Made by a program: the position numbers and the translations under genes. A DNA stretch of 64,000 nucleotides from Xestospongia bergquistia (taxonomy: Eukaryota > Porifera > Demospongiae > Haplosclerida > Petrosiidae): positions 8,619,501 through 8,683,500 of the forward strand of contig OZ014411.1 in the NCBI GenBank assembly GCA_963965975.1, read 5' to 3'. This document shows, piece after piece, positions 1 through 64,000 of this stretch. Numbering within the stretch: position 1 is the stretch's first letter; each line of letters starts with the position of its first letter. A model generated the notes under the pieces. The model was given only the letters and a program-made list of their open reading frames with translations, searched no databases and had not been told where the DNA came from.

Positions 1-345
1 AAGTGCCCAACACGGCGGCAGAAACCTTATTCACAATAATCAAAGATATCCTCATTCGATGTAACTTGCCCTTATCACTATGTAGAGGACAAGCATATGA
101 TGGTGCCTCAAACATGCAGGGCAAAAAAAGGTGTAGCAACAAGGCTTAGAAGAGAGCAACCAGCAGCTATTCCAGTACACTGCTTTGCACACTGTTTAAA
201 CCTCTGCCTCCAGGATGCCTGTAGAAAGTTGGTGTATGTGAGAGATGCATTGGAAACAGTACGAGAGATCAGTAACCTTATCCGCTATTCACCTAAAAGG
301 CTTCATCTTTTCTCAACAAAACTTCAATGTTCTGAAGAAGGTGGT
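1..345 (+). pseudogene. Broken hAT-type (DUF4371/ZMYM1-like) transposase fragment
   Basis: Conceptual translation gives transposase-like blocks. An upstream frame contains CRGQAYDGASNMQG. A downstream frame contains PVHCFAHCLNLCLQDAC, the Cys/His block typical of hAT-related DUF4371 or ZMYM1-like proteins. The two blocks are in different frames, and the shift falls in the A-rich run near 122-129, so no intact protein can be made. Similarity fades after about 345. The fragment lies where the last intron of gene A should continue, and sequence from about 440 onward again matches the intron of gene B. It therefore looks like an insertion into gene A. Family assignment is from motif recognition only. 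Confidence 0.65.
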
Positions 346-774
346 GTAACTTTAAATAAGATTTTCATTTACATCTATCTGATTCTTCACTAAGCACTTG
401 GCCCCCCCACTTTTCAGTACCTGTCTCCACCCCTGTATATATAATCAAAGTCATGAACCCAATCCAAGTGGAAACACTATCCCAATGTTCAATTATGCTC
501 TATGTTCTAGTAAATAACAAGAAAAGCCTAATAAAAATTAGTAATGGTGTAACTGCCATAAATGGAATAAGGAGTTGGAATTCATCAACTTTGTTGATAG
601 TTGGAATTTTCAAATATGCAAAGGTGTGCAGAGGAATTAGGGAATAAATATTGAAGTGTCCTTAGCCTCTGTATAATTACTATGACATTTCATGTATCTC
701 AAGTTATTTTGGAGGTATGTATGCAACCTAAGTGAATATTCAATCTATTATAAGTGATCAATATATATTAATAC
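346..774. other. Intron sequence of gene A, paralogous to intron of gene B
   Basis: No gene is seen. From about 440 to 774 the sequence aligns by eye with 7075-7410, the intron just downstream of the gene B linker exon. An example is the shared stretch ttttcaaatatgcaaaggt. This supports a recent duplication that included introns. Confidence 0.6.
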
Positions 775-2303
775 CTCATCAACTGACAACTCCTTTAAGT
801 AAGCTTTATTTTCTTGGAGGGTTACATGAACTTCTTCTGTTTTAATTTCTTTATTAGGCTTCTCTGTATAAGCATAAAAAAACAAATGAATTCAATTGTA
901 CTGTTATAGTATATGAATATTACAACAAGGATAATTTATGATATACTAATGTGCTTTGTATATATACCATTCATTGTTTTTTCTAGTCCATGAAGACGAG
1001 TGGTAAGTTGAAAATTATTCTCTTTCAACTCAGACAACTGTTTTAGTAGCTGTTCTTTTTCAGATAATGGAGATTCAATATTGTCTGGAACATTAGTACA
1101 AAACTCAGTGGAGTCATAAGAAGGATTGACTACAGGAATTATTACTTCTGTTTTGGTTTTAGGTGACATACTTTCAGAATAAGTTCGCTTTGATCTTGGA
1201 GGAATTGGAGGACGATTGTTTTTAAAACTGCCAGGAGATGGACGAGGTGGAATAGGAGGAGGGCTGCGTATTTCAGTATGTTGCTCTGTAGGAGAATGAA
1301 TTGTTTCTCTTTCATGTGGCAACACTTCATATTCACATATATTTATATTGTGTATGCCATTTCTCCATTCATGTTCAGGAATAGACTTTAAAAGGTCTTG
1401 TTGTAATATTCTAGTCACTGGAGAAACATCAGTAACAACTTCAGTTAGAAGTGATGGCTTGAGAATCTTTGCTAGCCACTGTGCATCTATGCTCAATTGA
1501 AGTTTTTCCTCTTCGGAGGTTTGCATGCGTCGAATATCAATAGGAACAGAACTTGTTATTTCAATAACATTACTTGGGACGTTATCATAATCATATCTCT
1601 TAGGTGTAGCAATTATAGATTGAAGCAAGTGATGATTATGGATTACTACAATTTCCTTTTTGAACAACATATCAACTTTTGTATCATCATGAGAAAGGTA
1701 GACATAAAGTGGTAACTGATGATGTTCCAGTAATAGTTGTAGATCAATAGATATCAAAGATAGTTGAGTTGTAAAATGACCTTTACAAGTGTCTTCAAGA
1801 CAAAATGATGCATTTGTCTCTGGGTCAATGCAATAAAGCTTCTTTCTCTTTCTACTTGAAGAGTCAATCTTTTTAACAATTAAGATTTGACCTTTCTGTA
1901 GTGACAGAGATGAATCCTTTGAAGATGTCCAGTTTTTCCCTACACTAACAACAGAAGGTTGAGGTACAGCTTTAATCAGGTCAGCCACAGTAACAAAATA
2001 ATATCCTTCTTTGGCCTTTTCAAGATTATTGTGAGGATTATAAAGAACACTTGCTTTCAATTGAGAAGTAACTGGTACAATATAGTTACGTGATGAAATT
2101 CTTACATCAACAACTTTTGTTTCTCTCTTAAAGTAAATGTAAAGTAGTTGACCATCAAAGAAAGATCCACTACAAACTCCATACAAAGATTCATTAACTG
2201 CCACTACTTGAGGAAGATGAATGCCATATCTTTCAATAAAAGCACTCAAAGGCATTGGAAGAGCATCCAATTCTTCATAAAACCGTTCACCGGATACAGC
2301 CAT
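775..2303 (-). CDS. Gene A: CABIT-domain adaptor (GAREM/THEMIS-like), 3' end outside window
   Basis: Exons on the minus strand are 2303-968 (start ATG at 2303) and 863-775. The junction is phase 1 and the second exon ends in phase 0 at a GT donor, as in B-F. The 475 codons visible contain a CABIT domain (about residues 15-270, with the Cys/Gly/Phe signature CKGHFTT near 176). Two SH3-type proline motifs follow (PPIPPRP and PPIPPR, about 345-372), then a heptad-like coiled coil (about 414-475). The SAM exon present in all sister genes is not in the window. In B it lies about 0.9 kb beyond the linker, so here it would be past the left edge or lost after the hAT-like insertion at 1-345. The protein is nearly identical to B. 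Predicted role is a cytosolic tyrosine-kinase adaptor, inferred from the domains. Confidence 0.8.
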
Positions 2304-3214
2304 TGTCCTTTGTTGTATGAAGACTACAAACCAAATACCGTATAACTTATTTTCGAGGTCTACAATTTTTTATTTATTGATTTATTGACCACGATAAAAC
2401 TTGGCGGAATTGTAAAATTTTATAATTTGGCCAGATTAAATTTGAAATATAGCAAATATCTTGTTGTCACACCCATTTTAATTAAATATAATGTTTGCTA
2501 TGTGTACGAAAGTGGGGGCGTGGCGACTACGAGAAAAATTTTGACTGTTATTTATTTTCGAAATTCGTAAATTCACTAAATTCCATCAATCGCCAATAAA
2601 TCCCGGTATACGGTATAGACCATAGATAAGTAATTAAATTAATAATTACTGTGGGCGTGACATTATTTATTAATAACTTGTTAAGACATATGTTTAAGAA
2701 TGTACTTGTCTGTTAAGCTGTCTCTTTTTCCCAATCTTCAAGGGCCAATAACGATGACTATTCCTTCTTGGACCATAGAGGCTACCAATAAAGAGGAAGA
2801 AGGAGTGCAAATAATAGAGCTCCTTATGCAAAATGTACACAAAGAGAAGGCAAAGAGAGGATTTTATTTTATTAATAATACTAATAGATCAATAAAAATA
2901 TAAAGTAATAAAGTCAATTGAGTGAATTGCATGAATTTATTAAGTGGCTACTCTGCTGTCACAGAGCGCATGATCAATAACTGCTTCATGTGTCAATGGG
3001 TGGGCAGGGTGATTGATCGATAAGTGAGACCCACGAAAGTTCGGTATTGCAGAATGAAGTAGTGAGAAAACTAATTGATTATTTGGCTGTAGGATTAGCT
3101 GTGCTTTGTTTACAATCATAGAAGCCAGCTTTTGTAAACACCAGTTGGTCCTATGCCACCAGCTGTATTAGAACTTCCTGAACCAATACAGCAGCTTTCT
3201 TACAAATATAGGTT
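2304..3214. other. Upstream region of gene A, duplicated upstream of gene B
   Basis: No convincing gene is present. Parts of 2304-2760 match 8933-9160 upstream of gene B: the motif ttatacggt/gtatacggt type stretch near the ATG, the block around ttaataattac.gtgggcg, and a segment ending in gggccaat/gggccatt. The promoter region was therefore copied together with the gene. No TATA box is obvious at a fixed distance from the ATG. Confidence 0.5.
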
Positions 3215-4255
3215 CACCTGAAAGAATATGTGCTGAGTGCAGTCCAAAATGCCTTTTGACTTCTTCCTTTGTGACTGACATACACCAGTTCCTTAATAAA
3301 TGGTGTTTGCTTATATTGAGGAAGAAACTTGTCTTTGATATTTAGCCATGTCATGGGAGCATTAAGATAGCAACCATACTGAGGACCTATTTGAACAAGG
3401 TGGTCCCACCAACTTCATAGAGGACAATGGTCTCTAGATGCTGAATCATTATCAGTAAACCATGCTTGTTTTATGGATTCATTGGATAGTTGATGGATAA
3501 GGGGAATTGTTCCAATAACATACATAGACATCGCAAGAGGGTCTCCTTTTGTTGTGTCCTCTTGTAATGGAATGGTTTTTCCTTTAGTGAAGGGACTAAC
3601 ATTGATTGACATGTGTTGATGAACACTCTGGTAATGGATGGGCATAGATAGAGGATGTTTCTGAGAGCTGTTTGGTGGTTAAGTGAATTAAGGCATTAGA
3701 GGCATCTATCTGGATGACAGCATCAAACTTTGAGGAATTAAACTCCTGGTTAATGACAACCTCATATCCACCTTCATGGTCAACACAAAGTTGGACCAGT
3801 CTTGCTGTATCCTTGATGTCTGTTTTGGCTTTCCCAACGATACATTGAATAGGCTCTTTATTCTGATAGGCCTGACACCAGGGCATTTGCTTAGTGCAAT
3901 CAATGTGCAGGCCACATTCGTTTGGAGGCTATGGCATTCCAGAGATCAACTAAGTGTGTGTGGAATGATGTACACAAACACTTCCATCCTGCAGCATCAA
4001 TGCCTGGTGGAACTGCTGCTTCATCCATTCTGAGGACAGTCGAACAACTGAGTGGTCCATCAACCTGGTCAAATAGAATTGGGTGTGGCTCTGGGATCGT
4101 TGTACTTTTGAAAGGATTGGGTACTTTGTCTCAAAAGGTTTGACGTGATTCTGGCTCCTCCATGTGTGAGGAAGAGCATGTAGATGGTGGCAACAGTAGA
4201 CATTCATCTAAGCTCATATTAGTAGGAGTTACGTCTAACCTTTCCATGTCAAAAG
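3215..4255 (-). pseudogene. Degenerate reverse transcriptase of a retroelement
   Basis: The minus strand carries ordered RT-like blocks in shifting frames. From 5' to 3' these are a DAAGWK-like block with DLWNAIASKRMW (about 3900-4000), SKCPGVRPI (about 3880), a FDAVIQIDASNA block carrying the first catalytic Asp region (about 3720), TTKGDPLAMSMY (about 3560), WFTDND where a Y-x-D-D motif is expected (about 3455), and WDHLVQIGPQYGCYLNAPMTW (read in parts, about 3310-3410). Frames change several times and the YxDD position has decayed, so the copy is dead. Element class is uncertain. It lies between A and B and may have arrived after their duplication. Confidence 0.7.
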
Positions 4256-4338
4256 AGGGTTCAACTGTTTTTTTTCTCTTGTGTTGAATCCAATAAAAGT
4301 GGAAGCATGTTATGCTATTTTAGCATGGACTTGCTGCT

Positions 4339-4430
4339 AACTTTTGTCATTTCACTATCATGGTAATCCTCAATATAACTTTTGTCATTTCACTATCATG
4401 GTAATCCTCAATATAACTTTTGTCATTTCA
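4339..4430. repeat. 38-bp tandem repeat, 2.4 copies
   Basis: The unit begins aacttttgtcatttcacta and ends near gtaatcctcaatat. Copies start at 4339, 4377 and 4415 (partial). The last copy is followed by gtgaggattac, the inverse of gtaatcctca, so the end can fold into a hairpin. Confidence 0.8.
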
Positions 4431-4779
4431 GTGAGGATTACCCAGGTCTAAAATGATCAAGAGCAAATAATTGGAAAAGGTCCCATCATAAACAAAAAGA
4501 CCATAGTAAGTAGAGGTATGAATGGTTTATGTCTACTGCATTATCACCTACTTAGCAGTACAGAAATGTCTACTACCTACGTATAATTACATTTAAAACA
4601 TATACTTAAGTACAATTAGTGTAAAATGTAATTTTGATTAACCAGTACACTCAGTATATTCTGTTTTAGTGATTAGTCTCACAGAAGAACCCAAATGGTT
4701 TAATCGACAGACATGTTGTGGAGAAGACAGCACCAGGTTTATATAGAGTTCATATAGAAACAAGACACTTTGATTAGTT

Positions 4780-5110
4780 ATTACTTGCCACAGTTGAGAC
4801 TACTGAAGGATGATCACAAAGACTTTATGTATCCAGATAATGGTGGTACAGATATTACCATTACTAGTAACAATGACAATAGAGGCAACACTGATGTAGA
4901 GACACTTACTGCTACTATGACTTCTAAATTGCAATAGAATACTTCCAGACAACTCTCTTATTAAGGATAAAATGTATTTTCATTGGTTTTATATATCACA
5001 TAATAGTGTATGAGCACATGATTACTTTTGAGTCATTCTATTCTCTTTCTGTCATTTAAGTTGTGTTCTGCCATTTGGATTTGTCAAATATATATATGTA
5101 CATATATACA
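4780..5110 (+). mobile_element. Decayed element copy, inverted relative to the copy at 9230-9552
   Basis: The stretch from the block 'gccacagttgagac' to 'gttctgccatttgga' matches the reverse complement of 9230-9552, with point changes and small indels. The other copy retains an open C-terminal coding remnant. Here the same frame has stops. The element family is not recognised. Confidence 0.5.
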
Positions 5111-6100
5111 TATATATATATATAAAACCTATAGACTGATAACTTATGTAGTAAAGTTAGCTAAATATAGCAATAATAATAATAACAGCGATGCTGACCC
5201 ACAGTAACTGTGTGTGGGGGTGGGTAAAGGCTTACCTGCCCCCTAGTAATGAGCAGTCCCCAGCATCTCCATGCACAGAATCCCATTACCCCCCTTTCCA
5301 ATATACGAAAGTAGGCAGTAAGAGGGAAGTGACTCCAATTCCATTTTAAATGACATTTAATGCCAATTTATCTTCAGCACTTGTTCTTCACCTTTGTGTA
5401 CATATGTGCTAGGGGTTGAAGGGGTCTGCTTCCTAGGTACTCCTGTCTAATATTATAATCTACTCCTAACTGTCTGGTATGTATGCATATGGACTGATAA
5501 CTTATGTAGTAAAGTCAGCTAGTTATAGCACTAATAATGATAACACTGCTGACCAAAGTATTTGAAGAGGGGAGGTCAAGGCTTACCCACCCCCTATTAA
5601 TGAGTAGTAGCTATTAGCCTCTTCACAAAATCCAATTACCTCTCCTTCCTATGGATGAAAATAGGCAGTGAAGGAGATTGGCCTCAATCCCATATTTAAT
5701 AACATTTAATCCCAATTTAAAAGGGTTATGTGAGCTGGAAGTGTGGCCTACATAAACCTGTCTCACCTTGTGGCCACTTGGTATTTTGATGAAACCCTAT
5801 GAAAGCACAGATCCCACCAAGTTATCCTTTTCTTCTCTTTTTTTAAATATTATATATTATCTTCATCCATTGCTCTCCACTTTGGGTGTATTATGCATAG
5901 GGATTGATGGACTCTGTCTTCCTAGGTGCTAATGTCAAGCATCATGATCTACTTCTGTCTAGTATGCATACATACAGTCTCATAGTAAACTAAACATAGT
6001 AAAGACAATTAGTTAAATCACTACTAATAACAACAGTGGTGACTACAGTAGTTGTATGTGGGCAGGAAAGTGCTTACCAAACCCCCTAGTAACCCAACAT
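5110..6100. repeat. Dispersed ~450-bp spacer repeat, three partial copies
   Basis: Units recur near 5130-5300, 5490-5660 and 5975-6095, and again in the B-C spacer. Each contains a stretch like ctgataacttatgtagtaaa, then gataacactgctgacc, then aaggcttaccc and ccccctagtaatgag. Copies differ by substitutions and indels. They look like old non-coding repeats spread with the local duplications. A TA-rich run lies at 5088-5125. Confidence 0.55.
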
Positions 6101-6314
6101 GAATTGGTTGTTTCAACCACTTCGTGTACATTTTGTTGGCATGTTTATCTACAAAATACATTGAAGTGTATGTACAAATTTTGTAATAATAGCCCAAGTC
6201 CAGCATTTAATCATCATAGTTAAAACAATTATATGTGCATAGTACATGTATTACATTAATAATTTAAATGCAGATTTCGTATGCATCACAAAGTGAATTG
6301 TTGTGAATATATTG

Positions 6315-8932
6315 TTAATCCTTATTAAACTTTGAGACTGAGAGACGACCATCAATGATTGACATCAGTTTAATACGATGTAGTCTTGTAGATATACCAA
6401 GGTCCTCTTTGAGAACAGACTCATCTAATTCTAACAGCAGACAGCCATCAATTTGTTCTTCAGTAAATGTCTCCTTGTATTTACCTAATCCTATTTTTTC
6501 TAAGAACTGGGCAACCTAAAATTTAAAGATATAGTTATTTAATATGTTTTATTTAATTATAAAATATTATTAAGAATAATGAATGAAGCACCTATAATAA
6601 TTGTACACATTAATTTTTATGATGAATGTACCAATTATGTATATGGACCAGTGTCTGAGGGGGAAGAAGACATTCCTTTAGAATAATTTCCAGATTGACA
6701 TGAAAAAGGAGGTGATCCTTGCCTATGTGGTGGTGGTGAACCATGACTACCATATTCAGAGTGGCTATCTAAATAATAAATTGTTTCTCTTGCTTTGTGG
6801 GGAAGTGTCAATCAGTATAATAGTGATGTTTACTACTTTACAGTGTCTTAGGGTGTATTATATGCAACCTAGATAACTATATCTTATTATATAAATTAAT
6901 CAATCAATTGTTTGTGATATAAAATGAATAACTTGGCATATATTGTCAGAGGTATAAAGATTTTGTTTAACCATAAACAAAATAAGATGCTAGTGCAGGG
7001 CTGTCACTATAGAATTTGTACCTTAAACGTATGCCATTTGGTATGGAAGCCAAGGGCAGACATTACAATATACGACCAAGATCAGGAACCCAACCCAATT
7101 AGAAACATTTCACTGACACTCAATTCTAGGAGACGGCTTATGGTACTCATGTTTTGCATTTTATTAAGTAGCCAAATAAAAATTAGAAATGACATATGTG
7201 TCAAAAATGAAATAAGTACTTTGGACTCATCAACTGTGTTGTTTATTGGTATTTTCAAATATGCAAAGGTCAACATAAGAAATAGGAATTGGAATGTCTG
7301 TCCTCAACTGTACAATTACTATGGCATTTACATCATGTGCCTTAACTTAGATGTATGCAACCTAAGTGAACATCTAATCTATTTTAATGGTGATCAATAT
7401 GTATTAATACCTCATCAATTGACAACTCCTTTAAATAGGTTTTGTTTTCTTTGAGGGTTACAGCAATTTCTTCTGTTTTTGTTTCTTTATTAGGTTTCTC
7501 TGTATAAGCACAAAAGAAAACAAATTAAATCAATTGCACTGTTATTGTACATGGATATCACAACAAGGATAATTTATGATATACTAATGTGCTTTGTATG
7601 TATACCATTCATTGTTTTCTCTAATCCATGAAGACGAGTGGTAAGTTGAACATTATTCTCTTTCAACTCAGACAACTGTTTTAGTAGCTGTTCTTTTTCA
7701 GATAATGGAGATTCAATATTGCCTGAACAAAACTCAGTGGAGTCATAAGAATGATTGACTACTGGAATTATTACTTCTGTTTTGGTTTTAGGTGACATAC
7801 TTTCAGAATAAGTTCGCTTTGATCTTGGAGGAATTGGAGGACGATCGTCTTTAAAACTGTCAGGAGATGGACGAGGTGAAATAGGAGGAGGGCTGTGTAT
7901 GTCAGTATGTTGCTCTGTTGGAGAATGAATTGTTTCTCTTTCATGTGGCAACACTTCATATTCACATATATTTATATTGTGTATGCCATTTCTCCATTCA
8001 TGTTCAGGAATAGACTTTAAAAGGTGTTGTTGTAATGTTTTAGTTACTGGAGAAACATCAGTAACAACTTCAGTTAGAAGTGATGGCTTGAGAACCTTTG
8101 CTAACTTCTGTGCATCTACGCTCAATTGAATGTTATCATCTTCTGAGGTTTGCATGCGTCGAACATCGATAGGAACAGAACTAATGATTTCAATAACTTT
8201 ATTTGGGATGTTATCGTAATCGTATCGCTTAGTTGTAGCAATTATAGATTGAAGCAAGTGATAATTGTGGATTACTCCAATCTTCTTTTTAAGCAATATA
8301 TCAAGTTTTGTATCATCATGAGAAAGGGAGACAGAAATTGGTAACTGATGATGTTCCAGTAATAGTTGTAGATCAATAGATATCAAAGATAGTTGAGTTG
8401 TAAAATGACCTTTACATGTGTCTTCAAGACAAAATGATGTATTTGTCTCTGGGTCAATGCAATAAAGCTTCTTTCTCTTTCTACTTGAAGAATCTATCTT
8501 TTTAACAATTAAAATTTGACCTTTCTGTAATGACAAAGATGAGTCTTTTGAAGACGTCCAATTTTTCCCTACACTAACAACAGAAGGTGGAGGTACAGCT
8601 TTAATCAGGTCAGCCACAGTAGCAAAGTAATATCCTTCTTTGGCCTTTTCAAGATTATTGTTAGGATTATAAAGAACACTTGCTTTCAATTGAGAAGTAA
8701 CTGGTACAACATAGTTATGTGGTGAAATTCTTACATCAACAACTTTTGTTTCTCTTTTAAAGTAAACGTAAAGTAGTTGACAATGACTGAAAGATCCACT
8801 ACAAACTCCATACAAAGATTCATTAACTGTTACTACTTGAGGTAGATGAATGCCATATCTTTCAATAAAAGCACTCAAAGGCATTGGAAGAGCATCCAAT
8901 TCTTCATAAAACCGCTCACTGGATACAGCCAT
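6315..8932 (-). CDS. Gene B: CABIT-SAM adaptor protein (GAREM-like), 538 aa
   Basis: Minus-strand exons are 8932-7606, 7499-7411 and 6515-6315. Junctions are phase 1 then phase 0, with GT donors and AG acceptors. Summed length is 1617 bp, which gives 538 residues plus stop. I chose the ATG at 8932 because MAVSSERFYEELD matches sister starts; the open frame extends further upstream without family similarity. CABIT spans about residues 15-270 (CKGHFTT signature). Proline motifs are SPPPISPRP and PPIPPR. A coiled coil follows (LLKQLSELKENNVQLTTRL, about 412-470), then SAM (about 474-538; GLGKYKETF, LLLELDES, LHRIKLMSIIDGR). It is closest to gene A. Predicted role is a scaffold/adaptor in tyrosine-kinase signalling, by homology only. 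Confidence 0.88.
6635..6811 (-). pseudogene. Proline-rich CABIT-gene segment inside the last intron of gene B (relic or alternative exon)
   Basis: The minus-strand frame reads LPHKARETIYYLDSHSEY followed by GSPPPHRQGSPPF and ends at a stop at 6635-6637. It resembles the stretch LPHERETIHS...SPPPI...P of the main exons of A and B, just after CABIT. It is in gene B's sense orientation, between the linker and SAM exons. I see no clear splice pair giving the right phases, so an old partial duplication is more likely than a used exon. Confidence 0.5.
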
Positions 8933-9229
8933 TGATCTTTGCTTAATGAAGAGTGTAAAGCAAACACCGTATAGCACAATAATTTCGTGGTCTAAATTAT
9001 ATAATATACATGGTTTATTATATAAACCATAGACTAGTGACGTTATATAAAAATTAATAATTACCGTGGGTGCGGCAGCTTTTATTAATAACTAGTTGTA
9101 GCACGTGGTTAAGAACGTACTTCTCCGTTAAACCATCTCTTTACCCAGGGCCATTGTCGGTGACTCATATATATACATATACAAATATACATATACATAT
9201 ACATATATATATATATGTATATATTTCAC
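8933..9229. other. Upstream region of gene B with TA/CA-rich microsatellite
   Basis: This is a duplicate of the region upstream of gene A (see 2304-3214). It is followed at about 9170-9225 by an interrupted (TA)n/(CATA)n microsatellite. No gene is seen. Confidence 0.5.
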
Positions 9230-9552
9230 AATATCAAATGGCAGAACACAACTTGAATAACAGAGAGAATAAAATGACTCCAAGGTAACCTTGTGCTCAT
9301 ACTCTATCATGTGTTATATAAAAACAATAAGAGAGTTTGGAGGTATTCTATTGCAATTTGAAAGTTGTAGTACCATGAGGTGCAGTAACAGACAATACAT
9401 CAGCATCACTTGTTATTGTTACTAGTAATGGTAATGTATTCTCTGGATACATAGCAATCCTCTGTAACCATCCTTCAGTATTCTCAACTGTGGCAGCTAA
9501 TACCTGATCAGTATGCTGACCAAACTGATTGTATGCATTCTTGGTGAAAGCC
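9230..9552 (-). mobile_element. Element remnant with C-terminal coding tail, inverted partner of 4780-5110
   Basis: On the minus strand an open stretch from about 9552 to the stop at 9348-9350 encodes a tail including ENTLPLLVTITSDADVL and ending in TTTFKLQ. Its 3' flank also matches the 4780-5110 copy in opposite orientation. It looks like the 3' end of a transposon protein plus 3'UTR. I do not recognise the family. Confidence 0.45.
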
Positions 9553-10160
9553 TATAAAAGCACAGATCCCACCAAATTTTTCCTTTTTATTTCTTTTAAT
9601 TTTGTATATTATCTTCAGCAATTGCTTTCACCTTTTGTTGTGTATGTGTCTAGGGGTTGAAAGGCTCTGCCTTCCTAGGTACTCCTGTTAGTATTATGAT
9701 CTACTCCTAACTGTCTATAGTATGTATGCATATGGACTGATAACTTATGTAGTAAAATCAGCTAATGATAGCACTACTAATAGTAACATTATTGATTACA
9801 GCAATTGCATGGGGATGGGTAAAGGCTTCTTTTAATTTTGTATATTATCTTCAGCAATTGTTCTCCGCCTTTGGGTATGTATGTGCATAGGAGATGAAGG
9901 GCTCTCCTTTCCTAGGTATTCCTATCTAGTGTCAAGATCTACTTCTAACTGTCTAGTATGCATGCATATGATGATCTGATAGTAAACTAAATGTAGTAAA
10001 ATCAGCTAGTAATAACATTACTAATAATAACAGTGGTGACCACAGTAGTCACATGTGGGCAGGTAAAGGCTTACCCACCCCCTAGTTATAAGCAGTAGCT
10101 ATTCACAGAATTCAATTACCTCTCTTTCCTATATATGCAAGTAGGCAGTGGAGTGGAGTA
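9553..10160. repeat. Dispersed ~450-bp spacer repeat, two more copies
   Basis: Two partial copies (about 9600-9835 and 9840-10150) of the spacer repeat seen at 5110-6100 lie here. They share ctgataacttatgtagtaaa-like and aaggcttacccaccccctag blocks. No gene is seen. Confidence 0.55.
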
Positions 10161-10394
10161 GCCATATTTCCATATTAATTTAATAATTATATTCATTTTA
10201 ATCTGTAATGAACCTTTATTTATAAAGAACCATTTTCCTAGCCTATATATTAGAGCTAAAGTTATAAATTAAAATTATTATTAAAAGAAATTTTTTTGAA
10301 TAGCACTTAATATTAAAAATACAATTAACTTAATTTCTTTATATAGTAATAAATATTTGGTTTTCTCATTCAAATAGAATGTCAAGCAAACATT

Positions 10395-13247
10395 CTAATT
10401 CTGATTGAAACTGGAGACAGGTAATTGACCTTTTATTATTGCCAGGAGTTTAAGACGATGTAACTTCATTGATACCCCAAGCTCTTTGAAAACAGTGTCA
10501 TCCAATTCTAAAAGCAGAGAGCCATCAATTTGTTCTTCAACAAATCTCTCTTTGTACATTCCTAATCCCAACATATCTAAAACCTGGGCAACCTAAAGGG
10601 TTATTATGCATGTCATACCACAGTTATAAATATTACCTAACTTAAAACAAGGTGATTATAATGAATACATGTTATGAGAAAATACATATATCAGGCAACT
10701 ATGACATTATTAACTATTATTATGTATATATAATGGAAGTGAACATTATACAGCACTCTAAATGAGTCTGTTACCAGGCTAAATTAAAGCCATTCTAGTT
10801 TAAAATGGTTGATTCTGTATCCTTTACTAAGGTAGAAAATTAACTTAGATGTGGTGTGCAAACTGAGTCAAATATGTTTAGATCATATTAATTTACTAAT
10901 TAATTGATTTCTGTGTCTGTCAAATAGAACTTGCTTTTTTACAAGTAAGAGTTGACTAGAAAGTTATAAAGATTTGTGAGGGCTGTTTGCAAGTGAATTT
11001 CCTAAGTAAGAATGTTGTAGTAAAAATATATATTGCTTTAGCATGATTTTTTGAGTTGGCCTGTGCACACGCATGAAGTACAGTGTTGACAATGCACAAA
11101 GTCATGTCCTGCCAAGCCTGACTAATCAGACCTCTCCCTATGCATATATGTATGACTTGTAAACCAATAATAAAAGTTGTCCATTTTGTTTTGCTACTTT
11201 GACTACAAAAAATTGAGCACTGATCTGGAAAACCTGTAATCAATAGCAAGTTATAATACTTTTTGTTACAGTAACACACCAATCATTTACTTCAATTGAT
11301 GATCAGTTACTGGGGCTAGGAAATTTAAGACATTTTATTGATATTATGATGTATCCTATAACAATCAATATTAAGTTGCAAAATCATTCAATTTAATAAA
11401 GTAAATATTATATCATTTTGGTTAGTAATGTACTGTAGGATTGATTGTTCATGTGGTCAAGTGTTAGATATGATTTTGTTTGTATTCAGGAGAACTAAGA
11501 TGCTTGTCCAGGGCTGTTACTCTACAATAACTTTAATGAATTTGATAGTGATGGATACAACCAAAATGTCCATGAATTGGTTATACAACTAATTTATTTT
11601 AATAACGTACCAGTACTAAAATTAACTACTATATCAAATACCTCATCAACAGACAACTGCTCAAGAAATGTTTGGTTTTCTCTGAGAGCCGTAGCATTAT
11701 CTACAGTTCCCCTTTCATCATTGGGCTCATCTATTATAACACAATGTAATTAACTTTGAAGAAATATAGAATATAAAACAAACAAGAAACTTTTATCATT
11801 TAATATTACATAACATACCATTTATTATGTTCTCCAATTTTATTATGGAAGCAGTAAGTTTGTCAATACTATGTCTCATCTCTAACACCTCTTTTAATAA
11901 CTCTTCATTTATATCAGATATTGTTTTTGAAGTAGATTTAACATTTCTTTTAATGTCAGAAGAAACCTCAGCAGAGGCAGAGCAAGAATTGACACTTGTT
12001 GATGTTAATGGTATATACACATATTCTCCAACACAAGAAGTACATGTAATGTTTGCAGAAGACTGAATGTAAGAATAAGAATGGACGACTGGAATTATCT
12101 CCTTTGTTTCCTCTCTAGGTAGCAGATTCACTTGTTTTGGTCTGAAGGGTTTTGGTGGATAAAGGCTGCAACTGTTGTCATGACATGGGTGGGATAAAGA
12201 AGATAGATTATTAAGTCCGCTCAACAGTTCTTTCGGAGATTGTGGTACTTCTCCTCCTTGTGGAAACAATTCATGTTCACCTGTACTAATATTATGTACA
12301 CCAGTTCTCCATTCGTGCTCTGGAATTGACAATAAAATATCTTTTTGAAATATTTTAGCTACTGGGGAAACATCAGTAACAACTTCGGTTAAAACTGAGG
12401 GCTTGAGTATTTTTGCTAACTTCTGTGCACCTATACTCAATTGAATTTTCTTTTCTTCAGAGATTTGCATGATTCGAACATCAATAGGAACAGAACTTAT
12501 TATTTCCATAACTTCACTTGGAACTTCATCATAATTACATCTCTTAGTTGAAGCAATAATCGATTGAAGGACGTAATGGTCATTGATTACTCCAATTTCA
12601 TTTTTTAGCCATTTTTGAAATTTAGCATCTTCATGGCGGATGAAGACTTGAATAGGTAGCTTTATATATTGCAGTAATAATTTTAGATCAACAGCTATCA
12701 AAGATAGTTGAGTTGTGAAATGACCTTTACACGTCTCTTCAAGACAAACTAATGTGTTTGATTCAATGTTGATACAATTAAGCATCTTTCCCTTCCTATC
12801 TGACAAATCAATTCCTTTGATAAATAAAATTTGACCTTTCTCCAATGACTGAGATGAATCTTTTGAAGGTATCCAGTTTTTCCCTACACTAACAACAGAA
12901 GGTTGAGGAACAGCTTTAATCAAATCAGCCACAGTAGAAAAATAATATCCTTCTTTGGCCTTTTCAAGATTATTGTGAGGATTATAAAGAACACTTGCTT
13001 TCAATTGAGAAGTAACTGGAATGATATAATTATGTCGCGATAGCCTCACATTAACAACCTTTGCCTCCCTTTTAAAATAAATTTGAAGAGGTTGGTCATT
13101 TCTTAGTGATCCACAACAAACTCCGTAAATAGACTCGTTGACAGCAACTACCTGAGGTAGTTTAGTACCGTATCTTTCTAAAAAAACACTTAATGACATT
13201 GGAAAAGTGTCCGGTTCTTCATAAAAACCTTGAGAAGATAAAGCCAT
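10395..13247 (-). CDS. Gene C: CABIT-SAM adaptor protein (GAREM-like), 571 aa
   Basis: Minus-strand exons are 13247-11819, 11730-11642 and 10592-10395, phases 1 and 0, totalling 1716 bp. The start is the ATG at 13247 (MALSSQGFYEE); the frame opens upstream only through a TTG. CABIT covers about residues 15-275, with the shared core SVLYNPHNNLEKAKEGYY and the CKGHFTT signature. The proline region differs from A/B. It has lost PPIPPR and instead carries YPPKPFRPK, which still fits PxxPxR. A coiled coil near residues 440-476 precedes the SAM domain (VLDMLGLGMYKERF, LLLELDD, LHRLKLLAII). SAM lacks one residue between helices (FKELGV against LKEDLGI in B). Role inferred as for B. The last intron is about 1.05 kb with no gene. 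Confidence 0.87.
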
Positions 13248-15657
13248 TGTGGGTTGGCATAACAACGCCCAAGCCAGACGACGTATTTCAATTAGTTATT
13301 AGTATCGTTCGATATAGCTATAGTTGTAGGTATTAGTAGGGGTCAATCATTACACGTGCATGTAAGTGTACGAGTACTTGCAAGAAACTACAAAGAAACA
13401 GATCTCCCTTTTAAGCTTCTAAAGCCAGAAAAGCGGCAGGAAGGAATTGATGATACAAACAGCAATGCTCACAGTGAGGGAAGAACAAGAGTAGGAATAC
13501 AAGATAATTGTTCTTCAATGGCTGAGAATGAATTTACAACGTTGACTTAAAGTAAGTAAATGATCAGTATAGCGTGAATTCCACTGTGAACAAAAGTGAC
13601 TCTTTAAATTAAAGAGTGATTTTGATATTATCTGTGAAACTATTTCCTATCCTTTAAATAAACCTCACCAGATAACATGTGAGGATACTTTATTGAAAAC
13701 AAAGTCAATTCAGGGGTAACAAGGGAAGTATGTCCAAGGTAGTTATTTTAAAGAACATCCATGACTCACACTCTGCACCAGTTTTCAAAATTATTATCCT
13801 TTTATTTTTCCGCTGCTACCAGACAAAAATTATGATGCTGTTAACTTCACTTCTACTTTTATAAATATACATACTTCTAATTTTTCTCTACCTCATATCA
13901 GCATTATATTGAACATTGGAAATCTTTTTTCATTGATCATGAAGTTGTACTTCTATTTCTTAGTTAAAATTTCTTTATTTCTCTTTGTCTTTATTAGCCA
14001 TAACTATACGTTTAGTGTTGTTTCTATTTCCCATGCACTCAAGCATCCTTAAAACAATATTAGGGTCACACACATATATATTATATATATAGTCCATCAT
14101 AGCAACAATTTAACTCTAACTGGTATACAATTCATATCGTTGTACAACATACTTTTTGTCTGCATGGTGTAGTCTACATACACACAAGAAATACATCATT
14201 AAAGAAACGAAGATATTGATATGTGTAACATAAAGATGAGTACTAATAAAAAAATGTTTAAATCTGTACTGAGACAAGGACAATCCACAGAATGCATCAT
14301 TAACAAGATTATAGAACATAAAAATGATAACATAATATTCCTCCTATAATTGCTCTTTAGTTGCTATTGTAATTGTAATTGCTTTTTCATTTGTAATGTT
14401 TCCAGTGTCACATCCTAAAGTGGAGACATCATAATAATATCACATATATAATATATAATATAATATGATACATAATATATTATATTATATATTGTAATGT
14501 ATATTATATAATATATAATAATGTTATGTACTCCTCCAAAGCTCCAGACCATTCTCTATGCATGCATGCATAAGCTTGTTCAAAAAACCAAGCTAAGTAC
14601 CATATACATTGTACACTTCCTTTTCACATGCCATTTCATGATGTGTAGTATGCCTTTATGTTATACACAAAATAAAATAAAATTATGGCAATCACATGAC
14701 CTTGACAGTTATGATAATGATAACATTCCTACTACACAGCTAGTACTAGCACACTTGAGTGGTATCATGATGATAAGTGTACTTTTGAAGTTTCTTCTAT
14801 GTAGTTAGTTAGCTTGCTTTTAGCTTTTTTTTCTCTCTGCTACTTCTTCAATATTCATAATTTTGAAGCTATAAGAAATATGAGAAATTTTTATGATTCA
14901 AAAAATTGCACAATGATTTTCTAAAATAAACTTGTTTGTTATTTAAAATGCTACCAACCTTATTTTCAACAAATGCCTGCTTTTAGTTCATCACAATCAA
15001 AGTCTCCACCCCAGCACATGAATTGACTTACCAAATTACATTCCATTTCATTAAATGAAACCATAAAGGGCTACTATGTAGTACTACAACGTTTACTTTA
15101 CTGTTATCTTTAAGGCTATGAATATGACTCTGCCAGAAAAGTTCTCACTCTTGTCTCAGTTAATGATTTGCCAATATACTATACTTGCATATCTGTATAC
15201 AAAAATATATAATATATCATATTTTTAAAATACATTCTCTACAGGATTTTAACCCACTCTACCACTATCACAGTCAATGTTATACTGCCATTTTGGACAT
15301 AATAATTATCATTAATAGAGACACAAATTTTTGGGAAATTCTTGTACATTGGGCGTATTGCATCTTGTATTAAGATGAATGCATTTTCTAAATCGTATAT
15401 ATATATATATATATAATAAGCCAATTACATGCATGTCATACATAACGTTTTTTGAGAATCTAAACACTGAAGTATTAAATTGTTATTAGCAAAATATAAC
15501 TACTCTGATAATTTATTGCAGAAATTATTTTAATCTGCAAATTCATCAATTATATAAATGTCAACGTCACAATAGTCAAACAATTATTCAATATTAATTT
15601 ACTATTTACATGTATGAACAGGTAATAAATTATTAATCAATTACATCAACAACTAAA
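13248..15657. other. C-D spacer, no convincing gene
   Basis: The 2.4-kb AT-rich spacer shows no family relic I can recognise. An open frame at 13356-13550 (64 codons, plus strand) lies just upstream of gene C in divergent orientation. It resembles nothing I know and is followed by aaagtaagtaaa, a possible donor; I do not call it a gene. A highly self-complementary AT block occupies about 14440-14525 and a (TA)n run 15395-15416. Confidence 0.5.
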
Positions 15658-17443
15658 TTAATGCTGATTGAACTTTGAGACAGATATTCGACCATTAATA
15701 ACTGCTAACAGTTTTACTCGATGTAACTTCATTGATATTCCAAGCTCCTCTTCAAGAATAGAATCATCCAATTCCAACAGTAGAGGACCATTAATGCATT
15801 CTTGGGTAAATTTCTCTTTGTACATTCCCAATCCCATCCTTGACAAAAGCTGAACAACCTATTATTGTATATAAAATAAATAAAAATTCATGAAAAGAAC
15901 AATACCTCATCAACTGACATTCGATTCAACAAAGCTTTGTTTTCTTTGAGATTGACACCTTCGTTTCTTTTTACTTGATTATGTTTCACTACAAAAAGTA
16001 ATAGCAAACATGGACATAATAGTTGCTTCAGGTGTGTTTCCTACCATTCAAAGCATTCTGTAACTCATGAAGACGAATAGTGAGTTGAAAATTGATTTCT
16101 CTTAATTCAGTTAACTGTTTAAGAAGTTCATTTTCAGTTGATATTGTCTCTGAAGATGTGATATAAGGACCAGTTGTAGCACTATAAAACCGACCATAAT
16201 CATACCAAGAGTCATCTGTGTTAGAGGTATATCCAGCTATTGTTTTGATTTGTCTAGGTGGAATTAATGGAGGTTTGTCTATGGAGTTATCACAAGATAG
16301 TCGACGAAATGGAACAAGAGGAGAAATCTTATGTTCAGTACATGGGTTTGTTGAAGGAGGCAACGTTAATTGTCTCCTTTGTGGTAACACATCATATTCA
16401 GCAAACTCAGCTGAAGGGAGTGGTCTTGTCCATGATATGGACATTTCATAATCTTGTGGCTCATGTTCAGTTGTAAAAAGCAATTTTTGACACATATCAA
16501 TATCATGTACATCACGTCTCCACATTTCCTCTTGTACAAACTTTAAAATTTCTTCCTGAAATAAATCAGGACAAAGACTTGTAACAACTTCAGTGAGAAG
16601 AGATGGATTGACCATATTTGCTAGTTTCTGTGACTGTAACATTAATTTTACTTTGTTTTCTTCAGATATTTGCATGATTTTGACATAAATTGGTACGGAA
16701 GATAAAATCTCTAAAACATTACTTAGGTCGTCTCCTTTATATTGATTTCCTTTCACTACAATAATAGATTGAAGTAAGGACTGTTTACCAATATATCCAG
16801 TTTCATTTTGGAACCACCTTTTAGCATTTTTCCCATCATCATTGAAAGATACTAGTAAAGGTAATTGAAGGTGCTCCACTAGTAGATGGAGGTTGACAGC
16901 TATTGAAGCTGGTTGTGTCGTAAAATGACCCATACATGTATCCTCAAGACGGATTGATGTATTTGACTCTGCATCAATACAAATAAGACTCTTTCCCTTT
17001 CTAATTGGTGAGATGACAATTAAGATTTGACCTTTTTGCAACGAGACTGATCGGTTCTTCAGAGACATCCAGTTTTTCCCTACACTAACAACAGAAGGTT
17101 GAGGAACAGCTTTAATCAAATCAGCCACAGTAGCAAAATTATATCCTTCTTTGGCCTTTTCAAGATTATTGTGAGGATTATAAAGAACACTTGCTTTCAA
17201 TTGGGAATTAACTGGTACAACATAGTTACGTGATGAAAGATTCACATCGACAACTTTTGTTTCTTTCTTAAAATACACTTGAAGATGCTGGCCTTCTAAT
17301 GATCCCTCATCAATTTGGTAAATAGATTCAGCTACAGTCACTACCTGAGGTAGTTGGGTTCCATATAGATCCACAAAAGTACTTAAAGAAATCGAAAGAT
17401 CGTCTATTTCTTCGTAAAACCTTTCTTTTGAGGACAGAGCCAT
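15658..17443 (-). CDS. Gene D: CABIT-SAM adaptor protein (GAREM-like), 560 aa
   Basis: Minus-strand exons are 17443-16045, 15988-15906 and 15858-15658, phases 1 and 0, totalling 1683 bp. The start MALSSKERFYEE aligns with sisters. CABIT spans about residues 15-265; the signature reads CMGHFTT, and the segment before it is shorter than in A-C (IVISPIRKGKSLICID). The proline/tyrosine region has YDVLPQ, PPLIPPRQ (PxxPxR) and several Tyr-rich stretches (YDYGRFY). A coiled coil (LLKQLTELREINFQL) spans the exon 1 end and linker. SAM (about 494-560) reads LLSRMGLGMYKEKF, LLLELDDS, LHRVKLLAVINGR. The introns are the shortest in the array (56 and 47 bp). Role inferred from family only. Confidence 0.88.
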
Positions 17444-18430
17444 TGTTCTATTGTCTGATGTTGATCGTCAGTCTTGGGCCAGTCTGTTAAGATAAAGTAT
17501 TGATAGCTATAGCCCTAAGGACATCCTTGTAAAATCAATTTCATGTCGTTAATGAGATACTTAATTACTAGTTATTAAGTCAGCCATATTGGAAATCAAA
17601 TTAGTAGAAGATTTCGATTTTCTTTTCTTGGCTAAGCAAATACTTCATAGAAGCTCTTTATAGAGTTATTGCTACACCTGTAAGCAAGCACGCTAAGTGA
17701 GCGGTATGGCTAAACTGATACGTAAATTACTTAATTCGCAGGATAGATTATTAAACAGTAAGTATGCGTTTTTACGGCTTCGCTAAGTTGATGCCACGCA
17801 GTTAAGGCTAATTATTTCCGGTATATATAGTAACAATTGCATGGTCATATTGTTTATCAACATTGTAAGCTGTCATAAACCGTAGTGAATATGTTAATAT
17901 AATATAACTAACACAACACAAGCAGCTAGTGTTATTTGGTTAGCATCAATCATTGTACTCATTATATAATACACTTTTTGATCTATAATCCAATACTTAT
18001 GCAGTTAGCGTGTGATTGATGATTGTATTGGTCCAATTTGTCAGAAGGCTGTCAACAAATCCATTCTAAATACTTTCTCCCAACTTCTTTTTTATTAAAA
18101 CCAAAATGTTCATTCACTTTTTGTCACAGGGCATCTTATCAATGCTTCATAGATTCTGGAGTTCAAAAACAATTGTACAACACTAGCGGCATTCATTGTG
18201 GTAAGCCTTTGGTTGATCCTTCCACCATAGAACTTCCTACATTTATCTCAGCAGATACTCGCCAGATACCTCCAACAGGAAATGTGAACACATTGATAGA
18301 AAATACTAACTCATCTGAATGTGATACTGTAGACACAGAGAAACAACTTATCAACATTGCCTCATAAGCAGTTGATAGGCTATTACTGAACAGATATGTA
18401 TGTTTTATGGAAAAAAAATTGTTGCATGCT
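17444..18430. other. Upstream region of gene D and unrecognised sequence
   Basis: A plus-strand open frame at 18023-18367 (114 codons) contains a CHRASYQCF start and a Ser/Thr-rich tail. I cannot relate it to a known domain, and it adjoins retroelement debris, so it may belong to that. The 500 bp next to gene D shows no TATA box I trust. Confidence 0.35.
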
Positions 18431-20460
18431 GCCATTTTTAATCAAATCATGACTCAAACAATCTTTATCTGTTACCCATATTCCACAAAGTGCTCAATGT
18501 CTCTGGGCTCAGAGGTATATTGACCATGCAATGAGCTTAAATTGGCTCATATTGGTTGTATCTGGGGGGTAATCTGACTCATGCTTCTAACAAAGTGTGT
18601 GCTACAACTGGCTCCCTGTGAAGGTAACATTATCAGACCCTTTCATACTCATCTATACTCAAGCGATTACAATGTTGAAAAGAGGAGGAATGAAATTTGG
18701 CAGTTTTTAAATCCAAATTCACTCCCAATAACTTGGACTACACAAGCTTTAACATCAAACAAACTAAATACTTTGATAGTAAAGGTCAATTTGTTAGAGC
18801 CATCCAACAGCTGTGTTTTAGTGGAGTAGCTACTCTAAATAATGAAATGGTTCTCTCAGATTTGCAGAGATGACACCATTGAAGCTCAACACCAATTATA
18901 ATTGACAATTTTCCAACATCATTAACTGTCCATGACTCCAGATTTACTCAGATCTTTTCTAAAGAAATTGCTCAAAATTTCTAAGTAAGTCTGCATCTAT
19001 CTAATCATGAGCACAACAGCACAATAATTCTTTCTAGAGCTAACTAAGTGCTTGAATCTATTACTATCTTGCACAGCTCCTCATCTCCTGGAAGTATGGA
19101 TGTTGGAGCTCCACTTACAGCCTTAAACAAGATAAATGCCAGTTGAATTAGATTGACTGGTGAGGCACCACTGTTGCACTATAATTAAGCCCAAATTACA
19201 AAGACCTCCTTCTCCCCTATACTCAAGTTGGAGTAAGTAAGTATATAGAAGCTGTGTTTCACACAGCCAGACTTGTAATAAAGTATTTAATCCATTTGTA
19301 TGACATGTGCACTTTAAAGACAGACTTTATAAATACCTTCAACTAATGTAACTGTTCAACTTCCTTTGAGGAAGTCTCCAAAACATTACCTGATATCTAT
19401 GGTTGTGTCTATTGGTGCTATTGTTTCCCATAAGAACTATGTTTTGGTGAAATAGACTTCTTTCCACAGTTGGCCCCCAATGGAGTGATCGCTCCTCTTT
19501 TTACTAACATTGAACCGCTATAGTCAATAGATACACATGCATTTGATGTTGTCTTACAGTTATGATATTTGGATGATGGAATAATATCGGGCACTCGATT
19601 GGAATTATCCAACTTTTACAATTAAATTGTTTTCTTGGGCTTGATTTACACGTAAATCCTAAAAAAATTGAACTCTAATGGCAATCAAGTGTTTCTACCT
19701 TTCCAGATTTTGCTCTGATATCGTTTGCCTACAAGGGGCATATCATTTCTTGTCACTGGAATTGTTTATGTCATGGATGTAATAATTTCTAAAGCTATTC
19801 AAATCCTAGACTTTATTTTGAATTCACTGATAGAATTACATCTGCTCCAAAGTTGTATGATCCATTTTACTTTGTACTGTATCAATATACAGGATATGTC
19901 TTGTCCAATGCAGTAGATTTTACATTTCACCTTGAGCTGTATAATTCACTACTTCCTGTTACATTATCCTAATACAAGTCATACTACCTTGTAGATTGGG
20001 TATTCTGGACCTGAGGGAGGCTAGTAAAACAGCTTCAGCTACTTATATATCTAGCTGTTCTCAATTAATTTTGCCACTTATTTCTAAAAATCACCCCAAA
20101 CTCTGTATCCTTTACAATTGTCTCAGGGGAATAAATTCCCACTAGAAGTCTCCATAATGTACCAATAGAGGTTGCACCTGACAATTCTATTTTCCAGGCA
20201 CCATCCAAACCCAACTTGACTATATTTCTGCTTTTCTTCACTTATATCAAAGTTGGATATAAGGAACGTTTAGCTCTGTTAGAATCCAAAGAAACAAGCA
20301 CATGGCTGAAAGCTACTCCTATACCACCTATTGCTCTGTCAATCCCTGGACCTGAGCTGTCAATGAGTGTCTGTGTATGGCTTGGCATTCTTATAATTAC
20401 ATCAACAACAGTGCTTTCCTGTGTCCCTTATATATGGATCCATATAGGGATTATTTAATT
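18431..20460 (+). pseudogene. Degenerate retroelement with reverse transcriptase and C-terminal remnants
   Basis: In the plus strand an interrupted frame carries YLDDGIISG at 19566-19592, the RT catalytic motif, followed shortly by LGLDLHVNPKKIEL. Further on, the open stretch 20216-20458 encodes ERLALLESKETSTWLKATP, which resembles the domain found after RT in some animal retroelements. Many stops and frame changes separate these parts, so it is dead. The 5' portion (18431-19300) is too decayed to assign. It seems to be a different copy from the minus-strand RT at 3215-4255, perhaps of the same broad class. Confidence 0.55.
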
Positions 20461-20739
20461 GAATGTGCCAGAAGACGCTACTGTATCAGGTGACATAGTG
20501 CTTTGAGAGGTGTTGTTTTGTGCTTTAAAGTAAGATAGCCCTAATGTTAGAATGGAACAAAGAAGAGTCAATGGTGACTCCAAGAGAAGACCAGAAGACA
20601 TTTTTCAACTAGATGTTTGCCATTGCAAACCAACATACTTCGACATATCAATCTAGAACACTACATCAATCAAGACTAAAACCTTTTTTAGCCAAACTGA
20701 CTGTTCAAATTTCAATAATTTTTTTCTTATGTACATCAG

Positions 20740-20822
20740 GCAACCTACCTTTTTGATATCATTATAAAAATAAGAGTTACTGTTGTTGAACCCATATTTT
20801 AATAATTGATAGTTTGAGGAAT
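20740..20822. repeat. Direct repeat, partner at 21768-21855
   Basis: Both copies contain cctacctttttgatatcA followed by taaaaataagagt and an attttaataattg block. They differ by a few bases. The two copies are about 1 kb apart, and the CABIT relic follows the first. Confidence 0.6.
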
Positions 20823-20890
20823 TTTGCTAGTCTCTGTGACTCTGCAGTCAGCTTCTTTCTATTTTTTCCACATTGCGAGAATTTATCTTG
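20822..20890 (-). pseudogene. Relic of a CABIT-gene main exon
   Basis: The stretch ttttgctagtctctgtgact and what follows (gcagcttctttctat-like) closely matches gene E at 23022-23080, the end of its CABIT domain (SQRLAKVL and EEDRKKLLVE region). It is in the same orientation as D and E. Neighbouring sequence is not alignable by eye and has stops, so this is a surviving scrap of a lost array member. Confidence 0.6.
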
Positions 20891-22115
20891 TACACAAAGG
20901 TGAAATTCAGTCTAATTGTAAAGAGTTTTAATGAAACTCAGGAACTGATCAAAGACTAGTGAAAATAGTAAGACTCATCATTATACTACAGATAATCCAG
21001 TGGGCAGTTATCCTATACTCAAGTACAACAGTGCAAAGATCAAAGACATTATGTAATTACACAGTCAAATTCATCACTAATGTGTACCCATCAAGACCAT
21101 CTACAGCAGAACACCATCTGCCTATTAAGAATTGTCCATCTATCAGGGATCCCCCTCCATATATAACACCCAACAGATTTTCCATTACTCACTAACAGCT
21201 CTTTGCATGCAGTTCCTCTATTGATTATTTATCCCTCATTAACAGTACCAAAAATCCCTCCAAGCTTATCAAGAATCTCTGTATATCTAGTAAGGATCAC
21301 CCTTTACTCGTGATGGACCTCTCTCTACCAATTAACCACCAATCAAATGAGTGACCGACTCCTACCAACACATCTATATCTTACCACACCACCTCTTTTG
21401 ATTACTATCAGCCTATCAACACGTCCTCTTTACTTCCAAATTAATGCTCTTGACAAACAATAGTAAGTCCATATAAGGCATGTTTACATTTATGTTGTTG
21501 TTTATTTATCAACCTAATGCAATGTAATAAATAACTACACAATGTTTACCTTTTTATCTTACCTATACACTTTCAAAGTAACAATTAGGCAATCTGCACA
21601 TTACTATAGAGCATGTCACTAACAGGCATGTTGAGAGCTTATTGTTAGCCCTGGGACAAACTATAGCCAGGGGTCCTACTACAAGACTGTACTACTGTTA
21701 CTCCAAAGAATAAATGTATATCTGGCAGCCATTGTGACTGCTAAAAATTCCATAACATTATTCTTATGTACACCGGCCATGGGTGACCTACCTTTTTGAT
21801 ATCAATATAAAAATAAGAGTCGCTATAGGCAAGCACTCATTTTAATAATTGTCATCAAAATTAATGTAGGAGAGTCATAACTTAGACAATGGTTAAATAT
21901 ATAATATAATACATATGTCTATAAATGCCTCTATGTCAAGCTCAAAAGACTGAATTTTTGGAGCATCACTGCGATGTTTGTTGTTATAGATAAAATGGCT
22001 TTTAATGGAACTGAAACTATATATATTCAATAATTAAGAACATACAGCGTATATTACCTTAACCATTTTAAGGCATAGCTAAATTGAATAGAATGCCTCA
22101 AACCTAAATTTATTT
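20891..22115. other. D-E spacer, remainder
   Basis: No convincing gene is present. The second copy of the 85-bp direct repeat lies at about 21768-21855. Short open frames (for example 20959-21195) show no domain I recognise. Confidence 0.4.
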
Positions 22116-23862
22116 CTAAATAAAGTTGGAGACAGGTTGGCGACCATTAATAATTGCCATGATTCTAATGCGATGTAGCTTTGTGGACATCTCAAGCTCA
22201 CTTTCAAGAACATATTCATCTAATTCCAGCAACAAAAAACCATCAACTTTTTCTTCCATGAATTTCCTTTTGTACTTTTCTAATCCCATTTTCTCCAAAA
22301 CCTGAGTAACCTAATATTAAGATTAACATATCACTTACTATGCATAAAATTAAACATTACCTCTACAACTGACAGTCTTTTCAAATATGTTCTGTTTTCT
22401 TCATAATGTGCACCTTTATTTATCTTTTCTTGACTAGGTTTTTCTATATAGGGACAGTAAACATTATATATATGCACATGCAAACAAAATTGATTTAATA
22501 ACATCCATATCTGAAAAAATTCATGTGTAATATTTTACCTTTTATAGCATTCTCTAAACTTTGAAGACGTGCAGTTAGTTGAGTAATACTCTCTTGCATA
22601 TTTTTTAGTAGCAATTCATTTTCAGCTAGTTCTTGCTTGCCAGATTCATGATCATTATCTCTAGTAGGAGTTGGAAACTCATAACATTCATAACAAGGAT
22701 TGTCTGTAGTAGAGATCTCTTGTTGCTGCTTTGGTTTCGGTGGTACTGGTGGATAATTAGATATAGCTCTGTCAAAAGATGGAAAATGTGGAGACATGGT
22801 GTTCACAGTAGGTCCTTTAGTTAGAGTTTGTTTTCTTAAATATTTAGGTGACTCAGGTGGGGGTGGAGGCTTTTTCTTTTTTGGCACTGCTTCATTTATA
22901 TTTTGTACATCATTTCTCCACTCTTTTTCTGGTATAGATTTAAAAATTCCTTCTAGAAATGAGTTCATTGTTAGGGAAACATCAGCGACAACTTGATTAA
23001 GAAGTGATGGTTTAAGTACTTTTGCTAGTCTCTGTGACTCTACAAGCAGCTTCTTTCTATCTTCTTCAGAAACTTGTACAATTTTAACATTAATTGGTAA
23101 GGTTGTGACAATCTCCAAAGTTTCTCTTGGAATGTCATCATATTGATTCCTTTTTGAAAACCTTGGTACTGCAATAATTGATTGAAGTAAGAATTGTTTG
23201 GTGATACTTCCAACTTCGTTTTGGAACCAAGCATTATTACCTTTTGTGTCATCATGATGAAAGAATAGTTGAATTGGTAATTCCAAGTGTTCCACCAGCA
23301 GTCGTATATCAATAGCTATCAAAGCCGGTTGTGTTGTAAAATGACCTTTACATGTATTTTCAAGATAAACTGGTGTATTTGAGTCTGTATCAACACAACT
23401 AAGCATCTTTCCTTTCCTATTAAATGAATCTACTCCTTTTACAATTAAGATTTGACCTTTCTGCAATGACAAAGTTGAGTCCTTTGAAGATGTCCAGTTT
23501 TTCCCTACACTAACAACAGAAGGTTGAGGAACAGCTTTAATCAAATCAGCCACAGTAGCAAAATAATATCCTTCTTTGGCCTTTTCAAGATTATTGTGAG
23601 GATTATAAAGAACACTTGCTTTCAATTGGGAACAGACCGGAACTACGTAGTTACGAGGTGAAAGCATCAGATTCACAACTTTGGTTTCTTTCTTAAAGTA
23701 AACTTTGAGATGCTGGCCTTCAGATAATGACCCACCACAATCTCCATATGTCGATTCATTGACAGCTACAACTTGAGGTAGTTTGGAGCCAAACCTTTCT
23801 ACAAAAGTAAGTAAAGGCATTACAAGAAGATCGGGGTCTTCATAAAACTGCTCATCGGCCAT
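22116..23862 (-). CDS. Gene E: CABIT-SAM adaptor protein (GAREM-like), 533 aa
   Basis: Minus-strand exons are 23862-22539, 22443-22361 and 22310-22116, phases 1 and 0, totalling 1602 bp. The start ATG at 23862 gives MADEQFYEDPD. CABIT covers about residues 12-265, with the shared core and CKGHFTT signature. The proline region holds PPPPPESPK and YPPVPPKPK (PxxPxK). A coiled coil follows (LLLKNMQESITQLTARLQSL), then SAM (VTQVLEKMGLEKYKRKF, LLLELDEY, LHRIRIMAIINGR). It is the closest relative of F, which lies 3.7 kb away on the other strand, and the two share a proximal promoter motif. Role inferred from family. Confidence 0.88.
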
Positions 23863-23873
23863 TTCGTTTACTT

Positions 23874-23902
23874 TTGGGCGAGACTATAGAATAGCCCCAC
23901 CT
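23874..23902 (-). promoter_or_regulatory. Proximal motif shared with gene F promoter
   Basis: Read on the minus strand this is ggtggggct, 10 other bases, then tctcgcccaa, ending about 12 bp before the ATG of E. Gene F has ggtggggct...actcgcccaa in the same order and orientation just before its ATG. Function is unknown. Confidence 0.45.
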
Positions 23903-23940
23903 TTTGCAAGCCTGTTTCCATAGTTATTTGTTTATATTCC

Positions 23941-23992
23941 GGGGGAATGTAAGATTGACCACACATTTATTATAATGAAATTCATATGATAG
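23941..23992. repeat. Direct repeat, partner at 24419-24471
   Basis: Both copies read gggaatgtaagattgacca and then catttattataat and attcatatgatag, with two to three differences. They flank the TA microsatellite and the MITE at 24103-24240. Confidence 0.75.
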
Positions 23993-24015
23993 GTCATTGT
24001 ACTAGGCGAGATTAT

Positions 24016-24016
<1 letters not shown>

Positions 24017-24104
<88 letters not shown>
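24017..24104. repeat. (TA)n microsatellite
   Basis: About 88 bp of nearly pure TA dinucleotide. Further TA tracts occur at about 24782-24820 and 25427-25479. An open frame across it that encodes an Ile/Tyr repeat is an artefact. Confidence 0.95.
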
Positions 24105-24107
<3 letters not shown>

Positions 24108-24240
24108 GTGGATTACTATGGAATGTAGAATTTATGTGAATTACTCATTGTATAATTTGGTATGTACCAGTACAACATACCATCAAATTAAATAGTGACC
24201 AATTCTCAAGAATTTTAAATTCTATAGTAATCCACCCATA
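24103..24240. mobile_element. Palindromic MITE with 17-bp perfect terminal inverted repeats
   Basis: The left end tatgggtggattactat (24103-24119) is the exact reverse complement of the right end at 24224-24240. Complementarity continues imperfectly inward (gaatgtagaattta against taaattctat). The centre is also near-palindromic (ggtatgt...acatacc), so the ~138-bp element can fold into one long hairpin. It sits in TA-rich sequence, in keeping with a TA target site. There is no coding capacity. Confidence 0.75.
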
Positions 24241-24779
24241 TAAACTATAAATTAGTTTTTAATATGACATATTAATTTTTACAGTGCAGATGGCACACTA
24301 AATTGAAATGTATAAACAGATGTAGTCTACAAAACTAGTTGTTTTCAACGCCTTGGTACATTCATTTCTATATTATATTCATTCAATTAAATTCACTATC
24401 CATTAGTATTATATTCCAGGGAATGTAAGATTGACCAAACATTTATTATAATAAAATTCATATGATAGGTCTGTAGCAAACCCAATCCTAATTAATATTA
24501 TTCATTGTCATTACTCTAATTTTTATGTAATCATTATTTTGGGGGGATCCCATGAACACATGTTTAAGTCTTGGTACTTTAGTTGGTTATCACTCCTAAT
24601 CGTATGGTCTGAACTGTTTTAATGTTTGATTATTTGAAAGTTGGTAGCAACACCAACAGGTCAATTATAGGTGAGTTTATATATATTATGGTGCTCTGTG
24701 TCTGTGACCTGATTTTTATTAGTTCATTACATGATGAAGGAATTGGAGGGGTAAATTTGTAGATATTACAGTAAAAGGA

Positions 24780-24822
<43 letters not shown>

Positions 24823-25440
24823 TTAACATGTACATGTTCTAATTATAGACTCGCTTGGATCATGAAAGCTATGTTGAAAATCTCAATGCTAATGTACAGG
24901 AACTCACCTTAAGCCATCTACCCCAAGTAACATAATAATTGTGGATTACTATTATGACTGCATATTTAAACAATAACTGCTTTGGTATATTGGAAGTTAA
25001 ACATTTAATGTAGTAGTATACTACAGTGTAGTCTTATAAGATTGTTCCTACATGAATAATCTACATTACATGTAATGGCAGCTGTACTTATTGTAAACTA
25101 AGATAACATTTCAGTTGACATAGAATCAATAAGATAAACAGAAAATAGTATTATTAGTAGTATTGATGGTTATGAATTCTAAATCAGTCAACTGTCTGCA
25201 TGTATTTTAAACATGTAACTTGTAGACCAAAACATTTCTATGTCACCTAGCATATTTATCATAACAAGGTTTTTGGCATAAACAAGTTATAATGTATTTA
25301 TTGTTATGTCTTAACCAGTCCTTTCATTATGTAAAGTTAATATCAGGGTTTTGTCTTATAGGCCTTGAATAATATGCAAGAGAAGTCATGTTAATTGTCT
25401 AGCATGGAGAAAGAAAGAACACATTATATATATATATATA

Positions 25441-25481
<41 letters not shown>

Positions 25482-25482
25482 T
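24241..25482. other. E-F spacer, AT-rich sequence
   Basis: No gene is seen. A block at about 24284-24410 (gcacactaaattgaaatgt, then cagatgtagtctacaa, then ttcattcaattaaattcac) recurs at about 25880-25980. TA microsatellites are at 24782-24820 and 25427-25479. Confidence 0.5.
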
Positions 25483-26227
25483 TAGTGTTGTTTTAGTTAA
25501 TTATAACTAAAACGAAAAGCCTTTAGTTTAGTCTAGTTATATTTACTTAACTAACTATAACTAATTAAAACTATTGTGACATATGATAAACTAACTATAG
25601 CTAACTATTAGCTAAAACTAACTAAAATTATCTACCAATAGAGCACTATAGCTAACTATAATTAACTGTAACTAACTAAACTCTGCTAGCAAATTGATAC
25701 ATACAAACGTTCAACCATAATAATTAATGAGAAGTTAATACTAGTCTTAGTACAACTAACTAATCAATAGAACCTTGTAGTACATACATGTATTATATAT
25801 ACATTTATCTTTTACAATTTGTCACTTAACACCATATTTACATTTAGCACCCATGCATAGTGTGCCATGTGCATGCATATGGCACACTAAATTGAAATGT
25901 CTAAACAGATGTAGTCTACAATACTAGTTGCTTTCTTTTATTGGTATATTCATTCAATTAAATTCACCATCCATTAGTACATGTGATATGAATTTGCTTT
26001 ATTTAGTACATGCATGGTGTAACCTGGTCTATAGTCTATAAACACACTGAATAATATATTAGCTATATATATAGTATTTGTCAAGTGATGCCACTCAGCA
26101 CTTTATCTACATTATCTAAAACTATATACAATAACTAAAATATTTAGTCTTGGAAATAACTCACTACAATTCACTAAAAGCATTGTTCAAGTGCCAAAAA
26201 CTAACTCTAAAAAATAAAACAACACTA
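25483..26227. mobile_element. ~745-bp non-autonomous element with terminal inverted repeats
   Basis: The left end tagtgttgttttagtt is matched in inverse orientation by aataaaacaacacta at the right end (26213-26227). The interior begins with many ctaactataacta-type short repeats. No transposase frame is present. A 57-bp mini-version with the same termini lies at 49757-49813 in an intron of gene I. Ends resemble hAT-type termini; I could not define a target-site duplication with confidence. Confidence 0.5.
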
Positions 26228-26707
26228 ATATAATTATATGTAGATTAACCTTATGCACTTTCTTGATGAAAAACTTCAATGTGTTGATATTATGTAGTAG
26301 ACAAGTAGTTCATTTGACAAGCAGAAATGTTATATATGTAGTGTTGTCTTGCTATGATATAGGTCTCTGAATGTCTTTAAAACATGACATTCATTTTACA
26401 TTATTTAAGTAATCAACTTACATAATGAAGTAAAGTAAATAAGGGTCTGTTTACCCAAATTAATTTTACAATTTTTTTACCTTAAAACTACAACCTGCCA
26501 GAGAAACAATTTACAAAGTTTTGGGGTTTTGAATTTTAAAGGTTTCCAATGCAGAACATATGGAAAAGTTAATTTTGATTAGGAAAAAATTTGTCAAGGA
26601 CTTCCAGAGGTAAATAAAGTTTGACTAGACCCAAAGGAATTTTGTATTCTCAAATAAAGAAAAACATAAAGAAAGGTATCAAAAAACAATCTTTCCTGAA
26701 CACAAAT

Positions 26708-26818
26708 TTTTCCTGAAGAACAATTTTTCTTTTCATTCTTAAAGAGGACCTTGACATGTTGACAAGAATACATCGTACTAAGCTAATGAGAATAATTAAT
26801 AGCCACCTGTGAGAAATG
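26708..26818 (+). pseudogene. Relic of a SAM exon from a lost CABIT-SAM gene
   Basis: In one frame the plus strand reads ILKEDLDMLTRIHRTKLMRI, then IINSHL and a stop. This matches VLEEDLGITTRLHRIKLMSI and what follows in the SAM exon of gene F. Just before it, tttttcctgaagaacaattt parallels the F segment encoding FIEEQI, and the intervening LLLELDE segment is missing. No CABIT exon is found upstream. Confidence 0.65.
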
Positions 26819-26827
26819 AAACCATCG

Positions 26828-26890
26828 CCGTGTGACCGTGTGAGTTAGCCCCAAACCGTGTGTCACACGGTCAAACCGTGTGAGTTGAGA
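26828..26890. repeat. CCGTGTG repeat cluster with 17-nt palindrome
   Basis: The heptamer ccgtgtg occurs four times in about 60 bp. accgtgtgtcacacggt at 26855-26871 is a perfect 8-bp inverted repeat around one base. Its GC content stands out from its AT-rich surroundings. Confidence 0.7.
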
Positions 26891-27419
26891 GGTCTGCTGT
26901 CAGTCTTCAATTTTAATTAGATTTTTAATAGGAGTTACACTAGGGGGGGTCTTTATAATATATTCATAGTCAATCATTCAGTCATATCCTGTGGTACATA
27001 ATTATTACTTTAAGTATATTCATAGCAAATACTTGCAGCCACATCTTAAAGAGCCTGCTATGAATAATAAATAGTTATGAAATTTATTAGGGTTAAAAAT
27101 TTGCACTATCACACTGGCTTTACATAGTAAATGAAGAATGCTGTTAAACTGAACAATGTTAAAATGTTACATACGTGCCCCCCCCCCCCCCACCCAATGA
27201 CAAAATTGTTCCTACACCTATGTAATGTGCTATGCTATAACATGTTCACAATATCTCTCCGGTCTGACAGCCTGCTGGTCAGAACAAAACTATGGCTCTC
27301 TCTGTGTGTGGCAAGAGTGTGGTATTCTTGAGTTAGTAATGGTTCCTTTTAGAGTGTATTGAAAACAGATAAAAGGGCGTGGAAAGCATGGGCTAATTAA
27401 CAGATGCACGCAATGTAAT
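26891..27419. other. Upstream region of gene F, distal part
   Basis: No gene is seen. A run of about 14 C residues lies at 27178-27191. Confidence 0.5.
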
Positions 27420-27503
27420 AATTACGTAATTTACGTAATTTGACGTACGATAACGCAAACATCCATTGACGTTACGTTAAGGGTGGGGCTCAGACTCGCC
27501 CAA
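27420..27503 (+). promoter_or_regulatory. Gene F proximal promoter: bZIP/CRE-like cluster and shared E/F motif
   Basis: Overlapping attacgtaat, ttacgtaat and tgacgtac sites (about 27420-27450), and ttgacgttacg near 27468, resemble ATF/CREB or C/EBP-type bZIP sites. ggtggggctcagactcgccc (27482-27501) is the motif shared with the gene E promoter. The ATG follows at 27520. Factor identity is inferred from motif shape only. Confidence 0.4.
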
Positions 27504-27519
27504 GGTGGAGCTGAAAATA

Positions 27520-29331
27520 ATGGCTCTATCCAATGAACACTTTTATGAAGACGTGAATCTTCTTCCAATGCCTTTAAATGTTTTTGTAGAACTGTATGGC
27601 ACTAAACTACCTCAAATAGTAACTGTCAACGAATCTATTTACGGCGTTTGTAGAGGAGCTTTATCTGAAGGTCAGCATCTTCAAGTCTACTTTAAAAAAG
27701 AAACCAAAGTTGTTGATGTGAGTCTTTCATCATGTAACTACGTTGTACCAGTTAATTCCCAATTGAAAGCAAGTGTTCTTTATAATCCTCACAATAATCT
27801 TAAAAAGGCCAAAGAAGGATATTATTTTGCTACTGTGGCTGATTTGATTAAAGCTGTTCCTCAACCTTCTGTTGTTAGTGTAGGGAAAAATTGGACATCT
27901 TCAAAGGACTTAACTTTGTCTTTGCAGAAAGGTCAAATCTTAATTTTAAAAGGAGTAGATTCATTTAATCGGAAAGGAAAGAAAGTTAATTGTATTGACA
28001 TAGACTCAAATACATCACTTAGTCTTGAAGATACTTGTAAAGGTCATTTTACAACTCATCCATCTTTGATAGCCATTAACCTACAATTAATAGTAGAACA
28101 CCTTCAGTTACCAATGCAAGTGATGTTCTTTAATCACAATGACACAAAGTCTAACAAATTGTTCCAAAATGAAATTGGAAATATCACAAAGGAACACGTT
28201 CTTCAATCTGTTATTGTAGCACCTAGTTTTACGGAAAGAAACCAATACGATGATATCCCAAGGGAAATTGTAGAGATTGTAGTGTCAGTTCCAATTAATG
28301 TTACAATTATACAAGTTACAGAAGAAGACAGAATAAAGCTGAATATAGGAGCACAGAGATTAGCAAAAGTGCTTAGTCCGTCATGTGTTACTGAAGTTGT
28401 CTTAAATGTGTCCCCTACAGTAAATTCATTTCAAGAAGAAGTTTTGAAGTTTATACCAGAAAATGAATGGAGAAATGATGTACATAAAATAAATATTGGA
28501 GAATACGAAGTTTTTCATGAGTTCTTTATTGAAAGTGAAACACAAGAGTATGAAGAGTTCACAGAAATGAGAGACATCTATCTGCCACCTCCATATGAAA
28601 TGTTGCCACAAACGAGACCATTACCATTACCTTTAGCGAAACCACCTACCAAAAGTAAGATTCCACATTCTGTTCCAACATGTCCATCAGGTGATGGTAA
28701 CATTCCTCCACCAATACCACCAAAACCTAAAAGGTCAGGAAAGACATTTGAACATACTCCAGATTATTGTTATACAAATTCACATATTTCAATAACAAAT
28801 GAAAACACGTCTTTAAGAAAGGCATCAAGTGAAAACAAACTTCTACTAACAGAATTGTCAGAGTTAAGGGAGAGCAATGCTCAACTAACTGCTCGTCTAC
28901 ATGAACTAGAGAGTACTATAACTGGTAAGAAAGTGAACAAAGTAGTAAAATAAGTTAAACATATGGCATGCTGATCAATACAACACTTTTTGTATATAAT
29001 TACAGAGAAATCCAATCAAGAAAGAAAAGGAGAAACTACAAAGCTAAAAGAAAACAAAAAAATTTTGGAAAAACTAACAGTCAATGAAGTATTGTCAAAT
29101 ATATGTACAATCAGTTGATTATTATTGACTTAATAGGTTGCTCAATTATTAGAGATGTTAGGATTAGGTAATTACAAAGAGACATTCATTGAAGAGCAAA
29201 TTGATGGCCCTCTTCTATTTGAATTGGATGAGGCTGTTCTTGAAGAGGACCTTGGCATAACAACAAGACTGCATCGTATTAAACTAATGTCAATCATCGA
29301 CGGTCGCATATCTGTTTCAAAGTTCATTTAG
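27520..29331 (+). CDS. Gene F: CABIT-SAM adaptor protein (GAREM-like), 560 aa
   Basis: Exons are 27520-28924, 29006-29088 and 29137-29331, phases 1 and 0, totalling 1683 bp. The start is the ATG at 27520 (MALSNEHFYEDV); the frame extends five codons upstream only to a GTG. CABIT covers about residues 12-270, with the shared core and CKGHFTT signature. Tyrosine/proline motifs after CABIT include YEVFHEF, YEMLPQT and PPPIPPKPKRS (PxxPxK). A coiled coil follows (LLLTELSELRESNAQLTARL), then SAM (LLEMLGLGNYKETF, LFELDEA, LHRIKLMSIIDGR). It is the first plus-strand member, so E and F are divergent. Role is inferred: adaptor linking SH3 proteins to receptors. Confidence 0.9.
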
Positions 29332-31200
29332 AAGTAATATTGAGACTAAATTATATAATTATGAATTATCATACATTTTACATTTAAAGCTAACTATGCA
29401 GTCTGATACAACATACCAAATATCTAGCAAAACTATATATTTTTGTGTTGTGATATATAGAAAGTAAAATAAAGCTATCTAATCTAATAATTAAAATGTT
29501 TCATACATATATATAATTACTGTAATCTGTTTCTAATCTAATTACATTATATCATGATCATGCACATCATATATAACTATACACATTATTTCAGACATTT
29601 TTATTATTTATTAACAATGTAGAATGTGCAATGGTAAAAATGAAATAAATCTGTAACAACTCATTTATGGTGTCTTGAAACAAGAAAATTCACTAGAAGC
29701 ACAATTTCAATAATATGCATTTCCAACCTTTTGTTGCAGTGCAAATGCACAAATGATATTAAGCATATATATTAGTTCTATCAGAGTTTGATAGGACATA
29801 TCAAAATATGGAACACTTCCTTCATGATCAGGAATCTATGTATAAATGTTCTAGACCATAAAGTACAGAAGAATAACTTTTTGATTTAAGATACTCCATC
29901 TTTACTTTTCTATGTATACATGCACAGAGTTAAAGTTTATATTAAGTATCATCTCCTGTATCCTTCCATATATTAGTGATATAAGAATAATCTGCTAGGA
30001 CAATCTCAAGCAAATTCTGTTGAAATTTAAATTGTTAACCATATATGGTGTGCATGGTTTCTATACTGTCTTGCATATACAATGTAAATGGCATTCAGAA
30101 AAATGAATCAATTGTTTTTTGGATCAACATGAAACTTTTTAGCCCAGCTCCACAGCACAGTCACCTGACCAAAGTGTGTCTAGAATGGCAGATACCTTCA
30201 ACAGTACCAATTGCAAAACATTCTAAAATTGTTATTTTGTTCAATTCAGTGATATTACTAGTATAATGCATGTAGCCACTTGGTTCTTTTGAAGGTCAAA
30301 TTGGTCAATTTTTTCGAACACTTAGATCTATATGTTACTATTTCTGTAATGTTGAGCATGTACCAGCAACTAATTTTAATTGATAGAACAGTAATTGTAG
30401 CATTTATCATCAATTTTACAAATGTCACACCCATCAAACCAGTTTATTCTGGAATAAGGCTATAAAAGGTCATTGCATTTTTTTAGTTATTTTGTCCAGC
30501 TAATGCACTACGGATTTGAGTGAGAATCTAAACCACTCAAGTTATGTTTATGCAATTATCAAATTAACTCTCATTCAGCAACTAAACTTCTTGTAATTAA
30601 GAGAAATCTTAGGCTGAGATAGGACTTAGTGTGGATGTATACATGACAAACAAGCTCAACAGAAAATGAACCATATACTTAATTGAAGGAGAGAACCTTC
30701 TATGTTGGACAAAATGTATTAGAAATTACAGAAATGGTCCTAATTGGATTCCTAGCTATTGTTGAGAACTCTGGCCCAGTATCACAGCTGAAGATCAACA
30801 AGTGTGACATAGACATGTAGATCAAGTACAAGTAGTCTTATCTGCAGACAAAGCATGTACTCAATTATCTTTTAATGCTTCCACAAGTGTTATCAAAGAT
30901 TTGCTATCTAGTTCCTTCTAGATCTTCTCAAGTCTTGGAACCTATTGACTCATTGCCTTCTTCAATAGAAATTAGTGAAGAAAGTAAAATGACTCATAAC
31001 AATATCTTTTTCTTTACTCATTGACCTCCAGACTGTTTCAGTCACTACTCAGAACTTCAATTGCATACTTAAAGGAGTTTTTTAAGGAAGGTGAGAAAGG
31101 TGAGAAAGGGTATATTAATAATATTAATGCATAGTTAGTTATAGATGTACAACATGGAAAGTATTAAATTGTCCTGCAATCATGTGACTACCAAGCATGG
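29332..31200. other. F-G spacer, first part
   Basis: No convincing gene is present. Open frames at 30045-30266 and 30280-30465 are short, lack family similarity and have no splice context I can defend. Confidence 0.45.
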
Positions 31201-31204
31201 GGTT

Positions 31205-31390
31205 AAGTACATTGGTACTTGTACTTAAGTACTATAAGTACAGCTATAAAAGTATTTGTACTTATCGTTAAGTCCTTTCTTCATTTCTAGTTTTATACAC
31301 AATATTTGTACTTGTACTCACTACTCAAGTACTGAGGTATGTACTTGCAAGTACTTAAATACTTGTAAGTACTTTGAAGTACATTTAAGT
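31205..31390. repeat. AGTACTT-rich self-complementary repeat
   Basis: Many copies of aagtactt/agtactt and gtacttgtacttaagtac lie within about 185 bp. Many are palindromic, so the block can fold in several ways. It may be a degraded MITE. Confidence 0.6.
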
Positions 31391-31790
31391 CATTTTAATC
31401 TTCTTCATTAAAGTGACAAAGTTAAACCTATCAAGTTCATGTTGAGGGAAGGTTGGAACCACCTTCAAAGAAGAGTAAAATGTTACTTATCTTCATGCTT
31501 GAGTCTGAGGCTGAAACCATCGCTTTCCAGAGTCATTCACACACAAATTTTACTTACTGACTACTAGATCTCTTATAATAGGTATGAATCCATACATGGT
31601 ATAATGTGATTTTCACAGTATACACTTAGTGAGGCATGTGAGGCATGTGACTTGGAAACCTTTCATACTCCAAAATTCTTTCTTCAAATTATCACCTTCT
31701 TTAACATCTGTTTATTTGAAAGCTGGTACAACTCAGACTACCATATCTTCTACTATTAATCTATAGACTAACAAAGGACCAACTACAGTA

Positions 31791-31887
31791 AAAGTAAGTT
31801 CCATTTCACACTTGAAATGTTAGATTGCTAGTGAGTTGCTAGTAAGTTCCATTTCACACTTGAAATGTTAGATTGCTAGTGAGTTTC
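31791..31887. repeat. ~48-bp tandem duplication
   Basis: Two copies of a unit beginning taagttccatttcacacttg and ending near ttgctagtgagtt. The second copy follows the first directly. Confidence 0.8.
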
Positions 31888-32261
31888 AGTCTATGAAGTG
31901 TTATAATCAAGTATAGTTTGAAACTTTTAATAACTAGTCAAATCCTATCTGAGTCAAAGAGAAGAGCTGTAATAGTATTACTTTAATGCTGCCACTCTGA
32001 GCTAATAGAGAAGCAATTTGATTATTTATTTGTTAACCTATCATTGACTTACATAGTCATTATGAAGGCTCTTCATCCAAGTGGCTATAGTTTTGGTTAT
32101 AGTAGGTTGGTATTGACTTTTGTTAAAGTTCAGACTAAAACACATGAGCTACAATACCAGAAAGGCAATAACAAGTTATGTTGAGTTACACTGTCAATAT
32201 TCTCCAGACATAATTGGATTTTTTTTCCATATTTGGATGTCTTAATTTAATTGTTAAATTA

Positions 32262-32460
32262 CAGTGATGTAATGTTGTTTATATTATTGCCAAAGCTGAC
32301 TATACTATACAACCCATATAAAGCCACCCTTTAGACAAATCCTATTTATACCCTATGGTGATACTATGTTTATATTATTGCCAAAGATGACTAAGTATTG
32401 TGTACTATAAAGCTCATATAAAGCCACCCTTTGTTGTAAGCATGCCCTATTTGTATCCTC
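32262..32460. repeat. ~100-bp tandem duplication upstream of gene G
   Basis: Two copies share tttatattattgccaaag, then gactaagtat/gactatacta, then catataaagccacccttt and a final ccctattt.tatcc. They lie 180-380 bp before the gene G start and could carry regulatory or 5'UTR-intron sequence. Confidence 0.7.
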
Positions 32461-32639
32461 TGTGTTTGGTATCCTGAAAGATTTTATAGATATCAGTGGT
32501 ATTGTTGACATTGATGGTATTTTCATTATCTCAAAGCTAGTAAATAATAATAGCTTCTATAGTAATTTTTGTAAATTAAAATATGGATATATTATTCTCT
32601 TCTCATGTGAATTGCTTTGTTTTATTTGTACATACAGAA

Positions 32640-34762
32640 ATGAATGATACAGTGCCTCTATTGTCTCCTCAACGGCAAACATCACCTCCACCTCCACCTT
32701 TACCCCCAAGGACACAGAGTATGATTAACAGAAAAGCATATGCAGTAAAACCAAAAGCATTATCACTAACTGATTCTGTGAGCCAGCCAATACTTGAAGA
32801 TGATCCTGAACCAGATATTTATCATGTAGTGAATTCATCAGAAGCTATCCCATTGATCCAGGTTGTTGAAAAGGCCAGTGATTTGCCTGTAACTGTACAA
32901 ATGAAAGAATCATTATATGGTATTTGTGGGGATTGGTCGCTATTTGAAGGGCAGTTATTGAATATTCATTTTAAAAAGGAGACAGAAGTTGTGTCTGTTC
33001 AAATTGACGGAGGAGCTCAGTATATTGTTCCATTAAACTCTACACTACGATGTAGTATCTTGTACAATCCTTTAAGAAATATTCAGTTAGCTAAAATTGG
33101 TTTTGATTTTCAAAACGTTCTTGATATTATAGAAGCTAAGCCAATGCCTAAAGTAGTTGCTGTCACAGTTGATTGTTCGCCAGTGACTAAAGGTGAAATA
33201 TTGGTGATCAAGGATGTCCAAATACAAGAGAATGATAGTGAAAAGAAGCGATTACTTTGCTTTTCTGTCAACACAGGAAGTGAGAAATGGCTAAATGAAG
33301 ATTGTGAAGGTTGTTTCACAACAGAGATCCAGCTGATTAAACTTCATCTCTCAGAATTAATTCCTCATGTATCTCTACCAATACATGCTTTTTTCTTTGA
33401 CTCAAGAAAGACAAGGATTTCATTACCTTTAGATATGCACATTGGACTTTGTATGATAGATCATCATCGCAGAGAGAAATCTATTGTTACTTCAATTGAC
33501 ATTCCTCAGTCCTTGTCCCCTTTGCAGAAAGAAACTGCTTTTCCTAACATGGAAGTAATTGAGATATTTCTAATGAATGTAAACTTTACAGTGCAACAAA
33601 TGAGTTTGTCATTTATCAAGAGCCGAGAATTAACCAAACGAACATATCTCCTCAAGGAGTCTTTGCCCTCACAAGTCGACAAAGTTATTGTTAGTCTTTT
33701 CTCAACAACAAATGCTTTACAGACAAAGCTCTTTAAAGCAGTCTACCCACCATGGACAAGGAAGACATCACAAGCAGTACTTGATTCACAAACCAGCCCC
33801 TATATATCTCTTGCTACCAAACAAGCTGATGAAATGCATGTGTTACCTAAAAATGAAGAAGGTGAAAAGGAAGAGCTAATAATCAATCATTTGTATCAAT
33901 CAACTCCCCGACGACCAAGTCTTCATCAATATACCCCTTTACCTTCTTCTATTGGTGCTGATTGTTACAACTATAATACATATTCGTCTTCAGAGTCCCT
34001 GGTAGAGCCATCTCCATCTCCTACCGAATCAGAATCATATGATGTTCTTGATCGGAATGTTACAGAACATAATGGTGACATCAAAGATTCTGGTATGCCT
34101 ATTCCTGATGAATATGCCAATTTGTCAAAGAAAACTGTGCCCACGGATGGCTCTTTGAGACAACCAATAGCTCAGTTGTGTGAGACAACCAAAGAACTCT
34201 TACATCAGATGAAGTCATTATGTAACACTAACAAAGACCTCTTACTTCAAATGCAGTCATTAAAAGACCAACTAAAGAGTGAGTTCGTTTTGTAATTCTA
34301 AGAGTATAGGCACACTTCAAATTCATGTTGTTAATGTAATATATATGCTCTCATGAATGTAGCTACAGCTATTATAAATGAAAGATCTGAGAGTAGTCTT
34401 ATTCATGGTGATAAGCAAGCTTCGTTAGACGTGTTCAGTTCCCCAACTAACAACACAGCAGCACAAAATCACCTTGTGCTGGCTACTTATAGCTGTAGTA
34501 AGGTAACATGACAACTATTCAGGGATAATCAAAATGACAGCTGTTTATCTAATGCTCTTACACATTACAGATCTTGGAACTACTTGATGTACTGGGTATG
34601 GGTCAGTACAAAGCAATGTTTGATAAAGAAAAGATCACTGGTTCACTCTTGCTAGACTTGGATGAGTCTATGCTTGAACATGAACTGGGAATGGCATCGA
34701 AGATACATCGACTGAAAATTATGCGATTATTGGATGGTCGACAAGCCCTCACTGACATATGA
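32640..34762 (+). CDS. Gene G: proline-rich CABIT-SAM adaptor (GAREM-like), 656 aa
   Basis: Exons are 32640-34278, 34363-34502 and 34571-34762, phases 1 and 0, totalling 1971 bp. I start at ATG 32640 because an acceptor (catacag) lies just before it; the longer in-frame start at 32583 would run through that intron. Order is an N-terminal SH3-type motif (PPPPPLPPRTQ, about residues 15-25), CABIT (about 73-330; KESLYGICGDW, CEGCFTTE signature), a tail with YANLS (Y-x-N, GRB2-SH2 type) and YDVLD, Leu/Lys-rich coiled coils (about 515-560), a linker exon, then SAM (LLDVLGMGQYKAMF, LLLDLDES, IHRLKIMRLLDGR). It is a tandem paralogue of H, with tracts of near-identity. Role inferred from GAREM. Confidence 0.88.
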
Positions 34763-35424
34763 AAAAGACAATTCTAAATAATGCTTACAGTTGTCTATGT
34801 ATCAATTATGTACTTAACTTATAATTACATATACACACCATACTCCATTATCAACAGAAAGTAAAGAATCTTCCCTTCTCCTTAGCCCTCTAGCGTTGAA
34901 TGTCAATTATCCTATTTGTGTTCTGACTTGTATAATATTACTCTTTTTGGCCATACATATTGTATTGTAATGCTATAAAAGTACAAAGAAAATTTTAACA
35001 AGATCGATTGGTTAGAGTTTGCTCTTTGTACTGAACAGAATATCTCATACAGACAATCGTCAAGCATTTTCTTCTAAAATAACTATCAAAATCATTATGT
35101 TGGCAATATAAATTGAACTACCAATGTCTAAGTGGTACTATCCACTACTATTTAAACCATATTCTCAATTGAATTATGTAATTATAATTATGCATGCATG
35201 CATGCAATATTTTTGAGTAATAACAAAGTTATATTCTTTAATGCCAACATAAGCATGATTGCAAAGTAATAAATGACACTCTACTTTACATGTAGTAATA
35301 TATGGTATTATATGAATATATACATGTATACAGGTGTATGTACCTTACATGGTAAAATAAGGTGTGACATAGAAGCCTGACATATTTCTAGGAGCATAAG
35401 TTCTCTTAGTCCACATCTAGTTAC
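34763..35424. other. G-H spacer
   Basis: No gene is seen. AT-rich sequence with a short atgcatgcatgcatgc run near 35190. Confidence 0.5.
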
Positions 35425-35508
35425 TATATAAATAGCTGCTTACAGACTGGAGTTTGTTCATCTATCCTATTGAATTGAAAACTGACAAGATCAAGAGTAT
35501 AGTGAAAG
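35425..35508 (+). promoter_or_regulatory. Putative promoter and 5'UTR exon of gene H
   Basis: A TATA-like tatataaata (35425-35434) lies about 75 bp before agtgaaag|gtaaat (donor after 35508). The only partner needed is the acceptor ttttgtag (AG at 36340-36341), two bases before the H start codon. This would give a 5'UTR exon of about 35455-35508 and an 833-bp 5'UTR intron. Inference from signals only. Confidence 0.45.
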
Positions 35509-36343
35509 GTAAATTTACAGATCAGATTAGACAACTAGTTAATTACTGGTACATTTTGTATGAGAGAGAAAGATAATTTGATATAACTTGATATAATATA
35601 TTAAAACTCTGATTACAGAGGGTAATTTACTGTTTGCTTTCTATATTGTGTGACAAAAATCATCTATAATTATTATACACTAGATAAATTTTCTAACTGT
35701 TGGCTTTTAACAGTATAACACTATTGTGTTTCTAACAAATAGTCATTATGTATCTTAATCATTATCTATTGTTAAAGTTAGTTACGCAGTTATAGTCACT
35801 GATCTTGAGAAAATTTGTTTCAAATGACTGAAATCTACTTGGCTGTGAAATGTATGATACATTCATTTAGTCACAGCTTTAATATCCATAGTCATATATA
35901 ATATTGTTTCCCAGATAACTATTACATCAATCAGGATCCAGAACACATATTCACGCATTCTGTATCAATGCAGAATTACTCAATTGTCATAATTAACAAA
36001 GCCCTAGACTAACAAAAATGAAATTAAATTGAATTTTAACCATGAATGACTATCTAATAAAATTTTTCTCCTTCTTTGGAAGTTTTAATTTAATTGACTA
36101 TGATAGTATTTATATTTATCGCCCAAAAAAATCAGATACTACATGTCACAAAAGTCATTGGTTGTAAATATGCATCCTACAGTTGGTCATAATGTAATTT
36201 GCCATATACTTGTCATTTTTATTGTACACATACATGTACATACTAAATACTGTTAGAATAGTCACTATACAGGGAATCCTAATAAATGGTTTTGTAGATA
36301 ACTCAGCACTCAAGAGTATTAATGTTTTATTACTTTTGTAGGA

Positions 36344-38064
36344 ATGAATAACAAACCAACTGTCCTGTCTCCAGCAACACAGGGATCATCCCGACAACCC
36401 CCACCTCTACCACCAAAACCACAGTACAAAAAAAGGTGTTCAGAAAAATCGGAAACATTATCTTCTGAAAGTAAGCCAGTATATGAACTTACTCAAGATT
36501 TTTATGAAGTGGTGAGTCAGGCAAAGTTAAATTCAGAACCTATTCTATTAAACAAATTTGTTGAAAGGGCTAGTCATTTGCCTGTGGCTGTAGCAATGAA
36601 AGAATCATTGTATGGCATTTGTGGGGATTGGTCGCTATTCGAAGGGCAGTTATTGAATATTCATTTTAAAAAGGAGACAGAAGTTGTGTCTGTTCAAATG
36701 GACAGAGGAGCTGAGTACATTGTTCCACTAAACTCTACACTACAATGTAGTATCTTGTATGATCCTTTAACAAATATTGAGTTAGCTAAAACAGGTTTTG
36801 ATTTTCAAACCGTTCTTGATATTATAGAAGCTAAGCCAATGCCTAAAGTAGTTGCTGTCACAGTTGATTGTTCACCAGTGACTAAAGGTGAAATATTGGT
36901 GATCAAGGATGTCCAAATACAAGAGAATGATAGTGAAAAGAAGCGATTACTTTGCTTTTCTGCCAACACAGGAAGTGAGAAATGGCTAAATGAAGATTGT
37001 GGAGGTTGTTTCACAACAGAAGTTGAGTTCATTAAACTTCATCTCTCAGAATTAATTCCTCATGTATCTCTACCAATACAAGCTATTTTCTTTGACTCAA
37101 GAGAGACAGGGATTTCATTACCGTTAAATGTATATGTTGGTCCTTGTATGATAGATCATCATCGCAGAGAGAAATCTATTGTTACTACAGTTAACATGTC
37201 CGAGTGTTTGCAGAAAGAAAGTCCTACTTCTCCGATCATGGAAGTGATTGAGATCTTGCTAATGAACGTAAACATTACTGTGCAGGAAGTGGATGTGTCA
37301 TATATGAAGAAACAAGAATTAGCAAGACAAACAAATCAACTGTTTCAAGAGTTTGTGCCATCACTAGTTGATAGGGTTATAGTTGATCTCTCTCCAACAA
37401 AAAATGCTGTGCAGACAAAGCTCTTTAAAGCAGTTCAAAGTCCTTGGACAAAACAAACACCACAAAATATACTTACTTCACAGTCCAGGCCAATGTACAT
37501 ACCACCACTATTGTTTCAGCAGGCTGCCTATGAAGATAATGAAGTATATGCTTTACCTCAAGGGCAGGAAATAAAAAAAAGTGAAATATTCACCAACCAA
37601 TTGGATGAAGTAATATATGCTTTACCTAAGCAACAAATACTCAAAACAGAATCTATGACAAAGCATTTGCATCAAACAGTACTTCAACAACCACAAGAAT
37701 ATACTCCTTTATCTTTTCCTACAACTGATGCTAAACATTATTACCAAAGCCTCTGCATATCATCAGATTCTTCATTAGAGCCCTGTCCATCTCCAACCCA
37801 GTCCAACTCCAGTAATGTTCTTGATCAAAACATTTCTTCATCATTGCCTCAAATTTCCAATTCTATAGAACATCCAAATATTGCTATGCAGCAATCTGTT
37901 CCTTATGACTATGTCAACTCATCAGTAAACATAGTGCACATGGAGGAGTCAGAGTCTTTGAAGCAACAAGTAGCTAAGTTACTTAAGACTAGCAAAGAAC
38001 TCATGCTTCAAATAATGTCACTAAATAATCAGCTAAATTGTAAGTTGACATTCTCTCATTTCAA

Positions 38065-38097
<33 letters not shown>

Positions 38098-38581
38098 CAA
38101 CATACATTCCCAAATGTCTATACTTTTATAGCTACTGATCATGACATCAGAAATGAAAGATCTTGTTGTAAACTTGTTAGTCGTGGTGATAGCCAAACTT
38201 CTTTAGACACATGCAGTCCTCTGGATTACATAATAGGTATACAAAATCGTCTCGAATTGGCTACTTATAGCTGCAGCAAGGTAGAATAACTAATATTCAC
38301 TCTTAATATCAATGGGATCTTTAATTCAGTTTACATTACACATGCAATGAGGTGAAGACTACTTTCTCCTACCTTAATTTCTACAGGTCTTGCAACTACT
38401 TGATGTACTGGGTATGGGTCAGTACAAAGCAATGTTTGATAAAGAAAAGATCACTGGTTCACTCTTGCTAGACTTGGATGAGTCTATGCTTGAACATGAA
38501 CTGGGAATGGCATCGAAGATACATCGACTGAAAATTATGCGATTATTGGATGGTCGACAAGCCCTCACTGATTTGTATTAA
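36344..38581 (+). CDS. Gene H: proline-rich CABIT-SAM adaptor (GAREM-like), 679 aa
   Basis: Exons are 36344-38039, 38132-38280 and 38387-38581, phases 1 and 0, totalling 2040 bp. The ATG follows a splice acceptor by two bases. Features in order: SH3-type PPPLPPKPQ (about residues 20-28), CABIT (about 68-325; KESLYGICGDW, CGGCFTTE), a tail with two YALP repeats and YVNSS (Y-x-N), coiled coil near the exon end, linker, then SAM almost identical to that of G. Between exons 1 and 2 there is a (TA)n tract at 38069-38096. Paralogue of G, with shared conversion-like tracts in CABIT and SAM but diverged tails. Role inferred: tyrosine-kinase adaptor. Confidence 0.88.
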
Positions 38582-41500
38582 CAGTCTTTAGATAATTGTA
38601 ATTAAAATTGTTTTATTTTACTTGTTAATTGTGAGCACATGAACACAGGAAGTTGTTGTAAAATGTTACAACATCACAGTGGGCTGGGTCATTGCACACC
38701 TTCATACAAAACAAAGCATATTAAAAGCTGCCGGTGTCTATTATCTAACATCTAGTTCAAGGCAAAGCCTGAGTATCGAAGAAGAGAAAAGATCTTCTGA
38801 GGGGATAGCTAACTTCTAGTGTGATTGGTGAGTTAATTCACAGATGTCCTCTTAATGACAGGTAGCTTATTCATGCGGAGTAGGCTACTGACGTTTTGTT
38901 ATCTTTATAATGTTTCTTTCTTGGAGCAACCATATAACACTATAATTCAGTAAACCAGGTCTGTGTTTTACAGTGATGTCTCATTGTTTTTAACAGTTAT
39001 TGCATGTGCAGCTGGGTTCTAATTTATATGTACATTCCTTATATTGTCTATAATTATAGAGAGCAGGTCTACTTTTAAGCCAAGAGAGAATTTAGATATT
39101 TAGGAATGACTGCTATATACTACGAGTAATGTTGTCAAGAGTATGCATGCCAGAATTCTGCATATTTTTATTGTTTGTTTTTATCTAAGTTATTGTAAAC
39201 ATAGCTTATATCATATGCTGTTCATCCAGTGACATGATCAATACTAGTTGAAGTAATAGCAAACATTGCTGTCTACTAAGTTGCCATTCATGTGCAGTAG
39301 ATATTTATACACAAGGCATTTTTGCCATTGACACATCATGCATGTAGACTTTATTTATGTCTTTTAGATTTTAGAGCTTTAATTTTAGTCAAATTAAGGT
39401 AGTGTGGGACTGAATTTATTAGTGTATTGTGTGTGACTATCTATAACAAGAATATGATTTGAAATTATAGTTACAATAACATTCCTTTCAGTCTTATGTG
39501 AGAAGTATGTTATTGTCCAGTGTCCTTACTACGACTACATACCTAATAAATCTTGATATCTGGCAAAATGTCTCTCTTTTGATAAAGTCAATTGAATGTG
39601 TATCAAAAGACTACATCAATAAATGTCTCTCTTAAGGCTGTACTGTTTTCATAAAAAATATAAGAATTATTTATGCTAAACTATTATTATTAGCTTTAAG
39701 ATCCACATTGAGAATTACCTGAACTTATATTAACTTTTTTTATCGAGAATAGACCTTGTATAATATGTAGTCATCACTCAATAGATTGAAATAAGATATT
39801 AATTATACTAATTATTATTATGGTATTAGTTTATTATTTACTTTTATAATTGTTCTTTAAGTTCAATTATTTAAATATTTTGTCAAAAAAGTAACAAGTT
39901 TTGAAGTTGAAATCTTTGAATTATACTGGTGTTGTTGTTATTGATTAGTCAACTTTTTCATTGAATGGTATTTTGATGTGTTAAGTCAATGATTATTGAC
40001 AATTTTGTTCAGTCTAAATTTCTTATAGACTAATCTACTATAGTTTCAGAGCTTTTAGTAACTGAAACTGTGTTACTTTTATTTGAATAGTATTATGAAC
40101 ATATTGTTTGTTCCTTTTAACTGAAGGTCATCATTTTGTAGAGCAGAAGTTACTCAGGACATGTGTCAATAGAAAATAGTACAATTTTTATACTATTAAG
40201 TTATGTAAAAGTTAGGAATGTAAAATGTATGGAAGGTTTCTATGCCAAATCGATTTACTAAATTTGATTACGAGATCAGAACTTTATTTCTTTTCAGAAC
40301 TTTATTGCTTATGGGAAAAATTATGAACTGACAATGCTCGTTTGGTTCATAGAATGTAGTATGTCAGCTGTTATATATCATAGCTTACTTAATAATTATA
40401 TGACCAATGATGTAATGTGCATCTATACTTACTAATTTAAATGTCTGTCAATGTGAGTTCATCCACTAGTGATAGCCAGCTTATGTATCTATTATATTTA
40501 TGCCAAAGGAAGCCTAGCATTAAATATAAGCACATTAATGTACTCTGAGCTATAGATATGAAGCCAAATAGTTATCCTGTCATTTATGTACATGTAGATA
40601 CAGTTTATACGTGCTAAGTTGTGAAATATTTCAAGCCTTCACTAACTTCTAATATGGATTATAAATAGATCTTGTCAATATCTACAATCTACATATCTTT
40701 TCATAACCTGCTATCATTTTATAGTTATGATAAAGTCATCTGCTTACTTGTGTGAGGTTTTGTTTAGATAAAGAGCATACAATACAGGCATTGCAATGAT
40801 TTGTAAAGTTGAGTGATTTTATTACAAACCTATGTTATATATTACTACAAGTAAATTCATAGGTCATATTTTATAATACTATACATGTAATGTGCTGATA
40901 TTATGGTGCATATGTTTTTTATTCCCATTAGAATTGTGGGATGTGTTATAGATAGTATTATGAGGACTATACTAACACACTACTTATAATGATTGAGAGG
41001 CATTGCTGACATATCAGTTATGTCAGCAATGCTTGTTGTGGCGTGTCCAGTATAGATAAGAACAATATAAATTAGTGTATTAAATGGAGTTTATAAATGT
41101 AGTGATTATAGTAATCATATTCTCAGTAACATTCACATGAAATCAAGCAAGTATAAAAATCTTGTTGTTGAGAGATACTAAACTAGAGTTTGTACAAGCT
41201 GCCTTGAGTATTGCCTAGTAAATCCTAGTAAATAATTGAAAGATAGATATATATATTACATAATTGTGGTATATATTATATAATTGTACAATGCACAGTG
41301 TATTAGTACTAAAAGTATGTTCAATCGTAAAACTTATTTTTTTCTACTTTCATCATTGCCACTACAAATATAAGATTAAGACAACACTACATGTAGTAAT
41401 ATATCATTTGACCATAGAGAGTATGTATGTGTGGTAGTATTGGCACACATTGACTATAAATCTCTCTATATAAAACCTACACTTGTTTATTGAGCCAATA

Positions 41501-44500
41501 TTTAATTTTGTTTGTGGTTACACGTTGGTTCTCATTGGTAAGAGTTGCCAATTAAGCAAAGTTGCTGGTAAATGTTTTATAAAATTTACTGACCCGTCTT
41601 ACTAGTTTGACAATCAAGGAAGTGCCTGAGTAGTTGGTTTGTAGACATAATTATTAATTTTAACATCAAAGACATTCTAACATCATTAGATTATATACAC
41701 ATGAGTAATTTCATACAATTGATGATAGTATAGAGGAAGCCCAGGTGCATCAGAAAAGTGAGGACATCCTCTATATAATCAGTTTTATGTTTTCTGATAT
41801 TGATGTGGTGTTTAATTAATATAACTTTTTGTGTTGTCTATGCATTTGACAGGTAATGAAGCTTAGTAAAATGCAATATAGTTGTTATGTGCTATAGAGT
41901 CATCGGAGTGATATCGTCATTCCATGCAATGTTAAATAAAGCAAAGAGAGAACTTGATTGTATTAGAAAGTAGTTCTTTAGATATGTATCATAGCATACA
42001 AGTCACAATAGGATATGGAATATTAATGGATGAAATTATATAAACTCATAAATCAAATAATGTATAGTGTAGCTTCATCTAATACATGTATCAATACATG
42101 TATCTATACATAGCTACAAATAAAGATGGCTTTTTGTTAGTTTTTTTTTACTTATTAGAGTTTCACTATTGAAGTCATGACTCCCTCTACTCTAATATAC
42201 TATTTTCATTGTGATAATCAGTAATTTCATTTTATCGACTAGATTTTTATCTTATTATCATTTGTAATTTTACATCTATAAAGTATAAAATTAGTTTAGT
42301 TTTGAGCACCAATCCTGAGAATCTATGCAATATAAATAGCATTATCCATGACCTAAGAGAATGACTTGTCATGAAGGTCAATAGTACAGTATCCTATTAT
42401 CTAAACACAATTGGGAAGTATTAGAGTGTTTATGATTTGAAAACGAGTATTGGCAGGAGATTTTCTGTCATTATGTGCTCTTGACTTGGGCCACTATGTA
42501 AACCATGTTTGCAGACAATAGTATCTCTGTTTTCATCATACTCTTATCTATATGATGATGTGAATCAGACATGCAAATAAAAATCAAATTAACAATTGTA
42601 TGCACTTGACATCATTTTAAGTATGATTGCTATACATACACCTAGTATAATACTACTCTCAGTTACTTATATAAGTTTTGTTTGCATTTCCATGTTACAT
42701 TATGATAAACATTTGGTATTGACATCACAGACTTTTGTTATTGTTATTTGTCTGACTAAATAATTATGTCAATAATGTTTGTGCATATTACATTGTGACT
42801 ATATACAATGCAATAAATGTTATGGAATTTTAAAAACTGTTGAGTATTTTCTTACAATACAAAGGTTGTAATGTTATATTAGTATGGATTATTGATTGGC
42901 TTTGTAGCCAGTGGTTCTACATTTTCCATAAGACAATCAGTCTAAGCAATGGCTGCCTTAGCCATCTCTCTCTCACGTACAGTCTGATGTACTAGTATTC
43001 TTTATTGAGTTATTGTTAAGACATTATTGTTAATTAAGCTAAAATTATGTTAACGTAATAATGTTGATATAGTTAAATCTGTGAGTACATTTGATACGAG
43101 TTGTGGTTTGGAACTGTCTTCATCATATATCATGCCTTTGGCAATAGAGTGGGTGTATTACTCTAGTAGTCTTTAGTGATAGAGTCTTTGACTTAGATAT
43201 ATATGTAATATCTCATTTTGTTTTTTTGTTTGTTTGTTTTATGTAATCTTTTACAAATAGGTAATCCTTTATGGCTTATATATAATAACAACATGTCAGC
43301 TGAAAGTAAATGAGTGTATGTGTTTGAGTTAATATTTATTTGTGCAGTGTTTCATATAATCTCTATGAATTGTCTGGTAGACTGACTGTTGTGCTTGCTA
43401 ACTAAAATACCTTATGTATAATCATTAACTATAGCATTTAGTATGTCCTCTTTGTTTAACATAAATTCAGTTAAGTGATATTATTGTCATTGTGTTAGTA
43501 GTTAATTATCTATTCATTTGTTGGTATTGTTGTGATTGTTGTAGTCAATATTTGTGTTCTTTATAACACTACAAAGTTGTCTGTTGTCATATAATGCAGT
43601 AATGATGATCCCATATAGTGCAAGGACCAAGGCAACTTAGATTTTGTTTTATCAAGCAATTCTTGTTCTTAAAACTGGTTTTATGATCAGGTTATCTAAA
43701 CTAGCCTACCCACTCTCTTGGCCAATTTAGAAATCTTATACCATTTTAGCTGAAATTAAATTATGCTACACCACAAAGTAATTTCTGTTCCTGTTCTTTT
43801 GATAGAAGTGTGCTCAGGTGTGTTTAGATAAGGTTGCCTAGTTACCTGTAGTAGTTACCCTAGTTAATGTTTATGTGGCAAGCCATAAAGTTTATACTCT
43901 TTGGACAGTTAGTTTGTGGCTGCTTGTAGACTGCTGTCTCCAAAGATTTGTAACTATTAGATTGGAGTAATGCCTAATGGAGTAAGTGGTAACTATACCA
44001 CTATAGAGAACATTGCTATCCAAATGTTCATTGATTTATTGGTCTGTCTCTTTTTATTGTCTTAGTTAGTATCTTGAACCATTACAATATTAAATATTGC
44101 TATATTTCTACTTTCTATATAGCTAATATACTTTGTAGTACATTGTTCCTTTTTCACATTATTAATAAGTTTTAATAGAATGAAGTGTAACACTATAATT
44201 GTTTACTTGCTGAGGATATCATATATATGTTTACACACTGAAGATCATATGTGTGTATTGGTTTATGGAAAACGATAGTAAAAAAATTATACACAATAGT
44301 AGTACATATGAATGAATATTTTACTCATAAAGATTTACAACTAAATTATCATTATCAATTGAGTTGACAGACTTCTTGTTCTTTAATCAAATAAAAAGGG
44401 AATCACTAGTTTATAAAAAATCATAAGCAATTTTGAAGCAAAGACAACAAGTATGGGCCTTATCAGATGTGCAAGTAGTATGACTATTTCATCTTTTACT

Positions 44501-44831
44501 ACCTACATGTATCTTTCTTTTTTTTTAAAGCTTTCTACACACTTTCATATTTGACTCTTTCATGTTTGTATCACACATTTTATTTGTTGACATGGTAACC
44601 TTATATACATCAATATACACAATGTCAATTTATTAAAAGGCAAATTTTCCACAAGCTAAAATTATATAAGCACCTTGTTTGTACAAACATTTTACCTGAT
44701 GAATAATTAAAAATATTAATGACGTCTAAATTTTAAAATTATTTTTTATTGATTTTTTTCAATTAATTTTATTAGAGCTTGTCTAGAATATAATATGTTT
44801 ATCTCTTGTTTTTTCTCATTTCAGAATTGCA
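38582..44831. other. 6.2-kb stretch without a recognisable gene
   Basis: I see no CABIT, SAM or other domain-coding exon, and no open frame of note, on either strand. Sequence is AT-rich, with few repeats compared with the left half of the window. Because gene I has a splice acceptor just before its ATG (tttcag at about 44820), part of this stretch may be its 5'UTR intron and promoter. Confidence 0.5.
41000..41032. repeat. Perfect 14-bp hairpin
   Basis: gcattgctgacata (41000-41013) and its exact reverse complement (41019-41032) are separated by five bases. It stands alone in the spacer, with no T-run after it. Confidence 0.8.
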
Positions 44832-47800
44832 ATGATTCCTTCTAAACCTCCTCCTAATCCCAAACCTTATCACCTTAAAAGGAAATCAGATGCTAGCTCA
44901 TCTCCAATGTTGCCAACAAGAAACAAAACAGACCAAGTTGCTGATAAACCTCCTCCTCCAATTACTCCTCCCCCTCCTTATCTTAACAAGCTTCATAAAG
45001 TGTCTTCTAATGATGACTATTATATTGACATGAATGGTACAAATGGTCCTGTTCTACCTCCACGTACTATACTACGGGAATATCCTCATCAAATTGTCAA
45101 TGGTAAAACTTACAATATAACTGTAGCCTTGCTATGTCTTCATATGATATTTCTGGTACTAAGATACTTTATATTTTGTTATGAGAAAAAGTTTCTTTAT
45201 TTTCTCAGAAATTATGTCAGTTGTATTATTAAAGTACTTCTGAAAATTACCTATTCAATACCTTAACTAACATAACATTGTACTAAAGGTATTAGTAATA
45301 TTTTAGTAAAAAAATACAACAATACTAATGCTTTGGACTTTGTGACTAGATTATGTGTATAGTTTATAGGATTTGTTAGGTGGTTGCGTCAATTAATAAA
45401 GCTAACATTTCTGTATCTTTTATCAACTGCTCAGACTACATGATCCAACGTTTGTAGTAACAAATTAAATTATGTTTTTGTAGTTTGTGTCAATAATAAC
45501 TGCCAGAATTGGAAGTTTATTTTGTTATCCTAGAAAAATACTCATGAAATTGTACTAAGCGTGTTTAGAGGATACCTATCTAGAGGATATCTAGATACAT
45601 GGACAACAAATTTAAAAAATGGCTAGAGTTACAATCTTTTTTGATTGTTACATCTAAGTGTTGCTGTGATACTGATAACTGAGGGTTATATTATATACAT
45701 ATATTATCCATTCACTCAAAACTATTAATTATAATACTTAATTTGTATTAAAGTATGTTATATAAATAAATTATGACAGTTTGTCATTTTTCTAGGTTCA
45801 ACTCTTCAAGCATTTATTGATGCTAATACCAAAAACCTCCCTGTTAAAGCTAGTGTAGATACTGGTCTCTATGGTCCAATGTCTGATTCTTCACTCTATC
45901 AAGAGAAAGTGACCTTTCACTTTGAAATGAAAATGAAAGTAGTGACTGGAACTATTGACAAAGCAGGGAGATATTGTATTCCTCTGTGTTCTTCAATCCA
46001 CTTCAGTCTGTTACACAACCCTACAGATAATATTCAACAAGCTATGTTGGGCCATTATTATGAGACTGTGGGTCATATATTAGCTCAACCAGATCAAAAT
46101 AGACCCAAGGTAAGCCATATTATCTGAGTTGATTTGTTGTTTGTTTATATATAGTAAAACTATCTTATCTAATAGTATTCTGTGAAGACTAATTATTATG
46201 TTATCAAATCTAGTGAATTATACCTCTTGAGATCTTATTTGTTCAAATGCAACAACAAGAAGCATTAATGAAAGATCACATTGAAATGTATATTAATTAT
46301 CAGCTTTAGATTTAGGGAAAAGCCCATAATTACCTCTTTAAGCTGTATTGACAAGTTTTTAATTTTGTAATTTTATTCAACACAATTGACCCAATAACTG
46401 TGGAGACTTGTGAGGCAGTTAGTTATATATGAGGCCATCCTGTTTACAAACATGTGTAATATTGACATGACTAATACAAACTAAGTTTTAATTAGCTAGG
46501 ATGTCAGTGAGCACTTCAACTAAATGCTAATTCTGCTTTACACACACATATACATCACTTTGGCTATGAGTTTCATTGATCGACTGAAACATGACCTTTG
46601 CTTGGTCCTTGAGGATGCAGTTCACTAGAATATACGGAGTACATTGTATTGCTATAATATTCAAAATATTCACTTTCACAATAACAGCTGCATTGTAATA
46701 CTATATAAAATATTTTTATGGGGTCCATGTTTGTATTCTTCAGTTTTACTATTGCAAATCTCTTTATATTATATTTGACACATATCAAAACAGCTGTTAG
46801 CTTATATTAACTTAGGTAATGAATTTACATGATATACATCTGTTTCTTAGTCAGTGATTTTATCATAAAACAAAGTATTAAGTCATATACACATTATGCT
46901 AAAGATTGTAAGATATTATAGAAGATTGATCATTAAAATGAACCTAGTCCTTAATATATGTATTATTACTTCACTTTTTATTTATTACTCATTTGTTTAA
47001 TACTAGGTTGTTTGTGTAACTCGGTCTATTTCTGGAACAAATGCAGAATCATCAGTTCAACATGGTGACATCTTACTTGTTAGTCCACGTGTGCATACAA
47101 GGACATTTAAACAAGGCAAATTCCTCAAATGTATTCATGCTACAACAGGCGAAGTCAAGATGCTACATGAAAACTGCTTGGGTGGTTTTACAACTCAACC
47201 AGACAGTATCAAAATGCTTCTTAAAGATTTCTGGGGTCACAAATACTGCCCTATACCACTCAAAGTTGTAGTGCATCATTCTTTACCGCAAGTTGTGTTA
47301 CCACAATGCATCGTCATGACATTAACAAATGAAGTTTGGGAGGACTCAATTATTGCTACTCACGAAGCCTCCAACTACAATGCAATCTCCAAAACTGACC
47401 CAACATACAATACCCATACATTACGCATACTAAAAGACGTAGGAATATTAGTAGTCACTGACAACACAGAGGATGAAGCTGAATATATTTTACAGTTACG
47501 TCAACAAACACATGACCTTTTTACTGAGTTTACTTTGAGTCGAGTCCATCAACACTTATTTGTTGATGACCCAGTGTGGCCTAACTTTGAGGAGGTACAA
47601 TCTATGTTCTATAAGAACGTTTTATTTGATACTCCTCGTGAGTTTGTTCAATTAAAAAAACCTGACTTTGCATTTAAAGCTTTCAAACGTCAAAAGTCAT
47701 TGAAAGCACACAGTCTTGTAGACGTTGACAAATCTGAAGGAGATAGAGTGTCACCAAATTCGATAGAAAATAAGCAAACAACGAGTGAGTACAGCGAGGT

Positions 47801-50800
47801 TCGAATAAGAACAAGATCTAGTGGACCCAACTCAGATTATGCCTTACTCTCTCATACCAATCCACAGGTATGTTTTCTGTCATAAGTTGAGACTATTTAT
47901 TGTAGTATTTATATATATTTAATGTATTCATTTACATGTAGTTGCTGTGTATTTGGTATTGATGATATAGTTTTCTATTCTGTGTTGTATGAGTCATAAT
48001 TAATATTGCAATGATAGGAGTGACTTTGTTAGGAACACATTCAACTAAATGTACAGGTGATACTACACTCTAGGGTTTAAGAAAGTTTGATCAGAATGTT
48101 TTGACATAAACTAGATACCATAGTTTGCCGCATGATAAAGGAATAGTGATATAATAGCTTTTGAATGTATATGCATGTCTGTATAATCCTTGTTTGACTC
48201 TACTGTGTATTGGTAATGACTATATAAGTTTTTGTTGTCCGTTATTATAATATAATTGAATTTGTAATATGCCTTATTTGTCATGGACATTATGATGTCA
48301 TAGCTTTCAGTGGATTAGTATGGGTATTTCCTGATTAATATGTACATGTACAAATACTGGAACTGCTAATGTACCAAATTGCATTTTCAGATTCCTTTTA
48401 AATTCTGATTGAAGATTTTTATTATGTTGTATTGAAGTATTGACATTTTCAATAACATCGTGACAATTATTAAGTGCTAAGTTTTACATTGGAGAAACAT
48501 TTTTAGAAGGTTTAAACCTTTGAAGCTTTGATCAGTCATATATGTTCTCAATTTGTGCAGTTAAAATTCATTGGCTTATCCAACAAAAATAAATTCAGGA
48601 CATGTACATGTAAATAAAATTACAAAGTATAGCATGTTTTCTTTCGTTAACTATCACTACATTAATAGAAATTACATCTTAATAGTTATCCCACATGTAG
48701 CACTACTTACGTAATGAAACTATAATTATAAAGAAGACCTAGTGTTAGCACTACTTACATAATGAAACTATAATTATAAAGAAGACCTAGTGTTAGCACT
48801 ACTTACATAATGAAACTATAATTATAAAGAAGACCTAGTGTCATGAGGCTAATGGTTGTTTAAAGGTCATATTTTGAACAACATTCACTTATTGAATGCT
48901 ATGTCAATATAACAATATATAATTTGTTTATGTAGAAGTGTGCATGTACTCATTTCATACATGTGTGGTGAAAATACTTAAATGTTTTAGGAACTTGGTG
49001 AAAGTGAGCCTTTCTTTATTATTCATGATGGAGTGGAAGTAATACCTGATGTTGCTAGACTACTTCATGAAGTTAACACTGCCAACAGACAGATGATGAT
49101 ACATGTAGAAGGACTCAGAGGTCAGTGTATTCATAATATGTCAATAATGGGCCTAATCATAGTTTCTGTAGTTCCCCTAATAATTTGTGACATCATATTT
49201 TAACTGAACAAATTTTAGATTTTATTTAGAAAGTTCAAACAGTAAAATCTTAAGATTAAAACATTAATTAATTTACAATGTTAGTTTCACATTTGAGTGT
49301 GTTAGACTTTTAACAGCTAACAAGTAGAATGTGATTACTAGAATGTAAAAAAGCAATGTATAGCCAGCTTAGAAGAAGAGTTTGATCAGCCACACCCATA
49401 AACATGGTAAACAAATACTATGTGCTTCAGCAGTTCATGTATGGAGTGTGGCTTCTTTGTATTCATAACTTGAATATAGTTAAAGAACCACTTACATTTA
49501 TTATATAATATCTAGCTAATGTTGCTTGTTATACATGTACATATCATACTTGTATTAAATATTTATGCTATTATTTTTCCTGTTAGCTGAAGTTGAGGGA
49601 TTGAAGTTGGACTTAAGACAGACCAAGACAATTATGGGTGCTATGAAAAGAGGTAAATTATTTTAAAATGTTACAAAGATTGAAGTACTGCTTTTTTAAA
49701 TTTTAATACACAGATACTTGTTGTAAATTATTATATTACAAAAAGTTGTAATTTAGTAGTGTTGTTTTAGTATGGTAAATTAGTTTTAGTTATTGTTAAC
49801 TAAAACAACACTATAATTTAGGGGTTTAATATTACTATTCATTATATAATCTAAGATATTAAACAACGTGGGTGGTCCACTACAGTGGCACATTACCCAT
49901 ATTAGATGACAGGATTATTATGTCACTACATTTGTCACTTTTGAGGTAGTGTGTTTACAAATTACAATGTAATACTAAGATTTTAGTGGAAACTGAAGCC
50001 CTATAAAGAGGTGTTACTATCTTATCAATGATGAAGTATTACTTTGAATATGTAAATATTATGGGAAATCAAAAAGATGCCATATTTCTATCCCTGATTC
50101 AATTCAGACTATAAAGTGTGTCATATGTACCAACTAATGGTAGTAATTGTATAAAATATTTAACTTGTAAAGCTCAGAACATGTGTTAAATAAATGATAG
50201 CATAAATAAGAATAAACTTAGACCTACAATTTCAAACTTGTCATCATAACTTTTTACTCAGAGCTCTATGATATGATTGGACGATTGGACTCTGAAGTTG
50301 CTTATTGGAAAGAAAGTATGGATGATTATATATCAGTCGTAAAAAGGGAACCACTTTCTGTGGAAGCTGAAAACAGAGAGATACTTAAAGCATTCACATC
50401 AGCACAGGTTAGTATTCCTATAATGTTCATCATAAGTAATACTGCCATGTTTAGTTTTGCTATTTGACTAACCCTTCATTTTGTGTGGAAGTTACTACTC
50501 CTGAAATTTGTATAGTGTTCTATAAATAGTATCATTCTATTTATAGACTATACTATTGTTGTTTGAAACCCAAGAGTGCCTGACAGTGTCACTGCATGCC
50601 TGTGATTGTACTAGCATGAGCAATTATATTTTGGCATTTGTGGTACTCAATTGATTCATCAACAATACATGCATGTTAAGTATATATATATATATATTTT
50701 ATTTATTTGTGTTTAACCTATGGATAATGCAGCCAACGATTATATCTAGCAATACCACTTGAGGTTGTATCATGTAATCTGCAATGCTATAGTCATCAAT

Positions 50801-51610
50801 ACTTACTATTTTGTCTGTCACTTAAAATTAAAGTCTAGCACAAAAATTATACTTCAAAAAATCTTATGATGCTTTTTGAAATTAAATAACATAACACAAT
50901 GACTGGCTATCATTTGTGACTTGTTATCCTTGAGCTTTCACAAATGATTTCAAATTTAAGATAATTGATCACTATTTTAAATGTCAGTCTCGCGACTCCA
51001 CTATTCATTTTAAAAAATAAGTAGTGGAGAACAGTGAAATTCATCTCGTGAGACTGTCATAAAATCTATCTTTGTGACATTTAATAATATTAATTGGTCT
51101 GACTTTCAGTATTAAATTCCCTTATTTAGACACATGACTATTAAGACCATGCCCACTATTGTATTCATTAATATCTTAAAATAACATTACATGTACATGT
51201 GATGCTTGTGGGTACATGTGTAATGAAACCTGTAATATAAAACATTCAATGAGAGGCTGGTATCTTGGTTACTCTTATATATATTATTTTTAACAATCAT
51301 GATAGCTATGTTCTCATGTGTGTCCATCTTTTTAATAACAAAAGAGCTAGACATTCCTGCTTTTCTATAGATATTACAAGCATTGGACATATTGAAACTA
51401 GGTCAATATAAGGAAATATTTCGTGCTAAAAAGATTACGGGTCTGGAATTGGTACATTACAATGACCACATTTTGTTACATGACTTAAACATAACCAATG
51501 GCTCAGATCGGATTCGTCTTGTGCTCTTTATTGAGGGACGAGAGGCTGTTTGGAAGCTTTTGGAAGAGGATGAACAAGACTTGCATACTAAAGAGACCAA
51601 TAATACATAA
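44832..51610 (+). CDS. Gene I: CABIT-SAM adaptor, seven exons, 675 aa
   Basis: Exons are 44832-45102, 45796-46109, 47007-47867, 48991-49120, 49587-49652, 50262-50407 and 51371-51610. All have GT-AG borders and compatible phases (1,0,0,1,1,0), totalling 2028 bp. The N-terminal region is proline-rich (PPPPITPPPPY, VLPPRT) with a YIDMNG motif (Y-x-x-M, PI3K-SH2 type). CABIT spans exons 2-3 (about residues 91-330; LYGPMSD, LLHNPTDNIQQAMLGHYYET, CLGGFTTQ). Exons 4-6 encode a coiled-coil linker (LLHEVNTANRQMM, GRLDSEVAYWK). The last exon is SAM (LDILKLGQYKEIF, LLHDLNI). CABIT is split by an intron here, unlike A-H. Divergent member; probably an older lineage. Role inferred from domains. Confidence 0.85.
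48699..48841. repeat. 48-bp tandem repeat, 3 copies, in gene I intron
   Basis: Copies start at 48699, 48747 and 48795. The unit starts agcactacttacgtaatgaa. The first differs from the others by g for a. It lies 150 bp before exon 4. Confidence 0.9.
49757..49813. mobile_element. 57-bp miniature element with 15-bp terminal inverted repeats
   Basis: tagtgttgttttagt (49757-49771) is exactly inverted at 49799-49813. The same terminus bounds the element at 25483-26227. It lies in the gene I intron between exons 5 and 6. Confidence 0.65.
50983..51057. repeat. Nested inverted repeat in gene I last intron
   Basis: Inner arms ctccacta and tagtggag, and outer arms cagtctcgcga and tctcgtgagactg, pair with a mismatch and a bulge. 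It may be a decayed MITE. Confidence 0.55.
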
Positions 51611-53125
51611 AACATTTACTATTTTAACAAACTCTGTCATTTGATTAACATTTTTATTATTTATGATTTCAACATGCATCATTTTGTGATGTTTATGATA
51701 TTTTTATTTTCAAAATGTTATTTTTATATATATCAGTTTTGTATGCATTTTTAATCACTCATGTTACACACTCTGACTTACATGTTACAGAATGTATCCC
51801 TGTTATTTTCTCATTAATTTTAAATATGTACAACAATATTATTTTATAGTTATATTATATTATTTATATACTGACTGTGCCAAATTTATTGCAATCGACT
51901 GCATAAAATAGCTCCACCCATTGATATTATAAGCCCACCTACTTTTTATATTCGATATAATTTCAAGCTGTTGTAAATTGAATTGGTCAAGTCATATGCA
52001 GTGTTAGCAACTTGTCAGTAATTACAGCTCGTTGAGTTCGAATCCTGCTTCCATCATAACTGTTGTCCTCTCAAGGTACGTCTACGTAATATGTACTTCT
52101 TTTATTATGGTAACAATTTACTTTGTTACTCGCGTTTCATTGTGTATTGTGTAGATCTAGATATCGATCATAGCTTGCATTTTAAATGATTGTATTAAGT
52201 TGAGTAAAGTTGGATCCAGTCAATAGTGGAAGAAACTACATCTATTTGTGTTATAACGTACGTGATAAGTACGAACTGCTGATCATTGGTTCCTTCATTT
52301 TAGTAGTTCCATTGTGTTTATTTTATGAGGGCATTGTTGCTTTTAACTTAGCTTATATTCCTTCATCTTATTTACTAGCTAACATAGCTTAAGTACAAGT
52401 TAATGATATAATATATGTATAGTCGTTATGTTTATCTTCAAAAAGAAAAAAAACTAATTCTCACGATTGCAATGTGCCAATGTCAACTATTTCTAGTACT
52501 GTTGTTGCAATAACACAGATTTTTCTCACATAAAGTTCATTAATTTACTTTATTATAGAGAAACTCTATTTAAAACTATATATATATATATATGACCCAA
52601 ACTCTACCTCATGTTATACCATCGTAAGTTCGAATAGTTTTATGGAACAGAGTACTATGTAAGTAACACTACTAAACCTTGCATATTTTCAACAAGCTGT
52701 CTATACAGCCTTAACATTGGCTCTATTCAAGAATCTTACATTATATACATATAGTTACATATGTTCCATAGTCACTGTAGTAGATACATATAGTTACATA
52801 TGTTCCATAGTCTAGATACGTATTATCTGCTTAATTTATTATAGACACATTACATAGTTTGTGCAATTATATTTCATTGCCTTACAAACTAATTGGTGTT
52901 ATTTAATAAACATAACCATATATGACAATAAATGTGATTATAACAACACTCCAAAGTTGTTCAAGCATTTCATAGATTCCTAAAGTTGAGAACATACCCT
53001 TACAAAGTCAGTGAAACTGTTGATTTCTGTACTAATGTATAAGATTTGAAATATTATTATTTCATATGCTAACGAATTTTTATGGAGTCCCTTTTATCAG
53101 ATATGATATATATCATCTTTGTTAG
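51611..53125. other. I-J spacer with putative 5'UTR exon of gene J
   Basis: tctcaag|gtacgt gives a strong donor after 52075. It could pair with the acceptor gttag that directly precedes the J start codon at 53126, giving a 1050-bp 5'UTR intron. A 29-bp direct repeat (atacatatagttacatatgt...) occurs at 52745-52773 and 52784-52812. No other gene is seen. Confidence 0.4.
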
Positions 53126-56100
53126 ATGCAGAACAGTCGTCCTATACCTAATGCAAAAAGGAGATTCTCTGCACAAGACACTTATGATACTTTACCTCCA
53201 ATGTCATCACGTCCCTTACCTGATATACCAACTGATCACCCACTTCCAAATCCACCCATTAAAAATGGTCCATTCCTACCACGTAGTGGACATCCTAAAC
53301 TTGGTTTATCCAAAACTCCACCTCCTCAACGACGCAATTTTATAAGTGAAGACAGTGTTCCTCCGCCTCTACCACCATTGTCATCACATCCAAGAATGAT
53401 GAAGTCACCAAGTACTGACTTGTTATTGGAAAATGTACAGCCTATTCTTCCCCAATTTACTAGTACCATTCCAACCCAATCAAATCCACCTCCTTTACCT
53501 CCTCGTAAATCCTCCAATCCTTCTCGATATGTGCAAAATCCTGTTACTAATTCCAGTCGAGATTTGCCAGGTCAGACGTATGACTGTCCAAGACCAATTC
53601 CTGAATCCACGGTCATTTATAATGTGCCTAGATCAAATATACAACCTTCATATGAAATAGTCAGTGAAAGTTCAACTGGTTCTTTCTATCCTGAATCAAA
53701 AAAGGAGAAGAAGTCTATTTCCAAAAGCAGTCCAGTGACTTTTATGGCTACATCTAAGTCAATGAGTCTCAAAGAACTAGTCACTGATCACCAAGAGGAG
53801 TTCCCTCTACAAGTTGAAGTTTCTGCTGGGTATTTTGGTGAGACAGATCGTGACACTTTTTCTGAGGGTGATCGTTTAAACATTCATTTTGTCAAACAAG
53901 TCACTGTTGCTATTTTAGAAACATGTAGTGGCTCTAAAGTAAAGCTACCTCTCAACTCTGCTACTCAATTTGGAATTCTCTATAATCCCAATGGTAATAT
54001 GAAGGAAGCATCAGAGGGATATATGTTTAAAACTGTAAAAGAGTTGTTACAACAACAAGAAAAACCGCAACTTGTTTGTGCTACTGAAACACACAAATCA
54101 TCTAATGCTACACATGCTGTTGAGAAAGATGAACTATTGCTTATCAATGAAGTAAAACATGGTCGTTTTGGTGGACAGTCAATTATGTGTACTCCTCTTG
54201 GCTCTACAAAACAGAAACGTCTCTCTGAAAACTGCCAAGGTCACTTCACTACCGACCCTAATAAGCTGAAACTCTTTCTTCCTGAGGTGACAAAAACATT
54301 TGAGTTGCCATTGAAGGCAATGGTATTCACTGGTCATACATTGAATGCACCACCTTTTGCCATGTCAGAAATTGTCACCATTTCTGGGTTAGAGAAAGAA
54401 ACAACTCTAATTGCAACACCTCTTCTTGAAGAATACTCTGATGAACCGCTCCTGAATATCCAAAACATTCAAAGATCATCAATGGATGACGATGCTGCTA
54501 TAATGTTTGACATACCAATAGACCTTGATGTTATGGAGGTAAGAATTATTAAACCAAATGAAGACTCCGATTTTGAGAAGCTCTATAAAGACACTCGTGA
54601 TCTCATTGAGACCTATGATCCATCAAGATTAGATAATCAAGTTCGTATCAAAGGGAATCGAGAAGAAGATCTCTATTATAGTGATGTCCGTCTAGATCAG
54701 AAGAATGCCGGTATTGAGCTACTTGCTCCCGAGTCAATCTATGCAGAAACACCTGGTTTGTTGGCATTAAAAAAATCTGCTGGTCTTCAAAGTGATATCG
54801 ATCACTATGATTACACTGATCGAGTATCATTACTCTCATCGAAACATAGTTCTACCACTAATTCCACTACTTCATTATCTAGTCATCTTACTTCCCTTCC
54901 TCCACTTCCTGAGTCTGCAGAACAGAACTCTTCATCTTCAAGGCCACCTAGTACTAATGAACACGTTCTACTTCAAGTCGATTGTCCTTCAAACATTGAA
55001 TCCTCTTTTGATGTAAGTCATTGTTATTAAGGTCTATTAGCAGTTAATAGATGTGTTAGATTATTAGAAAATCTATGTTGTATTGCAGTAGACTAACAGT
55101 CTATCTGCTTACCTTAAGGTCGCACTGCATTTCAGTTACTTCTTTACTAATGCTACTATATACATGTATATTACACTCTTGATTTGTGAATAGGGTGTTC
55201 TGTCTCACACTTTGTCTGTTAGCATACAATTTTTATCACTTGTAATGGACAATTACCAAATCTATTAGCTGAACTGATATATAAGGAAAATACTTAGTGA
55301 TATTGTCACGCTTTTAATTGTGCATGAGATTGTATTATATTTTATTGTATTTGTAATTGATATAATACTATACTGAATAAATGGGAATATTAGATATTTA
55401 ATATTGTATAGTAGCTCTCTGTGGCATTCATATTCACAGCCAGATATTCACACTCATACAAATAGATAGAGTTATTGACAGTTCCCTAGTCCCACCCCTA
55501 GACCTTCCTAAACACTAAATTGTATGACTAGTATAGTATAATAACATGAACTAGAATTTAAATGTTGTTTGGGGGCTTCTGTAAATATGAGTATACAATA
55601 TAGTATAGAACATTGTCTAACACAACTCACATATCCAATACATGAATGGTTAGTTAAACTCTGTTGGTTTGACTTTACAGGTCAACTGTTAACCGTAACT
55701 GCTTACTACAGGGTTAAGTTAGGTTTTTGATTTGACTTTACAGGTCAACTGTTAACCATAACTGCTTACTACAAGGTTAAGTTAGGTTTTTGATTTGACT
55801 TTACAGGTCAACTGTTAACCATAACTGGTTACTACAGAGTTAAGTTAGGTTTTTGATTTGACTTTACAGGTCAACTGTTAACCATAACTGCTTACTACAA
55901 GGTTAAGTTAGGTTTTTGATTTGACTTTACAGGTCAACTGTTAACCGTAACTGCTTACTACAGGGTTAAGTTAGATTGTTGGTTTGACTTTACAGGTCAA
56001 CTGTTAACCGTAACTGCTTACTACAGAGTTAAGTTAGGAGAGTTAAGTTAGGTTGTTGGTTTGACTTTACAGGTCAACTGTTAACCATAACTGCTTACTA

Positions 56101-59100
56101 CAGAGTTAAGTTAGATTGTTGGTTTGACTTTACAGGTCAACTGTTAACCGTAACTGCTTACTACAGAGTTAAGTTAGATTGTTGGTTTGACTTTACAGGT
56201 CAACTGTTAACCGTAACTGCTTACTACAGAGTTAAGTTAGATTGTTGGTTTGACTTTACAGGTCAACGGTTAACCGTAACTGCTTACTACAGAGTTAAGT
56301 TAGATTGTTGGTTTGACTTTACAGGTCAACTGTTAACCATAACTGCTTACTACAGAGTTAGGTTAGATTGTTGGTTTGACTTTACAGGTCAACTGTTAAC
56401 CATAACTGCTTACTACAGAGTTAAGTTATCTACCATTAGATTTTTCTCATTCTGCAGGTTCTTATGTTGACATTCATGAAGTTATTAGCATATTATTTTA
56501 GACAACCCTCCATACACATATGCATTTATGTATGCCATCCCAAAAAGAAATTACATTAAAGCATGTTAATATTAGATGCTTATCATTTCCAAACATGGAC
56601 ATCCCAACCTCAGCTCCAGACCCTACATTAAAATAATAAATTAACCCCAAAATACTTTACCCATACCAATGGCTTTCGTCAAGAGCTAAGCTTCCCATAA
56701 GGAATCATTTCCGCTTCCAAAATAAATGAACAGTGTATAGCATGAATTCTTATGTTAACTTAGTAATCTTGAAATACAAGTGAATGTTTGAAAACTTAGG
56801 TATGTTAAAATTTTAACATACTTTTATTTTTGACACAATCGCTGCCCTACAATAAAATCATCACTACAGGAAATACCTACAAATTGTATATCTAAAAACT
56901 ACTCATGCTTTGTAATTGAGTTTGTTGCATGTATTGTAATGTAAGTAAATATTGTCTGCATGTCTTCACAAGTTGATATTAACTTCTGTATTACAGATTG
57001 ATGAAAATAATGAATACTGTCCAATGAATCCCTCCAGTTTTATTAAACGATCTGTGTCTCCTACTCCATCAACTACTCAATATCTCAGTACTAGTATGCG
57101 TGATGCTCCTCTATATGCTGTGTCTAAAATGATTGAAGAGATAGATAATGTTAAAAGAACTGAAGTTGAGGCCATTAAGAAAGATATGAAAGAAATGAGA
57201 GAATCTTTTCAGCAACAGATGGAAGGTTAGTGGTACTTTAATAATACTTACAGATCCTACACTGCCTTTACCTACCAACAGAGTGTGGTATAAAGTTTCA
57301 ATATATTATAACATACAGACTTAAAGATGTCATTAAATTTGTGAACATACTTATAGTTAAATAAATATCTCATGAATTTACATACATTATAAATAGTATT
57401 TTGTGATATTCAAATCATAACACTAGAGTTGGCATTCTTTAAACATTGATATGTTCCCAACTGATAGTGTGATGCGATAGATCAACAAGTTAATGTAATG
57501 TAGGAGGATACTGATGAACAAATTTGTACAACTATGCAGTTCCTGTTTGTCCAGTAATATATATAGTTACATTGCATGTAGTATATATATGTAATGTAAT
57601 GATATATACACAGATATTGTACCTTTATATACATGACCTTTTTTCAAGATAAACAATCCATACATTCAATGTTTAGTTGAGCACGTCCACTCAGTCAAAT
57701 TAATGTAGACTAGTCATTATAGTATTATATTTTATATATAAGGGTCTTGCCCATTATATTTATATTGTATTTGGGTCTGACCCAAATAGGGGATTATCAA
57801 AATGAACCTTTCAATTTTGGGGATATATCTCAGGTTTATTGGTTTGCTTTACTGAAGAAATATATAATTTAGTTGGCAGAATGTAGAATACAGGCAGACC
57901 AACAGCTTTCATTGCAAATAATGTATACATAAGATTCACTCCTTTCTTTTGGATTAATGAATACATCATATCAGACTATTGAACAAAGTTTCATTATTGA
58001 AGTATCCATTGATAATCATATAGAGACAATATACATATTATAATTCAAGCCTACAACTAGTTGATTACCTTACATTATTTGCCTTAACGTAACTAAGACT
58101 TGAACAACCTGTAAAAATGAGGTCTCTCTCCAAATATTCATATGTGTACATGTACATATAGTGTATTACATGTATATTATACTTTTTGACTACCATATAT
58201 GTCATTAATTCTATTTACCTAAGTATTAAGTATAAATGACAGAAGTAAGGTTTCAGTTGACATAACAGACTCTACATTATCCTTATGTTTACATTGGAAC
58301 TATGTGATGATTACTTGATATGGCATCAGTCTATTATATTAGTGTTATGAGTAGTTTCAAGATGATCATGAATGGTAGTTCTAATAATATGTATACATGA
58401 AACACTAGGCTTCTATTATTTCATAGAACTTAGTTTCAAGTTATGTTTGTTCTTTAAGTAGTTTTAACCTTCTCATGGATCATAATTATGAAATTTTTCA
58501 TTGACAAGTAATAAATATTTTAGCTGACCTCCCTGTAGTTGTAATTGGAATTTGTTTGCTACACTTCACATAACTTAGAATTGATGTACTGTAGATGTAC
58601 TGTATTGAAATATAGATTCCAATATTTCTTTGTCCTTGACATGTGAGTAGTTTAACAATTATGCTATGTCATCATATATTGATTGGAACTGTGTGTGTGT
58701 GTGAGAGAGAGAGAGAATGAGAGGGAGGATAACAATGTATAGTTAATGTCTTTTATGACAATGCGTTCTTTTTTTAGCACTACAACAGGTGGTCTCTGAT
58801 CTTCAAAGTTCTCTTCAAGCAATAGAACAGCGATTGTCTAATGTTAACTATGTTGACATGTTACCACCTCACAACACGGATATCATCAATATGTCTTGTG
58901 ATGACGTAAGTAAAGTAATCATTAAAGCATGCATAGCACAATTGAAACAAGTTTGTACTGTATGTACGAAGCACTTCAAAGTTCTGCATTAAGTAAATGT
59001 ATTGGCAGATATATAATATTCAAAGACAGGAAATGTAACTAAAGTACAATAAGGAAATATAGCATTGGGAGATATATAATATTCAAAGACAGGAAATGTA

Positions 59101-59580
59101 ACTAAAGTACAATAAGGAAATAATGGCAGGAATATAATATTCAAAGACAGGAAATGTAACTAAAGTACAATAAGGAAATATAGCATTGGGAGATATATAA
59201 TATTCAAAGACAGGAATGTAACTATAGTACAATAAGGAAATAATGGCAGGAATATAATATTCAAAGATAGGAAATGTAACTAAAGTACAATAAGGAAATA
59301 TAGCATTGACTTTAGTTCTAACCTAACACATCTCTCTCACCATGCACACACACACACACACACACATAAACGATAGGTACAAGCTATGTTAGATAAACTC
59401 AATTTGAGTCATTACAAGGAAAACTTTCAAAGAGAAGGAGTCAGTGGACGCTTGCTAGTTGAACTTAGTGAAGAAGATTTGGAAAGAGATTTAGGTATGA
59501 CCTCTAGACTTCATCGTAAGAAGCTGATAATGGTGATACAAGGCAAACAAACATACCAACAACTTTTGCTTGATTCATAA
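53126..59580 (+). CDS. Gene J: long proline-rich CABIT-SAM adaptor, 815 aa
   Basis: Exons are 53126-55012, 56997-57225, 58778-58905 and 59377-59580, phases 0,1,0, totalling 2448 bp. The start codon follows a splice acceptor directly. Residues 1-205 are proline-rich with several SH3-type motifs (PPPLPPLSS, NPPPLPPRKSS). CABIT covers about 212-470 (MSLKELVTDHQEEFP, LYNPNGNMKEASEGYMFKTV, CQGHFTTD). A Ser/Thr-rich tail follows. Exon 2 starts with NEYCPMN (Y-x-x-M) and encodes a charged coiled coil (MIEEIDNVKRTEVEAIKKD), which exon 3 continues. SAM is about 749-815 (MLDKLNLSHYKENF, LHRKKLIMVIQGK). It is the closest relative of K, with which it converges. Role inferred: GRB2/PI3K-type docking scaffold. 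Confidence 0.87.
55663..56428. repeat. ~63-bp minisatellite, 12 copies, in gene J intron 1
   Basis: Units contain tttgactttacaggtcaac followed by gttaacc.taactgcttact and acagagttaagttag. I count twelve copies of actttacaggtcaac. Early copies have ggtttttga at the boundary; later ones have gattgttgg. One unit carries an extra agagttaagttagg. Each unit has a pyrimidine-poor acceptor-like ttacag directly followed by gt. Confidence 0.92.
59009..59307. repeat. ~60-bp tandem repeat, 5 copies, in gene J last intron
   Basis: Units contain atataatattcaaaga, then caggaaatgtaactaaagta and caataaggaaata, alternating with either a tagcattggg or a atggcagg spacer. A (CA)n tract (59345-59365) follows just before the SAM exon acceptor. 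Confidence 0.9.
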
Positions 59581-59933
59581 TTCTTTTGTAACACTTCAAT
59601 ATGGCAATTTGCTTTTAAGATTGTTTCATCACAAACACATCAAAGTCCATATCATTATATTATGATTTTTATTTTTGTAATCCTGTGAGTGTTTAAGATC
59701 AGTATTAATTGCATTTAAATTGTGTATTGCCTGTTACGGTTCAATATCATTATTATTTATAACAAAATTAACTGAAATCACAAATATGTTTATGCTGTTT
59801 GTCAATTATCGTAGTTTGACATACTATAGTGTTATTAATATTGTTAAAGGACTATTTAAAACATTACATCAAAAGTATGTTACAATTACATGTACTTATT
59901 TAGAATTAAAAATTATTTCCACGAACACACCAT

Positions 59934-62568
59934 TCAATCAACTTCCAGTAGTAACTTTGGAGATACAGTACCATTTATAACATGTAGGAGCTTTCCTTGA
60001 TGCTCAATAGAAACCCCAATGGATCTGAGATCTTCTCTTGTCATTTTTGCCAGTTTCTGGCCATCAATATTCTTAGTATGAAATATTGACTGATACTGTT
60101 GAAGTTTGAGACCTTTTAACATCCTTATGACCTATCAAAATGACAAGACAAGCTTTAATATTGAAAGTGATAAGTTTTGACATGTTTTCCATATTACAGT
60201 GTATACATAAACACATATCACATTTGCATGTATTAAACAAATGTTTTATATTGTTTATATATAACAAGATCATGTGATGGCTCTTCTATCATATGATCCT
60301 GTCACCACATGTTCAATTACTCAGAAATTCATTCTCACTTGTCCAAGTTTAAGTGATTCCAATGTAGCCTTGTTTTCGGACATTATGTCTGCAGTCATAG
60401 CCTGTGTCTTCTTAGCAGAAACGGATTGTGGTTTGGGAGGGAGTTGGGAAGGACGTTCTTTTAAGTGATCAATCTCTGTTTGTAAATCATTACAAAGTTG
60501 TTGTAACTTGGTCTGATTGTTTGTGAGATCGGATATCTGCTTTTTCATTTCTGTAACAGACATATAATTGTATTCTTAATGTGCATGGTTATGCTTATAA
60601 TGTCCTTTGCTTAATTATAATAATATAGTATAATATAGCAGTGAGTCAGTGACTGGCACGGTGGTCTAGATATCAAGTATGTATGATGTACTACAAGGAC
60701 ACAAATGTAATATAAATGATACCTTTAATTTGCTGAGAAAATGATGAATCTATTCTCTGTATATCGAGTTCTGTAGCTAAAATTCTCTCATTGAACTGAT
60801 CTGATCCATTCCTTTTAGATTTATTATTGGACTGTTTCTTGTCCTTTTCATTGGTATATTGTGGATTTGCTTGATAAGGATGTATAGACTTCCTGACACT
60901 ATATCGTGGTGGCTGTTGTATCTCAACGCCAATGTTTATCCGACTTTGGTGACAAGCTGCCAATGCTTCAGCTGCAAGTGGATCAGACGGCATTGTGTCT
61001 ATGTTCGGAATAGTTTGAAGTCTTGTTATGTCTATAGTACTAAACAAATGACCTGTCTCCTCATACAGTTGGGCTACTTCTTCTTCCTTTGGAGTTACCA
61101 ACTGGACACCAATATCCAAATCAATGGGGATTTCAATCAAAGGAGATGACTCTGTTGTTGTTGAGATACGAGAATCGAGTTGTGTTGCTATAAGGGATGT
61201 TTCAATACTACATCCTGTCAACTTCACACGACGTGTAGACAAATTTTGAGGAAGATCAGGGTTGTTGGTAGTATTTATGAACATGGCAAATGGTTGCGGT
61301 AATGAAAAGTGCTGTACAACTTCAGGTAAGTACAAACGAAGTTCAAAAGGACATGTAGTGAAAAACCCAGCACAACTATAACTTAAGGACTTTTGCTTTC
61401 CAGTAAAACAATCAATACATTTGAGGCTATGCTTAAATCGACCTTTACTTTCCCGCAATGCTAATACATCACCATTAGTCACTGAGTGAAAACCTGTCTT
61501 GTCTTTGCCCCAATTCATTGTAGCCTTGACAGCCAGTGGAACAGGATTTGCTTTCAAGACATCGCCTATAGTTTTAAATTCATAGCCAGTGAAGGCTGCA
61601 TCAATGTTGCCATGAGGAGCATAAAAGACTCCAAACTCGACAGAAGAGTTTAATGGTATAGTATAATGCCCAAATAATGCATCAGTAGCTCCAACAACCT
61701 TTGTATACTTCACAAAATGAATATTGAAATATTCTCCTTCAGAAATACTCCATTTGTCTGATGTGCCATAAAATCCTCGTGATACTCGGACACGAACAGG
61801 AAATTCATCTTGATGTTTGCTTACAAATTCACCAAGAGTCATTTCATCAGACGAGGCAAAGAACTCTTCGGAAGGTGGTCTAGTATTGCCTGAATCTTGT
61901 ATTGGTTGTAGAGGTAATGATGATGTTAGAGTCGTGTTATTTACATCCACAGTTGGCAAAGATGCAGACGAGGGTACACCAGGTTGTGTGCTAAGTAACG
62001 AGTAAGGAGGTGAAAATGGAGATCGAATATTTCTTGGTGGAGGGGGTGGTGATTTCACTTGACGTACTGCTCCATTTAAGTCAGGCAATTCTTCATAATG
62101 TCTACCTTCAGTACGTTGGTCTCGTAAGGAATTGACCAGGCTATTTGGTGGAGGATATTCAGGTTGATACTGTCTATTATAATTTGGGAGAGAGGAAGAG
62201 ATGTTTTCCATTTGCATAACCATACCATATCCTTGTTTCCCAGGAGGCTTGTTGGGCCTTGGAGGGATAGCAGTGGGAAATGCTTTTCCATTGAATGATG
62301 AAATTTGACCCGAAGTTTTTTTCTGATGGGTTATCTTTTTCTGTGGCTTCTTTTTCATTACATCACTCAATTCATTGCTGATGTTATGAGACTGACTCTG
62401 CTTGGAATACCATTTTCCTTTTTCATCTTCATCTTTCATGTCAATATAGCTATCGTCTGAATCTGACCCACCATTTCCATTAACACTGGTTACAACGTCA
62501 TCATAAAACATTTCTTTGAAATCATCTTTGACATGTATTTGGGGAATGTCATACGCTGCCATAGTCAT
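59934..62568 (-). CDS. Gene K: long proline-rich CABIT-SAM adaptor, 751 aa
   Basis: Minus-strand exons are 62568-60723, 60550-60339 and 60131-59934, phases 1 and 0, totalling 2256 bp. I chose ATG 62568 (MTMAAYDIPQ) because ttttactag, a good acceptor, ends five bases upstream; the longer frame to 62655 would cross it. Residues 1-235 hold DDSYIDMKDED (Y-x-x-M) and SH3-type PPPPPRNIRS and IPPRPNKPP. CABIT is about 241-490 (MTLGEFVSKHQDEFP, FYAPHGNIDAAFTGYEFKTI, CAGFFTTC). Exon 2 is a coiled coil (MKKQISDLTNNQTKLQQL) with a PPKP motif. SAM is divergent (MLKGLKLQQYQSIF, LRSIGVSIEHQGKLLHVING), lacking the LHR motif of most sisters. Its 3' end is 353 bp from the end of J. Role inferred from GAREM. 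Confidence 0.87.
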
Positions 62569-62573
62569 CGGTT

Positions 62574-63700
62574 CTAGTAAAAGAACATGGTTTTGAGTAA
62601 GATTTTCAATGATTATGTTTATATGTGGTTTACATATAGTGTTATTGGATAGCATTTTACACTATTTTACAATAGATGATATAGTATTGTGTAAGTATAC
62701 ATTTATCTAAAGCTAAACCAAACAATTACATAAACTTAATAATCTAACAAAGACAGAATTGTGATGTGTTAAGATAACCATACTCAAAAATCTCATCAAG
62801 GGATCATTAATTATTTGTGGTAAACATGGTGCTTTGACATAGTTTCGTTCAGATGTTGATCAATTGATGTGGTTTTGTGAACTGAGAACAATAACAATAA
62901 CAACAAATGCTCTTTAAATTTTAGTCAAATTTGTGACTCTACTATCGTTGACAGAGTAAGCTGTTATTGGCTACTTACCATAAAGAGGTGTATACAACAT
63001 GATTGTTAATCTTAATTTCCTAGTTTCAATAATTGCTGCATCATTTAGACTTAGTATCAGTATCCACTACTTTCACTATGAGTCATATAGGTATAGTAAA
63101 CTGTGGCACAGCTGTTGAACAAACTATACATACTTACTTCCTTGTTAGTCAACATTGTTACAGTTGCAAATGCACTTAGGAAATGAATTTTGTTGAAGGC
63201 AAAGTACACAATGTAAAGTACTGCATATTCCTGGCACACATTACAGTTAACAAAGATTTAACTCTCCATACAGTAAATATATATTAACATTAATTTGACT
63301 CTCGTTTAATAAACAGGCTAATAATTCGCTATGTAAAAATGCTACATTAAGGACCATTACAGGCAATTAAGTATTGTTACAAGTCAGAGAAATATGCAGC
63401 ACACCTGTTACTCTGCCCTTCTTCACTTACTCGTGTTTTAACGAGGACTATATAAATGCATTATTTAGTTTTCGTATATGTGCTAAGGAAACTTATGTCA
63501 TATTTATCATTAAACATAGCAAGACCGAACAACAATACTCTCAATTTATACACCTCACCACATTCAATAAAAGCACAGTTGATACTTAGACATATATAAC
63601 GCTCACCTTTTGAGGTACACCTTCCAAGCTCCAAGGACGAACTGATTATTTCTTAATTCTAACTTGATATTGTATTTATATATGCTGCCTAAACCCAGCC
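62574..63700 (-). other. Putative 5'UTR intron and first non-coding exon of gene K
   Basis: On the minus strand ctcaaaag|gtgagc gives a strong donor (exon end 63607). It could pair with the acceptor before the K start (AG at 62575-62574), leaving an intron of about 1.03 kb. The 5'UTR exon would start somewhere between 63650 and 63720. No coding potential is seen in the interval. Confidence 0.45.
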
Positions 63701-63789
63701 TACCCTTTGCGTAATTGACTTCCGGATAACACGTCCACTTATAATACTTGCACCATTTCGTTTTGAGTTATCGTTTCATTTTAGCGGTT
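63701..63789. promoter_or_regulatory. Probable bidirectional promoter between K and L
   Basis: The head-to-head arrangement leaves about 100-180 bp between the inferred K first exon and the L start codon. The interval is less AT-rich than average (ttgcgtaattgacttccgg). No TATA box is seen. Inference from layout. Confidence 0.35.
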
Positions 63790-64000
63790 ATGAACGAAAA
63801 GGATCTCGCTGCAGTAAAGGCATCGCTGAAATCAGTTAACACAACCCCAAATTTAACAAGAAGTTCTAGTTCAGTGGGTCGTTTCAATATTGTGTCAAGA
63901 AGAGACCATGATCCTAGTGAATATGAAGAAATTGTTCATTGGAATGCAAAGAGTATAGAAGCTTCTTTAACAACAATTCCACCACTTCCTCCTTCTACTC
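63790..64000 (+). CDS. Gene L: start of an unrecognised gene, runs off the right edge
   Basis: An open frame from ATG 63790 continues for 70 codons to the window end without a stop. It begins MNEKDLAAVKASLKSV, then a Ser-rich stretch (TRSSSSVGRFNIVSRRD), an acidic YEEIVHW segment and finally a proline run (PPLPPST). Codon use looks coding, and position next to a likely promoter supports a real first exon. No CABIT or SAM domain is visible in this part. I do not recognise the family; the proline motif alone does not make it a member of the array. Confidence 0.5.
   Translation, partial: MNEKDLAAVKASLKSVNTTPNLTRSSSSVGRFNIVSRRDHDPSEYEEIVHWNAKSIEASLTTIPPLPPST

What the first reader, a model, noticed from the sequence alone, without database searches (positions are those of the whole stretch)
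775..62568. Array of eleven CABIT-coiled coil-SAM adaptor genes
Bilaterians such as vertebrates have very few GAREM and THEMIS genes. Here eleven intact or nearly intact genes with GAREM-like domain content lie side by side in 62 kb, in two orientation blocks, with relics of more. Such birth-and-death clusters are typical of immune or recognition genes, so this may be a lineage-specific signalling-adaptor system downstream of a diversified receptor set. CABIT/SAM identity is from motif reading; the biological role is inference.
Basis: partly seen in the sequence, partly recalled or inferred. Interest (0 to 1): 0.85.

Follow-up and report, generated by a model that had tools for sequence, protein, structure and literature searches.

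The report
Giant sponge signalling-adaptor gene array
A sponge-like chromosome carries about 25 side-by-side genes for a signalling adaptor of which mammals have only five relatives, and the same genome also carries repeated copies of the kind of phosphatase and kinase that such adaptors work with in mammalian cells, which makes an early animal version of that wiring open to test.

Summary
The window has eleven CABIT-proline-SAM genes (w1-w11). A twelfth starts at 63,790, and the array runs on to the left: 25 CABIT genes in 213 kb of one chromosome. Genome-wide searches, whose counts are lower bounds, found no CABIT elsewhere except one broken fragment. All 27 SAM exons share one splice position. 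The 146 Mb genome is sponge-like: the one named relative is from Amphimedon. Architecture is GAREM's (one CABIT, proline-rich stretch, SAM) plus a likely coiled coil. w10 has relatives in many sources; the rest are older or recent tandem copies. CABIT cores look homogenised, by gene conversion more likely than codon constraint, while linkers diverge. No dN/dS above 1 was found, so there is no arms-race signature; the immune role is inference. New here: the genome also holds a GRB2-like gene, six tandem two-SH2 frames (the one read in full is SHP-2-like) and ten SH2 places in a row (the one read is Src-like). Best reading: a diversified scaffold set coupling GRB2 and SHP-type phosphatase to tyrosine-kinase signalling.

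The parts
775..2303 (-). gene w1: CABIT-proline exon 968-2303, linker exon 775-863; SAM exon lies outside the window at C1:8617393-8617593
6315..8932 (-). gene w2: exons 7606-8932, 7411-7499, SAM 6315-6515
10395..13247 (-). gene w3: exons 11819-13247, 11642-11730, SAM 10395-10592
15658..17443 (-). gene w4: exons 16045-17443, 15906-15988, SAM 15658-15858
22116..23862 (-). gene w5: exons 22539-23862, 22361-22443, SAM 22116-22310
27520..29331 (+). gene w6: exons 27520-28924, 29006-29088, SAM 29137-29331; homogenised tract near residues 84-123
32583..34762 (+). gene w7: exons 32583-34278, 34363-34502, SAM 34571-34762
36344..38581 (+). gene w8: exons 36344-38039, 38132-38280, SAM 38387-38581
44832..51610 (+). 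gene w9: eight-exon model, CABIT split by an intron (45796-46109 and 47007-47867), SAM 51371-51610; short inner exons uncertain
53126..59580 (+). gene w10: the member with relatives in many database sources; CABIT exon 53126-55012, linker exons (the shortest uncertain), SAM 59377-59580
59934..62655 (-). gene w11: exons 60723-62655, 60339-60550, SAM 59934-60131
63790..64000 (+). gene w12, 5' part only; model continues to C1:8686115
26735..26809 (+). relic of a SAM exon (25 residues, 60% to w2)

Best explanation
This is a tandem array of about 25 sponge genes of the THEMIS/GAREM (CABIT) adaptor family with GAREM-type architecture plus a likely coiled coil, kept in one locus by repeated local duplication, with gene conversion of the CABIT core (and in one pair the SAM exon) and freer divergence of the linkers. 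Most likely mechanism (inferred by analogy): proline motifs in the linker or N-terminus dock on GRB2-type SH3 domains and so bring the adaptor to activated tyrosine-kinase receptors; the CABIT domain, with its conserved core cysteine, binds the phosphatase domain of an SHP-type phosphatase and holds it inactive, so kinase output lasts longer; coiled coil and SAM oligomerise the scaffold. The paralogues would set different thresholds or serve different receptors or cell types through their divergent linkers. Shown by computation: genes, domains, cysteine, SH3-type motifs in some genes, partner-like genes. Inferred: binding, oligomerisation, division of labour.
For: 25 CABIT genes at C1:8473.6-8686.1 kb; genome-wide, w10 hits 26 places, all in the array, and w6 hits 24 in the array plus one broken fragment. 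27 of 27 SAM exons have the same acceptor position. Core Cys in 25 of 25 array genes and 40 of 41 database relatives. PPxPP[RK] motifs: 11 seen against 0.1 in shuffles over 24 genes. A database relative of w10 (P0043) carries CABIT and SAM in one chain and aligns without gaps through the predicted SAM junction. GRB2-like frame. SHP-2-like frame, best PDB match PTPN11 at E 3.6e-154, one of six two-SH2 frames within 17 kb. Src-like frame in a row of ten SH2 places. Mammalian mechanism: PMC10987373 passages, PMC10968029 passages of section 6.4, PMC4082722 passages.
Against: No binding, expression or phenotype data. PPxPP[RK] motifs are in only 9 of 24 genes, and c07-c11 and c13 have none of the three SH3 patterns counted, so GRB2 docking cannot be general. 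YxN (13 seen, 11.3 expected) and ITIM-like (9, 16.1) motifs are not above chance. The second core cysteine is missing in 2 of 25 genes and the core glycine in 7 of 25. In w1/w2/c12 the linker is not more diverged than CABIT (dS 0.06-0.08 against 0.08-0.14), against a general rule. Repeated genes of other kinds (peptide-transporter-like, monooxygenase-like by eye) lie in the same stretch, so co-expansion may be coincidence. A CABIT-phosphatase contact is described for THEMIS, not for GAREM, in what I read.
Confidence: 0.5

Rival explanations
1. Ordinary tandem family growth in a genome prone to it: the paralogues work in growth-factor or developmental signalling (GAREM-like), with dosage and subfunctionalisation only, and the two-SH2 and Src-like arrays are unrelated.
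For: dN/dS between 0.26 and 0.93, no pair above 1; other repeated genes in the same 263 kb; several lineages have close database orthologues.
Against: All CABIT genes found sit in one locus and the two partner-like families are also arrayed, which chance alone makes somewhat unlikely; no genome-wide rate of tandem arrays was measured.
Confidence: 0.35
2. A sponge immune or self-recognition signalling system: the adaptors diversified with a diversified receptor set.
For: Birth-and-death pattern; partner-like families arrayed; THEMIS is an immune adaptor in mammals.
Against: No diversifying selection seen in pairwise counts; no receptor family was examined; the closest mammalian architecture, GAREM, is ubiquitous or brain-specific (passages).
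Confidence: 0.12
3. The count is inflated by assembly: unmerged haplotypes or mis-joined copies make recent paralogues appear twice.
For: c02-c04 are 94-95% alike over 2.6-4.0 kb, and c11-c12/c13-w1 is a block duplication.
Against: Other lineages are far more diverged (w3-w6: dS 0.45-1.62 by part of exon), and the contig is 28 Mb. Only the most alike copies could be affected.
Confidence: 0.05
4. For the homogenised tract only: selection on synonymous sites (an exonic signal) rather than gene conversion keeps codons alike in w2-w6.
For: Codon identity in the tract is raised in four of five between-lineage comparisons too (0.51-0.64 against 0.40-0.41; not in w2-w6 x c06,c07).
Against: Within w2-w6 it is 0.96 against 0.64 outside the tract, with sharp edges; runs of 41-47 identical silent codons reached by 0 of 2000 shuffles in all six w3-w6 pairs; w7/w8 have a different, wider tract and a 96% SAM exon.
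Confidence: 0.25

Closest known systems
[quoted passage not shown]
   Same: One CABIT, proline-rich stretch, SAM (definition from PMC4082722, passages; PMC8086153 passages)
   Different: Here a likely coiled coil precedes the SAM; models are 533-914 residues against 875 for GAREM; genes are 25 in one array; several lack SH3 motifs
THEMIS1/2/3
   Same: CABIT with conserved core cysteine; proline-rich SH3-type ligands in part of the genes
   Different: One CABIT, not two; a SAM domain is present
Large tandem immune families such as sea urchin SpTransformer (PMC8634487, search listing and start of abstract only; tandem arrangement recalled)
   Same: Large gene family with very recent copies
   Different: Intracellular adaptors here; no sign of diversifying selection; homogenised domain and variable linker

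Membership tests
CABIT (THEMIS/GAREM) family | CABIT domain | tested here: met
   Pfam PF12736 over cut-off in 14 of 25 array genes over (c03, c04 and c10 by the genome search alone; w9, c07 and c13 reached it in no call and were not given to hmmscan; eight given frames were not reported); all 25 hit by w10
CABIT (THEMIS/GAREM) family | conserved core cysteine | tested here: met
   25 of 25 array genes, 40 of 41 relatives
CABIT (THEMIS/GAREM) family | fold shared with solved THEMIS structures | tested here: inconclusive
   two models with nearly the same order of elements; no PDB chain listed matches the whole domain
GAREM | exactly one CABIT followed by SAM | tested here: met
   computed spliced models of 24 of 25 genes; one database relative with both in one chain
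GAREM | proline-rich SH3 ligands for GRB2 | tested here: inconclusive
   PPxPP[RK] in 9 of 24 genes; binding not tested
GAREM | groups with bilaterian GAREM in a tree | not tested
   no bilaterian GAREM or THEMIS sequence was obtained; the tree holds the array and database relatives only
THEMIS | two consecutive CABIT domains | tested here: not met
   one CABIT per gene in all 25

The most novel reading that the evidence does not exclude
A sponge has expanded, as one functional module, the CABIT adaptor (25), its SHP-type phosphatase (up to six frames in one row) and Src-type kinases (up to ten in one row) around a GRB2-like hub: a threshold-setting circuit like that of the T-cell receptor, diversified in parallel long before lymphocytes, feeding many receptors.
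Probability: 0.2. Interest if true: 0.88.

Novelty: new variant of a known kind. Interest (0 to 1): 0.6.

Why it matters
The family was described in 2014 as traceable to cnidarians, with five members in mammals (PMC4082722, passages). A 25-gene array in a sponge would move its known origin and its largest expansion deeper, and the co-occurring phosphatase-like and kinase-like arrays give a concrete, testable ancestral circuit. I saw no report of it: 7 papers listed for 'CABIT domain', and capped listings, seen as titles and abstract starts. Most subscription papers are not held, and the founding 2009 paper could not be read, so this is weak evidence of absence.
Full report
What is there. The window lies at C1:8619501-8683500 of a 146.5 Mb genome in 21 contigs. 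Stop-to-stop frames show eleven CABIT genes (w9's CABIT is split over two frames) and ten short SAM frames (all ten over the Pfam cut-off). I fetched 20 stretches of 10 kb around the window, joined them with the window in a script, built profiles from the window's own CABIT and SAM frames and scanned all frames of 263 kb. The result is 25 CABIT genes (two of them, c04 and w9, split over two frames) and 27 SAM exons between 8473.6 and 8686.1 kb. I call the genes c01-c13 (left of the window), w1-w11 (in it) and w12 (starts at 63,790, ends outside). Two SAM exons have no CABIT of their own (8572504 and 8578775).

One locus. A genome-wide search with w10 gave 26 places, all inside the array and covering all 25 genes. 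With w6 it gave 25 places: 24 in the array (w12 missed) and one fragment with five stops at C1:13937591. Pfam CABIT gave 11 places, all in the array. The tool calls such counts lower bounds.

Gene anatomy. All 27 SAM exons begin after an AG at the same place, with V or I as first residue (23 V and 3 I where the profile match starts at the exon edge; in 8562019 the match starts two residues in). Spliced models for 24 of 25 genes read open from CABIT to the SAM stop. They are computed only. Partial outside support is P0043, a database relative of w10 with CABIT and SAM in one 599-residue chain that aligns without gaps through the predicted SAM junction; whether it comes from a transcript is not known. 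The typical plan is CABIT, proline/tyrosine-rich linker, heptad-like stretch (read by eye), short linker exon, SAM. c04 has an in-frame TAG in its CABIT. In w1 transposase-like reading frames sit in the last intron (the type is recalled, not tested).

Organism. The only named relative is Amphimedon queenslandica LOC100632476, 45% identical to w10 over 82% of the query. I take the genome as that of a sponge other than Amphimedon; that is inference.

History. In a tree of 66 CABIT rows, w10 is the only array gene in a clade with 24 database proteins, the Amphimedon one among them. w1-w6 and c12 form a clade whose nearest outside rows (P0041, P0042) are 34-35% identical to w6. Each of w3, w4, w5 and w6 pairs with two close database proteins, whose sources are not named. 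P0033/P0039 and P0035/P0040 share contig lengths, which suggests, but does not show, that neighbours stay neighbours in related genomes. c02-c04, c08-c11/c13 and w1/w2/c12 are recent. A two-gene block (c11-c12) was copied to c13-w1. dN/dS is 0.32-0.60 over whole exons in the w1-w6/c12 set (21 pairs), and 0.31-0.62 in CABIT against 0.26-0.93 in the rest of the exon over four groups (20 pairs); none exceeds 1.

Homogenised core. In w2-w6 a tract of about 40-45 codons (w6 residues 84-123) has 365 of 380 same-amino-acid codons identical, against 957 of 1502 in the rest of CABIT. All six pairs among w3-w6 have runs of 41-47 identical silent codons, reached by 0 of 2000 shuffles each; the four pairs with w2 are mostly weaker (0, 11, 30 and 76 of 2000). 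In w7/w8 two 30-codon windows in the middle of CABIT are 98-99% alike in DNA and the SAM exon 96%, while the last five windows of the exon (linker) are 54-68%. In c08-c11/c13 dS is 0.09-0.17 in CABIT and 0.21-0.38 in the rest of the exon; in w1/w2/c12 the difference is absent (0.08-0.14 and 0.06-0.08). Against conversion alone, codon identity in the tract is raised in four of five between-lineage comparisons as well (0.51-0.64 against 0.40-0.41). Gene conversion with freer linkers fits best; codon constraint is not excluded.

Motifs. Over 24 genes, outside approximate CABIT and SAM bounds, PPxPP[RK] occurs 11 times (0.1 in shuffles) in 9 genes, PxxPx[RK] 27 times (6.7) and [RK]xxPxxP 9 times (6.8). 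YxN (13, 11.3), YxxP (17, 16.8) and ITIM-like motifs (9, 16.1) are near or below chance, and YxxL/I/V is 54 against 42.4. The nearest solved SAM to w2's is that of SARM1 at E 2.8e-10, an octamer-forming protein (recalled). That allows but does not show oligomerisation.

Partners in the same genome. A single 238-residue frame SH3-SH2-SH3 at C2:9241 kb matches GRB2 (E 1.5e-47). On C3:1266387-1283528 six frames carry two SH2 domains each, five of 532-567 residues and one of 289; the one read in full has two SH2 domains and a PTP domain with HCSAGIGRTG and matches PTPN11/SHP-2 (E 3.6e-154), and a second, cut by the locus end, begins alike. On C6:1622-1697 kb ten SH2 places lie in a row with SH3 places among them; the one read is SH2-kinase, closest to Src. 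In mammals THEMIS's CABIT binds the SHP-1 phosphatase domain and stabilises oxidation of its catalytic cysteine, with GRB2 recruiting THEMIS (PMC10987373, passages), and GAREM's proline-rich motifs bind GRB2's SH3 domains (PMC10968029, passages of section 6.4). The arrays therefore match the known circuit part by part. Whether they grew together is not shown; the CABIT stretch also holds repeats of other genes, and no genome-wide control of tandem arrays was run.

Verdict. A real array, larger than reported, of known-family adaptors in an unexpected number and animal. Immune function is a guess. The tyrosine-phosphorylation circuit is the better-grounded reading.

Noticed in passing
G000 C3:1266387-1283528 (L029 read in part): Six two-SH2 frames in a row (five of 532-567 residues, one of 289); the one read in full is an intronless SHP-2-like phosphatase frame with its catalytic motif present
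   Followed up: partly
G000 C6:1622265-1697212 (L031 read in part): Ten SH2 places in a row with SH3 places among them; the one read is Src-like SH2-kinase
   Followed up: partly
G000 C1:8571098-8572737 (in L022): Coiled coil-like frame followed by a SAM exon with no CABIT exon of its own: a possible adaptor lacking CABIT
   Followed up: no
G000 C1:8485728-8505159, 8540988-8547545, 8689639-8691182: Repeated copies of monooxygenase-like and peptide-transporter-like genes (named by eye) inside and beside the array
   Followed up: no
window 1-390 and G000 C1:8618602-8619890: Transposase-like frames (type recalled) inside the last intron of w1
   Followed up: no
window 55662-56428, 59001-59308: Tandem repeats with 63-base units in w10's introns
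   Followed up: no
G000 C1:13937591-13937881: The only CABIT piece found outside the array, with five stops
   Followed up: no
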